DNA of 40,278 nt from a virus (IMGVR_UViG_3300009609_000035:1-40278), one strand, 5' to 3'; positions 1 through 40,278 are shown, counted from the stretch's first letter. Notes: generated by a model not told the origin, from the letters alone. Numbers and translations: made by a program.

Positions 1-87
1 GCGACTGGCGTGCTGGCGACCGGCAATACAACTGTAACGGTAAGCGGACCAGGGAAAAGCTTCGCGAAGCCAGTTTATGGCAATTAG
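1..87 (+). CDS. 3' end of an unidentified phage structural gene
   Basis: Frame 1 is open from the window edge to TAG at 85-87 and gives 28 residues ending KSFAKPVYGN, rich in Thr, Val and Gly. It overlaps the next gene by 11 bases, as expected inside a phage structural operon. It could be the end of a capsid, decoration or connector protein. The fragment is too short to choose. Confidence 0.55.
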   Translation, partial: ATGVLATGNTTVTVSGPGKSFAKPVYGN

Positions 88-481
88 AACGACAGATGAA
101 TTGGTGCAAGGAATCATCGAAGTTGATTCTAACATTGTGTTGGATCCTTTCATGACCGCTGCCAATGCTCTGATCAACACAATTGCCACTGATTCAGGTC
201 ATTCTGAAGAAGGACTACAACTCATCGAGACATGGCTGGCTGCTCACTTCTACGCTATGCGGGATCCGCGTTCGGTGCAGGAGGCTGCGGGTGATGTGCA
301 AGTCACGTATCAAAGCAAGGTGGATCTCAATCTCTCAACATCTCATTACGGTCAAATGGCCATGGTCCTCGACACCAGCGGTCTTCTTCGGCAGTTGAAT
401 AAAGGACCTGGAAATATTAAAACAATTTCTGTAACATGGGTGGGTAAAGAAGACCACCGAGGAAATATAGAAAGCGACTAA
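77..481 (+). CDS. head-tail connector / head completion protein (DUF4054/gp6-like)
   Basis: This 134-residue protein resembles the small helical head-tail connectors found just after the capsid gene in siphoviruses. Family-like features are a helical N-terminus, the stretch LIETWLAAHFYAMRDPR (about residues 49-65), a segment AAGDVQVTYQSKVD, and SHYGQMAMVLDTSG near residue 95. In related phages such proteins join a ring under the portal. The start overlaps the upstream partial gene and the next gene begins 3 bases after its stop. The family assignment is from motif memory and gene order, so a close relative is possible. Confidence 0.6.
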   Translation: MAIRTTDELVQGIIEVDSNIVLDPFMTAANALINTIATDSGHSEEGLQLIETWLAAHFYAMRDPRSVQEAAGDVQVTYQSKVDLNLSTSHYGQMAMVLDTSGLLRQLNKGPGNIKTISVTWVGKEDHRGNIESD

Positions 482-484
482 TCT

Positions 485-901
485 ATGGCATCCACAATAT
501 ATCCACAGGGTCTCAAGGTCTTTCTTGAGACGGTTCGTCACCTTGAAGAAGCGGGTATGAAGGTGGTGTTGGTCAAAGGCACTTACACCTACGATGTCGT
601 CCACGACTTCTACGATGACATTTCGGCTTTCCTGGTTGCCGGAACCGCTGCCATTGCACTCACCAATCCTTTGGTGACTGTCGCGAGCAATGTGCTGAAG
701 TTTGATGCTGACGATACTGGATTGACTTGGGTCGATGTCACGGATGCAAATGACGTTGGAGGGGCCATTGTGTTCAACGACACGGGCAACGTGGCGACCA
801 GTCCAGTAATTGCCTTTCTTGATGCTGCTGACTTGCAGACAAACGGGTCGGACATCACTCTGACCTTTAACGCATCTGGTATTCTTACGATTGCCTGTTA
901 A
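485..901 (+). CDS. small beta-rich phage structural protein
   Basis: The 138-residue protein matches the pattern of a common small phage protein that begins with a helix (residues 1-25) and continues as alternating beta strands and turns. Recognisable parts are VVLVKGTYTYDVVHDFYDDIS, the region DVGGAIVFNDTGN, and a C-terminal Asp/Thr-rich strand pair ending GILTIAC. Such proteins sit between head-completion and tail genes and are presumed virion components, but their exact role is not established. It lies 3 bases after the preceding gene and 2 bases before the next, so it is co-transcribed with both. Confidence 0.5.
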   Translation: MASTIYPQGLKVFLETVRHLEEAGMKVVLVKGTYTYDVVHDFYDDISAFLVAGTAAIALTNPLVTVASNVLKFDADDTGLTWVDVTDANDVGGAIVFNDTGNVATSPVIAFLDAADLQTNGSDITLTFNASGILTIAC

Positions 902-903
902 TT

Positions 904-1545
904 ATGCTGGCCAACGATTCAATTTTAGTCACGCCTGGTAGTGGTGCCACCGTCGCCACCCATCTGGTTAGTGGAAAAGAATACCCTGTCCACATTGAAG
1001 CACGCCACAGTGGTCATCTAATTGGTTCAGAACCTCTTTATTGCTACAACATTCCTTCGCAAGTCCATGTAAATACTGCCAACACTGTTCACTGGGATTT
1101 GTTCAATGCTCATGCCTCCTTGATTGTGAGGGTGGTGAGTATTATTCAGATTCCCAATGTTACTACGGGGGTGACTGGTATTGTATTTGATTGGCTGTTG
1201 GAACGAAGTTCTGCTGTAGGGACAGGTGGGACAGTTATTACTGCCTGGGAGCCTGATGAAAACGACACAGACATTGATGCAGCTGTTACATGCCGTTCCA
1301 AACCTAGTGGTGGTGCCACTCAATCGACAGACTTGCGAAACTATTCGCTGTCCTCAGAAGAGACAAACGCTGCGACTATTATGGTGGCTGCATTGGGCGG
1401 ATTGGAATTGATACCACCCGCCTTACAAATGATCAATGGAGGCAAGGGGATCACCTTACGCCAGAATAAAGGTCTTCGTTGTGTGCAGGTGACTCAGTCG
1501 GCCGCTGGGAATACTGGCTGGTTGATAACCATCATGGTTGAATGA
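904..1545 (+). CDS. putative phage structural protein
   Basis: A 213-residue, beta-rich protein without signal peptide or membrane helix. The middle (about residues 65-110) has the run NAHASLIVRVVSIIQIPNVT followed by TGIVFDWLLERSSAVGTGGT, a pattern seen in uncharacterised virion proteins that probably decorate the head or tail. The C-terminal part ends with GITLRQNKGLRCVQVTQS. No catalytic motif is visible. Its stop overlaps the next start in an ATGA arrangement (1542-1545), so translation of the two is probably coupled. Confidence 0.45.
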   Translation: MLANDSILVTPGSGATVATHLVSGKEYPVHIEARHSGHLIGSEPLYCYNIPSQVHVNTANTVHWDLFNAHASLIVRVVSIIQIPNVTTGVTGIVFDWLLERSSAVGTGGTVITAWEPDENDTDIDAAVTCRSKPSGGATQSTDLRNYSLSSEETNAATIMVAALGGLELIPPALQMINGGKGITLRQNKGLRCVQVTQSAAGNTGWLITIMVE

Positions 1546-2540
1546 GCCTCATCCTTTTATTTGCAGCCTCCACAGATCAGATCCTCATACCTGACACAGC
1601 AACAGCCACAGGTGCCGCTCATAATCCAACTATTGTCGGAGATGGTTCTGCCGATTTTGCACCAGCTACCGCAACAGCCACAGGTGCCGCTTGGAACCCA
1701 ACTGTTTCAGGAGAAGGTGGTGTTAATTTTGGACCAGCTACTGCCACTGCGACAGGACAAGCACATGACCCGACAATCTCACCAACGGGTGATGCTGTTT
1801 TTGCTCCAACCACGGCAACTGCTACTGGACAAGCTTCAGATGGGTCCTTTACCGCATCGGGTGAGGCTCCCTTTGCGCCGGCCACGGCATTGGCCACAGG
1901 AACCGCTCACACAGCCTCCATAGATGCCACAGGATCGATTGATTTTGCTCCCACGACTGCGACTTCCACCGGGGCAGCCCACGGCCCCACAATCGAAGCC
2001 ACGGGCGATACTGTGCTGGTCCCTGCCACTGCGACTGCGATTGGTGCTGCTCACAATCCTGCTATCTCAATAGAAGGAGGTCCTCAGACTTTTCCAGTCG
2101 GTGTTGCTACCTCGACCGCTTCGGCCCTTAATCCTGCCATTACTGGCAGTGGCACCGCCACGTTCGCTGTCTCCCTGGCAACGGCTGGCGGTGTATCCTT
2201 CGATCCAATCTTCGAAACAGGATCGGTGGAATTTCCAGTTGGTTTAGCAACAGCTATTGGGCAAGCGATGGATTCGATCCTGGATGGATCAGGGGGGGTC
2301 GTGTTTGCTGTCACCACTGCCGGTGCCACGGCTCAGGCTTTTGACCCTGACATTCAATTGGTTGAAATGCTGTCCTTGTCCGTCGAGACTGCTATTGCGT
2401 CAGCCGTGGCCCATGATTGCAGTGTATTCTTTACTGGATATATTCTTAGACCTATTTCAATAGGATTTGTTCCAATATTTTCATTTTCTAAAAAGCGATT
2501 GATCACAGCTCGTAAATTCAAAAGACGGCCACTTTTATGA
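1542..2540 (+). CDS. Ala/Thr-rich 24-residue repeat protein, putative virion protein
   Basis: Of 332 residues, about 12-300 are twelve degenerate tandem copies of a 24-residue unit with consensus xxFAPxTATATGxAHxPxI followed by a Gly-containing turn. The early copies (residues 13-156) are the most regular. Later copies keep the ATATxxA core but lose the Pro and His. The C-terminal 30 residues are different, hydrophobic then strongly basic (KKRLITARKFKRRPLL). The low-complexity beta/Ala composition and position suggest an elongated virion protein, but no function can be assigned. It is coupled to both neighbours by ATGA overlaps. Confidence 0.6.
   Translation: MSLILLFAASTDQILIPDTATATGAAHNPTIVGDGSADFAPATATATGAAWNPTVSGEGGVNFGPATATATGQAHDPTISPTGDAVFAPTTATATGQASDGSFTASGEAPFAPATALATGTAHTASIDATGSIDFAPTTATSTGAAHGPTIEATGDTVLVPATATAIGAAHNPAISIEGGPQTFPVGVATSTASALNPAITGSGTATFAVSLATAGGVSFDPIFETGSVEFPVGLATAIGQAMDSILDGSGGVVFAVTTAGATAQAFDPDIQLVEMLSLSVETAIASAVAHDCSVFFTGYILRPISIGFVPIFSFSKKRLITARKFKRRPLL
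1578..2441 (+). repeat. about twelve 72-bp tandem coding repeats
   Basis: The units start at residues 13, 37, 61, 85, 109, 133, 157, 182, 206, 229, 253 and 277 of the host protein. All are 24 residues long except one of 25 and one of 23. Divergence rises toward the 3' end, as if the 5' copies were the most recently duplicated or homogenised. Confidence 0.75.
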
Positions 2541-3292
2541 CACCCCCAAGCGATTTATGGACACCAACAAGAGAATGGGAGGGAGCAGACGCTTTCCTAA
2601 TTGGAGGAGGGCCTTCACTCAAAAACTTCGACTTTTCCTTATTGGAGGGGAAGAACGTGATTGGCTGCAACGACGCTTATCATCTCGGCCCAACTATCGT
2701 CAGCATTTGCGTATTTGGTGATCAGAAGTGGTGGCAGCGGAACAAGTGGAAATTGGAAACATTTCCCAATCGCATTGTCACGAACAGTCCTTCTCTTCTT
2801 GCCTACAGGCTGCCGACTAACTTCAGGAAGATGATACGACTCCATACTGGATTCAGCCATGGTGGTGATGCTCTGGCGTGGAACTATTCGACGGGTGCGC
2901 TGGCCATCAACCTAGCAGTGATCCTCGGTGCCAAGCGAATCTTCCTGCTCGGGTATGATCTAGGAGTCAAAGGAGCAGAACACCATTGGCATGATCACAA
3001 TCCTGAACCGATTAAGGAATCTGTCTTCACCAGATTTATTGGAGGATTTCAAACAGTGAAGCAAGCCCTTCCCAAAGAGATTGAGGTTTTCAATGTCACG
3101 GATGGATCATCCAACCTGAAGATATTTCCTACCATGGATTTTACCAAATTCATCGGGATGCTTAAAACCAAGGTGGTGAGCGAGGACGAGGAAGAAGAAT
3201 TAGAGAACACAATACACGGTAAGCAAATTACTCGGAAAGTGGCTCTTAAATCATTAGAGGAAGAACAGGAATCCAATGGGTATAATTCGTAG
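2537..3292 (+). CDS. Rossmann-like DUF115/MptE-like protein
   Basis: The 251-residue protein opens its fold with FLIGGGPSLKNFDFSLLEG followed by KNVIGCNDAYHL. This is the glycine-rich nucleotide-binding pattern of the DUF115/6-hydroxymethylpterin-pyrophosphokinase-like and CST-type sialyltransferase group. Later landmarks are STGALAINLAVILGAKRI and FLLGYDLG (about residues 118-145), also typical. Phage members occur among structural genes and are suspected to act on sugar or nucleotide substrates; the substrate here is unknown. The C-terminus is acidic (EDEEEELE) and probably disordered. The start overlaps the preceding stop (ATGA), and the end overlaps the next gene by 17 bases. Confidence 0.55.
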   Translation: MTPPSDLWTPTREWEGADAFLIGGGPSLKNFDFSLLEGKNVIGCNDAYHLGPTIVSICVFGDQKWWQRNKWKLETFPNRIVTNSPSLLAYRLPTNFRKMIRLHTGFSHGGDALAWNYSTGALAINLAVILGAKRIFLLGYDLGVKGAEHHWHDHNPEPIKESVFTRFIGGFQTVKQALPKEIEVFNVTDGSSNLKIFPTMDFTKFIGMLKTKVVSEDEEEELENTIHGKQITRKVALKSLEEEQESNGYNS

Positions 3293-3620
3293 GATGCGGA
3301 AGCAGGAAGCGGTCTGGTGGGAGAGGTCTGCCACCCCTGGTCCGTCTGGGTCCTACACCTTTGGCAACCCAGTGGAAATCAAATGCCGATGGGTCGATCA
3401 AGTGGCAGAGTTTGTCAATGCTCAAGGCCAGGAACAAACTTCCAAATCTAAAGTTTATGTTGACCGGGAGATGAAACCGGGCGATTGGCTGAGATTAGGT
3501 GAAATGGAATCCGATATGACGAACGACCCTTTCGAGCACGAAGGTGCTTATGAGATCCAAAGGTTTGATCGAACACCAAACTTGCGTGCGACTGAATTTC
3601 TTTTGACAGCTTATTTGTAA
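3276..3620 (+). CDS. head closure / head-tail joining protein
   Basis: The 114-residue beta-rich protein has the layout of SPP1 gp16-like stoppers. It begins with QEAVWWERSATPGPSGSYTF, then IKCRWVDQVAEF, a strand KSKVYVDREMKPGDWLRLG and a C-terminal EIQRFDRTPNLRATEF. In this family the protein plugs the connector and gives the tail its docking face. Gene order (connector, closure, completion, terminator, tube) fits exactly. Its stop TAA shares its last base with the ATG of the next gene. Confidence 0.6.
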   Translation: MGIIRRMRKQEAVWWERSATPGPSGSYTFGNPVEIKCRWVDQVAEFVNAQGQEQTSKSKVYVDREMKPGDWLRLGEMESDMTNDPFEHEGAYEIQRFDRTPNLRATEFLLTAYL

Positions 3621-4033
3621 TGGCGGTAATCAGACATCTTGAAGGATTGGACAATGTCTTAAAAAATCTAAGACGTGAGAAGAAGTCCATGGGGGACCGT
3701 GTCTCATTGGGTTTGAAAGCTGCTGGATTATTCCTGCAAAGAGAAAGTCAGAAGGTGGTCCCGGTTGAAGATGGCAACCTGAAAGCATCTGCTTTCACCC
3801 GTGCTGAAGGTCAAGGCTATGACACGAATGTGAGTGTCGGCTACACTGCCAACTATGCTCTTTACGTCCACGAAGCTGTTGGCATGGTTTTGAAGGGTCA
3901 GCCTCGACCGAGTGGGAAGGGGAATTACTGGGATCCAGCGGGACGGGGGCAGGCCAAATTCCTTGAGGAGCCTTATCGACGACTGACACCTGAACTTAAA
4001 AAAATTATTCAGAACTACGCCAAGATCAAATGA
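3620..4033 (+). CDS. HK97 gp10-like tail completion protein
   Basis: The 137-residue protein shows the HK97-gp10 pattern: an N-terminal helix (GLDNVLKNLRREKK), then LKAAGLFLQRESQKVVPVED, GNLKASAF, a strand pair ending GYTANYALYVHEAVG, and the closing AKFLEEPYRRLTPEL helix. Members of this family sit at the head-tail joint and are needed to complete the tail end that docks onto the head. The stop overlaps the next ATG by 4 bases. Confidence 0.7.
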   Translation: MAVIRHLEGLDNVLKNLRREKKSMGDRVSLGLKAAGLFLQRESQKVVPVEDGNLKASAFTRAEGQGYDTNVSVGYTANYALYVHEAVGMVLKGQPRPSGKGNYWDPAGRGQAKFLEEPYRRLTPELKKIIQNYAKIK

Positions 4034-4614
4034 CATTAGGAGGGACATCATTAGGAGCAGGGACCCTCGGAGGTTCTATTTGGGGTGTGCCTCTTTCGTC
4101 AGTTGGGAAGTCAACCCAGCTCTTGTGGGCGATTCAGGCGGTAGTCGGTCGTTCGGTACAACTCGTTTGGGGGGTGGAAGCAGTATCAATTCAACCACCT
4201 TCGGTAATTTTTTATCACCTCTTCGATGAAGGTCAGATGGATATTTTGCAGGGGTATCAATTGTTCTATTCTTTTCTGCCCGACGACCCTGACAATGCCA
4301 TCGCCATCTTCGATACGTCTGGAAGGCTTGACGGAAGACTCATGAGGACAGGTGAGCAGATCGAGCATTACGGTATTCAAATCCAGGTTAGAGGAAGAGA
4401 TTATGTAGAGGCTTGGAGACTAGCCAACACGATTGCCACCTACCTTGATTCGCTGAGGAAAGAAGTAGTTGTAACTGAGGCAGGTGACGCCTATATTCTC
4501 CATAACGTATCAAGAAGTGGTGCAGTGATCCCGATTGGGGTCGAGACGGTGAATACCCGTTTGCGTCGTCTCTTTTCAATAAACATGACTGTGACATTGT
4601 CTAGAGAAAATTAG
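4030..4614 (+). CDS. tail terminator-like protein with N-terminal tandem Trp motif
   Basis: From about residue 55 onward the 194-residue protein resembles small tail terminator / minor capsid proteins: SFLPDDPDNAIAIFDTSG, then QIEHYGIQIQVRGRDYVEAW and a C-terminal strand TVTLSREN. Terminators cap the tail tube on the head side. Before this is an unusual extension. Residues 1-20 are Gly-rich, and residues 25-52 are two 14-residue units (VGKSTQLLWAIQA and VGRSVQLVWGVEA). The same unit type recurs in the adhesin at 10659-12416, so it looks like a portable linker or docking peptide. The tail tube gene follows after 15 bases, including an AGGAAA ribosome site. Confidence 0.6.
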   Translation: MTLGGTSLGAGTLGGSIWGVPLSSVGKSTQLLWAIQAVVGRSVQLVWGVEAVSIQPPSVIFYHLFDEGQMDILQGYQLFYSFLPDDPDNAIAIFDTSGRLDGRLMRTGEQIEHYGIQIQVRGRDYVEAWRLANTIATYLDSLRKEVVVTEAGDAYILHNVSRSGAVIPIGVETVNTRLRRLFSINMTVTLSREN

Positions 4615-4629
4615 AGAAAAAGGAAAACT

Positions 4630-5082
4630 ATGGCCTACAATGAACGACTGGATGACGGGTTCTCAACCTACTTCACCCTATCAAACATCCCCAACGTAAA
4701 AATTTACGAGAAGGAAATCACTCCTCCTGGCATCACTGCCGGGGGTCCCATCGACACGACCACGATGCGGAACATCACATGGCGAACCATGAAGCCTCGT
4801 GCGTTGAAGTCGCTTACGCAGGGCTCAGCGAGTGTTGCCTTCGCCACGGAATCGATCCCAATCATCATGGGTCAGATCAGGGTCAATCAACAAGTCACCG
4901 TCACTTTCCCCGACCAGTCCACGCTGACCTTCTGGGGATGGTTGGAAGAATTCACCATTTCCGCCTTGGTGGAAGGAGAGCAGCCCACTGCAACCATTAC
5001 CATCCAACCGAGCAATATGAACAACAGCGATGTCGAGGTAGCGCCTGTCTACACACCTCCTGCTGATTCATCTAATGGCTAA
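4630..5082 (+). CDS. major tail (tube) protein
   Basis: The 150-residue protein carries the signature of siphovirus tail tube proteins: an N-terminal strand VKIYEKEITPPGI, the pair MRNITWRTMKPRALKSLTQG, then VTVTFPDQSTLTFWGWLEEF followed by VEGEQPTATITIQPSN. Hexameric rings of this family stack to form the tube. It lies between the terminator and the chaperones, the canonical place. AAAAGGAAAA, 5 to 14 bases before ATG, is a plausible ribosome site for a highly expressed gene. Confidence 0.8.
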   Translation: MAYNERLDDGFSTYFTLSNIPNVKIYEKEITPPGITAGGPIDTTTMRNITWRTMKPRALKSLTQGSASVAFATESIPIIMGQIRVNQQVTVTFPDQSTLTFWGWLEEFTISALVEGEQPTATITIQPSNMNNSDVEVAPVYTPPADSSNG

Positions 5083-5096
5083 ACGGTTTTTGATTT

Positions 5097-5465
5097 ATGT
5101 CTGAAACTATTAAACTAAACCTGAGGAAGAACAGCGTTCCCATTGAATTGGAAGGTGCTGAAGGTGAAACCCCCATCAAGTTGGTCATGCACGAGATGAC
5201 CGCAGCAAAGCGTGACGCTTACCTTGATACTTTGTCGTCACGCACCCGTTACGATGCCAACGGGAAAGCAGCGGGGGTGAAAAAGTTTGATGGAATGCAG
5301 GCTGACCTTCTCGTGGCTTGCATTGTCAAGGAAGACGGCAGTCCCATAACCATCAAAGAAATTCAGAATTGGCCTTCCTCGGTGGTCTCTGAGTTGTATG
5401 AAAACGCTCAGGAATTGAATCACCTCGGAGTCGATAAGAAGGAACAGTCGGAAAAAAACGACTGA
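5097..5465 (+). CDS. tail assembly chaperone (gpG-like)
   Basis: The 122-residue product corresponds to the N-terminal chaperone of the G/GT pair. It has a beta N-terminus (IKLNLRKNSVPIELEGAEGE), then LVMHEMTAAKRDAYLDTLSS and a helical C-terminal half with SSVVSELYENAQELNHLG. In lambda-like phages G and its frameshifted GT form bind tape measure and tube proteins during tail assembly. The last codons before its stop form the slippery sequence at 5453-5459, so some ribosomes make the longer 226-residue fusion described in the next entries. Confidence 0.8.
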   Translation: MSETIKLNLRKNSVPIELEGAEGETPIKLVMHEMTAAKRDAYLDTLSSRTRYDANGKAAGVKKFDGMQADLLVACIVKEDGSPITIKEIQNWPSSVVSELYENAQELNHLGVDKKEQSEKND

Positions 5466-5504
5466 CGGGTGAGAAGATAGCTTGGCATAGGGTTGCTTCT
5501 CACC
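5453..5504 (+). promoter_or_regulatory. programmed -1 ribosomal frameshift signal
   Basis: The heptamer A AAA AAC (5453-5459) is in the correct zero-frame register (codons GAA AAA AAC). After 8 bases a perfect 9-bp stem follows, GGTGAGAAG (5468-5476) with CTTCTCACC (5496-5504) and a 19-base loop. The zero-frame stop lies at 5463-5465, between the two elements. Heptamer, spacer and stem match the bacterial -1 frameshift model for tail chaperone pairs. Confidence 0.9.
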
Positions 5505-5776
5505 TACATACAACGGTCTGGGAGTTGCAGTGTCGAATAACCTATACCGAGTTTTTGGACTGGCTCAAGTTCCTCGAATGGGAGGAAATGCGACGGACCA
5601 AGTTCGATTGGTATCTTGCTCAACTCACCTCTGCCGTTGTCCAACCCAACCTGAAGAAAGGCAAGCACGCCACCATCAAGGATTTCTTAATTGTTTACGA
5701 AGAGGAAGTCAAACGCGCTCAGAAGTCCAAAGCATCCTGGTTGTCTCTTGTCGGAATAGACCCAAAGAAAAACTAA
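5459..5776 (+). CDS. tail assembly chaperone T extension, expressed by -1 frameshift (gpGT-like)
   Basis: The -1 frame is open from the slippery site to TAA at 5774-5776 and adds 105 residues to the 121 of the zero-frame protein. The extension begins RLTGEKIAWHRVASHL and continues with the DUF4035/gpT-like TYTEFLDWLKFLEWEEM and FDWYLAQLTSAVVQPN, typical of the T half. There is no in-frame ATG in the first part. TTG at 5525 is the first conventional start candidate, but it would cut away the family-typical LTGE segment, so frameshifting is the better explanation. Confidence 0.85.
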   Translation, partial: RLTGEKIAWHRVASHLHTTVWELQCRITYTEFLDWLKFLEWEEMRRTKFDWYLAQLTSAVVQPNLKKGKHATIKDFLIVYEEEVKRAQKSKASWLSLVGIDPKKN

Positions 5777-5777
5777 T

Positions 5778-8381
5778 ATGGCGAGGATAGGCGCGACAGC
5801 AATGATGGGGGCGGGTTCACTCGGGACCCTCTTTGTCCGCTTGACTGCCGATTCGATGGGGCTGGTAAGGGGGCTGGAACAGGCTGAGAGAAGACTTTCT
5901 TCCAGTAGCGCCATTATGGTCAGGCAGGCTGCCATGATCGCCACAGGGGTCACTGCTTCCCTGAGTATCATTGGTATTGCTGCTGTCAGGGAGTTCGCCA
6001 AATTCGACAAAGCCATGACCGAAGCTCTCGCGATTATGGGCGATGTCAGCGAGCAGATGGAACAGCAGATGAAGGACGTAGCCCGATCCATCGCTCGTGA
6101 GGGTGTGAAATCTGCGGAGGATTTGGCTCACTCCTATTTCTTTTTAGCCTCTGCCGGCTTTAAGGCTGAAGAAGCCATGGGTGCTCTTCCCACAATGGCC
6201 CGCTTCGCCACTGCCGGCAACTTTGATTTGGGAAAAGCAACCAACCTGTTGGTCGATGCTCAATCTGCTTTGGGTCTCAGGACAAAGGATGTGACCCAGA
6301 ACCTTGAGAACATGACTCGGGTTTCGGACGTTCTCACCAAAGCGAATATTATATCGACAGCACAGGTAGAAGAATTCAGTGAAGCTTTGACCAACAAAGC
6401 AGCTAATGCAGCACGGCTGGCAGGCAAGGATGTTGAGGAGGTCACAGCAGTTTTGGCTGCGTTCGCTAATCAAGGCATCAAAGGACGTGCGGCAGGTGAG
6501 GCTTTCTCGATTATGATGCGGGATTTGCAGACACGAGCACTCACGGCTGCGAACACTTTTAAGAAATTTAACGTAGCTGTGTTTGATCAGCATGGAAAGA
6601 TAAGGAACATAGCTGATATTATTGAAGACCTAGAAAAGACCATGAGGGGGGCAACGGACGAAGAAGAACGCGCCATTCTCAAAAAGATGCAGTTCCAAGA
6701 TCGATCCGTAGCCAATATCCAAGCGTTGTTGGGGCTCTCTGAAAAGATTCGTGAATATGAAAAAGCTTTGAGGTCTGCTGGTGGTGTCACTCAGGACGTT
6801 TCTGAGAAACAACTCACTTCTTTCACAGCGCAACTCACAATAACTTCTAATTTAATCAAAGACCTTCTCATTACTATTGGGGAAGGATTGGAACCCAGTC
6901 TCACCTTGCTGAATGAAGCCTTGCAGGGGACCCTTCAAACTCTCACTGCCATGAACAAACCTATCAAAGCGATAGGTGACTACATCGGCAAGGTTTTGAT
7001 TGTGGCGATAGTGGGGATGTTGGAGATCCTCAAAAAGGCCATCGAAGGAATGGTTCCTCTGGCAGTTGCGGTCAATGAGATCATCATCAAGATCAACAAG
7101 GGGATTGGTGCTGTTCGAGAGACGGCCGGTAAAGTTCCAATCAAATCAGGATTTACTGATTTCCTGGAGAAGCTTGAGGACATCGACACAATCAACATTG
7201 TAGAACTTGCGAAGTCACTGGATGTTGGAATTGAACTTGTCAAGAAAGCCCAAGCTCGGATAGCGGTAGGTTTTGTTGAGGATGCTCTCAAGCCAAATGA
7301 GCAGATGATCACTCGGTTGTGGGGTGATCCTGAATGGCTGTCTGCTGTTAATAAAACGATTAACGCAGTCAACCAACTAAACGGAGCAGCCAAGAAGGTG
7401 AATGAAACGGTGGGTGAGGGCACCAAGCACATGAGGAGTCAGGCTGATCAAATTGAAAAAGTTCTGGATATGATGGGGATGCCCGAAGGATTCAGATCAT
7501 CAGCCCCTTCTGCACAGGAACTCCTTGACGCATTAAATGAGCAGGGTGATGCGGGCACAGTCAAAGCCAAAGATGCCGAGAGGATGCTTAGGGAGGCCGG
7601 GATGCTGGGTAGCGGGGGTGCGTTTGGAACGCGCACTCAGGCCCAGGAACTTCAGGACGAGATTGAAGCCCAGCAGAACAAGCTGAAGGTTTTAGAAAAG
7701 TTTTACGAGAGGAGATTTGATCTGGAAACCAGTCTGCAAAACAGGATTGAAGAATCCATTGCTGCTCACAACCAGCGTGTCAGGGACCTTCAACGGGCTC
7801 AGAATTTGTTGGTTGTTCGAGCCGGTCAGGAGATGTTCGATGCTTTGTCGGAAGCGGCAGAGGGGTATGCAGGCAAACAATCTGGTCTCTATAAGACCAT
7901 GTTCGCTGTGTCCAAGGCGTTTGCTATCGCTGAATCCATTATTAAAATACAACAGGGTATTGCAGGGGCACTTGCCAGTGGTGCCACCTGGCAGGAAAAG
8001 TTAATTGCTGCTGCTTCAGTAGCATCGGCTGCTGCCAACATTATGTCCACCATTCGGACGACTCACCTTGAAATTGCCGGTGAGCGTGCTCAAGGCGGTT
8101 CAGTTGGAATGGGACGGCCTTATTTGGTGGGTGAACGAGGACCTGAAATTTTCACTCCGGGAAGAAGTGGCGGCATCACACCAAATGACATGATTGGTGG
8201 TCTCAATGTGAATATCTACAACAACACCGATAATCGTGTCGAGGTCAAGCAGACTGAAAGTGGCGTGGATATATTTGTGGACAAGGTCGAAAAGGAACTC
8301 GCTTCCAGGACTCGTGACGGCAGGGGTAATTTCACACGAGCATTGGAACAGACTTATGCTTTGAAGAGAGGTCGTGGATGA
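5778..8381 (+). CDS. tape measure protein (TP901-type)
   Basis: The 867-residue protein has the classical minor tail / tape measure start: LFVRLTADSMGLVRGLEQAE, a hydrophobic helix around residues 50-70, then EFAKFDKAMTEALAIMGDVS and SAEDLAHSYFFLASAGF, matching the TP901 core. Further hydrophobic helices follow around residues 395-435 and 715-760. The C-terminus has the Gly-rich GGSVGMGRPYLVGERGPEIF motif common to tape measures. At about 0.15 nm per residue it would set a tail of about 130 nm (inference). It starts one base after the T extension and overlaps the next gene by ATGA. Confidence 0.85.
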   Translation: MARIGATAMMGAGSLGTLFVRLTADSMGLVRGLEQAERRLSSSSAIMVRQAAMIATGVTASLSIIGIAAVREFAKFDKAMTEALAIMGDVSEQMEQQMKDVARSIAREGVKSAEDLAHSYFFLASAGFKAEEAMGALPTMARFATAGNFDLGKATNLLVDAQSALGLRTKDVTQNLENMTRVSDVLTKANIISTAQVEEFSEALTNKAANAARLAGKDVEEVTAVLAAFANQGIKGRAAGEAFSIMMRDLQTRALTAANTFKKFNVAVFDQHGKIRNIADIIEDLEKTMRGATDEEERAILKKMQFQDRSVANIQALLGLSEKIREYEKALRSAGGVTQDVSEKQLTSFTAQLTITSNLIKDLLITIGEGLEPSLTLLNEALQGTLQTLTAMNKPIKAIGDYIGKVLIVAIVGMLEILKKAIEGMVPLAVAVNEIIIKINKGIGAVRETAGKVPIKSGFTDFLEKLEDIDTINIVELAKSLDVGIELVKKAQARIAVGFVEDALKPNEQMITRLWGDPEWLSAVNKTINAVNQLNGAAKKVNETVGEGTKHMRSQADQIEKVLDMMGMPEGFRSSAPSAQELLDALNEQGDAGTVKAKDAERMLREAGMLGSGGAFGTRTQAQELQDEIEAQQNKLKVLEKFYERRFDLETSLQNRIEESIAAHNQRVRDLQRAQNLLVVRAGQEMFDALSEAAEGYAGKQSGLYKTMFAVSKAFAIAESIIKIQQGIAGALASGATWQEKLIAAASVASAAANIMSTIRTTHLEIAGERAQGGSVGMGRPYLVGERGPEIFTPGRSGGITPNDMIGGLNVNIYNNTDNRVEVKQTESGVDIFVDKVEKELASRTRDGRGNFTRALEQTYALKRGRG

Positions 8382-8758
8382 CGCTAACCATCAACAATGA
8401 GTGGCCAGCCGAACTCCCGTTGCCTCTGATTGACTATTCAGGAACTCCCCGGAATGGGACCATTCGAAGCCCGGATGAGACCCCCATTGCTGTCTACCGT
8501 CAAAGGTTCACCCGATCCTACAATACGCTCAATGTGGGGTGGTGTTTCACTGAGGAACAGTTTGACCGATTTCAGAATTTTGTCCTTTACGACTTGGGGA
8601 ATGGAACTGCTCAGTTCAAACTGGAATTGAAATTTCCAAAGAACTCAGCCTTGACTGAGTGGGCGGTAAGATTTGAAGCGTCTTACGAAGCTGAACATGA
8701 TGACGGTGTTTGGAAGACTACCGCAGCTCTTGAACTTGTAAATCCAATCATTTTTTAG
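8378..8758 (+). CDS. tail protein, distal-tail-like domain
   Basis: The 126-residue protein contains NEWPAELPLPLIDYSG at the N-terminus, then VGWCFTEEQFDRFQNFVLYD, a strand GNGTAQFKLELKFP, and a C-terminal strand AALELVNPIIF. The same order of motifs appears in residues 255-365 of the adhesin at 10659-12416, so the two share a domain. Its location right after the tape measure suggests a distal tail or baseplate hub part. The ribosome site GAGAGGT precedes the start. Confidence 0.55.
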   Translation: MTLTINNEWPAELPLPLIDYSGTPRNGTIRSPDETPIAVYRQRFTRSYNTLNVGWCFTEEQFDRFQNFVLYDLGNGTAQFKLELKFPKNSALTEWAVRFEASYEAEHDDGVWKTTAALELVNPIIF

Positions 8759-8759
8759 G

Positions 8760-8837
8760 TATGGATGCCAAATTGTGCGATATGCCACTGGTGCCGGAGC
8801 CGGTGCTGCCGGGATCGTCAAATGGTTCTTCAAATAA
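8760..8837 (+). other. short open stretch encoding a GAAGIVKWFFK-type peptide
   Basis: Between two genes, the frame starting at 8760 is open to TAA at 8835-8837 and ends GAGAGAAGIVKWFFK. A possible start is GTG at 8775. Another frame gives a 27-residue ORF (8761-8844) that ends in an ATGA overlap with the next gene. The KWFF version is preferred because a related peptide recurs at 9287-9331 with mostly third-base differences. It might be a tiny protein, a frameshift extension of the tail gene at a six-T run (8751-8756), or a gene remnant. Confidence 0.3.
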
Positions 8838-8840
8838 TTT

Positions 8841-9290
8841 ATGAAAACAAAAAACACAGTGGCGGTAATGCTGCTCATATTCTGTGCAGCATCGGTGATA
8901 GCCCAAACCACAACCAACATCCCCCCGGCAGATAACCCCGTCGTGGATGCAAACGATCAGACCATCCGAGCCTTCCTGACAAAATATTCCCTTGTGAAGT
9001 TACTCATCGTTCCTTTCGTCACCATTCTGGTGATGGCTGTGCGAAGGTGGATTGGATACATCCCGGATCAGGTGTGGCCCTGGGCGACTCCCATCATCGG
9101 TGCCCTTTTGGACTATGCGGGATCGAAAGCTGGGTTCTGGACGGACAATGTCACAGTAGGAGCAGCAATGGGCGGTCTTGCCACTTGGTTCCACCAAATA
9201 GGTGCTCAAACGCGAGAAGTCACCAAAAAAGGTTTCACCTACAGCAAGTCGTCTAAACCGGGAGACGAAGAAAATAAATCCAAAAAGTAG
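8841..9290 (+). CDS. membrane protein, holin candidate
   Basis: The 149-residue protein has a signal-peptide-like N-terminus (VAVMLLIFCAASVIAQ), a hydrophobic segment at about residues 50-68 (VKLLIVPFVTILVMAV), a third around 78-92 (VWPWATPIIGALLDYAG), and a weaker one near 105-118. The tail is short, charged and Lys/Asp-rich (GDEENKSKK). Size, helices and charged C-terminus are compatible with a holin, and the next two genes are also membrane-linked. No endolysin lies beside it, so the lysis role is inference. It could equally be a tail-associated or exclusion membrane protein. Confidence 0.4.
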   Translation: MKTKNTVAVMLLIFCAASVIAQTTTNIPPADNPVVDANDQTIRAFLTKYSLVKLLIVPFVTILVMAVRRWIGYIPDQVWPWATPIIGALLDYAGSKAGFWTDNVTVGAAMGGLATWFHQIGAQTREVTKKGFTYSKSSKPGDEENKSKK

Positions 9291-9331
9291 GTGCCGCTGT
9301 TACTGGCATTCTAAAGTGGTTTTTGCAATAA
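9287..9331 (+). other. short open stretch encoding a GAAVTGILKWFLQ peptide
   Basis: This stretch, just after the holin candidate, reads GAAVTGILKWFLQ and stops at 9329-9331, one base before the next ATG. It has no start codon of its own. It is in the -1 frame relative to the upstream gene, whose last codons contain C AAA AAG (9281-9287), a weak slippery-like string. It is similar to the peptide at 8760-8837. Confidence 0.3.
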
Positions 9332-9332
9332 C

Positions 9333-9887
9333 ATGAACAATGCATCTCTAAGTCCGTTTGGGGTTGCGTTGATTGCCTTTGCCTCTTCAATGCTGGCAAT
9401 CGTGATTCCACTCTGGTTTTCCAGTCGTCGCAAAACCAAAGACAACGAGGAGGCTCGACTGGCTAAACAAGAGGATTGGAAACGCCAGGACCAGGTTGCC
9501 AGCCAGGCGGCCGAGGCTGCTAAATTGCTTTTGGATCGACAGGAATTGGATTCGCTGAAGACCGCCGAAGCCGCGAGGCTGTTGTTGGCAGCGAATGAAC
9601 GGGTCGCGAAAAGTTCAGGCGAGATGAATAAAAAAATGGATGTCATTCACACGCTGGTGAACAGCAAGATGACCGAGGAAATGCAAGGACGATTGGAAGA
9701 GACGCAGCGCAGCCTTGCCAGTCTGGAAGAAATAGTCAGCTTAAAGGAAGCTGCCGGCCGCGCCCCTTCTCCTGAAGCACTGGGCATGATCAAAAATACG
9801 AAAGAACGAATCACGGAACTGAAGGCAAGGTTGCATGATCGATTTGAACAACAAAAGAAGATCGACGAACGCACGGCAAAGGATTGA
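9333..9887 (+). CDS. membrane-anchored coiled-coil protein, possible spanin-type or tail accessory
   Basis: One N-terminal membrane helix (about residues 9-30, GVALIAFASSMLAIVIPLWF) is followed by SSRRKTK and about 150 residues of charged, Ala/Glu/Lys/Gln-rich helix that should form coiled coil. Together with the small lipoprotein gene behind it, this resembles an inner-membrane/outer-membrane spanin pair. Against this, the basic cluster directly after the helix predicts a cytoplasmic C-terminus, whereas an i-spanin needs a periplasmic one. The call is therefore tentative. Confidence 0.4.
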   Translation: MNNASLSPFGVALIAFASSMLAIVIPLWFSSRRKTKDNEEARLAKQEDWKRQDQVASQAAEAAKLLLDRQELDSLKTAEAARLLLAANERVAKSSGEMNKKMDVIHTLVNSKMTEEMQGRLEETQRSLASLEEIVSLKEAAGRAPSPEALGMIKNTKERITELKARLHDRFEQQKKIDERTAKD

Positions 9888-9895
9888 GATAAAGG

Positions 9896-9924
9896 TTGCG
9901 CTAACTACCATCTGGTTGTAAACA
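9896..9924 (+). promoter_or_regulatory. putative sigma70-like promoter before the lipoprotein gene
   Basis: TTGCGC (9896-9901), a 17-base spacer and TAAACA (9919-9924) are followed after only 6 bases by the ATG at 9931. The layout matches the promoters at 21700 and 27912. Confidence 0.35.
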
Positions 9925-9930
9925 CATACA

Positions 9931-10098
9931 ATGAAACGAAGCGTTCTGTCTCTCATCGGACTCCTCCTTCTCGCAAGTTGCGCCGGCCCTTCAAAGGAGA
10001 CCACGAACGTTCCGGTGGCTGTGACCAACGCTCCTCCGGTTTCAGCGACGACGAATGACCCGCCTCCACCTCCCCTTAGAACGGTTTCTCCTCCTTAA
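9931..10098 (+). CDS. small proline-rich lipoprotein, possible o-spanin
   Basis: This 55-residue ORF starts MKRSVLSLIGLLLLASCAG. It has two positive charges, a hydrophobic core and a lipobox LLAS-C with the acylated Cys at residue 17. The mature part is about 38 residues, rich in Pro, Thr and Val (NDPPPPPLRTVSPP). Short proline-rich lipoproteins of this size are typical outer-membrane spanins of the Rz1 type, and the preceding gene is a coiled-coil membrane protein. Unlike lambda Rz/Rz1 the two genes are not nested. An alternative is a generic phage lipoprotein. Lipobox processing implies a host with lipoprotein export. Confidence 0.6.
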   Translation: MKRSVLSLIGLLLLASCAGPSKETTNVPVAVTNAPPVSATTNDPPPPPLRTVSPP

Positions 10099-10103
10099 AG
10101 GGT

Positions 10104-10646
10104 ATGGCTATTCTAGAAGCTGACATTCTTTACAAACTCAGTATCAAAACCGGGTCGGCTGGCAATTCAGCGGCACAACCGGATCCGAACGCTTCGCTTG
10201 GTAAATACATCTCTACCACTCAATTGGTCAGTGCCGTCATCTCCAACTTGTTCGACACTGTCACCGGGGACGAGAACACGGCGAGTGATGTTGAATATCG
10301 TTGCATCTTTGTTCACAACTCCCATGCAACCTTGACCCTGATTTCTCCAGTGGTTTGGATTTCTGCCGACATCGCCGGTGGTGCTGCTCTGGCTATTGGG
10401 GTTGATCCGACTGCGGCGAGTTTGATAGGCGCTGCTGGTGCCCAGGCAGTTGAGATCGCCAATGAAGGAGCAGCACCAGGTGGCGTAACTTTTTCGGCTC
10501 CTGTCACCAAAGGAACAGGACTCTCACTTGGAGACATTCTCCCAGGACGCTGCAAAGCATTTTGGTTCAGGCGCAGTGCCGCCAACACAGGCGCAGTGGC
10601 CAGTGATGGAGGAACTTTTAGGGTTGAAGGTGACACTGAGGCTTAA
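10104..10646 (+). CDS. putative virion structural protein
   Basis: A 180-residue, Ala/Gly/Thr-rich beta protein. Landmarks are DVEYRCIFVHNSHATLTLIS (about residues 63-82), a middle rich in Ala, and the C-terminal GLSLGDILPGRCKAFWFRRS followed by FRVEGDTEA. This ending, an AFW-[IF]RR strand before a final RVEGDT strand, is seen in several uncharacterised phage structural proteins. It follows the lipoprotein gene by 5 bases and precedes a fibre-like gene, so a place in the tail or adhesion apparatus is likely. Confidence 0.45.
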   Translation: MAILEADILYKLSIKTGSAGNSAAQPDPNASLGKYISTTQLVSAVISNLFDTVTGDENTASDVEYRCIFVHNSHATLTLISPVVWISADIAGGAALAIGVDPTAASLIGAAGAQAVEIANEGAAPGGVTFSAPVTKGTGLSLGDILPGRCKAFWFRRSAANTGAVASDGGTFRVEGDTEA

Positions 10647-10658
10647 CCATGTTCTCAA

Positions 10659-12416
10659 ATGATTTCCGAGGTTGCAGGACGAAGAGCCACCGGACGTGGT
10701 GTTGGAACAGTCTTCACAACACCTTTTCCCGGTAATGTAACTTCTGGAAATCTTCTAATAGTTTCTGGCTCGATTGCTAGAAACTTTTCATCTGGAGCTC
10801 TACCGACTGTTACCGTAACTGATTCCAGAGGGACATCATACACCGTTGTGATGGGAACACCCACGTTGTTTGGGATTGTCGGTCGAAACACCTTCATTGC
10901 TTATGGACTGGCTCCTTCTTCTGGGGCGAATACGGTCACTATCACTCTCAGTGTATCGGCAACCATATCTTATGCGATAGACGAATTCACAGGCACTCAT
11001 GCCACGGTCCCTTTGCACGTAGCTGCTGCCAGCACCGGGACTTCCAATACCCCATCAGTCAATGTCTTTTCCAGTGTAGCCGATGTGATGTTCGTTGGGG
11101 TCATGACACATAGTAATGATACCGCACCAATAACTCCTGTTTTTGATCATACTCAAATAGGAGAGTGGGAAACGAACTCGATAGCCAATGACTCGGATTC
11201 GGCTTACAATGCTCTATATCGGGTGGTTACCGGGTTCGGTAGTTTTACGACATCATGGACGACTGCTTTTGTTTCTTGGACCGTATTGGTCATAGCGTTC
11301 AAACCCCCCACGCCAATCACCCCTGAGCGAACCGCAGTGGGGAAATCGGCATCCGTTCTTTGGAAGATAAGGAACACAATTGGAAGCTCAGCGATGATCT
11401 TGTGGACGGTTGAGGTTCTTGAATGGCCTGACATACCCGTCCCGCTTCGTTCCCATCGTCGATCTGCTGATTTGCAAAATCTCACGACTGAAATGGAAAC
11501 AGGTCACTTGCGGAAGAGGCGGCAGTTCGAGGACCATCGTGAGCTTTGGGAGGTCGGTTGGAATTTCACTGAAGATAAGTTTGAAACCTTTAAGACTTTC
11601 TTTGATGTAACTCTTAAAAATGGTTCAGTGAGATTTCATATTGAACTGTTTGGATTGGACAGGATCGCTGAGTTTTTTGAGCCTTATAACTTAAGTCGCA
11701 GTGACAATCTTTACAGCGTGGGTGCCACTCTGTTGGTCCATAGATTCAGTCCTTTGCAGATCGGAAGTTTGATGATTTGGTTGGACGGTCAGTCGATTAC
11801 TTCGATTGACGCAGCAGCGGTTTCTTCGTGGCAGGACCAAAGCGGGAAGGGGAATCACGCCACACAAGAGACCGCCGATAACCGTCCCACTATTCGCAAG
11901 CGAGTCCTTAATAACAAATCAGTGGTCAGGTTTGATGGGACTAATGACTTTTTGATCCTGCCAAACACTCTGGCAGCTTTGACTGAAGGAGAGATGTTTA
12001 TAGTTTTGAAAGCTGTCAATGACCCCGGCACTGATTTTGTTTCATCCCCATGGCACTTTGGCACTAATCCATCCACGTTCTATCCTTATTCCGATGGGAT
12101 TATTTATGACGATTTTGGAACAACGACTCGCAAGACAACAGTAAACCCATCCTTGAATCTGTCCTCTTTCCGTCTCTACAATGTGAATTCAAAATCAGGT
12201 GAGTGGACCAGTCGGCTAAACGGAACGCAGCTCTTCACCACAGAGGTGAACACTGTTGCCTTCCCAACCAACCCGGCTCTTGGCACGGGTAACAATGGAA
12301 CAGGACAGTTGTTCAGTGGTGACATTGCTGAAGTCATCGTTTTTGGAAGAAGTTTAACCTCGATTGAGAGAGGATACGTGCAGGACTATCTCAATACCAA
12401 ATACAATTTATTCTAA
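10659..12416 (+). CDS. mosaic tail adhesin: Ig-like, Trp-motif linker, tail domain and LamG-type lectin domain
   Basis: The 585-residue protein is a clear mosaic. Residues 1-215 are a beta-sandwich-type region (GNLLIVSGSIARNF, TVTVTDSRGTSY). Residues 225-254 are two 14-residue Trp units (VGKSASVLWKIRN and IGSSAMILWTVEV). Residues 255-365 repeat the domain of the gene at 8378 (WPDIPVPL, then VGWNFTEDKFETFKTFF). Residues 370-585 are a concanavalin/LamG-like domain with LMIWLDGQSI, SWQDQSGKGNHATQ, VVRFDGTNDFL and the final SIERGYVQDYLNTKYNLF. LamG domains bind glycans, so a receptor-binding or adhesion role is likely. The start chosen is ATG 10659; the ATG at 10649 is out of frame. Confidence 0.65.
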   Translation: MISEVAGRRATGRGVGTVFTTPFPGNVTSGNLLIVSGSIARNFSSGALPTVTVTDSRGTSYTVVMGTPTLFGIVGRNTFIAYGLAPSSGANTVTITLSVSATISYAIDEFTGTHATVPLHVAAASTGTSNTPSVNVFSSVADVMFVGVMTHSNDTAPITPVFDHTQIGEWETNSIANDSDSAYNALYRVVTGFGSFTTSWTTAFVSWTVLVIAFKPPTPITPERTAVGKSASVLWKIRNTIGSSAMILWTVEVLEWPDIPVPLRSHRRSADLQNLTTEMETGHLRKRRQFEDHRELWEVGWNFTEDKFETFKTFFDVTLKNGSVRFHIELFGLDRIAEFFEPYNLSRSDNLYSVGATLLVHRFSPLQIGSLMIWLDGQSITSIDAAAVSSWQDQSGKGNHATQETADNRPTIRKRVLNNKSVVRFDGTNDFLILPNTLAALTEGEMFIVLKAVNDPGTDFVSSPWHFGTNPSTFYPYSDGIIYDDFGTTTRKTTVNPSLNLSSFRLYNVNSKSGEWTSRLNGTQLFTTEVNTVAFPTNPALGTGNNGTGQLFSGDIAEVIVFGRSLTSIERGYVQDYLNTKYNLF

Positions 12417-12417
12417 T

Positions 12418-12921
12418 ATGGCAAACCCCTCGTTATCTGAAGCCATTAAGGAAGCTTACGTTGTCTGTCCAACGAACAAAGCAGTTTACGACACCATTGA
12501 GATTCGTCAGGTCGGTGTGCAAAGCCCAATTTATTTAGTGAAATCCAGAGTTGGATTGATCGCCAACGACGAGGATGGGATTGAGAGGACCTTTCGGCCA
12601 TCTGGTTTTCAGTTCTCACTCCCCCCTGAGAATGAGGAAGGCTTCAGAAGTCTGAACATTGCCATTGACAACATTGGTCGTGAAGTCAGTGATTTTATCG
12701 AAGCAGCCAAATCGTCACGGGTGCCAGTTGAAGTTATTTACCGTCCTTATGTGAGTGATGATTTGTCGGTCCCGCACATGAATCCTCCCTTGGTGCTCTA
12801 CTTGAAAGATATTCAAATTACCACTTTGCAAGTTACTGGAAGAGCCACCTTCCTTGATATTGTGAACAAGAAGTTTCCGTCTGAATACTACACACACGGT
12901 CGATTCCCAGCCATAGGATAA
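12418..12921 (+). CDS. DUF1833-type tail tip protein
   Basis: The 167-residue protein starts MANPSLSEAIKEAYVVCPTN at ATG 12418, one base after the adhesin stop. A longer in-frame start at 12364 would lie entirely inside the adhesin and lacks support. The layout (short helix, TIEIRQVGVQSPIYLVKSRV, then FRPSGFQFSLPPENEEGF, and a C-terminal VTGRATFLDIVNKKFPSEYY) is that of DUF1833 proteins, found beside the NlpC/P60 and J-like genes in siphovirus tail tips. It shares one base (TAATG) with the next gene. Confidence 0.7.
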   Translation: MANPSLSEAIKEAYVVCPTNKAVYDTIEIRQVGVQSPIYLVKSRVGLIANDEDGIERTFRPSGFQFSLPPENEEGFRSLNIAIDNIGREVSDFIEAAKSSRVPVEVIYRPYVSDDLSVPHMNPPLVLYLKDIQITTLQVTGRATFLDIVNKKFPSEYYTHGRFPAIG

Positions 12922-13304
12922 TGCACTGGGCAACACCATACATCGGCATTCCTTACAAAGCGGGAGGACGGGAAAAAGACGGTCTCGATTGCTGGGGTCT
13001 GGTGCGTCTCGTTTATCGGGAGGAATTTGGAATTGATCTTCCGCTGGTTCAGGGTGCCCTCTCACGCGAGACTTTGCTTGAGTGCAAACAAGGGTGGTTT
13101 GACATACCAGAACCGATTGAATACTGCGGGATCGAGATGACACAGAGATCGGTGGGCCACCACGCCGGCCTTTGGACGGAAGCAGACGGTGGTAAGATTA
13201 TCCACTGCTGGGAAGGAACTCCAGTAGCAGCCGACACCCTGAAAACATTGCGATTCAAAGGCTTTCGTGTTATCAGATTCATCAGGTATGGCATTCATCC
13301 TTGA
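12921..13304 (+). CDS. NlpC/P60-type tail peptidase
   Basis: The 127-residue protein has the NlpC/P60 layout: ATPYIGIPYKAGGREKDGLD leading to the catalytic Cys in DCWGLVRLVY (Cys24), a central SVGHHAGLW with the candidate catalytic His (80 or 81), and the third polar position in IIHCWEG (His95). In lambda-like tails this domain (gpK C-terminus) sits next to the tip and may open peptidoglycan for DNA entry. There is no separate muramidase or amidase in the window. It overlaps the J-like gene by 17 bases. Confidence 0.75.
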   Translation: MHWATPYIGIPYKAGGREKDGLDCWGLVRLVYREEFGIDLPLVQGALSRETLLECKQGWFDIPEPIEYCGIEMTQRSVGHHAGLWTEADGGKIIHCWEGTPVAADTLKTLRFKGFRVIRFIRYGIHP

Positions 13305-16300
13305 AGTCCCAAATCCTTTTCCTCCATTTGCTGGAATGCAGAAGCATCAGCACCCCGGAGGCATCACGATTCGTCAATGGCTTAAGCGAGTTAAAGGAGA
13401 AGATTTTTCTGAGTTCGAACAACCTACTATCTGCCTGGTAAACGGGAATCCGATCTGGCGTCGAGACTTCGACAACATCATTCAACCTAATGATTTAATT
13501 CACTTCGTGGCAGCAATGGGAACGGGGGCACAGATTTTAATTGCTGTTCTCTTAATCGCTTCAGTAGCTTTGACTTTGGTGGTTGGTCCTCCCACCACTC
13601 CCGGTGAAGAACCAAACAGTGATCCTTTCTTCTCTGCCAAAGGCAGGTTCAACGACACTCGACTGGGTGAGCCCATCGAAGTCAACTATGGGAGGAACAG
13701 GATATATCCGTCTTTGGCTGCTCGTCCCTTCTTCCAATATCAGGGGGATGATCAGTTTCAACATTCTCTGTTCTGCATCGGGCAAGGGACTTATGATGTG
13801 GAGGCTGTTCAGATCGGTGACTCAGCATTGGATGATTTTCAGGAAGCAGATTACGAAATCATAGAACCTGGTGGTTCTGTTACTTTATTCAGAGCTGATG
13901 TCGTAACCTCCATCGAGGTCGCAAGTCAAACCCTGCTGGCACCCAACGAGGAAGGTTTTGATTATGTAGGTCCTTTTCCAGTGAGTCCGGGAGGGACCAC
14001 CGTGGATAGAATTGAAATCGATATAGTCTTTCCCAAGGGGCTCTACCTTTTGGTTGAAGGTAATTTGTATCGTGATAACATCATCGTCGAGTTTGAACAT
14101 AGGCTGATTGATAATTTAGGAAATCCATTAGGAAACTGGACGGTCCTGTTCAATCGAACAGTTCGGGCAAAAACCACTTCCCCTTTCAGACGGTCCATCG
14201 CAAGGGTGGTTCTTGAAGGTCGCTACGAAGTTCGAGGGCGTCGTTTGAGCCCCAATGAGAATACCGGGTATCACATTATTGGCAGTGTGCAGTGGGAGGC
14301 GATGAGGGGTTTCGTTGTCCATGTGGATTCTGCTATCGACTATGGCAATGTGACTTTGCTGGCAGTTCGTATCCGATCTACCAACAACCTCAACAGTAGT
14401 TCCCAGGACAAATTCAATGTTATAGCCACTCGAAAACTCCCCATCCGGTATTCTGGAGCGGGGTTCACCGAGCCCGTTGCCACTCGATCAATCGTTTGGG
14501 CTTTTGTAGATGTCTTCAGAGCCACTTACGGAGCCAGAATCACAGATGAAGCTTTTTATGATTGGGGGGCTCTTGAAACGCTGGATGCTTTATATGAATC
14601 AAGGGGTGAACACTTTGACTGGTCGTTCCGAGATCCCATTACTGTCTGGGAGGCAGCCAAAGCCATTGCAAGAGTCGGTCGAGCTGTTCCTCTGATCACT
14701 GGATCATTAATCACGATGAAGCGGGATGGTCCTTTGACTGTTCCCGTAGCCCTCTTCAATACTGATAACATTGTTAAGGGCAGTCTGCAAACAGAAGTCA
14801 AACTCTGGGAACCTGACGATTTCGATTCTGTTCGAGTCGAATACACGGATCCTGATACGGGCTATGAGCAGGAACAAATCAAGTGCACCCTGCCGGGTGA
14901 TTTAGGTAATAACCCTGAAGATATTCGAATACCTGGAATTCAGGATCGGACCCACGCCTACCATGAAGGACTTTATCTGGCAGCTATACGTCGATACCTG
15001 CGGGAGAACATCACCTTCGCTACTGGGATGGAGGGTTTCATTCCCAGCTATGGGGATCTCGTTGTTATTTCTCATGACGTGATGCGTTGGGGTCAGTCGG
15101 GTTACATTCTCACGGTCGAGGACATGAGTGGTTCCAATGTGTTTCTTTTGCACGTCTCAGAACCTTTACGATTTGAAACTGTCGGGATTTACCAAATATA
15201 TTTACGATCCAAGTCCAGTGATTTGCTTGGACCGCTCACGGCTACAGCGACGACTGATCCTAGAATCATTCGGGTGGTCATGGACGACAGCGAAGTGGAT
15301 TTTCTGTTGGGGGGTGAGACTGAACCCATGTTGTTTGTCTTTGGATTGATTGGACAGATTACCAAGTTTGGTCGTCTGGTTAAGATTGAGCCTCAGGGAG
15401 GTGAACTCATCCGAATGACCTTGGTTAATGAAGAAGCCTTGATTCATTCTTTTGATGAATTAGAAGCTCCTGAATTGAATGAGGTTACTCTCCCACCCGA
15501 GGTGCCTGAACTACCCTCGATCTCCTCACTGACTCTGGCTCAGTTGGATGGGCAGATTCCCATCATCAGTGCTTCGTGGCCGGCTGTGTTTGGTGCTCAA
15601 TACTATGTTGTTCAGTTTTCAACCAGTGAGCAGACGGATTCGAATGATGATGAGGATGTAATTTGGGAAGAAGCCGGGACCACGACTCGCGCCTCCATAC
15701 AGATACAGGTTTCAATTGGGATCATCCAGGTTCGCGTGGCTGCGGTGGGTAGTGCTGGTCAAGGTCCCTGGATCTATGGAACGATTGAAGTGGGCATGGT
15801 TGCCGAATTGGTTCAGCACATCCCATGGATGGCTCTGGACTGGGGTGTTCGCTGGCGATCAAGAACCGATCTGCGCGGGTGGGTAGTAAGGGTTTATGAC
15901 AACAGTGATCCCGAATCTCCCGTGCTCAAAAGGACCTTACAGAAAGCCCCATCTCAAAGTGAATATGAATACGACTATGACATGGCTTCGGCTGATGGGA
16001 ACCTGGTTCGTGATCATCTGGTGGAAGTCGATGCCTTGGTGCTGAATCCACTTACGAATACCATCGGTCCTCTTGGATTTGAAAGGTCATTGGCATTGCA
16101 TAATGAGGTTCCAGCACACCCTGTTCACCTCGATCACCAAATCCTTTTTGATGAGAGTGGGGCAATTGGATATGTCTACCATTTGACCTGGGTCACGCCA
16201 GCAGAAGCGGATTTGATCACAGTGAAGGTCTGGATGTCCGAATCCTTTGTTTTCGATCCTGAGGCTCCTCCTGTTCCTCAATACGAATTTACGGCTGGGA

Positions 16301-16755
16301 CCCCCGGATTCGCTGGTCTTCCTGAAGAAGTTTATTTGGATGTGATTCCTGCTGGGAATGGCAGCGTCCCACAAAAGATTTGGAGAGTGGCTTTGTTCGA
16401 TGTTTGGGGGAATGAAATCGAAACGAACATCACTGATCCTCTTGCTGATGGTGGGGTCATTCCTCAAGTTTACGCTACTCCAACCGGACTGGCTATTATC
16501 ACTAACATTCCTGATCTTGTAATTGTCATAGATTTTACTGACAACACCTTTGGTGGAGCTGCCCATGAGGTTTGGCGGAAAGTGGGAGCGGGGGCTTATT
16601 CCCTTGAAGCAACCCTTCCTCAAACCATTGTCGAGTATGAGGACCATGGTGTTACTTCAGGAGTGACTTACGCTTATAAAGTAAGAGCTATCAATCCCGC
16701 TGGATCGGAATTGGGTTTCTCAATGTTTTCCAATGAAGATTCAGCGGTCAATTAA
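13288..16755 (+). CDS. J-like tail tip / host specificity protein
   Basis: The 1155-residue protein is the size and place of a siphovirus central tip protein. Residues 1-75 look like the small beta-grasp tip assembly domain (GGITIRQWLKRV, LVNGNPIWRRDFDN). A hydrophobic segment follows at 82-100 (ILIAVLLIASVALTLVVG), then a J-like core beginning GRFNDTRLGEPIEVNYGRNR and YPSLAARPFFQY. After about residue 735 several fibronectin-III-like modules follow (PSISSLTLAQLDGQIPIISASW; VTYAYKVRAINPAGSELGFS). In lambda the C-terminal part of J sets receptor choice. ATG 13288 is preferred over GTG 13267 because it gives the natural N-terminus MAFILEVPNP. Confidence 0.8.
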   Translation: MAFILEVPNPFPPFAGMQKHQHPGGITIRQWLKRVKGEDFSEFEQPTICLVNGNPIWRRDFDNIIQPNDLIHFVAAMGTGAQILIAVLLIASVALTLVVGPPTTPGEEPNSDPFFSAKGRFNDTRLGEPIEVNYGRNRIYPSLAARPFFQYQGDDQFQHSLFCIGQGTYDVEAVQIGDSALDDFQEADYEIIEPGGSVTLFRADVVTSIEVASQTLLAPNEEGFDYVGPFPVSPGGTTVDRIEIDIVFPKGLYLLVEGNLYRDNIIVEFEHRLIDNLGNPLGNWTVLFNRTVRAKTTSPFRRSIARVVLEGRYEVRGRRLSPNENTGYHIIGSVQWEAMRGFVVHVDSAIDYGNVTLLAVRIRSTNNLNSSSQDKFNVIATRKLPIRYSGAGFTEPVATRSIVWAFVDVFRATYGARITDEAFYDWGALETLDALYESRGEHFDWSFRDPITVWEAAKAIARVGRAVPLITGSLITMKRDGPLTVPVALFNTDNIVKGSLQTEVKLWEPDDFDSVRVEYTDPDTGYEQEQIKCTLPGDLGNNPEDIRIPGIQDRTHAYHEGLYLAAIRRYLRENITFATGMEGFIPSYGDLVVISHDVMRWGQSGYILTVEDMSGSNVFLLHVSEPLRFETVGIYQIYLRSKSSDLLGPLTATATTDPRIIRVVMDDSEVDFLLGGETEPMLFVFGLIGQITKFGRLVKIEPQGGELIRMTLVNEEALIHSFDELEAPELNEVTLPPEVPELPSISSLTLAQLDGQIPIISASWPAVFGAQYYVVQFSTSEQTDSNDDEDVIWEEAGTTTRASIQIQVSIGIIQVRVAAVGSAGQGPWIYGTIEVGMVAELVQHIPWMALDWGVRWRSRTDLRGWVVRVYDNSDPESPVLKRTLQKAPSQSEYEYDYDMASADGNLVRDHLVEVDALVLNPLTNTIGPLGFERSLALHNEVPAHPVHLDHQILFDESGAIGYVYHLTWVTPAEADLITVKVWMSESFVFDPEAPPVPQYEFTAGTPGFAGLPEEVYLDVIPAGNGSVPQKIWRVALFDVWGNEIETNITDPLADGGVIPQVYATPTGLAIITNIPDLVIVIDFTDNTFGGAAHEVWRKVGAGAYSLEATLPQTIVEYEDHGVTSGVTYAYKVRAINPAGSELGFSMFSNEDSAVN

Positions 16756-16762
16756 GATAATA
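16755..16762 (+). promoter_or_regulatory. AGATAATA element before the secreted protein gene
   Basis: The 8-mer lies directly after the J-like stop and 5 bases before ATG 16768. That distance is the one seen at other copies, which favours 16768 over 16762 as the start. Confidence 0.4.
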
Positions 16763-16767
16763 TGAGT

Positions 16768-17172
16768 ATGAAAAAATTAGCATTGTTATTCGTCGCAGCC
16801 GCAATCCTGATCGTGCAGGCTGCTCCCATCAAATCCAACCGCTCGCCTCACAAGAGAACGCAGACGGTTCAAACCCAAACAGTCATTCAGTTGACCTTTG
16901 TGAATGACACCCCGTTCAACGTCTCGGCGCAATACGGATTGGAATTTGTCATCCCTCCGGGGATCAACAAGTATCAATTCCTTTTCAATCCGAATACGAT
17001 TTTGGTGTTTGGAATCTTTCAGGGAGATGACAAACCCCACTACGGTTACGGATCAATTTATCCAGATCAGATGACAGGGAACAACCAGGTGGTTGTTTAT
17101 CATAGTGGGACTGACAGTTATCACATCCAATTTGATAACTACTTCAACGCACCGTTTGAAGTGCTGCCTTAA
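16768..17172 (+). CDS. secreted or periplasmic protein of unknown function
   Basis: The 134-residue product begins MKKLALLFVAAAILIVQAA, a standard signal peptide likely cut after VQA or QAA. The mature part has a basic linker (SNRSPHKR), a Thr/Gln run (TQTVQTQTVIQLTF) and then beta strands rich in aromatic residues (VIPPGINKYQFLFNP, YGYGSIYPDQMTG). It has no Cys pairs or known catalytic motif. An alternative start 6 bases upstream (16762) adds only MS. It is last in the rightward block and meets the leftward block head-on: TTAA at 17169-17172 contains both stop codons. Possible roles are an exclusion or receptor-modifying protein, but this is a guess. Confidence 0.6.
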   Translation: MKKLALLFVAAAILIVQAAPIKSNRSPHKRTQTVQTQTVIQLTFVNDTPFNVSAQYGLEFVIPPGINKYQFLFNPNTILVFGIFQGDDKPHYGYGSIYPDQMTGNNQVVVYHSGTDSYHIQFDNYFNAPFEVLP

Positions 17173-17741
17173 ATTTCAATAATCTTTCCAGTGGCCAGAT
17201 TGTTATTGTGTGTAACAAAGATAATTTGCAGGCCCATATCTTTGGACAACTGCTCCAGCATCGACCGCACGTTGTCCTGATAGTGTGCGCTCACAAACTT
17301 AAAGGGCTCATCCATCACCACCACCTTGCTTAGGCGAGGTCGGTGCAGGACTAGACAAGCAATCCTCAGTGCAAAGGCTGCTACATCGACCACCCCCCCT
17401 CCAGAAGCGGTTAGAGGATCGACATTGAGATCACCACGAAGGAATCGGAGGTGGGCTTCGGTGCGTCCTCGCTTGCGTTCAAACTCGATGTGGAACTGGT
17501 AGGGATCGTCTTCGAATACGGTGCTCAGACAGGACGACACCACCTCTGAAATCTTCTTGTGGGCTCGCTGCTGGACTGCCTGGGCCAAGTGCTGGAGGAT
17601 CTCTTGAGCGTCCTGGGTCCGCTTGAGGGTATTCTCAGCCTTGATCAATTCCTTCTCCTCCCTTTTTATGGATTCTTTCAGAGAGTTGAGTCGGAAGGAC
17701 AACTCGTGGATGTATGAATCTTCGAAGGCAAAGTCGATCAT
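17169..17741 (-). CDS. C-terminal half of a split SbcC/Rad50-like ATPase
   Basis: The 190-residue protein contains only the second lobe of an SMC/Rad50-type ATPase. Residues 1-65 are a coiled-coil arm, then come the ABC signature TASGGGVVDVAAFALRIA (111-128), Walker B with catalytic Glu VVVMDEPF (140-147), and the switch His in IFVTHN (His178). There is no Walker A. That motif sits in the protein at 20583-21638, so the two must pair to make an ATP site. It is last in the leftward operon. Similar stand-alone C-halves are known beside phage SbcCD-like genes. Confidence 0.8.
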   Translation of the reverse strand: MIDFAFEDSYIHELSFRLNSLKESIKREEKELIKAENTLKRTQDAQEILQHLAQAVQQRAHKKISEVVSSCLSTVFEDDPYQFHIEFERKRGRTEAHLRFLRGDLNVDPLTASGGGVVDVAAFALRIACLVLHRPRLSKVVVMDEPFKFVSAHYQDNVRSMLEQLSKDMGLQIIFVTHNNNLATGKIIEI

Positions 17742-17786
17742 ATCCGCACTGTCATGTTTTGAGAGGCATCCTCGATTCCCTGGGTG

Positions 17787-18041
17787 CTACGAATCATCGG
17801 TTTTCCATTTCTTTTCGTATTCCCGCATCGCCTTATCGAATTCCTTCTCAGCTTTGTCTTTTTTCGACTGCAAGTCTTCGAGCAGTGCCTTTGCTTCCTT
17901 AAGGGTCTTGCAGTCGTATTCATTCTTGAGTTGAATAATGAGCTGCTCGTAGGCACCTTTCGCCCGCTGTGCTTCGGACTTGGCTGAGTCAACATCCTTC
18001 TTCAGTCGGCGATACAGTTCTTCTGAAACTATTTCTGACAT
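17787..18041 (-). CDS. small coiled-coil protein
   Basis: The 84 residues are almost wholly helical and charged, with heptad-like spacing from RRLKKDVDSAKSEAQRAKGA to AEKEFDKAMREYEKKW. A single Cys lies at the centre (YDCKTL). It is located just before the C-half of the split SbcC/Rad50, so it could supply or contact the missing coiled-coil arm. This is inference from position and composition. It overlaps the upstream gene by 13 bases. Confidence 0.6.
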   Translation of the reverse strand: MSEIVSEELYRRLKKDVDSAKSEAQRAKGAYEQLIIQLKNEYDCKTLKEAKALLEDLQSKKDKAEKEFDKAMREYEKKWKTDDS

Positions 18042-18403
18042 ATTTTAATAATGTCTTCCAATGTTGTTACGAGAATCCAAACACGCTTCCTTAGGACGTT
18101 CCGTTCCGTCTCAACTTCTTTGTGGTGACGGACAAACTCTTGGAAGTTGTCAAGCAAGTCATCGGACATCGTGCTTTTGCCGTCGTTGAATTCGTTCTTA
18201 ATTCCTGATTCAATAGCTGCTAGGGTTTGTTTCAACCTCGAAACTCTGTCAGCTTCAGTGGCGTCTTCCTGAATCCGTTTTATTAGTTGTTCGACATCAT
18301 GTCCAGGTGGTTGAGACCCGTCTGATCCCGGAGGTCGCCAACCCAACATCGAGTTGGCGACAGTCTCTCCAACTTCATTCAACCATTCGGCAGCGGGCTT
18401 CAT
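18029..18403 (-). CDS. helical protein of unknown function
   Basis: A 124-residue, soluble and mainly helical protein. It opens MKPAAEWLNEVGETVANSM, has a Gly/Pro-rich loop (PPGSDGSQPPG, about residues 24-34), then long amphipathic helices ending VWILVTTLEDIIKICQK. I do not recognise a family. ATGA overlap with the upstream gene and 13-base overlap with the next place it firmly in the operon. Confidence 0.6.
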   Translation of the reverse strand: MKPAAEWLNEVGETVANSMLGWRPPGSDGSQPPGHDVEQLIKRIQEDATEADRVSRLKQTLAAIESGIKNEFNDGKSTMSDDLLDNFQEFVRHHKEVETERNVLRKRVWILVTTLEDIIKICQK

Positions 18404-18648
18404 ATTTTCCTAAAACATCTTTGGAATTCCTCATCAGGCATGAGGGTTGTTTGCAAACTGTCCACGGCACAGATGGCCCACTCACCCGTTCTGGCTTTCA
18501 CACCCGAGGCCGCTCTCCACACATCTTTATCTTCAGTCGGTGTGAAGATATTCGCGACCCACTTCGGGATGTATTCCGCTTCAGGATCAAACTGCCACGC
18601 TGCCACGTTGATGTGAGTGCCAAAAGTTGCTTGGTGGGTAGCAATCAT
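18400..18648 (-). CDS. small conserved-type phage protein
   Basis: An 82-residue protein with a mixed pattern: FGTHINVAAWQFDPEAEYIP, a middle charged turn, and the ending WAICAVDSLQTTLMPDEEFQRCF. The last segment, Ala-Val-Asp followed by a short acidic helix, resembles small proteins commonly found in phage accessory operons, but no function is known. It is coupled at both ends by 4-base overlaps. Confidence 0.6.
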   Translation of the reverse strand: MIATHQATFGTHINVAAWQFDPEAEYIPKWVANIFTPTEDKDVWRAASGVKARTGEWAICAVDSLQTTLMPDEEFQRCFRKI

Positions 18649-18722
18649 CGTTCTATTATTAGATTTACAACAATCAATGTTATAAAACAGCCAATAAACA
18701 TTCCAAATACCAAATCACTCAT
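18645..18722 (-). CDS. 25-residue single-helix membrane peptide
   Basis: The reading frame encodes MSDLVFGMFIGCFITLIVVN followed by LIIER: one uninterrupted hydrophobic helix with charged ends. It exactly fills the gap between two genes. Its ATG overlaps the upstream stop (ATGA at 18719-18722) and its TGA overlaps the downstream ATG (18645-18648). This double coupling, the same as between its neighbours, is strong support that it is translated. The role is unknown. Tiny phage membrane peptides can act in lysis control or exclusion. Confidence 0.65.
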   Translation of the reverse strand: MSDLVFGMFIGCFITLIVVNLIIER

Positions 18723-18940
18723 GTTTTGAACCCCGGTGGCTGTTTCGGTTCCTGGATCAGTTCCAGCTCAAAGTCGGAATGCCACTTTTCACCTAAATCA
18801 TGAGCCCATGTGACTAAATAAAAAGTCGTGCCCCTGCGAATGCAGATCCCAGTGATGATCCCTTGCTGGTCACCGACAGCAAATTTCACCTTCTGTCCGA
18901 TTGAAAAGTTAATCAGTTGCTTCCAGACTTCTTCAGTCAT
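18719..18940 (-). CDS. small SH3-like beta protein of unknown function
   Basis: The 73-residue protein is beta-rich: LINFSIGQKVKFAVGDQQGI, ITGICIRRGTTFYLVTW, then EKWHSDFELELIQEP. The strand order around a VGDQQGIITGI turn resembles small SH3-like barrels found in phage accessory genes, a fold-level guess only. Coupled by ATGA to the genes on both sides. Confidence 0.55.
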   Translation of the reverse strand: MTEEVWKQLINFSIGQKVKFAVGDQQGIITGICIRRGTTFYLVTWAHDLGEKWHSDFELELIQEPKQPPGFKT

Positions 18941-19125
18941 AGTGGTTGATACTTAAAAGTCAAAGTTGCTGGAACTAAATCTGGTGTGACTTGTTTATGG
19001 TAGACGTGCAAAAGGGTGGGATACCTCTCACCTATATGCCCTATGTCAAACATGAAAGGAAGCCCATGCGAGCCAATGCTGACATAGACTTTCATCTTCC
19101 TTACCCGTTTAGCTTTGTTCTTCAT
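18937..19125 (-). CDS. small basic protein of unknown function
   Basis: 62 residues with a basic start (MKNKAKRVRKMKVYVSIGSH) and an aromatic/His-rich end (LLHVYHKQVTPDLVPATLTF). The ATG at 19125 overlaps the nuclease stop. A second ATG 30 bases in (MKVYVSIGSH) is possible, but the overlap favours the first. No family recognised. Confidence 0.5.
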   Translation of the reverse strand: MKNKAKRVRKMKVYVSIGSHGLPFMFDIGHIGERYPTLLHVYHKQVTPDLVPATLTFKYQPL

Positions 19126-20027
19126 TTTATCGCCTCCAATATTATCTGTTTTGTTTCCTCGTCCATGTCGGCTTTGCGCAGATGGTTTTCCACTGCCTCA
19201 CGGAAGTTCAGCCCGTGCTCGCCCAGTTCTTGAAGTTGCTCAATAAAGGCTTGCATATCAATAGGCACGTTCTTGCGTTCCTCTGGCTTCTCGTGGAACA
19301 CATCCCCTGAAGTGTCCAGCTCTTTCCTTTTAATGGAACCATCACTGTAGATAAATCCAACAGAAGGTTTATATTTGATTTCATCAGACTTGCGTCGAAT
19401 AAAAGTCCCACAGTTCAGAACAGTCGTCCCTGTCTTAAGGTTTTTTAAGAAGCCTTCATGGTTGTCCCCAAACACCGCAACACCATAATCTTTCAGAGGC
19501 TTCATAAATTCGACTAGGCGTGCTTCTGCTGGCGCACCAGGATAGCCAGATTTTACTGTCCAACAGTATTGGTGAATGAGGGCAATCTGAGGAGCATTTT
19601 TCCGACGTGCTCGGGGTGGTGTGATCTTTTCGTTCCAACCAAAGCCATAAACAGACATTTCATGCACTGTAAACGGACAATTAGGAGTCAGGTTTAGGAT
19701 CCTACCTGTTTCCACCAGCACACCGTAACCGCTGCGGTGCATATGGTCCATCCGATGGTTTGGAAGGTCATGCTGTCCAGCCACACAGAGGCACCTTTCA
19801 GGGAGGTGTTCCAAGGCAAAGTTAATTAGTTCTGGTGGTGGATTCCACTTATCAAAAATATCACCAGCAATCAGGACAGGGAATTTGGGATGCGGGCAAA
19901 GATCCCTTACCTGTTGCAGGTATCCAGCCTGCACGTCCAACCAGTCCTTGTCAGCACGGCAAGCGGGAGCAGTCAAAGACAGGTGCAAGTCCGCTATTGC
20001 TATTGCTATAGGAGACGGTGCTTTCAC
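19122..20027 (-). CDS. SbcD/Mre11-like nuclease
   Basis: The 301-residue protein has the calcineurin-like phosphoesterase motifs of Mre11/SbcD in order: IADLHLSL near the N-terminus, GDIFDKW, GQHDLPNH, LIHQYCW and VFGDNHEGF. These residues bind two metal ions that cleave DNA. The third motif has Gln where classical Mre11 has Asn (GNHD). Start: GTG 20027 is chosen. It overlaps the stop of the upstream repeat ORF as GTGA and has GAGG 8 bases upstream. A longer in-frame version (to ATG 20195) would add 56 residues of Val alternating with Glu/Arg/Val/Met/Gly encoded by the hexamer repeat, which is unlikely in this enzyme. It should partner the split SbcC halves. Confidence 0.8.
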   Translation of the reverse strand: MKAPSPIAIAIADLHLSLTAPACRADKDWLDVQAGYLQQVRDLCPHPKFPVLIAGDIFDKWNPPPELINFALEHLPERCLCVAGQHDLPNHRMDHMHRSGYGVLVETGRILNLTPNCPFTVHEMSVYGFGWNEKITPPRARRKNAPQIALIHQYCWTVKSGYPGAPAEARLVEFMKPLKDYGVAVFGDNHEGFLKNLKTGTTVLNCGTFIRRKSDEIKYKPSVGFIYSDGSIKRKELDTSGDVFHEKPEERKNVPIDMQAFIEQLQELGEHGLNFREAVENHLRKADMDEETKQIILEAIK

Positions 20028-20227
20028 GACCTCGACCTCGACCCTGACCCTGACCACGACCCTGACCTCGACCCTGACCTCGACCATGACCTCGACTTCG
20101 ACCTCGACCCTGACCTCGACTTCGACCACGACCCTGACCTCGACCATGACCCTGACTTCGACCCCGACTTCGACTTCGACCTCAACCCCGACCATTCAAA
20201 CCCAATTTGTAGAATAACAGCGTTCAT
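20024..20227 (-). CDS. 67-residue Ser-Arg/Lys/Gly/Trp dipeptide-repeat protein
   Basis: The ORF begins at ATG 20227, directly after the TAG of the upstream gene, with MNAVILQIGFEWSGL. It then consists of Ser alternating with Arg, Lys, Gly or Trp to the end. Its TGA overlaps the SbcD GTG (GTGA, 20024-20027), the coupling style of this operon. It resembles an RS-domain, disordered and highly basic, which could bind nucleic acid. The G/A variation at the first base of each GAC-type unit (on -) is silent in this frame and would change residues in the Val frame. Function is unknown. Confidence 0.5.
   Translation of the reverse strand: MNAVILQIGFEWSGLRSKSKSGSKSGSWSRSGSWSKSRSGSRSKSRSWSRSGSRSGSWSGSGSRSRS
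20028..20195 (-). repeat. 28-unit hexanucleotide tandem repeat (NNGGTC on -)
   Basis: On + the units are GAC followed by CTC, CCT, TTC, CAC, CAT or CCC (one unit begins AAC). Twenty-eight uninterrupted 6-base units fit 20028-20195. Length changes would keep all frames. On - the units look like GAGG ribosome sites, and several contain ATG or GTG (ATG at 20087, 20147, 20195; GTG at 20057, 20129). Confidence 0.9.
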
Positions 20228-20575
20228 CTATTTCTGAGAGCGGGGGAGTTTACAATCAAAGATAACAGCATCAATTATTGAATCACGCCCAATCACGACT
20301 TTACTGTCGTCAGGATATGGCTCGACTTCATTGAACTTGCCTTCGGACACTGCTTGGGCAAAACGCCCGTCATCGGCAATCCACGCAGCATCTTCAAGGA
20401 CGAGTTCCTGCGGATAGACTGCAACCAGTCTTCCTGTGAAGTGGTGTGTCACCGTCCGAATGAAGTAGCCCTTTCCGATTTGATAAGGATGACTTGAAGT
20501 TGACTGGTTTTGATTCCCAAACAAGGCAGCGATTTCCCGTGCTTCTTTGATTGTTAGTTCTTCGACGTTCTTCAT
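20228..20575 (-). CDS. conserved-type phage protein of unknown function
   Basis: 115 residues starting at ATG 20575, which has an AGATAATA element 5 bases upstream. The longer frame to 20731 lies inside the SbcC N-half gene and is rejected. The sequence LTIKEAREIAALFG, then PYQIGKGYFIRTVTHHFTGR, LVLEDAAWIADDGRFAQAV and a C-terminal VIGRDSIIDAV matches a small protein seen in many phage genomes whose function is not known. It sits between the split SbcC N-half and the repeat ORF. Confidence 0.7.
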   Translation of the reverse strand: MKNVEELTIKEAREIAALFGNQNQSTSSHPYQIGKGYFIRTVTHHFTGRLVAVYPQELVLEDAAWIADDGRFAQAVSEGKFNEVEPYPDDSKVVIGRDSIIDAVIFDCKLPRSQK

Positions 20576-20580
20576 ACTTT

Positions 20581-20588
20581 TATTATCT
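20581..20588 (-). promoter_or_regulatory. AGATAATA element between SbcC N-half and the next gene
   Basis: The 8-mer begins in the stop region of the SbcC N-half and ends 5 bases before ATG 20575. Confidence 0.4.
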
Positions 20589-21638
20589 AATTGGGTTGTG
20601 ACATAAAGGACAGAGTTTTCCCTTCGTGTTTTTCTCAAACATTTTCTCAGCATGTTCCAGCGCAGTGCCAGCAGTTTCAATTCGTGTGAATCGTTCACTC
20701 GCTTGTTCAATGATCTGTTCCAGCCCTTCAATTTGCAGATCGAGATCGTGCCAAATGTTAAACGATTTTTCTACTGAGGAGAAATCTGGCGGAGGTCGAG
20801 AAGCCTTTTCCCGCTCACTGAGATCGATGAGAACTGACTCAAGAGCAGTCGTGGCCTGTTGAGTATCAAGGGCGAGTCGTAGTCGAGTGAGAACATCCTC
20901 GCCATCTGCGCCCTTCTCTCCCAGTAGACTCGCTTGCTGACGAAGCTGATTTGCGTTCCTTCCGAGTGTGACCAGTTGATTGCAAGTTTCTTCGGCATTT
21001 AGAAATCTTTCGTTCGCTGCCTTTAATTTTTTAAACTCTTCGATCCGATCCTGCTGTGGCTTCAGTTGCTCGTATTCCTTCTTTACCTCTTCGAGACGTT
21101 CATGGCAAAGGGTCTTTCTTTCCTGGGCTTGTCGGACGGCCGAGGAAATATTCGAGAGAGTTGTATCGATGACGGAGAGATCCACCACGGCATTGAGACG
21201 ACGCGAGACTTCGCCGGCTGTTTCGTTAAACCAAAAAGGAGAGTCGTGCTGGGACTGGAAATTGATTTCGTTGACGTTGAGCAGTTTGACGATGTCTTGT
21301 GGCACCCCTTGCCCGAATGCTTTGAGTTCCTCTCCGTTCAGTTCGTAGGTGTTGAGACCCGAGGTCCCTTTGATACGGGTGATGTCGTGGGAAAGATGAT
21401 TGTCTCCAGTCTCCTTGGCAGTTTGGCAGACAGTCAGAATGACTTTCGTTTTCTTGGCACCCTCCCGAATGAATTCGTCGCCTCCGAGATCGTTCAAACA
21501 CACCCAGCGAAGTGCCCGCAGGATCGAAGACTTGCCTGCATCGGTGGGACCCTTCAGACTGGTAATCGTTTTGGAGAAATCGATGGTGATCTCCTCGTGC
21601 CCTTGGAAATCAACCAGTTTTATCGCGACCAATCGCAT
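20583..21638 (-). CDS. N-terminal half of a split SbcC/Rad50-like ATPase ending at a zinc hook
   Basis: The 351-residue protein begins MRLVAIKLVDFQGHEEITID and has Walker A GPTDAGKSS (30-38), a Q-loop region NEINFQSQHDSPFWF (about 123-137) and then coiled coil from about residue 160. It stops right after CPLC (Cys343, Cys346), the CxxC of a Rad50 zinc hook. In full-length SbcC/Rad50 the hook is in the middle, followed by the return coil and the second ATPase lobe. Here that second half is a separate gene at 17169-17741. The break at the hook apex keeps each half structurally meaningful. First gene of the leftward operon. Confidence 0.85.
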   Translation of the reverse strand: MRLVAIKLVDFQGHEEITIDFSKTITSLKGPTDAGKSSILRALRWVCLNDLGGDEFIREGAKKTKVILTVCQTAKETGDNHLSHDITRIKGTSGLNTYELNGEELKAFGQGVPQDIVKLLNVNEINFQSQHDSPFWFNETAGEVSRRLNAVVDLSVIDTTLSNISSAVRQAQERKTLCHERLEEVKKEYEQLKPQQDRIEEFKKLKAANERFLNAEETCNQLVTLGRNANQLRQQASLLGEKGADGEDVLTRLRLALDTQQATTALESVLIDLSEREKASRPPPDFSSVEKSFNIWHDLDLQIEGLEQIIEQASERFTRIETAGTALEHAEKMFEKNTKGKLCPLCHNPIR

Positions 21639-21644
21639 TGCCCT

Positions 21645-21652
21645 TATTATCT
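21645..21652 (-). promoter_or_regulatory. AGATAATA element before the SbcC N-half
   Basis: This is the first element of the leftward operon, 6 bases before ATG 21638. No convincing -35 hexamer lies 16-18 bases upstream on -. It faces away from the rightward promoter at 21700. Confidence 0.45.
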
Positions 21653-21699
21653 CGAAATCATGGGCAAATCACATCATAAAAGAAATTCAAAGAAAGTTC

Positions 21700-21727
21700 T
21701 TGCACTCTCTGAATAAATTAGTAAAGT
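21700..21727 (+). promoter_or_regulatory. rightward promoter TTGCAC-N16-TAAAGT
   Basis: The divergent intergenic region holds TTGCAC (21700-21705) and TAAAGT (21722-21727). The flanking bases (AGTTCTTGCACT...TGAATAnATT...GTAAA) recur almost identically at 27909-27940. The ATG at 21735 is 7 bases after the -10, so the transcript may be leaderless. Confidence 0.6.
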
Positions 21728-21734
21728 TGTGGAC

Positions 21735-22091
21735 ATGAAGAAAAACCAAATAATGAAAAACCAAACCAAACCAAAGCACCCCTTATCGGACATCAACCCC
21801 GGAGGGTTGATAATGGTCAATCCGTGGATGGCAATTCCATCCGACGAGGCAGAAGCCAACGTGAAGGCTGCTCAAGACGCTGGCGACATGGAGGTGATCG
21901 CTCTGTCCTATGAGACCATTGCTGCCGCTCCTGATCTGTTCAAAGAACTTGATGCAATTCTAGCAGCACTGGAAGCTGGCGAAACAGTTACAATCGAACC
22001 CGGCAGTGTCAAAGCACATGCAATCGGAACAGCAGTTGGAAAAGCCAACGGGACTGTCACCACCCTCACGCAACTCAACAAAACAAAGTAA
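21735..22091 (+). CDS. unknown early protein
   Basis: 118 residues from ATG 21735 (GTG 21729 would add two). The N-terminus is basic and low-complexity (MKKNQIMKNQTKPKHPLSDI), then PGGLIMVNPWMAIPSDEAEA, an Ala/Glu-rich helical section (ALSYETIAAAPDLFKELDAI) and a Thr-rich end. No family recognised. It is the first gene behind the strong-looking rightward promoter, so it is probably among the first made after infection. The stop shares a base with the next start. Confidence 0.55.
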   Translation: MKKNQIMKNQTKPKHPLSDINPGGLIMVNPWMAIPSDEAEANVKAAQDAGDMEVIALSYETIAAAPDLFKELDAILAALEAGETVTIEPGSVKAHAIGTAVGKANGTVTTLTQLNKTK

Positions 22092-22360
22092 TGGACCGAG
22101 ATAAATTACTCAAAACCGTCCGTGAACTATTCAAGGACAAACCGTCCATCATCGTTCGTGAGCAGGCATTCCTTGGATCGGGTGGTGCTCGCAGTGACTT
22201 TGAATCACTTGTTGTGCCCCCGAGTCACATCGTTGTGGTTGTTGAAGACCACCCCGATCTTGCGACAGCCACAGGTTGGGTTTCGTTACAATTGTCTAAG
22301 AGCAAAATCCCATTCAAACAAACCTACGAACACGGGTGGATTGTGTTCGTCTTAACTTAA
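22091..22360 (+). CDS. unknown small protein
   Basis: 89 residues. LLKTVRELFKDKPSIIVREQ is a likely helix followed by strands SHIVVVVEDH and the closing YEHGWIVFVLT. Compact alpha/beta protein with no Cys pair, membrane helix or recognisable catalytic motif. It overlaps the previous gene by one base (TAATG) and is therefore in the same transcript. Confidence 0.55.
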   Translation: MDRDKLLKTVRELFKDKPSIIVREQAFLGSGGARSDFESLVVPPSHIVVVVEDHPDLATATGWVSLQLSKSKIPFKQTYEHGWIVFVLT

Positions 22361-22362
22361 AC

Positions 22363-22390
22363 TTGCACCGATCAAATAAACACTTAGAGT
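22363..22390 (+). promoter_or_regulatory. possible promoter before the sigma-like gene
   Basis: TTGCAC (22363-22368), 16 bases, TAGAGT (22385-22390), sharing the AAATAAA middle with the promoter at 21700. It is weaker and lies about 38 bases before ATG 22429. Confidence 0.35.
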
Positions 22391-22428
22391 AACCACGTTC
22401 GAAAAACCATAGGAAAGTAATAAAACAT

Positions 22429-22968
22429 ATGAACCGAAAAATGCCGATTGATCCCAACGAAGTGTTCCCCCAGGTCGAAAACATGCTCTACTCCCTCGCG
22501 TGGAGCACAGCCAAAAAGTATCCAGTCACTTTTGAAGAAGCGAGGTCCGAGGCTTACTTCGCCTTCATGAAAGCCTGCACGGAATACAGCAGGGCCAAAT
22601 CCAAAGGCGGGAAGTTCTCTTCCTGGTGCTACTTCAAAACCTGGACCCATTTGAAGACGTGGATCACCAAGCGAACGAACGACCGACTTGTGTTCATGGA
22701 AAACAACGACCGTGAAGATACCATGGCCATTGCAGCGCCTGCGACGGTTTCTTCTCATATTGAATTGGTGGAGGACCTGTCCGAAGATGCTCGTGAGATG
22801 GTCAACATGCTTGTCGAGACCCCCGCAGAATTGTTGGGGTTGTCAATGTCCCCCAAACGATTCATGAAAAAAGTGAAAGAATATCTCGTGCGGCAGGGAC
22901 GGAAGCCCTCGCAGGTGGAGCGGGCACACGAAGAACTTCGTGTTCGTTTTCAGGAAGCTTGGGCTTAA
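22429..22968 (+). CDS. putative RNA polymerase sigma-like factor
   Basis: The 179-residue protein has a sigma-70 region-2-like core: VENMLYSLAWSTAKKYPVTF, EEARSEAYFAFMKACTEYSR and GKFSSWCYFKTWTHLKTWIT, with the aromatic/basic helix that in sigma factors contacts core polymerase and opens the -10 DNA. The C-terminal part (PAELLGLSMSPKRFMKKVKE) is helical and basic but is not a clear region 4. A factor with only region 2 would be expected to read mainly -10-type elements, which fits the AGATAATA motif in this window (inference). It could also be a sigma-like DNA-binding protein without transcription activity. Confidence 0.6.
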   Translation: MNRKMPIDPNEVFPQVENMLYSLAWSTAKKYPVTFEEARSEAYFAFMKACTEYSRAKSKGGKFSSWCYFKTWTHLKTWITKRTNDRLVFMENNDREDTMAIAAPATVSSHIELVEDLSEDAREMVNMLVETPAELLGLSMSPKRFMKKVKEYLVRQGRKPSQVERAHEELRVRFQEAWA

Positions 22969-22985
22969 TAAAAATAGAAACAATT

Positions 22986-23123
22986 ATGGAGTCCACTGAT
23001 GCTCACTATGGCGTAGGCTGTTGCTCTGGTGGAAACGCCAGTTCCGGCGAATCTGCGAACCCGCGAGCTAGAGAGAACGAAGCGTCCAAAGTTTCGTCGT
23101 GGACTTCCATTCGTAATATATGA
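22986..23123 (+). CDS. possible 45-residue small protein
   Basis: The frame from ATG 22986 gives MESTDAHYGVGCCSGGNASS and then a charged region ending SWTSIRNI. Its TGA overlaps the next ATG (ATGA, 23120-23123). It fills a 150-base gap with no other gene. There is no clear ribosome site, and the composition (Ser, Gly, Cys-Cys) is not diagnostic. Confidence 0.4.
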   Translation: MESTDAHYGVGCCSGGNASSGESANPRARENEASKVSSWTSIRNI

Positions 23124-23503
23124 ACTGTCGTTACTGCAATAAGCTAATCCCTGAAGGATGCGAGGTCGCCACCTACGCCTACTGGGACACACGCCCTGTC
23201 GAAACACGTCAGAAGTTCTGGTGCCATCCCGAATGCAAGGACGTTGGCATAAAGCAGGAAGCGTTCGACTGCCAGCAGATAGACGCGGATTGTAATGACT
23301 GTGGTCATTTCAAACGTGGCGAAGTCGAGAAACGTTGGCTGTCCTGCATGGCGGACGGAAAGCCATCAGTGCGACTCGTGAACATGGGATTCATTCATGG
23401 TCATTGTCTGAAATTTGACCGGGCTACGATTGCCCAGCCGAACAAGTGGACCGGGATGGAGTGCTTTGAGCATCGTAGGACTGTTGTTAGAACTTTGAAT
23501 TGA
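23120..23503 (+). CDS. Cys-rich zinc-binding-type protein
   Basis: 127 residues with three Cys clusters: CRYCNKLI (residues 3-6), a FWCHPEC segment, and DCNDCGHFKRGE followed by WLSCMADGK and GHCLKF. These could bind one or two zinc ions. Such multi-cluster small proteins are frequent in phage replication regions with unknown roles. Start ATG 23120. The next gene follows after 4 bases. Confidence 0.6.
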   Translation: MNCRYCNKLIPEGCEVATYAYWDTRPVETRQKFWCHPECKDVGIKQEAFDCQQIDADCNDCGHFKRGEVEKRWLSCMADGKPSVRLVNMGFIHGHCLKFDRATIAQPNKWTGMECFEHRRTVVRTLN

Positions 23504-23507
23504 TTAA

Positions 23508-25241
23508 ATGAAAAAACTCTGCATCCCAACATCCACTCTGGATCAACACATGGTGGTCCTGGGTAAAACAGGAGCTGGTAAATCTTCTGCGTTGCGGCAC
23601 ATCGTGGAGCACTTGCTTCGACAAAAGAAACGGGTCTGCATCATCGATCCCAAGGGGGATTGGTGGGGATTGAAATCTTCTGCCGATGGAAAGAGTGCTG
23701 GCTTCCCCGTGATTGCATTCGGTGATTTCAAAGAGACTCGGGCGAGTGATGTGCCAATCAATCAACAGAGTGGGAAGCATGTAGCAGAGTTGATCACGAC
23801 TGGAAACCGTCCGTGCATCATCGGATTTCGGGGATGGATGACGGCACATATGGTAAGATTCTGGATCGATTTTGCTTCGGGTGTGTTCAACACGAATGTA
23901 GGCGAACTCTATTTGGTGATCGACGAATGTCACAACTTCGCTCCGAAAGGACAGGTGAAGGGTCAGGAGGGGGACATGGCAAAGTGTTTGCACTGGTCCA
24001 ATCGATTGATGGCGGAAGGACGTGGACTCGGGATTGTGTGTCTGATTGCATCTCAACGACCGCAGAAGGTCCACAACGACACGTTGACGAGTTGCGAGAC
24101 GTTGGTAGCAATGCGGGTAATCCACGCAGCAGATCGAGGTGCGGTGGAAGATTGGATTGAGGGTTGTGGAGATCCCGCACAAGGAAAAGTAGTTCTAAAT
24201 TCATTGGCAGGGATGGCACGGGGGGAAGCTTTTGTGTGGTCCCCTGAAGCGGGCTTCGGTCCTGAACGTGTGAGGTTTCCAATGTTCACCACGTTCGATT
24301 CCTTTGCTCCTCCACAGTTGCAGAAGAAGGTGAGCACTGCTGGATGGGCTGATGTGGACCTGGATGCAGTGAAGGAAAAGCTCGCTCAAGTCATCGAGGA
24401 ATCGAAAGCGAACGACCCTTCTGAACTTCGTCGTGAGATCGCCAAACTGAAACAGGAGTTGGCGAAGAAACCGAAGGTGGATACTGCCAAACCGGAGATC
24501 AAAGAAGTCCCAGTCCTGACTGATAAAGAACGATCCAGACTCACCAAACTCATTGAATCATTGAGCAGGCACTACATAAAATTGGACAATCTTCTTCAAG
24601 CCACAAACGCTCTTAAGCCAGAAGTTGATTTCATCAAGTCGAAACTGAACACACCTGCTGTAGCAATCACTAAATTTGTTCAGAAATTTTCACATAAACC
24701 CGTTCGAGTGGCAGATCCGGAATATGTCACACACAAACCCACACACCAAACCCCCATCGAACACAATGGAGAAGTCAAACTGACGAAGTGTGCTCGGGTG
24801 CTGCTCGCTACCCTGGTTCAACACGGCCCATCCACCAAACGCAAATTGTCGCTGGCTTCCACCTATTCGATCAAGAGCAGTGGATTTGCCAACGCTCTTT
24901 CAGAATTGCGTGGTGTCGGAGCCATCGAAGGAAAGGATGTATTGAAAGCGACGGAAGACGGAATCGCCATGATCGGAGAAGTGGACCCGTTGCCAACAGG
25001 GGGAGCACTGCGTGGTAAATGGATTCACCAACTTGGGAAGTGTCCTTCAAAGCTCTTGGAGATGCTGATAGAATTTTATCCAAATTTTACTTCACGGGAT
25101 GAACTGGCTGCTCAGTCGGGATACTCCGAGACCAGTAGTGGGTTTGTGAATAGTTTAAGTGAACTGCGTGGATTGGAACTCATTGAGGACGGTCCTGACA
25201 AATCAATCAAAGCTGCTGATGAGTTGTTTGCCAATGACTGA
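23508..25241 (+). CDS. HerA/FtsK-like ATPase with tandem C-terminal winged-helix repeats
   Basis: The 577-residue protein has Walker A GKTGAGKSS (19-27), CIIDPKGDWWGL, Walker B LYLVIDECHNFAP (about 132-144) and ASQRPQKVHNDTL, typical of HerA/DUF87 P-loop translocases. A coiled-coil linker (about 300-345) follows. The end has two related winged-helix-like units: SIKSSGFANALSELRGVGAI and SETSSGFVNSLSELRGLELI. These should bind DNA or a partner. HerA proteins act as DNA pumps with nucleases or in packaging. The neighbours (SNF2 helicase, primase) suggest recombination or replication. It overlaps the helicase start by 8 bases. Confidence 0.75.
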   Translation: MKKLCIPTSTLDQHMVVLGKTGAGKSSALRHIVEHLLRQKKRVCIIDPKGDWWGLKSSADGKSAGFPVIAFGDFKETRASDVPINQQSGKHVAELITTGNRPCIIGFRGWMTAHMVRFWIDFASGVFNTNVGELYLVIDECHNFAPKGQVKGQEGDMAKCLHWSNRLMAEGRGLGIVCLIASQRPQKVHNDTLTSCETLVAMRVIHAADRGAVEDWIEGCGDPAQGKVVLNSLAGMARGEAFVWSPEAGFGPERVRFPMFTTFDSFAPPQLQKKVSTAGWADVDLDAVKEKLAQVIEESKANDPSELRREIAKLKQELAKKPKVDTAKPEIKEVPVLTDKERSRLTKLIESLSRHYIKLDNLLQATNALKPEVDFIKSKLNTPAVAITKFVQKFSHKPVRVADPEYVTHKPTHQTPIEHNGEVKLTKCARVLLATLVQHGPSTKRKLSLASTYSIKSSGFANALSELRGVGAIEGKDVLKATEDGIAMIGEVDPLPTGGALRGKWIHQLGKCPSKLLEMLIEFYPNFTSRDELAAQSGYSETSSGFVNSLSELRGLELIEDGPDKSIKAADELFAND

Positions 25242-26601
25242 TCTAAAACCATTTCAGTTGGAGGACGTGAAGCAAATCTACCATTTCAGTGGACGTGCTT
25301 TGGTTGCAAACGACATGGGCACAGGAAAGACCATCGAAGCCCTCTATTGGCTAAAGAAAATACCCAAACTCCGTCCAGCTATCATCATCGTTCCATGCTC
25401 TATGAAATGGACTTGGCAGGCCGAAGCCCACCTTCATTTCGGAATGCACACCGAGGTAATCGACGGGCACTTAAAAGGTCATCGAACACTTCCAACTGGG
25501 GATATTCTCATCCTCAATTACGATCTCTTGAAGTCGTGGTTGTCGGCTTTGGTCAAAACCAAACCGCAAGTCATAATCTTGGACGAAATTCATTTTTGCA
25601 AAAACCCCAAAGCAATTAGAACAAAAGCAGTTTTGACACTCACAAGACAGTCCTCGGTAAGATCAGTTGTCGGACTGAGCGGAACTCCGATGACAAATCG
25701 TCCAATTGAGTTGTGGCCAGTTCTGCAAGCCATACGTCCTGATCTCTTCCCCAGCTTTACCAAATTCGCGTGGCGCTACTGCAAACCCAAATACACTCCA
25801 TGGGGTTGGAGGTTCGATGGGTCAGCGAACGAGGGGAAACTCAATCGAATCCTCAAACGGGAGGTCATGATCAGGCGACTGAAGAAGGATGTCCTGCCTG
25901 AACTCCCTGACAAAGTTAGAAGACCTGTCTCCTTCAAACTCAGTTCCTACAAGGAATATGACGAAGCGGAAAAGGACTTTCTGAAATGGTTAAGTAAACT
26001 GAGTCCAGCCAAAGCCAAACGTGCCAAAAAGAGTCAGGCGTTGACCAAAGTAGGATACCTGCTGCGCCTGTGCGCCAAACTCAAACTGGAGTGGACCACG
26101 AGGTGGATCGAGGATTTCTTTGAAGCCAATCCAGATGAGAAACTGGTGGGACTTACTATGCACACGTTTGTCATCGACCATCTCAAAAACAAATTCGGTC
26201 ATCAGTGCGTGGTCGTTGATGGTCGAGTCACGGGACGGAAACGAGCGGAGAGTGTGCGACTCTTCCAATCCAACAAACGGGTCCGTCTGTTCATTGGAAA
26301 CTGGATTGCGGCCGGGATGGGTCTGAACCTCCAGTCAGCCAGTAATTTTGTGGCCCTGGATTATCCGTGGACACCGGGTCATCTGGTGCAGGGTGAAGAT
26401 CGAATTCATCGAATCGGTCAGAAGAAAAACTGCTACATTCACTATCTGGCTGTGCTCCGCACCATCGAAGCAAAATTGATCAATATCCTGAAACAGAAGT
26501 CCAAAACTCTGGATGCCATTCTCGATGGTGGAAGATCACCAAATAATTTAGACATCTTTGATATTCTGTTGAGAGAAATGAGAAAAAGTGCATATGAATA
26601 A
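25234..26601 (+). CDS. SNF2-family DNA helicase/translocase
   Basis: 455 residues from ATG 25234 (MTDLKPFQLEDVKQIYHFSG). Helicase motifs in order are NDMGTGKTIEALYWLKK (I), IIIVPCSMKWTWQ (Ia), VIILDEIHFCKNP (II), VVGLSGTPMTNRP (III), a second lobe with FIGNWIAAGMGLNLQSAS (V) and GEDRIHRIGQKKNC (VI). Phage SNF2 proteins remodel or translocate on DNA and often lie beside primase and polymerase genes. A longer in-frame start at 25159 lies within the preceding gene and is not needed. Confidence 0.85.
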   Translation: MTDLKPFQLEDVKQIYHFSGRALVANDMGTGKTIEALYWLKKIPKLRPAIIIVPCSMKWTWQAEAHLHFGMHTEVIDGHLKGHRTLPTGDILILNYDLLKSWLSALVKTKPQVIILDEIHFCKNPKAIRTKAVLTLTRQSSVRSVVGLSGTPMTNRPIELWPVLQAIRPDLFPSFTKFAWRYCKPKYTPWGWRFDGSANEGKLNRILKREVMIRRLKKDVLPELPDKVRRPVSFKLSSYKEYDEAEKDFLKWLSKLSPAKAKRAKKSQALTKVGYLLRLCAKLKLEWTTRWIEDFFEANPDEKLVGLTMHTFVIDHLKNKFGHQCVVVDGRVTGRKRAESVRLFQSNKRVRLFIGNWIAAGMGLNLQSASNFVALDYPWTPGHLVQGEDRIHRIGQKKNCYIHYLAVLRTIEAKLINILKQKSKTLDAILDGGRSPNNLDIFDILLREMRKSAYE

Positions 26602-26767
26602 AACCCAAAAGAGATTTATTGATTTGGTGATACGAAAGTTTGAGAAAATGACAGAAGAACAGAGGGCTGAAATGTTCTTAGCAATCAATCGAACCTTCTG
26701 CCAATACTGCGGTCGGGAGCATCGCAAGAAACCCTACGAAAGATGCCAGTGTTGGAACGACGGTTAA
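26594..26767 (+). CDS. small zinc-ribbon-like protein
   Basis: 57 residues: a helical start (MNKTQKRFIDLVIRKFEKMT) followed by FCQYCGREH and CQCWNDG, a CxxC...CxC pattern that can hold one zinc ion. It overlaps the SNF2 gene end by 8 bases. No function known. Confidence 0.55.
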   Translation: MNKTQKRFIDLVIRKFEKMTEEQRAEMFLAINRTFCQYCGREHRKKPYERCQCWNDG

Positions 26768-26774
26768 AGGTTTT

Positions 26775-26954
26775 ATGAAGAGAGATTCACTGTTGATTCA
26801 GGGTGTTCCTGAAAAGATTAAGAGAGACTTCAAGTCGGCCTGCGCCCGTCGAGGCACCACCATGAAGAAAGCCTTAATCCTTTTCATGAAACTGTTTCCC
26901 AAAAACGGATTTGCAAAACTGGGGGCATCGCGAGATAATAAGACGGTAAGTTAA
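26775..26954 (+). CDS. small ribbon-helix-helix-like protein
   Basis: 59 residues. LIQGVPEKIKRDFKSACARR followed by GTTMKKALILFMKLF fits the strand-helix-helix pattern of Arc/CopG-type repressors (xVPxxxKxxFKxxCxxRGxTMxxA). Such proteins dimerise and bind operator DNA. It lies just ahead of a terminator hairpin, so it might control this region. That link is inference. An AGATAATA copy falls inside its last codons (26931-26938). Confidence 0.6.
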   Translation: MKRDSLLIQGVPEKIKRDFKSACARRGTTMKKALILFMKLFPKNGFAKLGASRDNKTVS

Positions 26955-26980
26955 GAAACAATCGGTTCCTCCTATGCGCC

Positions 26981-27021
26981 GAGGGAGCAGGTAATTGGTC
27001 TCCTGCTCCCTCAAACTTTTT
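26981..27021 (+). terminator. Rho-independent terminator or attenuator just before the primase gene
   Basis: The perfect 11-bp stem GAGGGAGCAGG (26981-26991) and CCTGCTCCCTC (27002-27012), with a 10-base loop, is followed by AAACTTTTT. It ends 3 bases before the primase ATG at 27025, leaving no room for a promoter. A six-codon ORF MRRGSR (26974-26994) runs into the 5' arm, so attenuation is conceivable. Confidence 0.8.
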
Positions 27022-27024
27022 CCT

Positions 27025-27891
27025 ATGACAATTCAAGAGATACTCAGTGACCTTAAAGTCGAGTATGTCGAATCGGGACATAGACACACTCGAAGTGGAT
27101 GGCTTCAGCTTCGAAAATGTCCGTTCTGCTCATCGGACAACTACCATCTTGGGTTCAACCTCCAGTCGAAATATTTCTTTTGTTGGCGTTGCCGATGGCA
27201 TTCGGCACCAAAAGTGCTGCAAGCTCTTGGGATGCCCTCAGACAAGGCGAGGGCATCCGTCCATGGTCTTGACACCCTTGGGACGGAAAAACAGCGTCCC
27301 CGGGCAGCCAGGACGCAGGAACCACCCGAAATAGGAGTCCTCACCACGGCACATATTGCCTATTTGGAGAATCGGGGGCTGAATCATGAGGAAATCACTC
27401 AGGTATGGGGGGTCAAGGGGATTGGTTTGGCGTCGAGGTTGAAGTGGAGGATCTACATTCCGATCACCTACCGTGGACGGGTCGTAAGTTGGACCACTCG
27501 GGCGATTGGGGACCGGGTTCCACAGCGATACATTTCGGCTTCTGCGAGTGAGGAAGAGATCAACCACAAGGAACTGATTTACGGTGGGGACTACGTCACT
27601 CACTCGGTGGTGATCTGTGAAGGTCCTTTCGACGTTTGGAAGATAGGTCCGGGGGCCGGCGCAGTGTTTGGAACTGCATTCTCATCGGCTCAAGTTAGAA
27701 AGCTGGCACGGATACCGAGACGGTTTGTCTGCTTCGATTCCTCGAAAGAGGCGCAAGTGGATGCCAGAGAACTGGCCAATCAGTTATCGTGTTTCCCTGG
27801 AATCACCGAGAATCTATTAATCGATTCGAAAGACCCAGGGTGTGCATCTCCCAGGGAAATAAGGCTTATTCGCAAGGTTGCACGTCTCTGA
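27025..27891 (+). CDS. DnaG-type primase
   Basis: 288 residues from ATG 27025. A zinc-binding start has Cys pairs at 32/35 (KCPFCSSDNY) and 53/56 (FCWRCRWHS), as in DnaG. The middle (NRGLNHEEITQVWGVKG) and the TOPRIM segment VVICEGPFDVWKIG with its catalytic Glu follow, then FVCFDSSKEAQVDARE as the second acidic motif. It makes primers for replication. The protein is shorter than DnaG and lacks a helicase-binding C-terminus. Start 26995 (in the terminator) is rejected. Confidence 0.8.
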   Translation: MTIQEILSDLKVEYVESGHRHTRSGWLQLRKCPFCSSDNYHLGFNLQSKYFFCWRCRWHSAPKVLQALGMPSDKARASVHGLDTLGTEKQRPRAARTQEPPEIGVLTTAHIAYLENRGLNHEEITQVWGVKGIGLASRLKWRIYIPITYRGRVVSWTTRAIGDRVPQRYISASASEEEINHKELIYGGDYVTHSVVICEGPFDVWKIGPGAGAVFGTAFSSAQVRKLARIPRRFVCFDSSKEAQVDARELANQLSCFPGITENLLIDSKDPGCASPREIRLIRKVARL

Positions 27892-27940
27892 AAAGATTTT
27901 GAAAATAGTTCTTGCACTGTTTGAATAGATTCAGTAAATT
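27878..27940 (+). promoter_or_regulatory. tandem rightward promoters
   Basis: The main one is TTGCAC (27912-27917), 17 bases, TAAATT (27935-27940), nearly identical to the promoter at 21700. ATG 27950 is 9 bases on. A second, poorer copy (TTGCAC 27878-27883, N17, GAAAAT 27901-27906) overlaps the primase end. Both share the CTCTGAA/TTTGAA middle. Confidence 0.55.
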
Positions 27941-27949
27941 CATTTCGTT

Positions 27950-28192
27950 ATGACAAGAAATCAAATAGTCAAAGTTGTTTGGCCGAACCACCAAGACTTG
28001 AACTTTGGTGAGATTCAGCAAGTCGCCCGCGAGACTCAAGAGGCGTTGTGCAACGCACTTCGAAAAGTCCGAGGTGAGAAGATTCGGAAGCTGGGTCAAA
28101 AGAAAAAGAGTCTTCGATGGTTTTGCGGTTTTTGTCTAAAGGCAAATCACGCATCGGCCAAAGAATGCCAACACTGCTGCCCAAACGGATAA
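27950..28192 (+). CDS. small zinc-ribbon protein
   Basis: 80 residues. A helical, basic N-terminal part (RETQEALCNALRKVRGEKIR) ends in a ribbon RWFCGFCLKANHASAKECQHC with CxxC and CxxC pairs. It could bind nucleic acid. It stands alone behind its own promoter(s), suggesting early expression. No family assigned. Confidence 0.6.
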   Translation: MTRNQIVKVVWPNHQDLNFGEIQQVARETQEALCNALRKVRGEKIRKLGQKKKSLRWFCGFCLKANHASAKECQHCCPNG

Positions 28193-28198
28193 CAAAAA

Positions 28199-28206
28199 AG
28201 ATAATA
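28199..28206 (+). promoter_or_regulatory. AGATAATA element before the MNRFG leader
   Basis: 4 bases separate it from ATG 28211. Together with the following ATGAACCGATTCGGA it forms a block repeated at 28654-28681. Confidence 0.45.
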
Positions 28207-28210
28207 CGTT

Positions 28211-28237
28211 ATGAACCGATTCGGAGATTGGTTATGA
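28211..28237 (+). CDS. possible 8-residue leader peptide MNRFGDWL
   Basis: ATG 28211 reads MNRFGDWL and stops in TGA overlapping ATG 28234. The first five codons and the upstream element are the same as the start of the gene at 28667. It may be a coupling leader for the following gene or a leftover of a duplicated start region. Confidence 0.35.
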   Translation: MNRFGDWL

Positions 28238-28650
28238 AAGAAACAATTTGTTCCTGCCACAAGTGCGTTAAGATGTGTGAGGATCGTCCTTGTTGGCCCA
28301 CGCCTGAGGAAGCCGATCAATTAATTGAAAACGGGTTTGCAGATAAATTGATGCTGGATTGGTGGAGTGCCTGTGGACCCGACGATGAAGACATTTTCCT
28401 GCTCGGGCCTGCCATTGTCGGACGTGAGGGCCAATATGCCCCCAGTTTTCCCTGGGGGCGTTGCAATCTCTTAACTGAAAATGGAATGTGCTCGCTCCAC
28501 GATAAAGGACTAAAACCTTTGGAAGGTCGTTTGGCAAATTGCAAAACGGATCAGCCAAAACTGCACGGTTTTGTAGCCAGGAAGTGGGATTGTGAACTGG
28601 GACGTGCAGTAGTCGCCAGATGGAAAAACATGATGGGTTTGGAGGATTAA
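28234..28650 (+). CDS. YkgJ-like Cys-cluster (Zn/Fe-binding) protein
   Basis: 138 residues from ATG 28234 (the longer start at 28117 lies in another gene). CSCHKCVKMCEDRPCWPTPE at the N-terminus and GRCNLLTENGMCSLHDKGLK, LEGRLANC further on form the Cys layout of YkgJ-type metal-chelating proteins. The middle LDWWSACGPDDEDIFLLGPA is typical of phage versions. Function unknown. A metal-binding role is inferred only from Cys spacing. Confidence 0.6.
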   Translation: MKETICSCHKCVKMCEDRPCWPTPEEADQLIENGFADKLMLDWWSACGPDDEDIFLLGPAIVGREGQYAPSFPWGRCNLLTENGMCSLHDKGLKPLEGRLANCKTDQPKLHGFVARKWDCELGRAVVARWKNMMGLED

Positions 28651-28653
28651 TAA

Positions 28654-28661
28654 AGATAATA
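28654..28661 (+). promoter_or_regulatory. AGATAATA element before the gene at 28667
   Basis: 5 bases before ATG 28667, directly after the TAA of the YkgJ-like gene. Confidence 0.45.
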
Positions 28662-28666
28662 ACATT

Positions 28667-28984
28667 ATGAACCGATTCGGAAACTCAATGGAAAACCTCA
28701 GGTGCTCGGGTGCCAGTCCCGAACGAAACGACATTGCCGACTTCTACGAGGAGCGGGATCGCCAGGAATCCTTCAGGGCACGAGACGAAGCCAAGGCAGA
28801 ACGTAATCGTGTTTGGAGTCTCATCCAAAACAAAGCACATCTGTATTCGACGGCTTACAGCCTCCAGACAGGTGAATATATTCAGATTCTCGGTGTCCGC
28901 ACTGTGGGTGTGTTTGCCTGCCTGATGCGGGACGGGACGGAAAAGGACATTGGCTGCGAACTCCTTCACGACTACCGGGCATGA
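28667..28984 (+). CDS. unknown protein with MNRFG start
   Basis: 105 residues. The N-terminus MNRFGNSMENLRCSGASPER is followed by an acidic/basic helix (DFYEERDRQESFRARDEAKA) and a beta C-terminal part (GEYIQILGVRTVGVFACLMR). ATG 28688 (MENLRCSG) is an alternative start, which would make MNRFG a leader as at 28211. Overlaps the next gene as ATGA. Confidence 0.55.
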   Translation: MNRFGNSMENLRCSGASPERNDIADFYEERDRQESFRARDEAKAERNRVWSLIQNKAHLYSTAYSLQTGEYIQILGVRTVGVFACLMRDGTEKDIGCELLHDYRA

Positions 28985-29256
28985 AACCCAAATCGTTCAT
29001 GGATCAGATCGAAGAGTTAAACCCTCCTGAGAATCCTGCCAAGATGAGTGACAGTCGAGCCGAGGACTACGTGGCACAGTTCGGAGACAGTTCCTGGGAG
29101 TTGGATGCAGTGGCACCAGACCAGCTCGCAGAACTGGTCCGCAACGCAGTGTCAGAATTACGCGACGATGTTTTGTGGGGGAGATCCGTTGATAAGGAGA
29201 ACACTGGGAAAGAACGTCTTCAACGGATTGCGGATAACTGGGAGGACAACGATTGA
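28981..29256 (+). CDS. small phage protein of conserved type
   Basis: 91 residues. YVAQFGDSSWELDAVAPDQL followed by AELVRNAVSELRDDVLW matches a short phage protein pattern ('...WELDAL.P..L..LI...I...RD...W') of unknown function. The rest is charged and helical. Coupled to neighbours on both sides by 4-base overlaps. Confidence 0.6.
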   Translation: MKPKSFMDQIEELNPPENPAKMSDSRAEDYVAQFGDSSWELDAVAPDQLAELVRNAVSELRDDVLWGRSVDKENTGKERLQRIADNWEDND

Positions 29257-29540
29257 CCCCATTCCAACGCGAGGAACTGCTTCGGGCACGGATGATCATC
29301 GACCATCTATTGAACGAGCCCTTGCTTGAAGACCTTCCAGGAGCATTTCGTTTTGGTCAGCTCTGCCACGACACTGGATACACAACCAACGAAATCCGAT
29401 CCCGGAGCCGGCCCAGGGAACTGGTCGAAGCCAGAATTAAAATTATTAAGACAATGTCGGCCGAGGGATTCTCCATTCGGAAACTGTGCCGGCTGATGAA
29501 TCGATCTGTTTGGGGAATCAAACACTTGTTGAGAAAATAA
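29253..29540 (+). CDS. HTH protein resembling DnaA domain IV
   Basis: 95 residues starting at TTG 29253, which overlaps the upstream TGA. ATG 29292 is an alternative. The C-terminal half RSRPRELVEARIKIIKTMSA followed by FSIRKLCRLMNRSVWGIKHL matches the DnaA C-terminal DNA-binding domain layout (REIVEAR... then a helix-turn-helix ending in an xxLRK). There is no AAA+ domain. It may mark an origin or act as a regulator. Origin binding is inference. Confidence 0.55.
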   Translation: MTPFQREELLRARMIIDHLLNEPLLEDLPGAFRFGQLCHDTGYTTNEIRSRSRPRELVEARIKIIKTMSAEGFSIRKLCRLMNRSVWGIKHLLRK

Positions 29541-29557
29541 ACTTGTGTTGGGCGGGG

Positions 29558-29676
29558 ATGGAAAGCAATGTGTCCGTCGTTCAGACTATGTCTGAGACTG
29601 GTTGTGAAAAACCAGAAGGTGACGTAAGTTGACTTTGGCTGTTATTTTTGAGGGTTCGGGCACGTCACCGCCTTTT
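29558..29676 (+). ncRNA. structured intergenic RNA with terminator; possible small RNA or leader
   Basis: Three successive inverted repeats: TCAGAC-TAT-GTCTGA (29581-29595), CTGGTT-GTGAAA-AACCAG (29598-29615) and GGTGACGT (29618-29625) with ACGTCACC (29662-29669), the last followed by GCCTTTTTT. The third encloses a 36-base loop. A 24-residue ORF (ATG 29558 to TGA 29632, MESNVSVVQTMSETGCEKPE...) overlaps the first two stems and has a GGCGGGG site before it, so a coding alternative exists. The region 29541-29715 has no other gene. Confidence 0.4.
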
Positions 29677-29715
29677 TTCACCCCTTGAGAGTAGCAGCCT
29701 TTTTATTTAACCAAT

Positions 29716-29937
29716 ATGGTAATTGCTCTTACGACTAAAGGACCTGACCTTGAAATAACCAAGGATACCCGAATATCTGAAGAAATTATTGGAGTTTACC
29801 TCAGACTTATAGGCATCTACTCCAACGGAAAGCGTGATTTTGAAATCGGTCACCTAAAAGACTGGAAACCCCAATACATCAAAGCTATTCGGCAATTAAA
29901 AAGATACGGATACATCAATTGTCGGAGGTGGTTGTGA
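29716..29937 (+). CDS. small winged-helix-like protein
   Basis: 73 residues. ISEEIIGVYLRLIGIYSNGK, then FEIGHLKDWKPQYIKAIRQL and KRYGYINCRRWL form a helix-turn-helix plus wing of the type found in replication initiator accessory proteins. It resembles the N-terminal part of the next gene, so the two may be distant paralogues. Its end overlaps the next GTG start (GTGA). Confidence 0.55.
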   Translation: MVIALTTKGPDLEITKDTRISEEIIGVYLRLIGIYSNGKRDFEIGHLKDWKPQYIKAIRQLKRYGYINCRRWL

Positions 29938-30770
29938 TTTCCAAAGTAGTCCGTCATGAAAAGGATTTCTCCATTGTTGACAACGCCCCTTGGAGAGATT
30001 CTCGATTATCATTGAAGGCAAAAGGTCTGCTTATCTACCTCCTCACCAAGAAAGAAAATTGGGAGGTCCGAATGGGGGATTTGTTGAATCGTCACAAAAA
30101 CAAGAAGGCAGCGATATGGAGTGCTTTGAGAGAGTTGAGGGATGCGGGATACGCCAAAAATGAAACAGTTCGAAGTAAAGACGGAACTCGATTGGCTGGA
30201 CGCAAATGGGTGATCTATGAACTGGCGCAAGAGGTGAAAACAAAGGAAAAATCCAAAAACCATCAGTCACACCGAAAATCAGTGTCACTGAAATCCAATG
30301 CCGCAGAAAATCGACCCCTTAGTAAAGATAGAGTAATAAATAATAAACTCAGTGGCGGAAATCGTTCCGCCACGGATTCAATTGGTTTTCACTTGAATGG
30401 AGGAAAGGAGACAACGCCATTCATCCTCAAGTGTGTGAAAGTATTAGAAGAACATATAAGAGTATCCAGAAAGATAAATCCCCAATTCAAAAGGTCCAAA
30501 TGGGTTCATGAGTTTGAACTACTCTTGGATTCCATAGACGGCGACAAGGATCGCCTGAAACGAGTTCTGAAAACTTTCATCAACACCCCCCATGTAAAAT
30601 ACAAGCCCCAAGCCGAGAGTGCTGATGGTTTTCGGGAGAAGTTCAGCAAGATCGAAAGATGGTGTCATGAAAACGCCAATGAGGAAATGAATGCTCCGAC
30701 TGTGACCAGAACTACCAAAGGGAATCTGATCGAAACAACTCTCCATTACCCGAAGGGGTTCAGAGATTGA
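29934..30770 (+). CDS. winged-helix replication protein (DnaD-like helicase loader or initiator)
   Basis: 278 residues from GTG 29934, which has GGAGG 5 bases upstream and overlaps the previous TGA. TTG 29919 is the alternative. The N-terminus KAKGLLIYLLTKKENWEVRM followed by KKAAIWSALRELRDAGYAKN is a winged helix of the phage replication-initiation type. A basic linker (residues about 110-150) leads to a helical C-terminal part (PFILKCVKVLEEHIRVSRKI, WVHEFELLLDSIDGDKDRLK) resembling DnaD-like loaders. It sits just before the DnaB-like helicase and overlaps it by 4 bases, the usual order for a loader or initiator. Confidence 0.65.
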   Translation: MISKVVRHEKDFSIVDNAPWRDSRLSLKAKGLLIYLLTKKENWEVRMGDLLNRHKNKKAAIWSALRELRDAGYAKNETVRSKDGTRLAGRKWVIYELAQEVKTKEKSKNHQSHRKSVSLKSNAAENRPLSKDRVINNKLSGGNRSATDSIGFHLNGGKETTPFILKCVKVLEEHIRVSRKINPQFKRSKWVHEFELLLDSIDGDKDRLKRVLKTFINTPHVKYKPQAESADGFREKFSKIERWCHENANEEMNAPTVTRTTKGNLIETTLHYPKGFRD

Positions 30771-32176
30771 AAACCACCCGTTACCAAAGCAGCGAGGAAC
30801 GAACGATCCTGATTGCACTCCTGGTCCACGATGGGGTTCTGGCAAAAGTCTACCGTCACATGGGTCAGGATCACAGTCGCCCATTCAAGAGCAAGTGGTC
30901 CAATCTGATCGCCAAATGGTGTTTCGACTACTTCGCCAAATATCAGAGAGCCCCTCGCAAAGCCATTGAAGGAATCTTTTCAGAGTTTGCCCAATCCAGC
31001 CAGGACAAGGAATCGGTTGACCTCGTGGAAAACTTTCTGAGTGGGTTGGACGAAGAGTATCGCAGTATCGCCAAATCCATCAACGAGGACTACATCGTTG
31101 ACAAAGCTTCTGAATATTTTGATAGAATTCGACTTGCCCGTATGTCAGAAGCAATCGGGGACGCTTTGGAGAAAAACGATTTGGAGGAAGCCGCTCGGGC
31201 TCATTCCGAATACGAGCGCATCGAATTCGCCACTACGGGATGGCAGGACCCCCTCAGTCTGGAATTTCTCAAAGAGGTTTTTACTCGAAAGGATGACGAC
31301 GAACGATTGGTTGAATTTCCCGATGCCCTGGGAAAGTTCCTTTCTCCTTATCTCAAACGAAACAGTTTCATTTCCTTTGCCGGTCCTTCCAAGCGTGGCA
31401 AATCTTTCTGGCTTCAGGAGATTGTTTGGCGGGCTCTCAAACAACGTCGTCGCGTTCTCTACTACGTGCTGGGGGACATGTCCAAGGACGATGTCGGTCA
31501 TCGGTTGTGCATGAGGATGACTCGGAAACCTTTGCAGGAGGCAGAGGTTCACATTCCGGTTCGACTCCAAACTCCTGAATCACGGGACGATTCCGCCAAC
31601 GTCAAACTCAAAACTGAAAACCGATCCGGCTTGACCCCCAGGGACATTCGATTGGCACGAGAGAAATTTCTGGCCACCACGGGATCGAAGGAGTCCAGAT
31701 TGCATTTGAAGGTCGAAGGAGGAGATGTGATCTCAGCCAGCCAGATCGAGCAGGACATGAAACAATTCGGAAAGTTGGAGCAACCCCCTGACCTTGTGGT
31801 TGTTGATTATGCTGATCTACTGGCTCCTGAACCCCACACCAAAAATCAGGACTTTCGTCATCAGATCAATGCAACGTGGAAGATCCTCAGGCGTATCGCA
31901 CTGAGGAATCATTGTCTGGTGGTGACGGCAACCCAGACCGCTGCCACGGGCTACAGTGCATGGATTATTCGGAAGAAGGATTTTTCCGAGGATCGTAGAA
32001 AAAATGACCATGTGAGCGGGATGATTGGAATCAACCAGACCGAGAATGAGAAAGAGATGGGGATTTATCGATTAAATTGGATTGCGTTGAGAAACGGCAA
32101 GTGGTCCGAATCCCAGGTTGTTTGGACGGCTGGGGAACTCGCCATTGCCTGTCCTTGCATCATTTCCTCTTTCTGA
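30767..32176 (+). CDS. dnaB-like: DnaB-like replicative helicase
   Basis: 469 residues from TTG 30767, overlapping the previous TGA (TTGA). A helical N-terminal domain (about 1-155) precedes the RecA fold: Walker A in SFAGPSKRGKSFW (203-215), VLYYVLGDMSKDDVG, Walker B in LVVVDYADLLAPE (about 343-355) and HCLVVTATQTAATG. DnaB-type proteins unwind DNA ahead of the polymerase. The Walker A form SKRGKS differs from the common GxxGxGKT but keeps Lys and Ser. Confidence 0.8.
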   Translation: MKTTRYQSSEERTILIALLVHDGVLAKVYRHMGQDHSRPFKSKWSNLIAKWCFDYFAKYQRAPRKAIEGIFSEFAQSSQDKESVDLVENFLSGLDEEYRSIAKSINEDYIVDKASEYFDRIRLARMSEAIGDALEKNDLEEAARAHSEYERIEFATTGWQDPLSLEFLKEVFTRKDDDERLVEFPDALGKFLSPYLKRNSFISFAGPSKRGKSFWLQEIVWRALKQRRRVLYYVLGDMSKDDVGHRLCMRMTRKPLQEAEVHIPVRLQTPESRDDSANVKLKTENRSGLTPRDIRLAREKFLATTGSKESRLHLKVEGGDVISASQIEQDMKQFGKLEQPPDLVVVDYADLLAPEPHTKNQDFRHQINATWKILRRIALRNHCLVVTATQTAATGYSAWIIRKKDFSEDRRKNDHVSGMIGINQTENEKEMGIYRLNWIALRNGKWSESQVVWTAGELAIACPCIISSF

Positions 32177-32210
32177 ATAAAATAAATTTGGTTGTTCTGA
32201 ATCAATCCAT

Positions 32211-32218
32211 AGATAATA
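32211..32218 (+). promoter_or_regulatory. AGATAATA element in the gap before 32265
   Basis: TTGGTT (32188-32193) stands 18 bases before GATAAT, the best -35 partner seen for any copy. The GTG at 32227 (13 codons, ending in an ATGA overlap with 32265) could be a leader peptide; otherwise the gap 32177-32264 holds no gene. Confidence 0.4.
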
Positions 32219-32264
32219 AGAAAGACGTGAGAAACAACGAAACAAAACTGGAGAGCATAAAACG

Positions 32265-32921
32265 ATGAAAGTTACAAAAGCAGCCGCAGCCATTTTTCTG
32301 GTGGCTATTGGGATGTCCAGAGCCGATACCTGGGGAGTTGAAAAACTCACGGAGGCTTTGAAGCACACCGCCAGAAACAAGGAGGAATCCGAGATCCCTG
32401 AGGATCGGAGGAAGTCGTTCAAAAAACTGGTGGAGGCTGGCGACGACATCGAGGTGTTTGACAACGGCAAGGCCCCCGATCCTGAAAGGATGAAGGATGC
32501 GAAGAAGAAGCGGGTGGCCCGGCTGGTGAGCAACCAAAAGAGCCACACCAAAAACGTGAAATCAAAGAGGAAGAAGAAACAGAAACCGAAACACAAAGCC
32601 ATCAAGAAGGACAAGAAGCCCCGTGACTCTTTTGGTTGCATCCTGGGATCGATCTCAGCCAGAGTGAATGCTGTGGTCAACGGGAACTGGATGGACGAGG
32701 AAGAGATCGCCAAGAAGGCTGGCATGTCCTTGAAGAAGGCTCGGGGTCGTCTCTACTTTGCGGCTGACGATGGTGTTTACGAACGTCGTCGGCTGATTCA
32801 GTATCGGGTGATTCCGGGTGCGGCTGAGAAGAGAGCCCAAAAGAATTCGAAGCACCGGGTCCACAAGGTTCACAAGCCTCAGGGTGCCAAAACGGTCGTT
32901 GCGGAGAAAGAGGCTGCCTGA
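32265..32921 (+). CDS. Lys-rich, histone-like protein with winged-helix-like C-part
   Basis: 218 residues. The centre (about 85-120) is a Lys/Arg-rich tract (KSKRKKKQKPKHKAIKKDKK), flanked by a helical acidic N-terminal part and a C-terminal domain NGNWMDEEEIAKKAGMSLKK followed by ARGRLYFAADDGVYERRRL, which looks like a winged helix. The end is again basic. The N-terminus MKVTKAAAAIFLVAIGM looks hydrophobic but is probably part of a helix, with ATG 32313 as another start. A DNA-binding or compaction role is inferred from charge only. Confidence 0.5.
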   Translation: MKVTKAAAAIFLVAIGMSRADTWGVEKLTEALKHTARNKEESEIPEDRRKSFKKLVEAGDDIEVFDNGKAPDPERMKDAKKKRVARLVSNQKSHTKNVKSKRKKKQKPKHKAIKKDKKPRDSFGCILGSISARVNAVVNGNWMDEEEIAKKAGMSLKKARGRLYFAADDGVYERRRLIQYRVIPGAAEKRAQKNSKHRVHKVHKPQGAKTVVAEKEAA

Positions 32922-32956
32922 TTTCAAAAGGAGGATGCTCGGGGTGCTGATAACAA

Positions 32957-32997
32957 GAGACCGCGACTTGATAAAGGTTGCGGTCTCTTTCTTTTTC
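32957..32997 (+). terminator. Rho-independent terminator
   Basis: GAGACCGCGAC (32957-32967) pairs with GTTGCGGTCTC (32977-32987), 11 bp with one G-T pair and a 9-base loop, followed by TTTCTTTTTC. It ends the transcript of the Lys-rich protein. Confidence 0.85.
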
Positions 32998-33002
32998 AAA
33001 AG

Positions 33003-33010
33003 AGATAATA
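33003..33010 (+). promoter_or_regulatory. AGATAATA element after the terminator
   Basis: It lies 5 bases past the T-run and is followed by AGGAGG and ATG 33021. Here a normal ribosome site is present, so this transcript need not be leaderless. Confidence 0.45.
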
Positions 33011-33020
33011 GGAGGACGAA

Positions 33021-33212
33021 ATGTTAGACGACCTCGACAAAATGCCGTTCGGAAAACATCGGGGTGTTCCCATGCAGGATGTGCCAGCGAGTTACTTCCA
33101 CTTCCTATGGACCAACGGATTGAAGGACGACAAGCGGTCCGACGTGGCCAACTACATCCGACGCAACCTCGACGCTTTGAAGAAAGAACACCCAGACGGG
33201 ATTTGGAGCTAA
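33021..33212 (+). CDS. DUF3820-type small protein
   Basis: 63 residues: LDDLDKMPFGKHRGVPMQDV, then PASYFHFLWTNGLKDDKRSD and a final helix. The MPFGKxxGxPxxxVPxxYxxWL pattern is DUF3820, found in bacteria and phages; function not established. AGGAGG six bases before ATG is one of the best ribosome sites in the window. Confidence 0.75.
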   Translation: MLDDLDKMPFGKHRGVPMQDVPASYFHFLWTNGLKDDKRSDVANYIRRNLDALKKEHPDGIWS

Positions 33213-33217
33213 AGATT

Positions 33218-33442
33218 ATGTTTAGTTTGAAAGAAAAACAATACATCGCTGAGGAAATTGAGAAACTTCTCTTATCATTGAAACATCCAGAGATGCCAAC
33301 AGAAAAACCTGTGTTCCATCTCCATGTGGGTGGGAAGGAAAGTTGGTCTTGGGCGGATATAAAACCCAATTGGACGTTTACTTCGGAGAACCCACCGGGG
33401 GTTAATGTATTCAATGAAATTGCCCGTGACATACTGCCGTAA
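33218..33442 (+). CDS. unknown small protein
   Basis: 74 residues from ATG 33218: a helical start (MFSLKEKQYIAEEIEKLLLS) and a beta second half (PVFHLHVGGKESWSWADI, NWTFTSENPP). The longer frame from 32978 crosses the terminator and is rejected. It shares one base with the clamp gene start (TAATG). No family recognised. Confidence 0.55.
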   Translation: MFSLKEKQYIAEEIEKLLLSLKHPEMPTEKPVFHLHVGGKESWSWADIKPNWTFTSENPPGVNVFNEIARDILP

Positions 33443-35262
33443 TGAAAATAAACCGAGAGAATCTTCTAAACGATTTAGCAACTGTCAGAGCCGGACTTTC
33501 CCAGCGGGAGTTCCTTGAACAGAGCAGTTGTCTATCGGCTGAAACAATTATTCACACCTTGGGGGGCGATTTCACAATTGCTAACCTCCTTTCCAGAAAG
33601 GTCACTGACTTTTTGGTTTACAGCACCGATGGAGAAAAATTGGTGATAGGTGAGGCGTTTGGTTTACGTAAGACCCGATCCAACGCTGAAGTGTTTCAAG
33701 TGGTATTTGATACGGGGCATTCCATTAAGCTAACAGCAGATCATCTTCTCTTGATGAAGGATGGTTCATACCGCCCCGTTTGTGAACTGGAAAGGGGTGA
33801 TTCGGTAATGCCTTTCAATCACCGTTTCGATCAAGGGTATTACCACATTCATGCTTATCTCGATACTGGTCGAGTTCGGGCGCATGAGTGGGTGTTTGAG
33901 CAGACACAAGGCAAAAGAAAGCAAGGATACCATGTCCATCACAAAGATTTGAATTCTTGGAACAACTCTCCAGACAATCTTGAACAGTTAAAACTATCTA
34001 CCCACTTGGGACTTCATACTAAATTGAATCCACCTGCGCGGATGCCCCATGTTCGGGCTTTGCAAAGCCAAAGGATGATGGGAAACAAAATCTCTCCTTC
34101 AAAAAAACCTTGGTTGTCTATTGCTTTGAAAGGAAATAAGAACGCTGCCAAGAAAGGATTGGATTTCAGAGAAGACAAAAGAGGAATCCACCCAAGACCG
34201 ACAATCAATCATAAAGTGGTTTCTGTTGAGTGCGCTGGTCGTGAGGATGTGTATGATCTGTCAGTCCACAAGTATCATAATTTCGCTGCCAATGGGGTTT
34301 TTGTTCATAACTGTTTTGTCTTCGATGGCGGATATGTCATCACTTTCAACGACGAAATCTCTTGCCGCAAGAAAGTCGATTTGGGTGTCACGGGAGCTGT
34401 GCAGGCCGCTCCACTGATCTCCATCCTCGAAAAGATGGACGACGAAGACCTGGAGGTCCGAGAGAACGAGAAAGGAGAACTGGAATTCAAAGGCAAGCGC
34501 AAAGCCTTCGGTGTGACCAAGGAATCCGAGATTCACCTGCCCGTGGACAAGGTGGAACAACCTTCCAAGTGGCACGATTTATCGAAAGAATTCACAGAAG
34601 CAGTCGGACTGGTGAAACATTGCGTCAGCACCGACGAATCCAATTTCAAACTGTGTTGCATTCACCTTGCACCTGAATGGGTTGAGGCGTGTGACAACCT
34701 CCAGATCATGAGGGTCCACATCAAAACAGGTTTGAAGCGGTCGGTGCTGGTGCGTGGAACGTCCCTTGGTCACATTGTTTCGCTGGCCATGGACAGGATT
34801 GCACTGACTGAGTCATGGATTCATTTTAAGAATCAGAATGGACTCGTTTTTTCCTGCCGACGACACACCGAGGAATATCACCCCCTCGACAAAATTCTTC
34901 AGTTCAAAGGACACCCGATTGTCATTCCCAAGGGATTGGCTGAAGCCAGTGATCGAGCTTCTGTATTCGCCATGGACAAGGCAGGGGATGCATTGTGTGA
35001 AGTCCGATTGAAGGATGGGGTGATTAGGATCAAAGGACAAGGGCTGAGTGGGTGGTTCAAAGAGGTTCGGAAAGTTTCCTACAACGGTCCACCGATGGAA
35101 TTCGTCATCGCTCCTGAACTCCTCAAACACATCTCTGAAAATTATCAGGATGCCGAGATCACCAAAACGAAATTGAAGGTGGTGGGTGGGAGCTGGGTTT
35201 ACTGCTCTGTGCTGGGGCAGCCGAAGGAAGAGGAAGAAGAGACTGAGGAGGCAGAAGAATAG
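33442..35262 (+). CDS. DNA sliding clamp (DnaN-like) interrupted by an intein
   Basis: 606 residues translated, of which residues 30-290 are an intein (next entry). Joined exteins give about 345 residues: MKINRENLLNDLATVRAGLS...QSS joined to CFVFDGGYVITFNDEISCRK. The rest looks like a beta-clamp: ISILEKMDDEDLEVRENEKG, the Lys/Arg-rich central part, VKHCVSTDESNFKLCC and the final strands FVIAPELLKHISENYQDAEI and VVGGSWVYCSVLGQPK. Clamps tether the polymerase to DNA. Here the clamp loader gene (38984) and polymerase lie downstream. The C-terminal acidic tail (EEEEETEEAEE) is unusual for a clamp. Confidence 0.7.
   Translation: MKINRENLLNDLATVRAGLSQREFLEQSSCLSAETIIHTLGGDFTIANLLSRKVTDFLVYSTDGEKLVIGEAFGLRKTRSNAEVFQVVFDTGHSIKLTADHLLLMKDGSYRPVCELERGDSVMPFNHRFDQGYYHIHAYLDTGRVRAHEWVFEQTQGKRKQGYHVHHKDLNSWNNSPDNLEQLKLSTHLGLHTKLNPPARMPHVRALQSQRMMGNKISPSKKPWLSIALKGNKNAAKKGLDFREDKRGIHPRPTINHKVVSVECAGREDVYDLSVHKYHNFAANGVFVHNCFVFDGGYVITFNDEISCRKKVDLGVTGAVQAAPLISILEKMDDEDLEVRENEKGELEFKGKRKAFGVTKESEIHLPVDKVEQPSKWHDLSKEFTEAVGLVKHCVSTDESNFKLCCIHLAPEWVEACDNLQIMRVHIKTGLKRSVLVRGTSLGHIVSLAMDRIALTESWIHFKNQNGLVFSCRRHTEEYHPLDKILQFKGHPIVIPKGLAEASDRASVFAMDKAGDALCEVRLKDGVIRIKGQGLSGWFKEVRKVSYNGPPMEFVIAPELLKHISENYQDAEITKTKLKVVGGSWVYCSVLGQPKEEEEETEEAEE
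33529..34311 (+). mobile_element. intein with HNH homing endonuclease motif
   Basis: 261 residues, Cys30 to Asn290 of the host protein. Block A is CLSAETIIHTLGGDF, block B has GHSIKLTADHLLL (the TxxH signature), and block F is VYDLSVHKYHNFAANG with block G VFVHN followed by Cys291 as the +1 nucleophile. The middle has YHVHHKDLNSWNNSPDNLEQ, an HNH nuclease motif. All splicing residues are present, so self-splicing is expected. Codons of first Cys and last Asn are at 33529 and 34309. Confidence 0.9.
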
Positions 35263-35291
35263 AGTTTCGGTCAGAAAGAAAAAACAAAATT

Positions 35292-35558
35292 ATGAAAATA
35301 AAACTAACTATTGTCTCACTGCTTCTGCTGTTGTTCTGTGGTTGCAAAAGCACAACCTTTCAAGACATCAACCGTGGCATCAAAGTCACTGACCGAAGAT
35401 TTTTTATGTTCACGGCTGCGGACGTTTTGTTCGAAGCCAACTCCAATGGCGTTTCCAGGATCACAGTGAAAGCGGAAAGTCGTCCTGACGTGGAAGCCAT
35501 CGAAGCTGCGACCCGAGGACTGGGAGAAGGCATCGCCAAAGGAGTTGTCCCTCGTTAA
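35292..35558 (+). CDS. small lipoprotein in the replication block
   Basis: 88 residues starting MKIKLTIVSLLLLLFCGCKS, a signal peptide with lipobox LFCG-C. The mature part (TTFQDINRGIKVTDRRFFMF, VSRITVKAESRPDVEAIEAA) has no known domain. Lipoproteins away from lysis genes often act in superinfection exclusion or host modification. This is inference. It lies between the clamp and the UDG-exonuclease genes, ending one base before the latter's start. Confidence 0.7.
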   Translation: MKIKLTIVSLLLLLFCGCKSTTFQDINRGIKVTDRRFFMFTAADVLFEANSNGVSRITVKAESRPDVEAIEAATRGLGEGIAKGVVPR

Positions 35559-36740
35559 ATGCAAGGATTCTTTGCCTCATCCACCGTCCAACAGGAAAAA
35601 CCTGTTGGACTTGTGCCGCGTTGTGGGGCGTGCGGCCTACTCAAGGGATGCCAGAGCCCAAAGATGAAACCCTACGGAAAGGGCAGGCAGGGAGTGTTGG
35701 TAGTGGGTGAGGCTCCTGGAAAAACTGAAGATGAGGAAGGACGACCCTTCATCGGCAAAGCAGGAGAGTTTCTCCGCGACACTCTGGACGATTTAGGAAT
35801 CGATCTGGACCGAGACGCTCTCACGACCAACGCATTGATTTGCCGACCTCCTGGCAACAAGATCCAGGACCCGAGGCAGATCGATTACTGCCGGCCGAAT
35901 CTCATCAACACCATTAACGAATTCAAACCCAGAGTAATCGTGACTCTCGGTGGGTCTGCGTTGCATAGCGTGCTGGCACCCTATTGGAAGGACGACATCG
36001 GTCCATTGGAACGGTGGACGGGATGGACCATCCCACTGGAGCAGCATTGGGTCTGCCCCACCTATCATCCTTCGTATTTGCTGAGGATGAAAAATCCACT
36101 CCTCGACAAGCTGTTCAAAAAACATTTAGAGAGAGCGTTCAACATCGAAGATGATACACCCGCACGTCCTGATCTTTCCAAAGAAGTTGAAATTATTTAC
36201 GACGACCGAGAGGCTGCGGAAGCGATTCTGGAAATGGGTCGAGCAGGTGGTTTTGTTGCGGTCGATTACGAAACGAATTGCCTCAAACCCGAGTGGCCAA
36301 GAGCACAGATTTATTCGTGTGCTCTCTCGAACAAACATCAAACAATTTCTTATCCATGGGTAGGTAGTGCTATCGGGGCGACTGGGGGGTTCCTTCAATC
36401 TGATCGGACTCGGAAGATAGCGAGTAATATCAAAATGGAGGAACGATGGACGTTGAAAAATTTTGGATGGGGTGTGACTAATTGGAACTGGGATACGATG
36501 CTCGCCGCCCATTGCTTAGACAACCGTGAGGGCATTACGTCCATCAAGTTTCAAGCATTCGTGAAGTTGGGCATCCCGACCTACAACGCCAACATTGAAC
36601 CCTATTTGTTCAGCAGCAAAAATTCTCCCTACAATCGAATCCAGGAAATCGAAATGAAGGATCTCCTTCTGTATGGAGGAGTGGATGCTTTTGCTGAACG
36701 TGAGGTGGCTATCCTGCAAATGAAGGAGATGGGGCTGTGA
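35559..36740 (+). CDS. fusion of family 4 uracil-DNA glycosylase and Pol I-type 3'-5' exonuclease
   Basis: 393 residues. The N-terminal UDG4 domain (about 1-195) has Cys22/Cys25 (RCGACGLLKGC) and Cys93/Cys109 for the Fe-S cluster, GEAPGKTEDEEGRPFIGKAG, LICRPPGNK and HPSYLLR. The C-terminal domain (about 205-393) is a DnaQ-like exonuclease: FVAVDYETNCLKP (ExoI), the WDTMLAAHCL region (ExoII) and LLLYGGVDAFAE (ExoIII). It corresponds to the proofreading half of Pol I. The polymerase half is the gene at 36977. SPO1-type polymerases are known to carry a UDG-like domain as well. Confidence 0.8.
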   Translation: MQGFFASSTVQQEKPVGLVPRCGACGLLKGCQSPKMKPYGKGRQGVLVVGEAPGKTEDEEGRPFIGKAGEFLRDTLDDLGIDLDRDALTTNALICRPPGNKIQDPRQIDYCRPNLINTINEFKPRVIVTLGGSALHSVLAPYWKDDIGPLERWTGWTIPLEQHWVCPTYHPSYLLRMKNPLLDKLFKKHLERAFNIEDDTPARPDLSKEVEIIYDDREAAEAILEMGRAGGFVAVDYETNCLKPEWPRAQIYSCALSNKHQTISYPWVGSAIGATGGFLQSDRTRKIASNIKMEERWTLKNFGWGVTNWNWDTMLAAHCLDNREGITSIKFQAFVKLGIPTYNANIEPYLFSSKNSPYNRIQEIEMKDLLLYGGVDAFAEREVAILQMKEMGL

Positions 36741-36786
36741 ATTGGGGCGGCGTTGTGTTCTTCCTCCTGCAACAAATTTACTTTTT

Positions 36787-36984
36787 ATGAAAGAAGATAA
36801 GGGCAAGTGGATTGAACGCCTCTACCGTCCAGTTGGGGAGGAGAAACACGACATTCCATATCTTAACGAAATGGTAGCAGATGTAGCAGGGAAAGCCTGC
36901 AAGAAAGCCTACATTCGAGGCATATGGCACGCCACCATCCTTTCTAACGTGATTTGGATCCTAATCTCAATTTTCTGTGGTTAA
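36787..36984 (+). CDS. 65-residue tail-anchored membrane protein
   Basis: ATG 36787: a polar, charged N-terminal part (MKEDKGKWIERLYRPVGEEK) and a C-terminal hydrophobic helix (ATILSNVIWILISIFCG). It sits exactly between the exonuclease and polymerase genes and overlaps the polymerase start by 8 bases. No homologue is recognised. It may couple the polymerase to the membrane, or be an unrelated insert. Confidence 0.55.
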   Translation: MKEDKGKWIERLYRPVGEEKHDIPYLNEMVADVAGKACKKAYIRGIWHATILSNVIWILISIFCG

Positions 36985-38509
36985 TCTCTCCAAACATATC
37001 AAGGTCAACGCTCTCCGACAGGAGGGTTATCAACTGTTCCAAGACGGTTTGATCGAACTGTCCCGCATCGAAGCCAACGGCATTCGAATCGATGTCCCCC
37101 GCCTGCAACAGACCAAGATCGACATCAAAGAAAAGATTAGGACACTTCGTGAAGAACTGGAGCAAGAGGAACCCTGGAAGATTTGGAGAAAACTTTACGG
37201 ATCAAAAACCAATATCACCTCCCGTGACCAACTGGAGCGGGTCCTCCACAAGGAGATGGGCTACGAAGTCCTGACTCGGACTGCGACGGGTAGAGCACAG
37301 ATGAATGAAGAAGCCCTTCAGGAGATCGGACTTCCATTCACGAAGAAACTGATTCGACTCTTCAAATACGAGAAAGCCTATGGCACTTATCTTAAAGGCA
37401 TCGAACGAGAGATTGTCGGGGGCAGAATCCATCCCAGTTTCAATCTCCATCTTGCACGCTCTTTTCGATCTTCATGTAACGATCCAAACTTCCAAAATAT
37501 GCCAATACGGGACAAGGAGGTGTCCGAATTGGTTCGAGGTCACATCATTTCCTCCCCAGGGAATGCAATTGTTGAGAATGACTTTAGAGGGCTAGAAGTT
37601 TTCATTTCCGCTGCCTATCACGCCGACCCGGTATTCATCAAATACATTAAGGGAGTCAACGGGGAGGATATGCACAAGGACATGGCCATCCAGATTTACA
37701 AACTGGAAAAGGTCTGGGAAAAACTCGATCCGAAGATGGCCAAGGACATTCGCTACGGGGCGAAGAACAGATTTGTTTTCCCTCAATTCTACGGTGACTA
37801 CTACGTGGCATGTGCCAGGAACTGTTGGGAATGGATTCGACAAGGAAAACTGAAAGGATCGGACGGAGAATCTCTCTACAAACATTTGAAGCGTCAAGGC
37901 ATCAGCGAACTTGGTGAATGCAATCCCGAGGAGAGGCCGAGACCTGGGACCTTCGAGGCTCACATGAAAGCAGTCGAGGATGATTTTTGGGGCCGACGAT
38001 TCAAGGTTTACAACCAGTGGCGTCGAGATTGGTATAGTGCCTACCTCGAAAAGGGATACTTTGATTTACTGAGTGGATTCAGAGTGTTTGGGTCGTTCAA
38101 GAAAAATGCCGTGGTCAACTACCCCGTCCAGGGCTCTGCTTTTCATTGCCTTCTGTGGAGTCTGATCCGAGTGAATCGACTGCTGCGTAAACACAAAATG
38201 AAGTCGATGATCGTGGGACAGATTCACGACAGTCTTGTGTCCGATGTCAGGACCAGTGAACTGCGCGACTTCCTTGAAATTGTTGAGAAAGTGACAACGG
38301 TGGACCTAAAGGAAACGTGGAAGTGGATCACGGTGCCACTGGAGATCGAATACGAAATCGCTCCTGAGGGTGCGAATTGGTTCCAGAAAAAGGAAATCAA
38401 GACACTGAACGACAAACCCGGTTTCAAGAACGGACGATTCCTGCATCCCAAAGACCCAACCAGATCAACGACTGATCCAATCAAATTTCTGAAAACATTA
38501 GCAATATGA
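36977..38509 (+). CDS. family A DNA polymerase, polymerase domain only
   Basis: 510 residues from GTG 36977 (MVNLSKHIKVNALRQEGYQL, then LIELSRIEANGIRIDVPRL). Palm and fingers motifs are present: motif A VENDFRGLEVFISA (Asp202, Glu207), motif B DIRYGAKNRFVFPQFYGD (Arg259, Lys263, Tyr272-Gly273) and motif C VGQIHDSLVSD (His417, Asp418). Ser419 stands where many Pol I have Glu. There is no exonuclease domain; it is supplied by the protein at 35559. The thumb/fingers linker around 150-200 (FNLHLARSFRSSCNDPNFQN) is typical. Motif B has one more residue than E. coli Pol I. It overlaps the next gene by ATGA. Confidence 0.85.
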   Translation: MVNLSKHIKVNALRQEGYQLFQDGLIELSRIEANGIRIDVPRLQQTKIDIKEKIRTLREELEQEEPWKIWRKLYGSKTNITSRDQLERVLHKEMGYEVLTRTATGRAQMNEEALQEIGLPFTKKLIRLFKYEKAYGTYLKGIEREIVGGRIHPSFNLHLARSFRSSCNDPNFQNMPIRDKEVSELVRGHIISSPGNAIVENDFRGLEVFISAAYHADPVFIKYIKGVNGEDMHKDMAIQIYKLEKVWEKLDPKMAKDIRYGAKNRFVFPQFYGDYYVACARNCWEWIRQGKLKGSDGESLYKHLKRQGISELGECNPEERPRPGTFEAHMKAVEDDFWGRRFKVYNQWRRDWYSAYLEKGYFDLLSGFRVFGSFKKNAVVNYPVQGSAFHCLLWSLIRVNRLLRKHKMKSMIVGQIHDSLVSDVRTSELRDFLEIVEKVTTVDLKETWKWITVPLEIEYEIAPEGANWFQKKEIKTLNDKPGFKNGRFLHPKDPTRSTTDPIKFLKTLAI

Positions 38510-38982
38510 ATGTATTACAAGATTGGGTAACGGAGTTGCCACTTATGCAACAAACAGTCCTACTCACAGCTACGCGAGCACCGGATGGAATTCGTAAAAC
38601 ACATCCTGTAAAAACTCTATGTCGTTGGTTGAGGCGGTGCTACTTGATTTCAGCATTTGATAAATGCGTTCTGGAAACCTCACTTGATCCGCGTGGAGGA
38701 AGTTTTATGGGACCGTGCCAATCCAATGAAGTCCGTGACATCGATCACGCCATGGATCTTTATATTGAATGTGGTGATCAAATCCCGCTTCATTTTCACT
38801 TCCATTTGATGCAAGCCGCAGAAATTCTTGGTTACAAACATCCTGAAGTTTTCAAACGGAAATGGTGGAACGTTTTCTATCTCAGGCTTGTGGCCTTTGG
38901 TCATTTGAATCCAGAGACGCAAGAACAAATGGAAAAACGATTAAGTGACGTGAAGGAGAACTGGGAAGCTAGAGAAGCATAA
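38506..38982 (+). CDS. conserved-type phage protein after polymerase
   Basis: 158 residues. Landmarks: GIRKTHPVKTLCRWLRRCYL, NEVRDIDHAMDLYIECGDQI, PLHFHFHLMQAAEILGYKHP and RKWWNVFYLRLVAFGHLNPE. The last resembles a small helical protein common beside phage polymerase and recombination genes, function unknown. It is coupled to the polymerase gene by ATGA and ends one base before the clamp loader ATG. Confidence 0.65.
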   Translation: MNVLQDWVTELPLMQQTVLLTATRAPDGIRKTHPVKTLCRWLRRCYLISAFDKCVLETSLDPRGGSFMGPCQSNEVRDIDHAMDLYIECGDQIPLHFHFHLMQAAEILGYKHPEVFKRKWWNVFYLRLVAFGHLNPETQEQMEKRLSDVKENWEAREA

Positions 38983-38983
38983 T

Positions 38984-39925
38984 ATGAGCAACGAGATTTA
39001 TAAACGGCTGCGTCCTAAAACACTCAAAGGAGTCATCGGACAAGACGGTGCTATTACCACACTCCAAAAACTGCTCGACAAGAATAAACTTCCTAGAGCA
39101 ATTCTGATTACTGGACCTTCGGGAACTGGCAAAACTACGATTGCCAGAATCTTAAAAGATATTCTGGAATGTGGATCTTCTGACTACCAGGAAATTGATT
39201 GTGCTATGGTGGAAAGTCCAATTGACAGGATTCGCAGTTTGTCCCGGCAAATCAATCTCTGTCCGATTGACGGTCCCTGCCGCATCTTTTTCCTTGAAGA
39301 AGTTCAGTCATGGAGCAAGGCGGGATTCGCTCAGCAGGCGTTGCTCAAGATTCTGGAGGACACTCCCAGTCACGTTTACTTCTTTCTCGCCACGACAGAT
39401 GAATCGAAACTGAACAAAGCAATTCGGACACGTTGCACCGAAATTCGACTCAGTGCCTTGTCCAATCCAGCTTTGAAACGAGTTCTCCAACGAGCGATTG
39501 AAAAGGAACAATTAAAAGTTTCTGAGAGCATCGTTGATGAGATCATTGAAGTGTCAGAAGGTTCGGCTCGGAAAGCTCTTGTCATTCTTGAACAGATTGG
39601 GGAACTGAATGGGGACAAGGAACAAATTGCTGCCATTCAATCCGCGTCCGTGGACAAGGACGTGGCGATTGAACTGGCTCGTGCTTTGATTAACCCTCGG
39701 GCCGACTGGGCAGGTGTGGCAACGATTCTAAAAACAATCAAAGATGATCCTGAAGGTGTGCGTCATTTGGTCCTGGGGTATGCAAAGTCAGTTCTCTTGG
39801 GTGGGGGAGGACTGGCCCCCAGGGCCTTTAAGATCATCGACATCTTTTCGAAGAGTTTCTATGACTCGAAAGCGGCCGGCCTTGCGGCAGCCTGCTATGA
39901 AGTTGTCACCACCAAGGATCGATGA
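38984..39925 (+). CDS. clamp loader AAA+ ATPase (DnaX/RFC-like)
   Basis: 313 residues. Start IYKRLRPKTLKGVIGQDGAI matches DnaX/RFC small subunits, then Walker A TGPSGTGKTT (43-52), Walker B IFFLEEVQSW with Glu in place of the usual Asp, sensor ATTDESKLNKAIRTRCTEIR with the T/SRC element, and a lid helical domain GSARKALVILEQIGELNGDK. There is no zinc-binding knuckle. It presumably opens the phage clamp. Overlaps the following methyltransferase by ATGA. Confidence 0.8.
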   Translation: MSNEIYKRLRPKTLKGVIGQDGAITTLQKLLDKNKLPRAILITGPSGTGKTTIARILKDILECGSSDYQEIDCAMVESPIDRIRSLSRQINLCPIDGPCRIFFLEEVQSWSKAGFAQQALLKILEDTPSHVYFFLATTDESKLNKAIRTRCTEIRLSALSNPALKRVLQRAIEKEQLKVSESIVDEIIEVSEGSARKALVILEQIGELNGDKEQIAAIQSASVDKDVAIELARALINPRADWAGVATILKTIKDDPEGVRHLVLGYAKSVLLGGGGLAPRAFKIIDIFSKSFYDSKAAGLAAACYEVVTTKDR

Positions 39926-40278
39926 CAACTAATCGGCCTATGAATTGTCTCAATCTATATGCAGGGATAGGAGGCAATCGGAAGCTGTGGACGGATTGCA
40001 GGGTGACGGCTGTTGAAATAAATCCAGACATTGCAGGGGTCTACCAGCAACTTTATCCCGATGACAAGATGATTGTGGGGGACGCTCATCAATACCTATT
40101 GGAAAATTTTCACAGATTTGATTTCATTTGGTCGTCCCCTCCGTGCCAGAGTCATTCCAAGATGAGGATTTGCAACACCAAAGTCAGGGTGTTCCCAGAA
40201 TTGTCGTTGTATCAGGAGATCATTTTTTTGAAGCGATTTGTTCAGAATCCATGGGTGGTAGAAAACGTTGTCCCTTAC
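39922..40278 (+). CDS. C5-cytosine DNA methyltransferase, 5' part (runs off the window)
   Basis: 119 codons are open to the window end. Motif I is NCLNLYAGIGGNRKLW (8-23), the segment DFIWSSPPCQSHSK carries the catalytic PCQ (74-76) and WVVENV is the ENV motif (114-116). The target-recognition part is missing. The ATG at 39922 overlaps the preceding TGA. ATG 39940 (MNCLNLYAG) is an alternative. Phage C5 methyltransferases usually shield DNA from host restriction. No cognate nuclease is visible. Confidence 0.8.
   Translation, partial: MTTNRPMNCLNLYAGIGGNRKLWTDCRVTAVEINPDIAGVYQQLYPDDKMIVGDAHQYLLENFHRFDFIWSSPPCQSHSKMRICNTKVRVFPELSLYQEIIFLKRFVQNPWVVENVVPY

Follow-up and report, generated by a model that had tools for sequence, protein, structure and literature searches.

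A recurrent octamer as a probable one-element phage promoter

The octamer AGATAATA recurs in front of genes in an uncultured phage and its relatives, and we consider it probable that it acts as a one-element -10 promoter whose transcripts would start at or near the start codon, with a phage sigma-like protein and RNA polymerase as its reader. The window, that is, the whole stretch of DNA analysed, is a linear IMG/VR virus record of 40,278 nt (IMGVR_UViG_3300009609_000035:1-40278). The octamer is enriched, strict, biased in position and strand and conserved at orthologous starts, and the protein encoded at 22429 has a sigma region-2 fold; from these features of the sequence we infer initiation at the sites, leaderless starts and recognition by this protein. 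A promoter role is likely by itself, and recognition by the phage sigma-like protein is plausible.

An alignment of the DnaB-like helicase was used to scan for relatives and returned 74 related viral loci. One of them, L002, is a second record of the same virus (99.9% identical), in which all five AGATAATA sites of its span are present; the diverged relatives share 38-53% helicase identity with the window phage, and the whole records G004 and G005 measure 74-75 kb. Our search found no close cultured relative, and a scan of host genomes gave only distant matches in assorted MAGs and no host call.

The octamer is strict and lies at gene junctions

The original prediction counted at least nine copies in the window. 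Exactly nine exact copies were found, with one coordinate corrected from 26931 to 26933, against 0.41 expected (mean of 100 dinucleotide shuffles; maximum 3, none of the 100 reaching 9), and AGATAATA ranks first among the window's 8-mers in over-representation. The nine sites, together with the best-conserved target gene, are as follows.

16755..16762, + strand: AGATAATA, 5 nt to the ATG at 16768; the in-frame first ATG (16762) overlaps the word; 3' of a tail-fibre J-like gene
26933..26940, + strand: AGATAATA, inside the last codons of ORF 26775-26954, upstream of a primase-like gene
28199..28206, + strand: AGATAATA, 4 nt to an 8-codon ORF and 27 nt to the ATG of the ORF ending at 28650
28654..28661, + strand: AGATAATA, 5 nt to the ATG of ORF 28667-28984
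32211..32218, + strand: AGATAATA, 3' of the DnaB-like helicase gene, 46 nt to the ATG at 32265
33003..33010, + strand: AGATAATA, immediately 3' of an intrinsic terminator, then GGAGG and the ATG at 33021
21645..21652, - strand: AGATAATA, 6 nt to the ATG of the SbcC-like gene, first in a divergent operon
20581..20588, - strand: AGATAATA, overlapping the SbcC-like stop codon, 5 nt to the ATG of ORF 20575-20228
19140..19147, - strand: AGATAATA, at the 3' end of a metallophosphatase (SbcD-like) gene, 14 nt to the ATG of ORF 19125-18937, with GGAGG between
20583..21638, - strand: SbcC-like ATPase gene, best-conserved target of AGATAATA

All nine copies are at gene junctions and co-directional with the local genes, and eight are followed within 60 nt by a gene start on the same strand. 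Five copies had been placed 4-6 nt before an ATG; four of them precede good starts (28654, 5 nt; 21652, 6 nt; 20588, 5 nt; 16755, 5 nt to the second ATG), and at the fifth, 28199, the ATG opens the 8-codon frame, which closes with a TGA overlapping the start codon of the real ORF (the one ending at 28650).

In seven related records we found 35 exact copies against 1.25 expected. Each single-mismatch variant was at or near expectation in these records and TATAAT was depleted (6 versus 18.9 expected), showing that the word is strict, unlike an ordinary -10 hexamer. Copies numbered 16 in G004, 14 in G005, 5 in G006, 0 in G007 and 1 in G008; L011 holds 8 (0.09 expected), the L017/L020 clade 6-8, and L024 and L013 4 each. 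The relatives show a GATAAY core of the word.

We used home-made gene calls to place the 44 copies of the window, G004, G005 and G006. A gene start on the same strand follows within 60 nt in 34 of the 44, against 4.5% expected; because G004 and G005 are closely related, the p value of this pooled test overstates independence. In 43 of 44 the word and the nearest gene share a strand. The commonest placement is 4-8 nt before an ATG: in 20 of 51 non-redundant sites an ORF of 45 codons or more begins with ATG at this distance, compared with 2.4% at random positions. For the remaining sites the start is from 9 to over 100 nt away, or no clear ORF lies near, and the distance from word to start ranges overall from 0 to well over 100 nt. 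Some of the sites are within operons, and a few are in coding sequence (L013, 1125).

Many of the target genes belong to replication and recombination (SbcC-like, clamp, clamp loader, UvsY-like), some sites in G004 flank terminase and head genes, and the QueC-like gene of G006 (39371-40015) has AGATAATA 4 nt upstream. No copy was found in the tail operon of the window.

The sites are conserved at orthologous starts

The SbcC-like start is preceded by AGATAATA in the window, G004, G005 and L011, by AGATAATG in G006 and by AGATAACA in L014. The site is thus kept in six phages as AGATAA(T/C)(A/G) with unrelated flanks, and AGATAA is the sole hexamer common to all six upstream regions. As the SbcC-like gene heads a divergently transcribed operon in most of these phages, a promoter is needed there. 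At the UvsY-like start we found AGATAATA in G004 and G005, CGATAATA in G006, L024 and G008, and AGATAACA in L014. Near the place of the 32211 site, a site is also present in L011, L014, L024, L026 and G004.

Flanking sequences, terminators and ribosome-binding signals

The absence of -35 boxes, noted earlier by eye, was borne out: 38 non-redundant sites show neither a conserved -35 position nor a -35 block of any kind. The flanks 3' of the word are purine-rich and not clearly AT-rich. At one window site, an intrinsic terminator precedes the box.

32955..32998, + strand: intrinsic terminator, 15-bp stem followed by TTTCTTTTT, just upstream of the 33003 site

Here the hairpin with its T-run ends 13 nt before the box, and in G004 the end of a 14-bp hairpin lies 10 nt upstream of the AGATAATA of the clamp gene. 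Among the 27 strict terminators, these 2 stand directly upstream of a box (p=0.005). When the hairpin energies upstream of the sites were pooled, they did not differ significantly from the control, so we take these two clear cases as single cases and rejected terminator adjacency as a general rule.

Shine-Dalgarno sequences before genes were not enriched over internal ATGs in the window, G004 and G005. We also rejected the idea that AGATAATA itself is a Shine-Dalgarno-like element: its distance to the start runs from 0 to more than 100 nt, a variation in leader length unlike that of a ribosome-binding element, and two window sites (33003 and 19147) have their own GGAGG between word and ATG.

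A sigma-like protein is the candidate reader

22429..22968, + strand: sigma-like protein of 179 aa with a sigma-70 region 2 fold (residues 9-84), candidate reader of AGATAATA

The original prediction of a region-2 sigma-like gene at 22429 was confirmed at the level of the family. The window's own protein, searched alone, matched no sigma Pfam model and gave a weak match to PHROG sigma 351 (E 5.6e-4); Pfam Sigma70_r2 was matched in 11 of 14 orthologs (best 1e-7), and the family profile matches region 2 of RpoS, SigI6 and RpoD in PDB. The predicted model is confident over residues 9-84, which match the SigE N-terminal domain (TM 0.83 on target). Sequence search detected no region 4 in the C-terminal part, where the closest orthologs have F-x-E-x-W-A in common at the C-terminus. 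A protein with region 2 and no recognisable region 4 would explain a single box with no -35.

Of the 14 relatives searched, 13 have an ortholog. The gene itself has no AGATAATA in front, and TTGACA lies upstream of it in three relatives only. It is also found in G007 and G008, which have 0-1 copies of the word, and co-occurrence is therefore no proof of the pairing of sigma and AGATAATA, unless the sigmas of these two phages, which are 25-31% identical, read another word.

As a separate observation on this locus, in L003 (2-902) and also in L005 an HNH endonuclease gene interrupts the 3' end of the sigma-like gene. The HNH gene is followed by another copy of the sigma C-terminus, and AGATAATA lies at the junction.

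Proposed mechanism and a second class of elements

Taken together, we propose that in this family of uncultured tailed phages of about 75 kb AGATAATA would serve as a single -10-type promoter without a -35, governing a regulon made up of genes for replication, recombination and other functions, with some head and packaging neighbours. The reader would probably be the host RNA polymerase core with the small phage sigma-like protein (22429-22968), and the transcripts probably begin 6-8 nt after the box. A box ending 4-8 nt before the ATG would then give a leaderless mRNA or a leader of 1-3 nt, and the other sites a real leader; the element is located where expected for the leaderless or nearly leaderless transcripts that had been predicted.

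A second class of elements bears on this reading. G004 (loci L096 and L097) and G005 (loci L100 and L103) hold 26 copies of TAAAGTAT-N11-GNCGATA(A/T/G), also written TAAAGTAT-N11-GNCGATAA, matching the sigma28 consensus TAAAGTTT-n11-GCCGATAA (PMC2859248). Most are before small genes, and the -10 octamer is 6-7 nt before the ATG in 21 of the 26. This pattern (a TAAAG -35 block 11 nt before GCCGATAA) is absent from the window. Like sigma28 (FliA) promoters, AGATAATA has a GATAA core; unlike them, its sites have no -35 block. The geometry is equal, GATAA-N7-ATG in most sigma28-type copies corresponding to AGATAATA-N5-ATG, and at the E. coli aer promoter transcription starts 6 bp downstream (PMC2859248). 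This independent match to a known type of promoter, at the same ATG distance, is the best anchor for AGATAATA as a putative -10 element with its start at the codon.

More tentatively, the lineage may have two promoter classes, a sigma28-type class for small, presumably early genes and the strict AGATAATA box read by a region-2-only phage sigma, both with the start codon at or next to +1, so that mRNAs would be leaderless by design and the choice of sigma would set the stage of infection.

Comparison with known systems

The nearest parallel is gp36 of phiEco32, a sigma without region 4 that reads a single element of about 9 bp (tAATGTAtA, middle/late promoters) with no -35 and a TSS 6-8 bp downstream (PMC8948821). 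Both systems have a single conserved element, no -35 and a phage-encoded sigma or sigma-like protein without detectable region 4; the word differs, and here the box is so near the ATG that many transcripts would be without a leader. An ATG 4-8 nt after the box would suit a start at the distance known from phiEco32. A tblastn search of phage genomes with a sigma ortholog (E<=0.01) found no phiEco32-like phage.

T4 late promoters (gp55, gp33 and the clamp gp45) lack a -35 and place an 8-bp box one helical turn before the start (PMC2988020). The likeness lies in the 8-bp -10 box without -35, in a small divergent region-2 sigma with no region 4 detected by sequence search, and in the clamp and clamp loader that the window phage encodes for itself. 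The original prediction had drawn this comparison, and the one-box, -10-like, direction-bound layout without -35 stood; the "late" sense was not supported. The word is neither TATAAATA nor the Aeh1-type variant, many targets are replication and recombination genes, with terminase and head neighbours added in G004, and the tail operon has no copies. We therefore rejected membership in the T4-late system; the comparison holds for the proposed mechanism.

In Deinococcus-Thermus a -10 motif, TANNNT, adjoins the ORF and yields leaderless mRNA (PMC12340547). These genes likewise have a -10-type element directly 5' of the ORF, with the difference that theirs is a degenerate motif of the bacterial primary sigma and the phage word is a strict 8-mer without TANNNT.

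No report of AGATAATA as a phage promoter was found among the papers listed in a literature search outside subscription journals. The box would be a new variant of the switch known from T4 and phiEco32. If the proposal is true, promoter maps for a whole uncultured phage lineage could be read from sequence alone, a minimal pair of sigma and one box would be available for studying recognition of an 8-bp element without -35, and a phage regulon would be tied to leaderless translation in hosts making little use of Shine-Dalgarno sequences.

Alternative explanations

The word might be a promoter read by a host factor, either an alternative host sigma or the primary sigma aided by a phage co-factor; the 22429 protein would then serve another promoter class or function. 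We regard this as unlikely, though the foremost of the alternatives. It would accommodate the clear two-box sigma28-type elements of G004 and G005, which make the use of host alternative sigmas probable, the GATAA common to AGATAATA and the sigma28 -10 GCCGATAA, the CGATAATA variants, and the sigma-like genes that exist without enrichment of the word; the lack of any -35 block at 38 sites, the under-representation of TATAAT and a strictness over 8 bp more like that of a dedicated phage factor argue against it. Somewhat less likely still is an element acting in RNA, such as a RegA-like translational operator or an endonuclease processing site at junctions. A strand-bound, strict word usually adjoining the start codon, with many sites within operons and a Shine-Dalgarno signal not above background in the window, G004 and G005, would suit such a role. 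However, between many sites and the start there are 10 to over 100 nt, two immediately follow a terminator, the sole hexamer common to the six divergent SbcC upstream regions is inside the box, and the geometry is that of the sigma28-type -10 in the relatives.

An operator in DNA bound by a phage repressor, or a word with some other role at the DNA level such as packaging or modification, would fit the location at gene junctions and the conservation at orthologous places, but AGATAATA is not palindromic, follows the gene's strand in 43 of 44 copies and peaks 4-8 nt before the ATG, which makes this reading highly improbable. Chance or local repeats are a negligible explanation, refuted by the counts: the 28199 and 28654 sites do have some downstream sequence in common, yet no shuffle reached nine copies, and independent relatives repeat the word at orthologous places amid unrelated flanks.

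Other features of gene content

Several features of these genomes were observed in passing. The sliding-clamp gene of the window (33442-35262) is split by an intein with an HNH domain, and L006 has apparent intein insertions at other places. A uracil-DNA glycosylase domain and a 3'-5' exonuclease domain form a fusion, and an ORF apart from it encodes the family A polymerase domain (35559-36740 and 36977-38509); G004 shows the same split. At 20027-20193 a 6-base repeat array (CGACCT, 27.8 copies) gives the SbcD-like gene an N-terminal extension rich in V-E/V-R. Finally, L006 carries QueD-, QueE- and FolE-like genes (4841-6861), which, with the QueC-like gene of G006, point to a possible 7-deazaguanine DNA modification.
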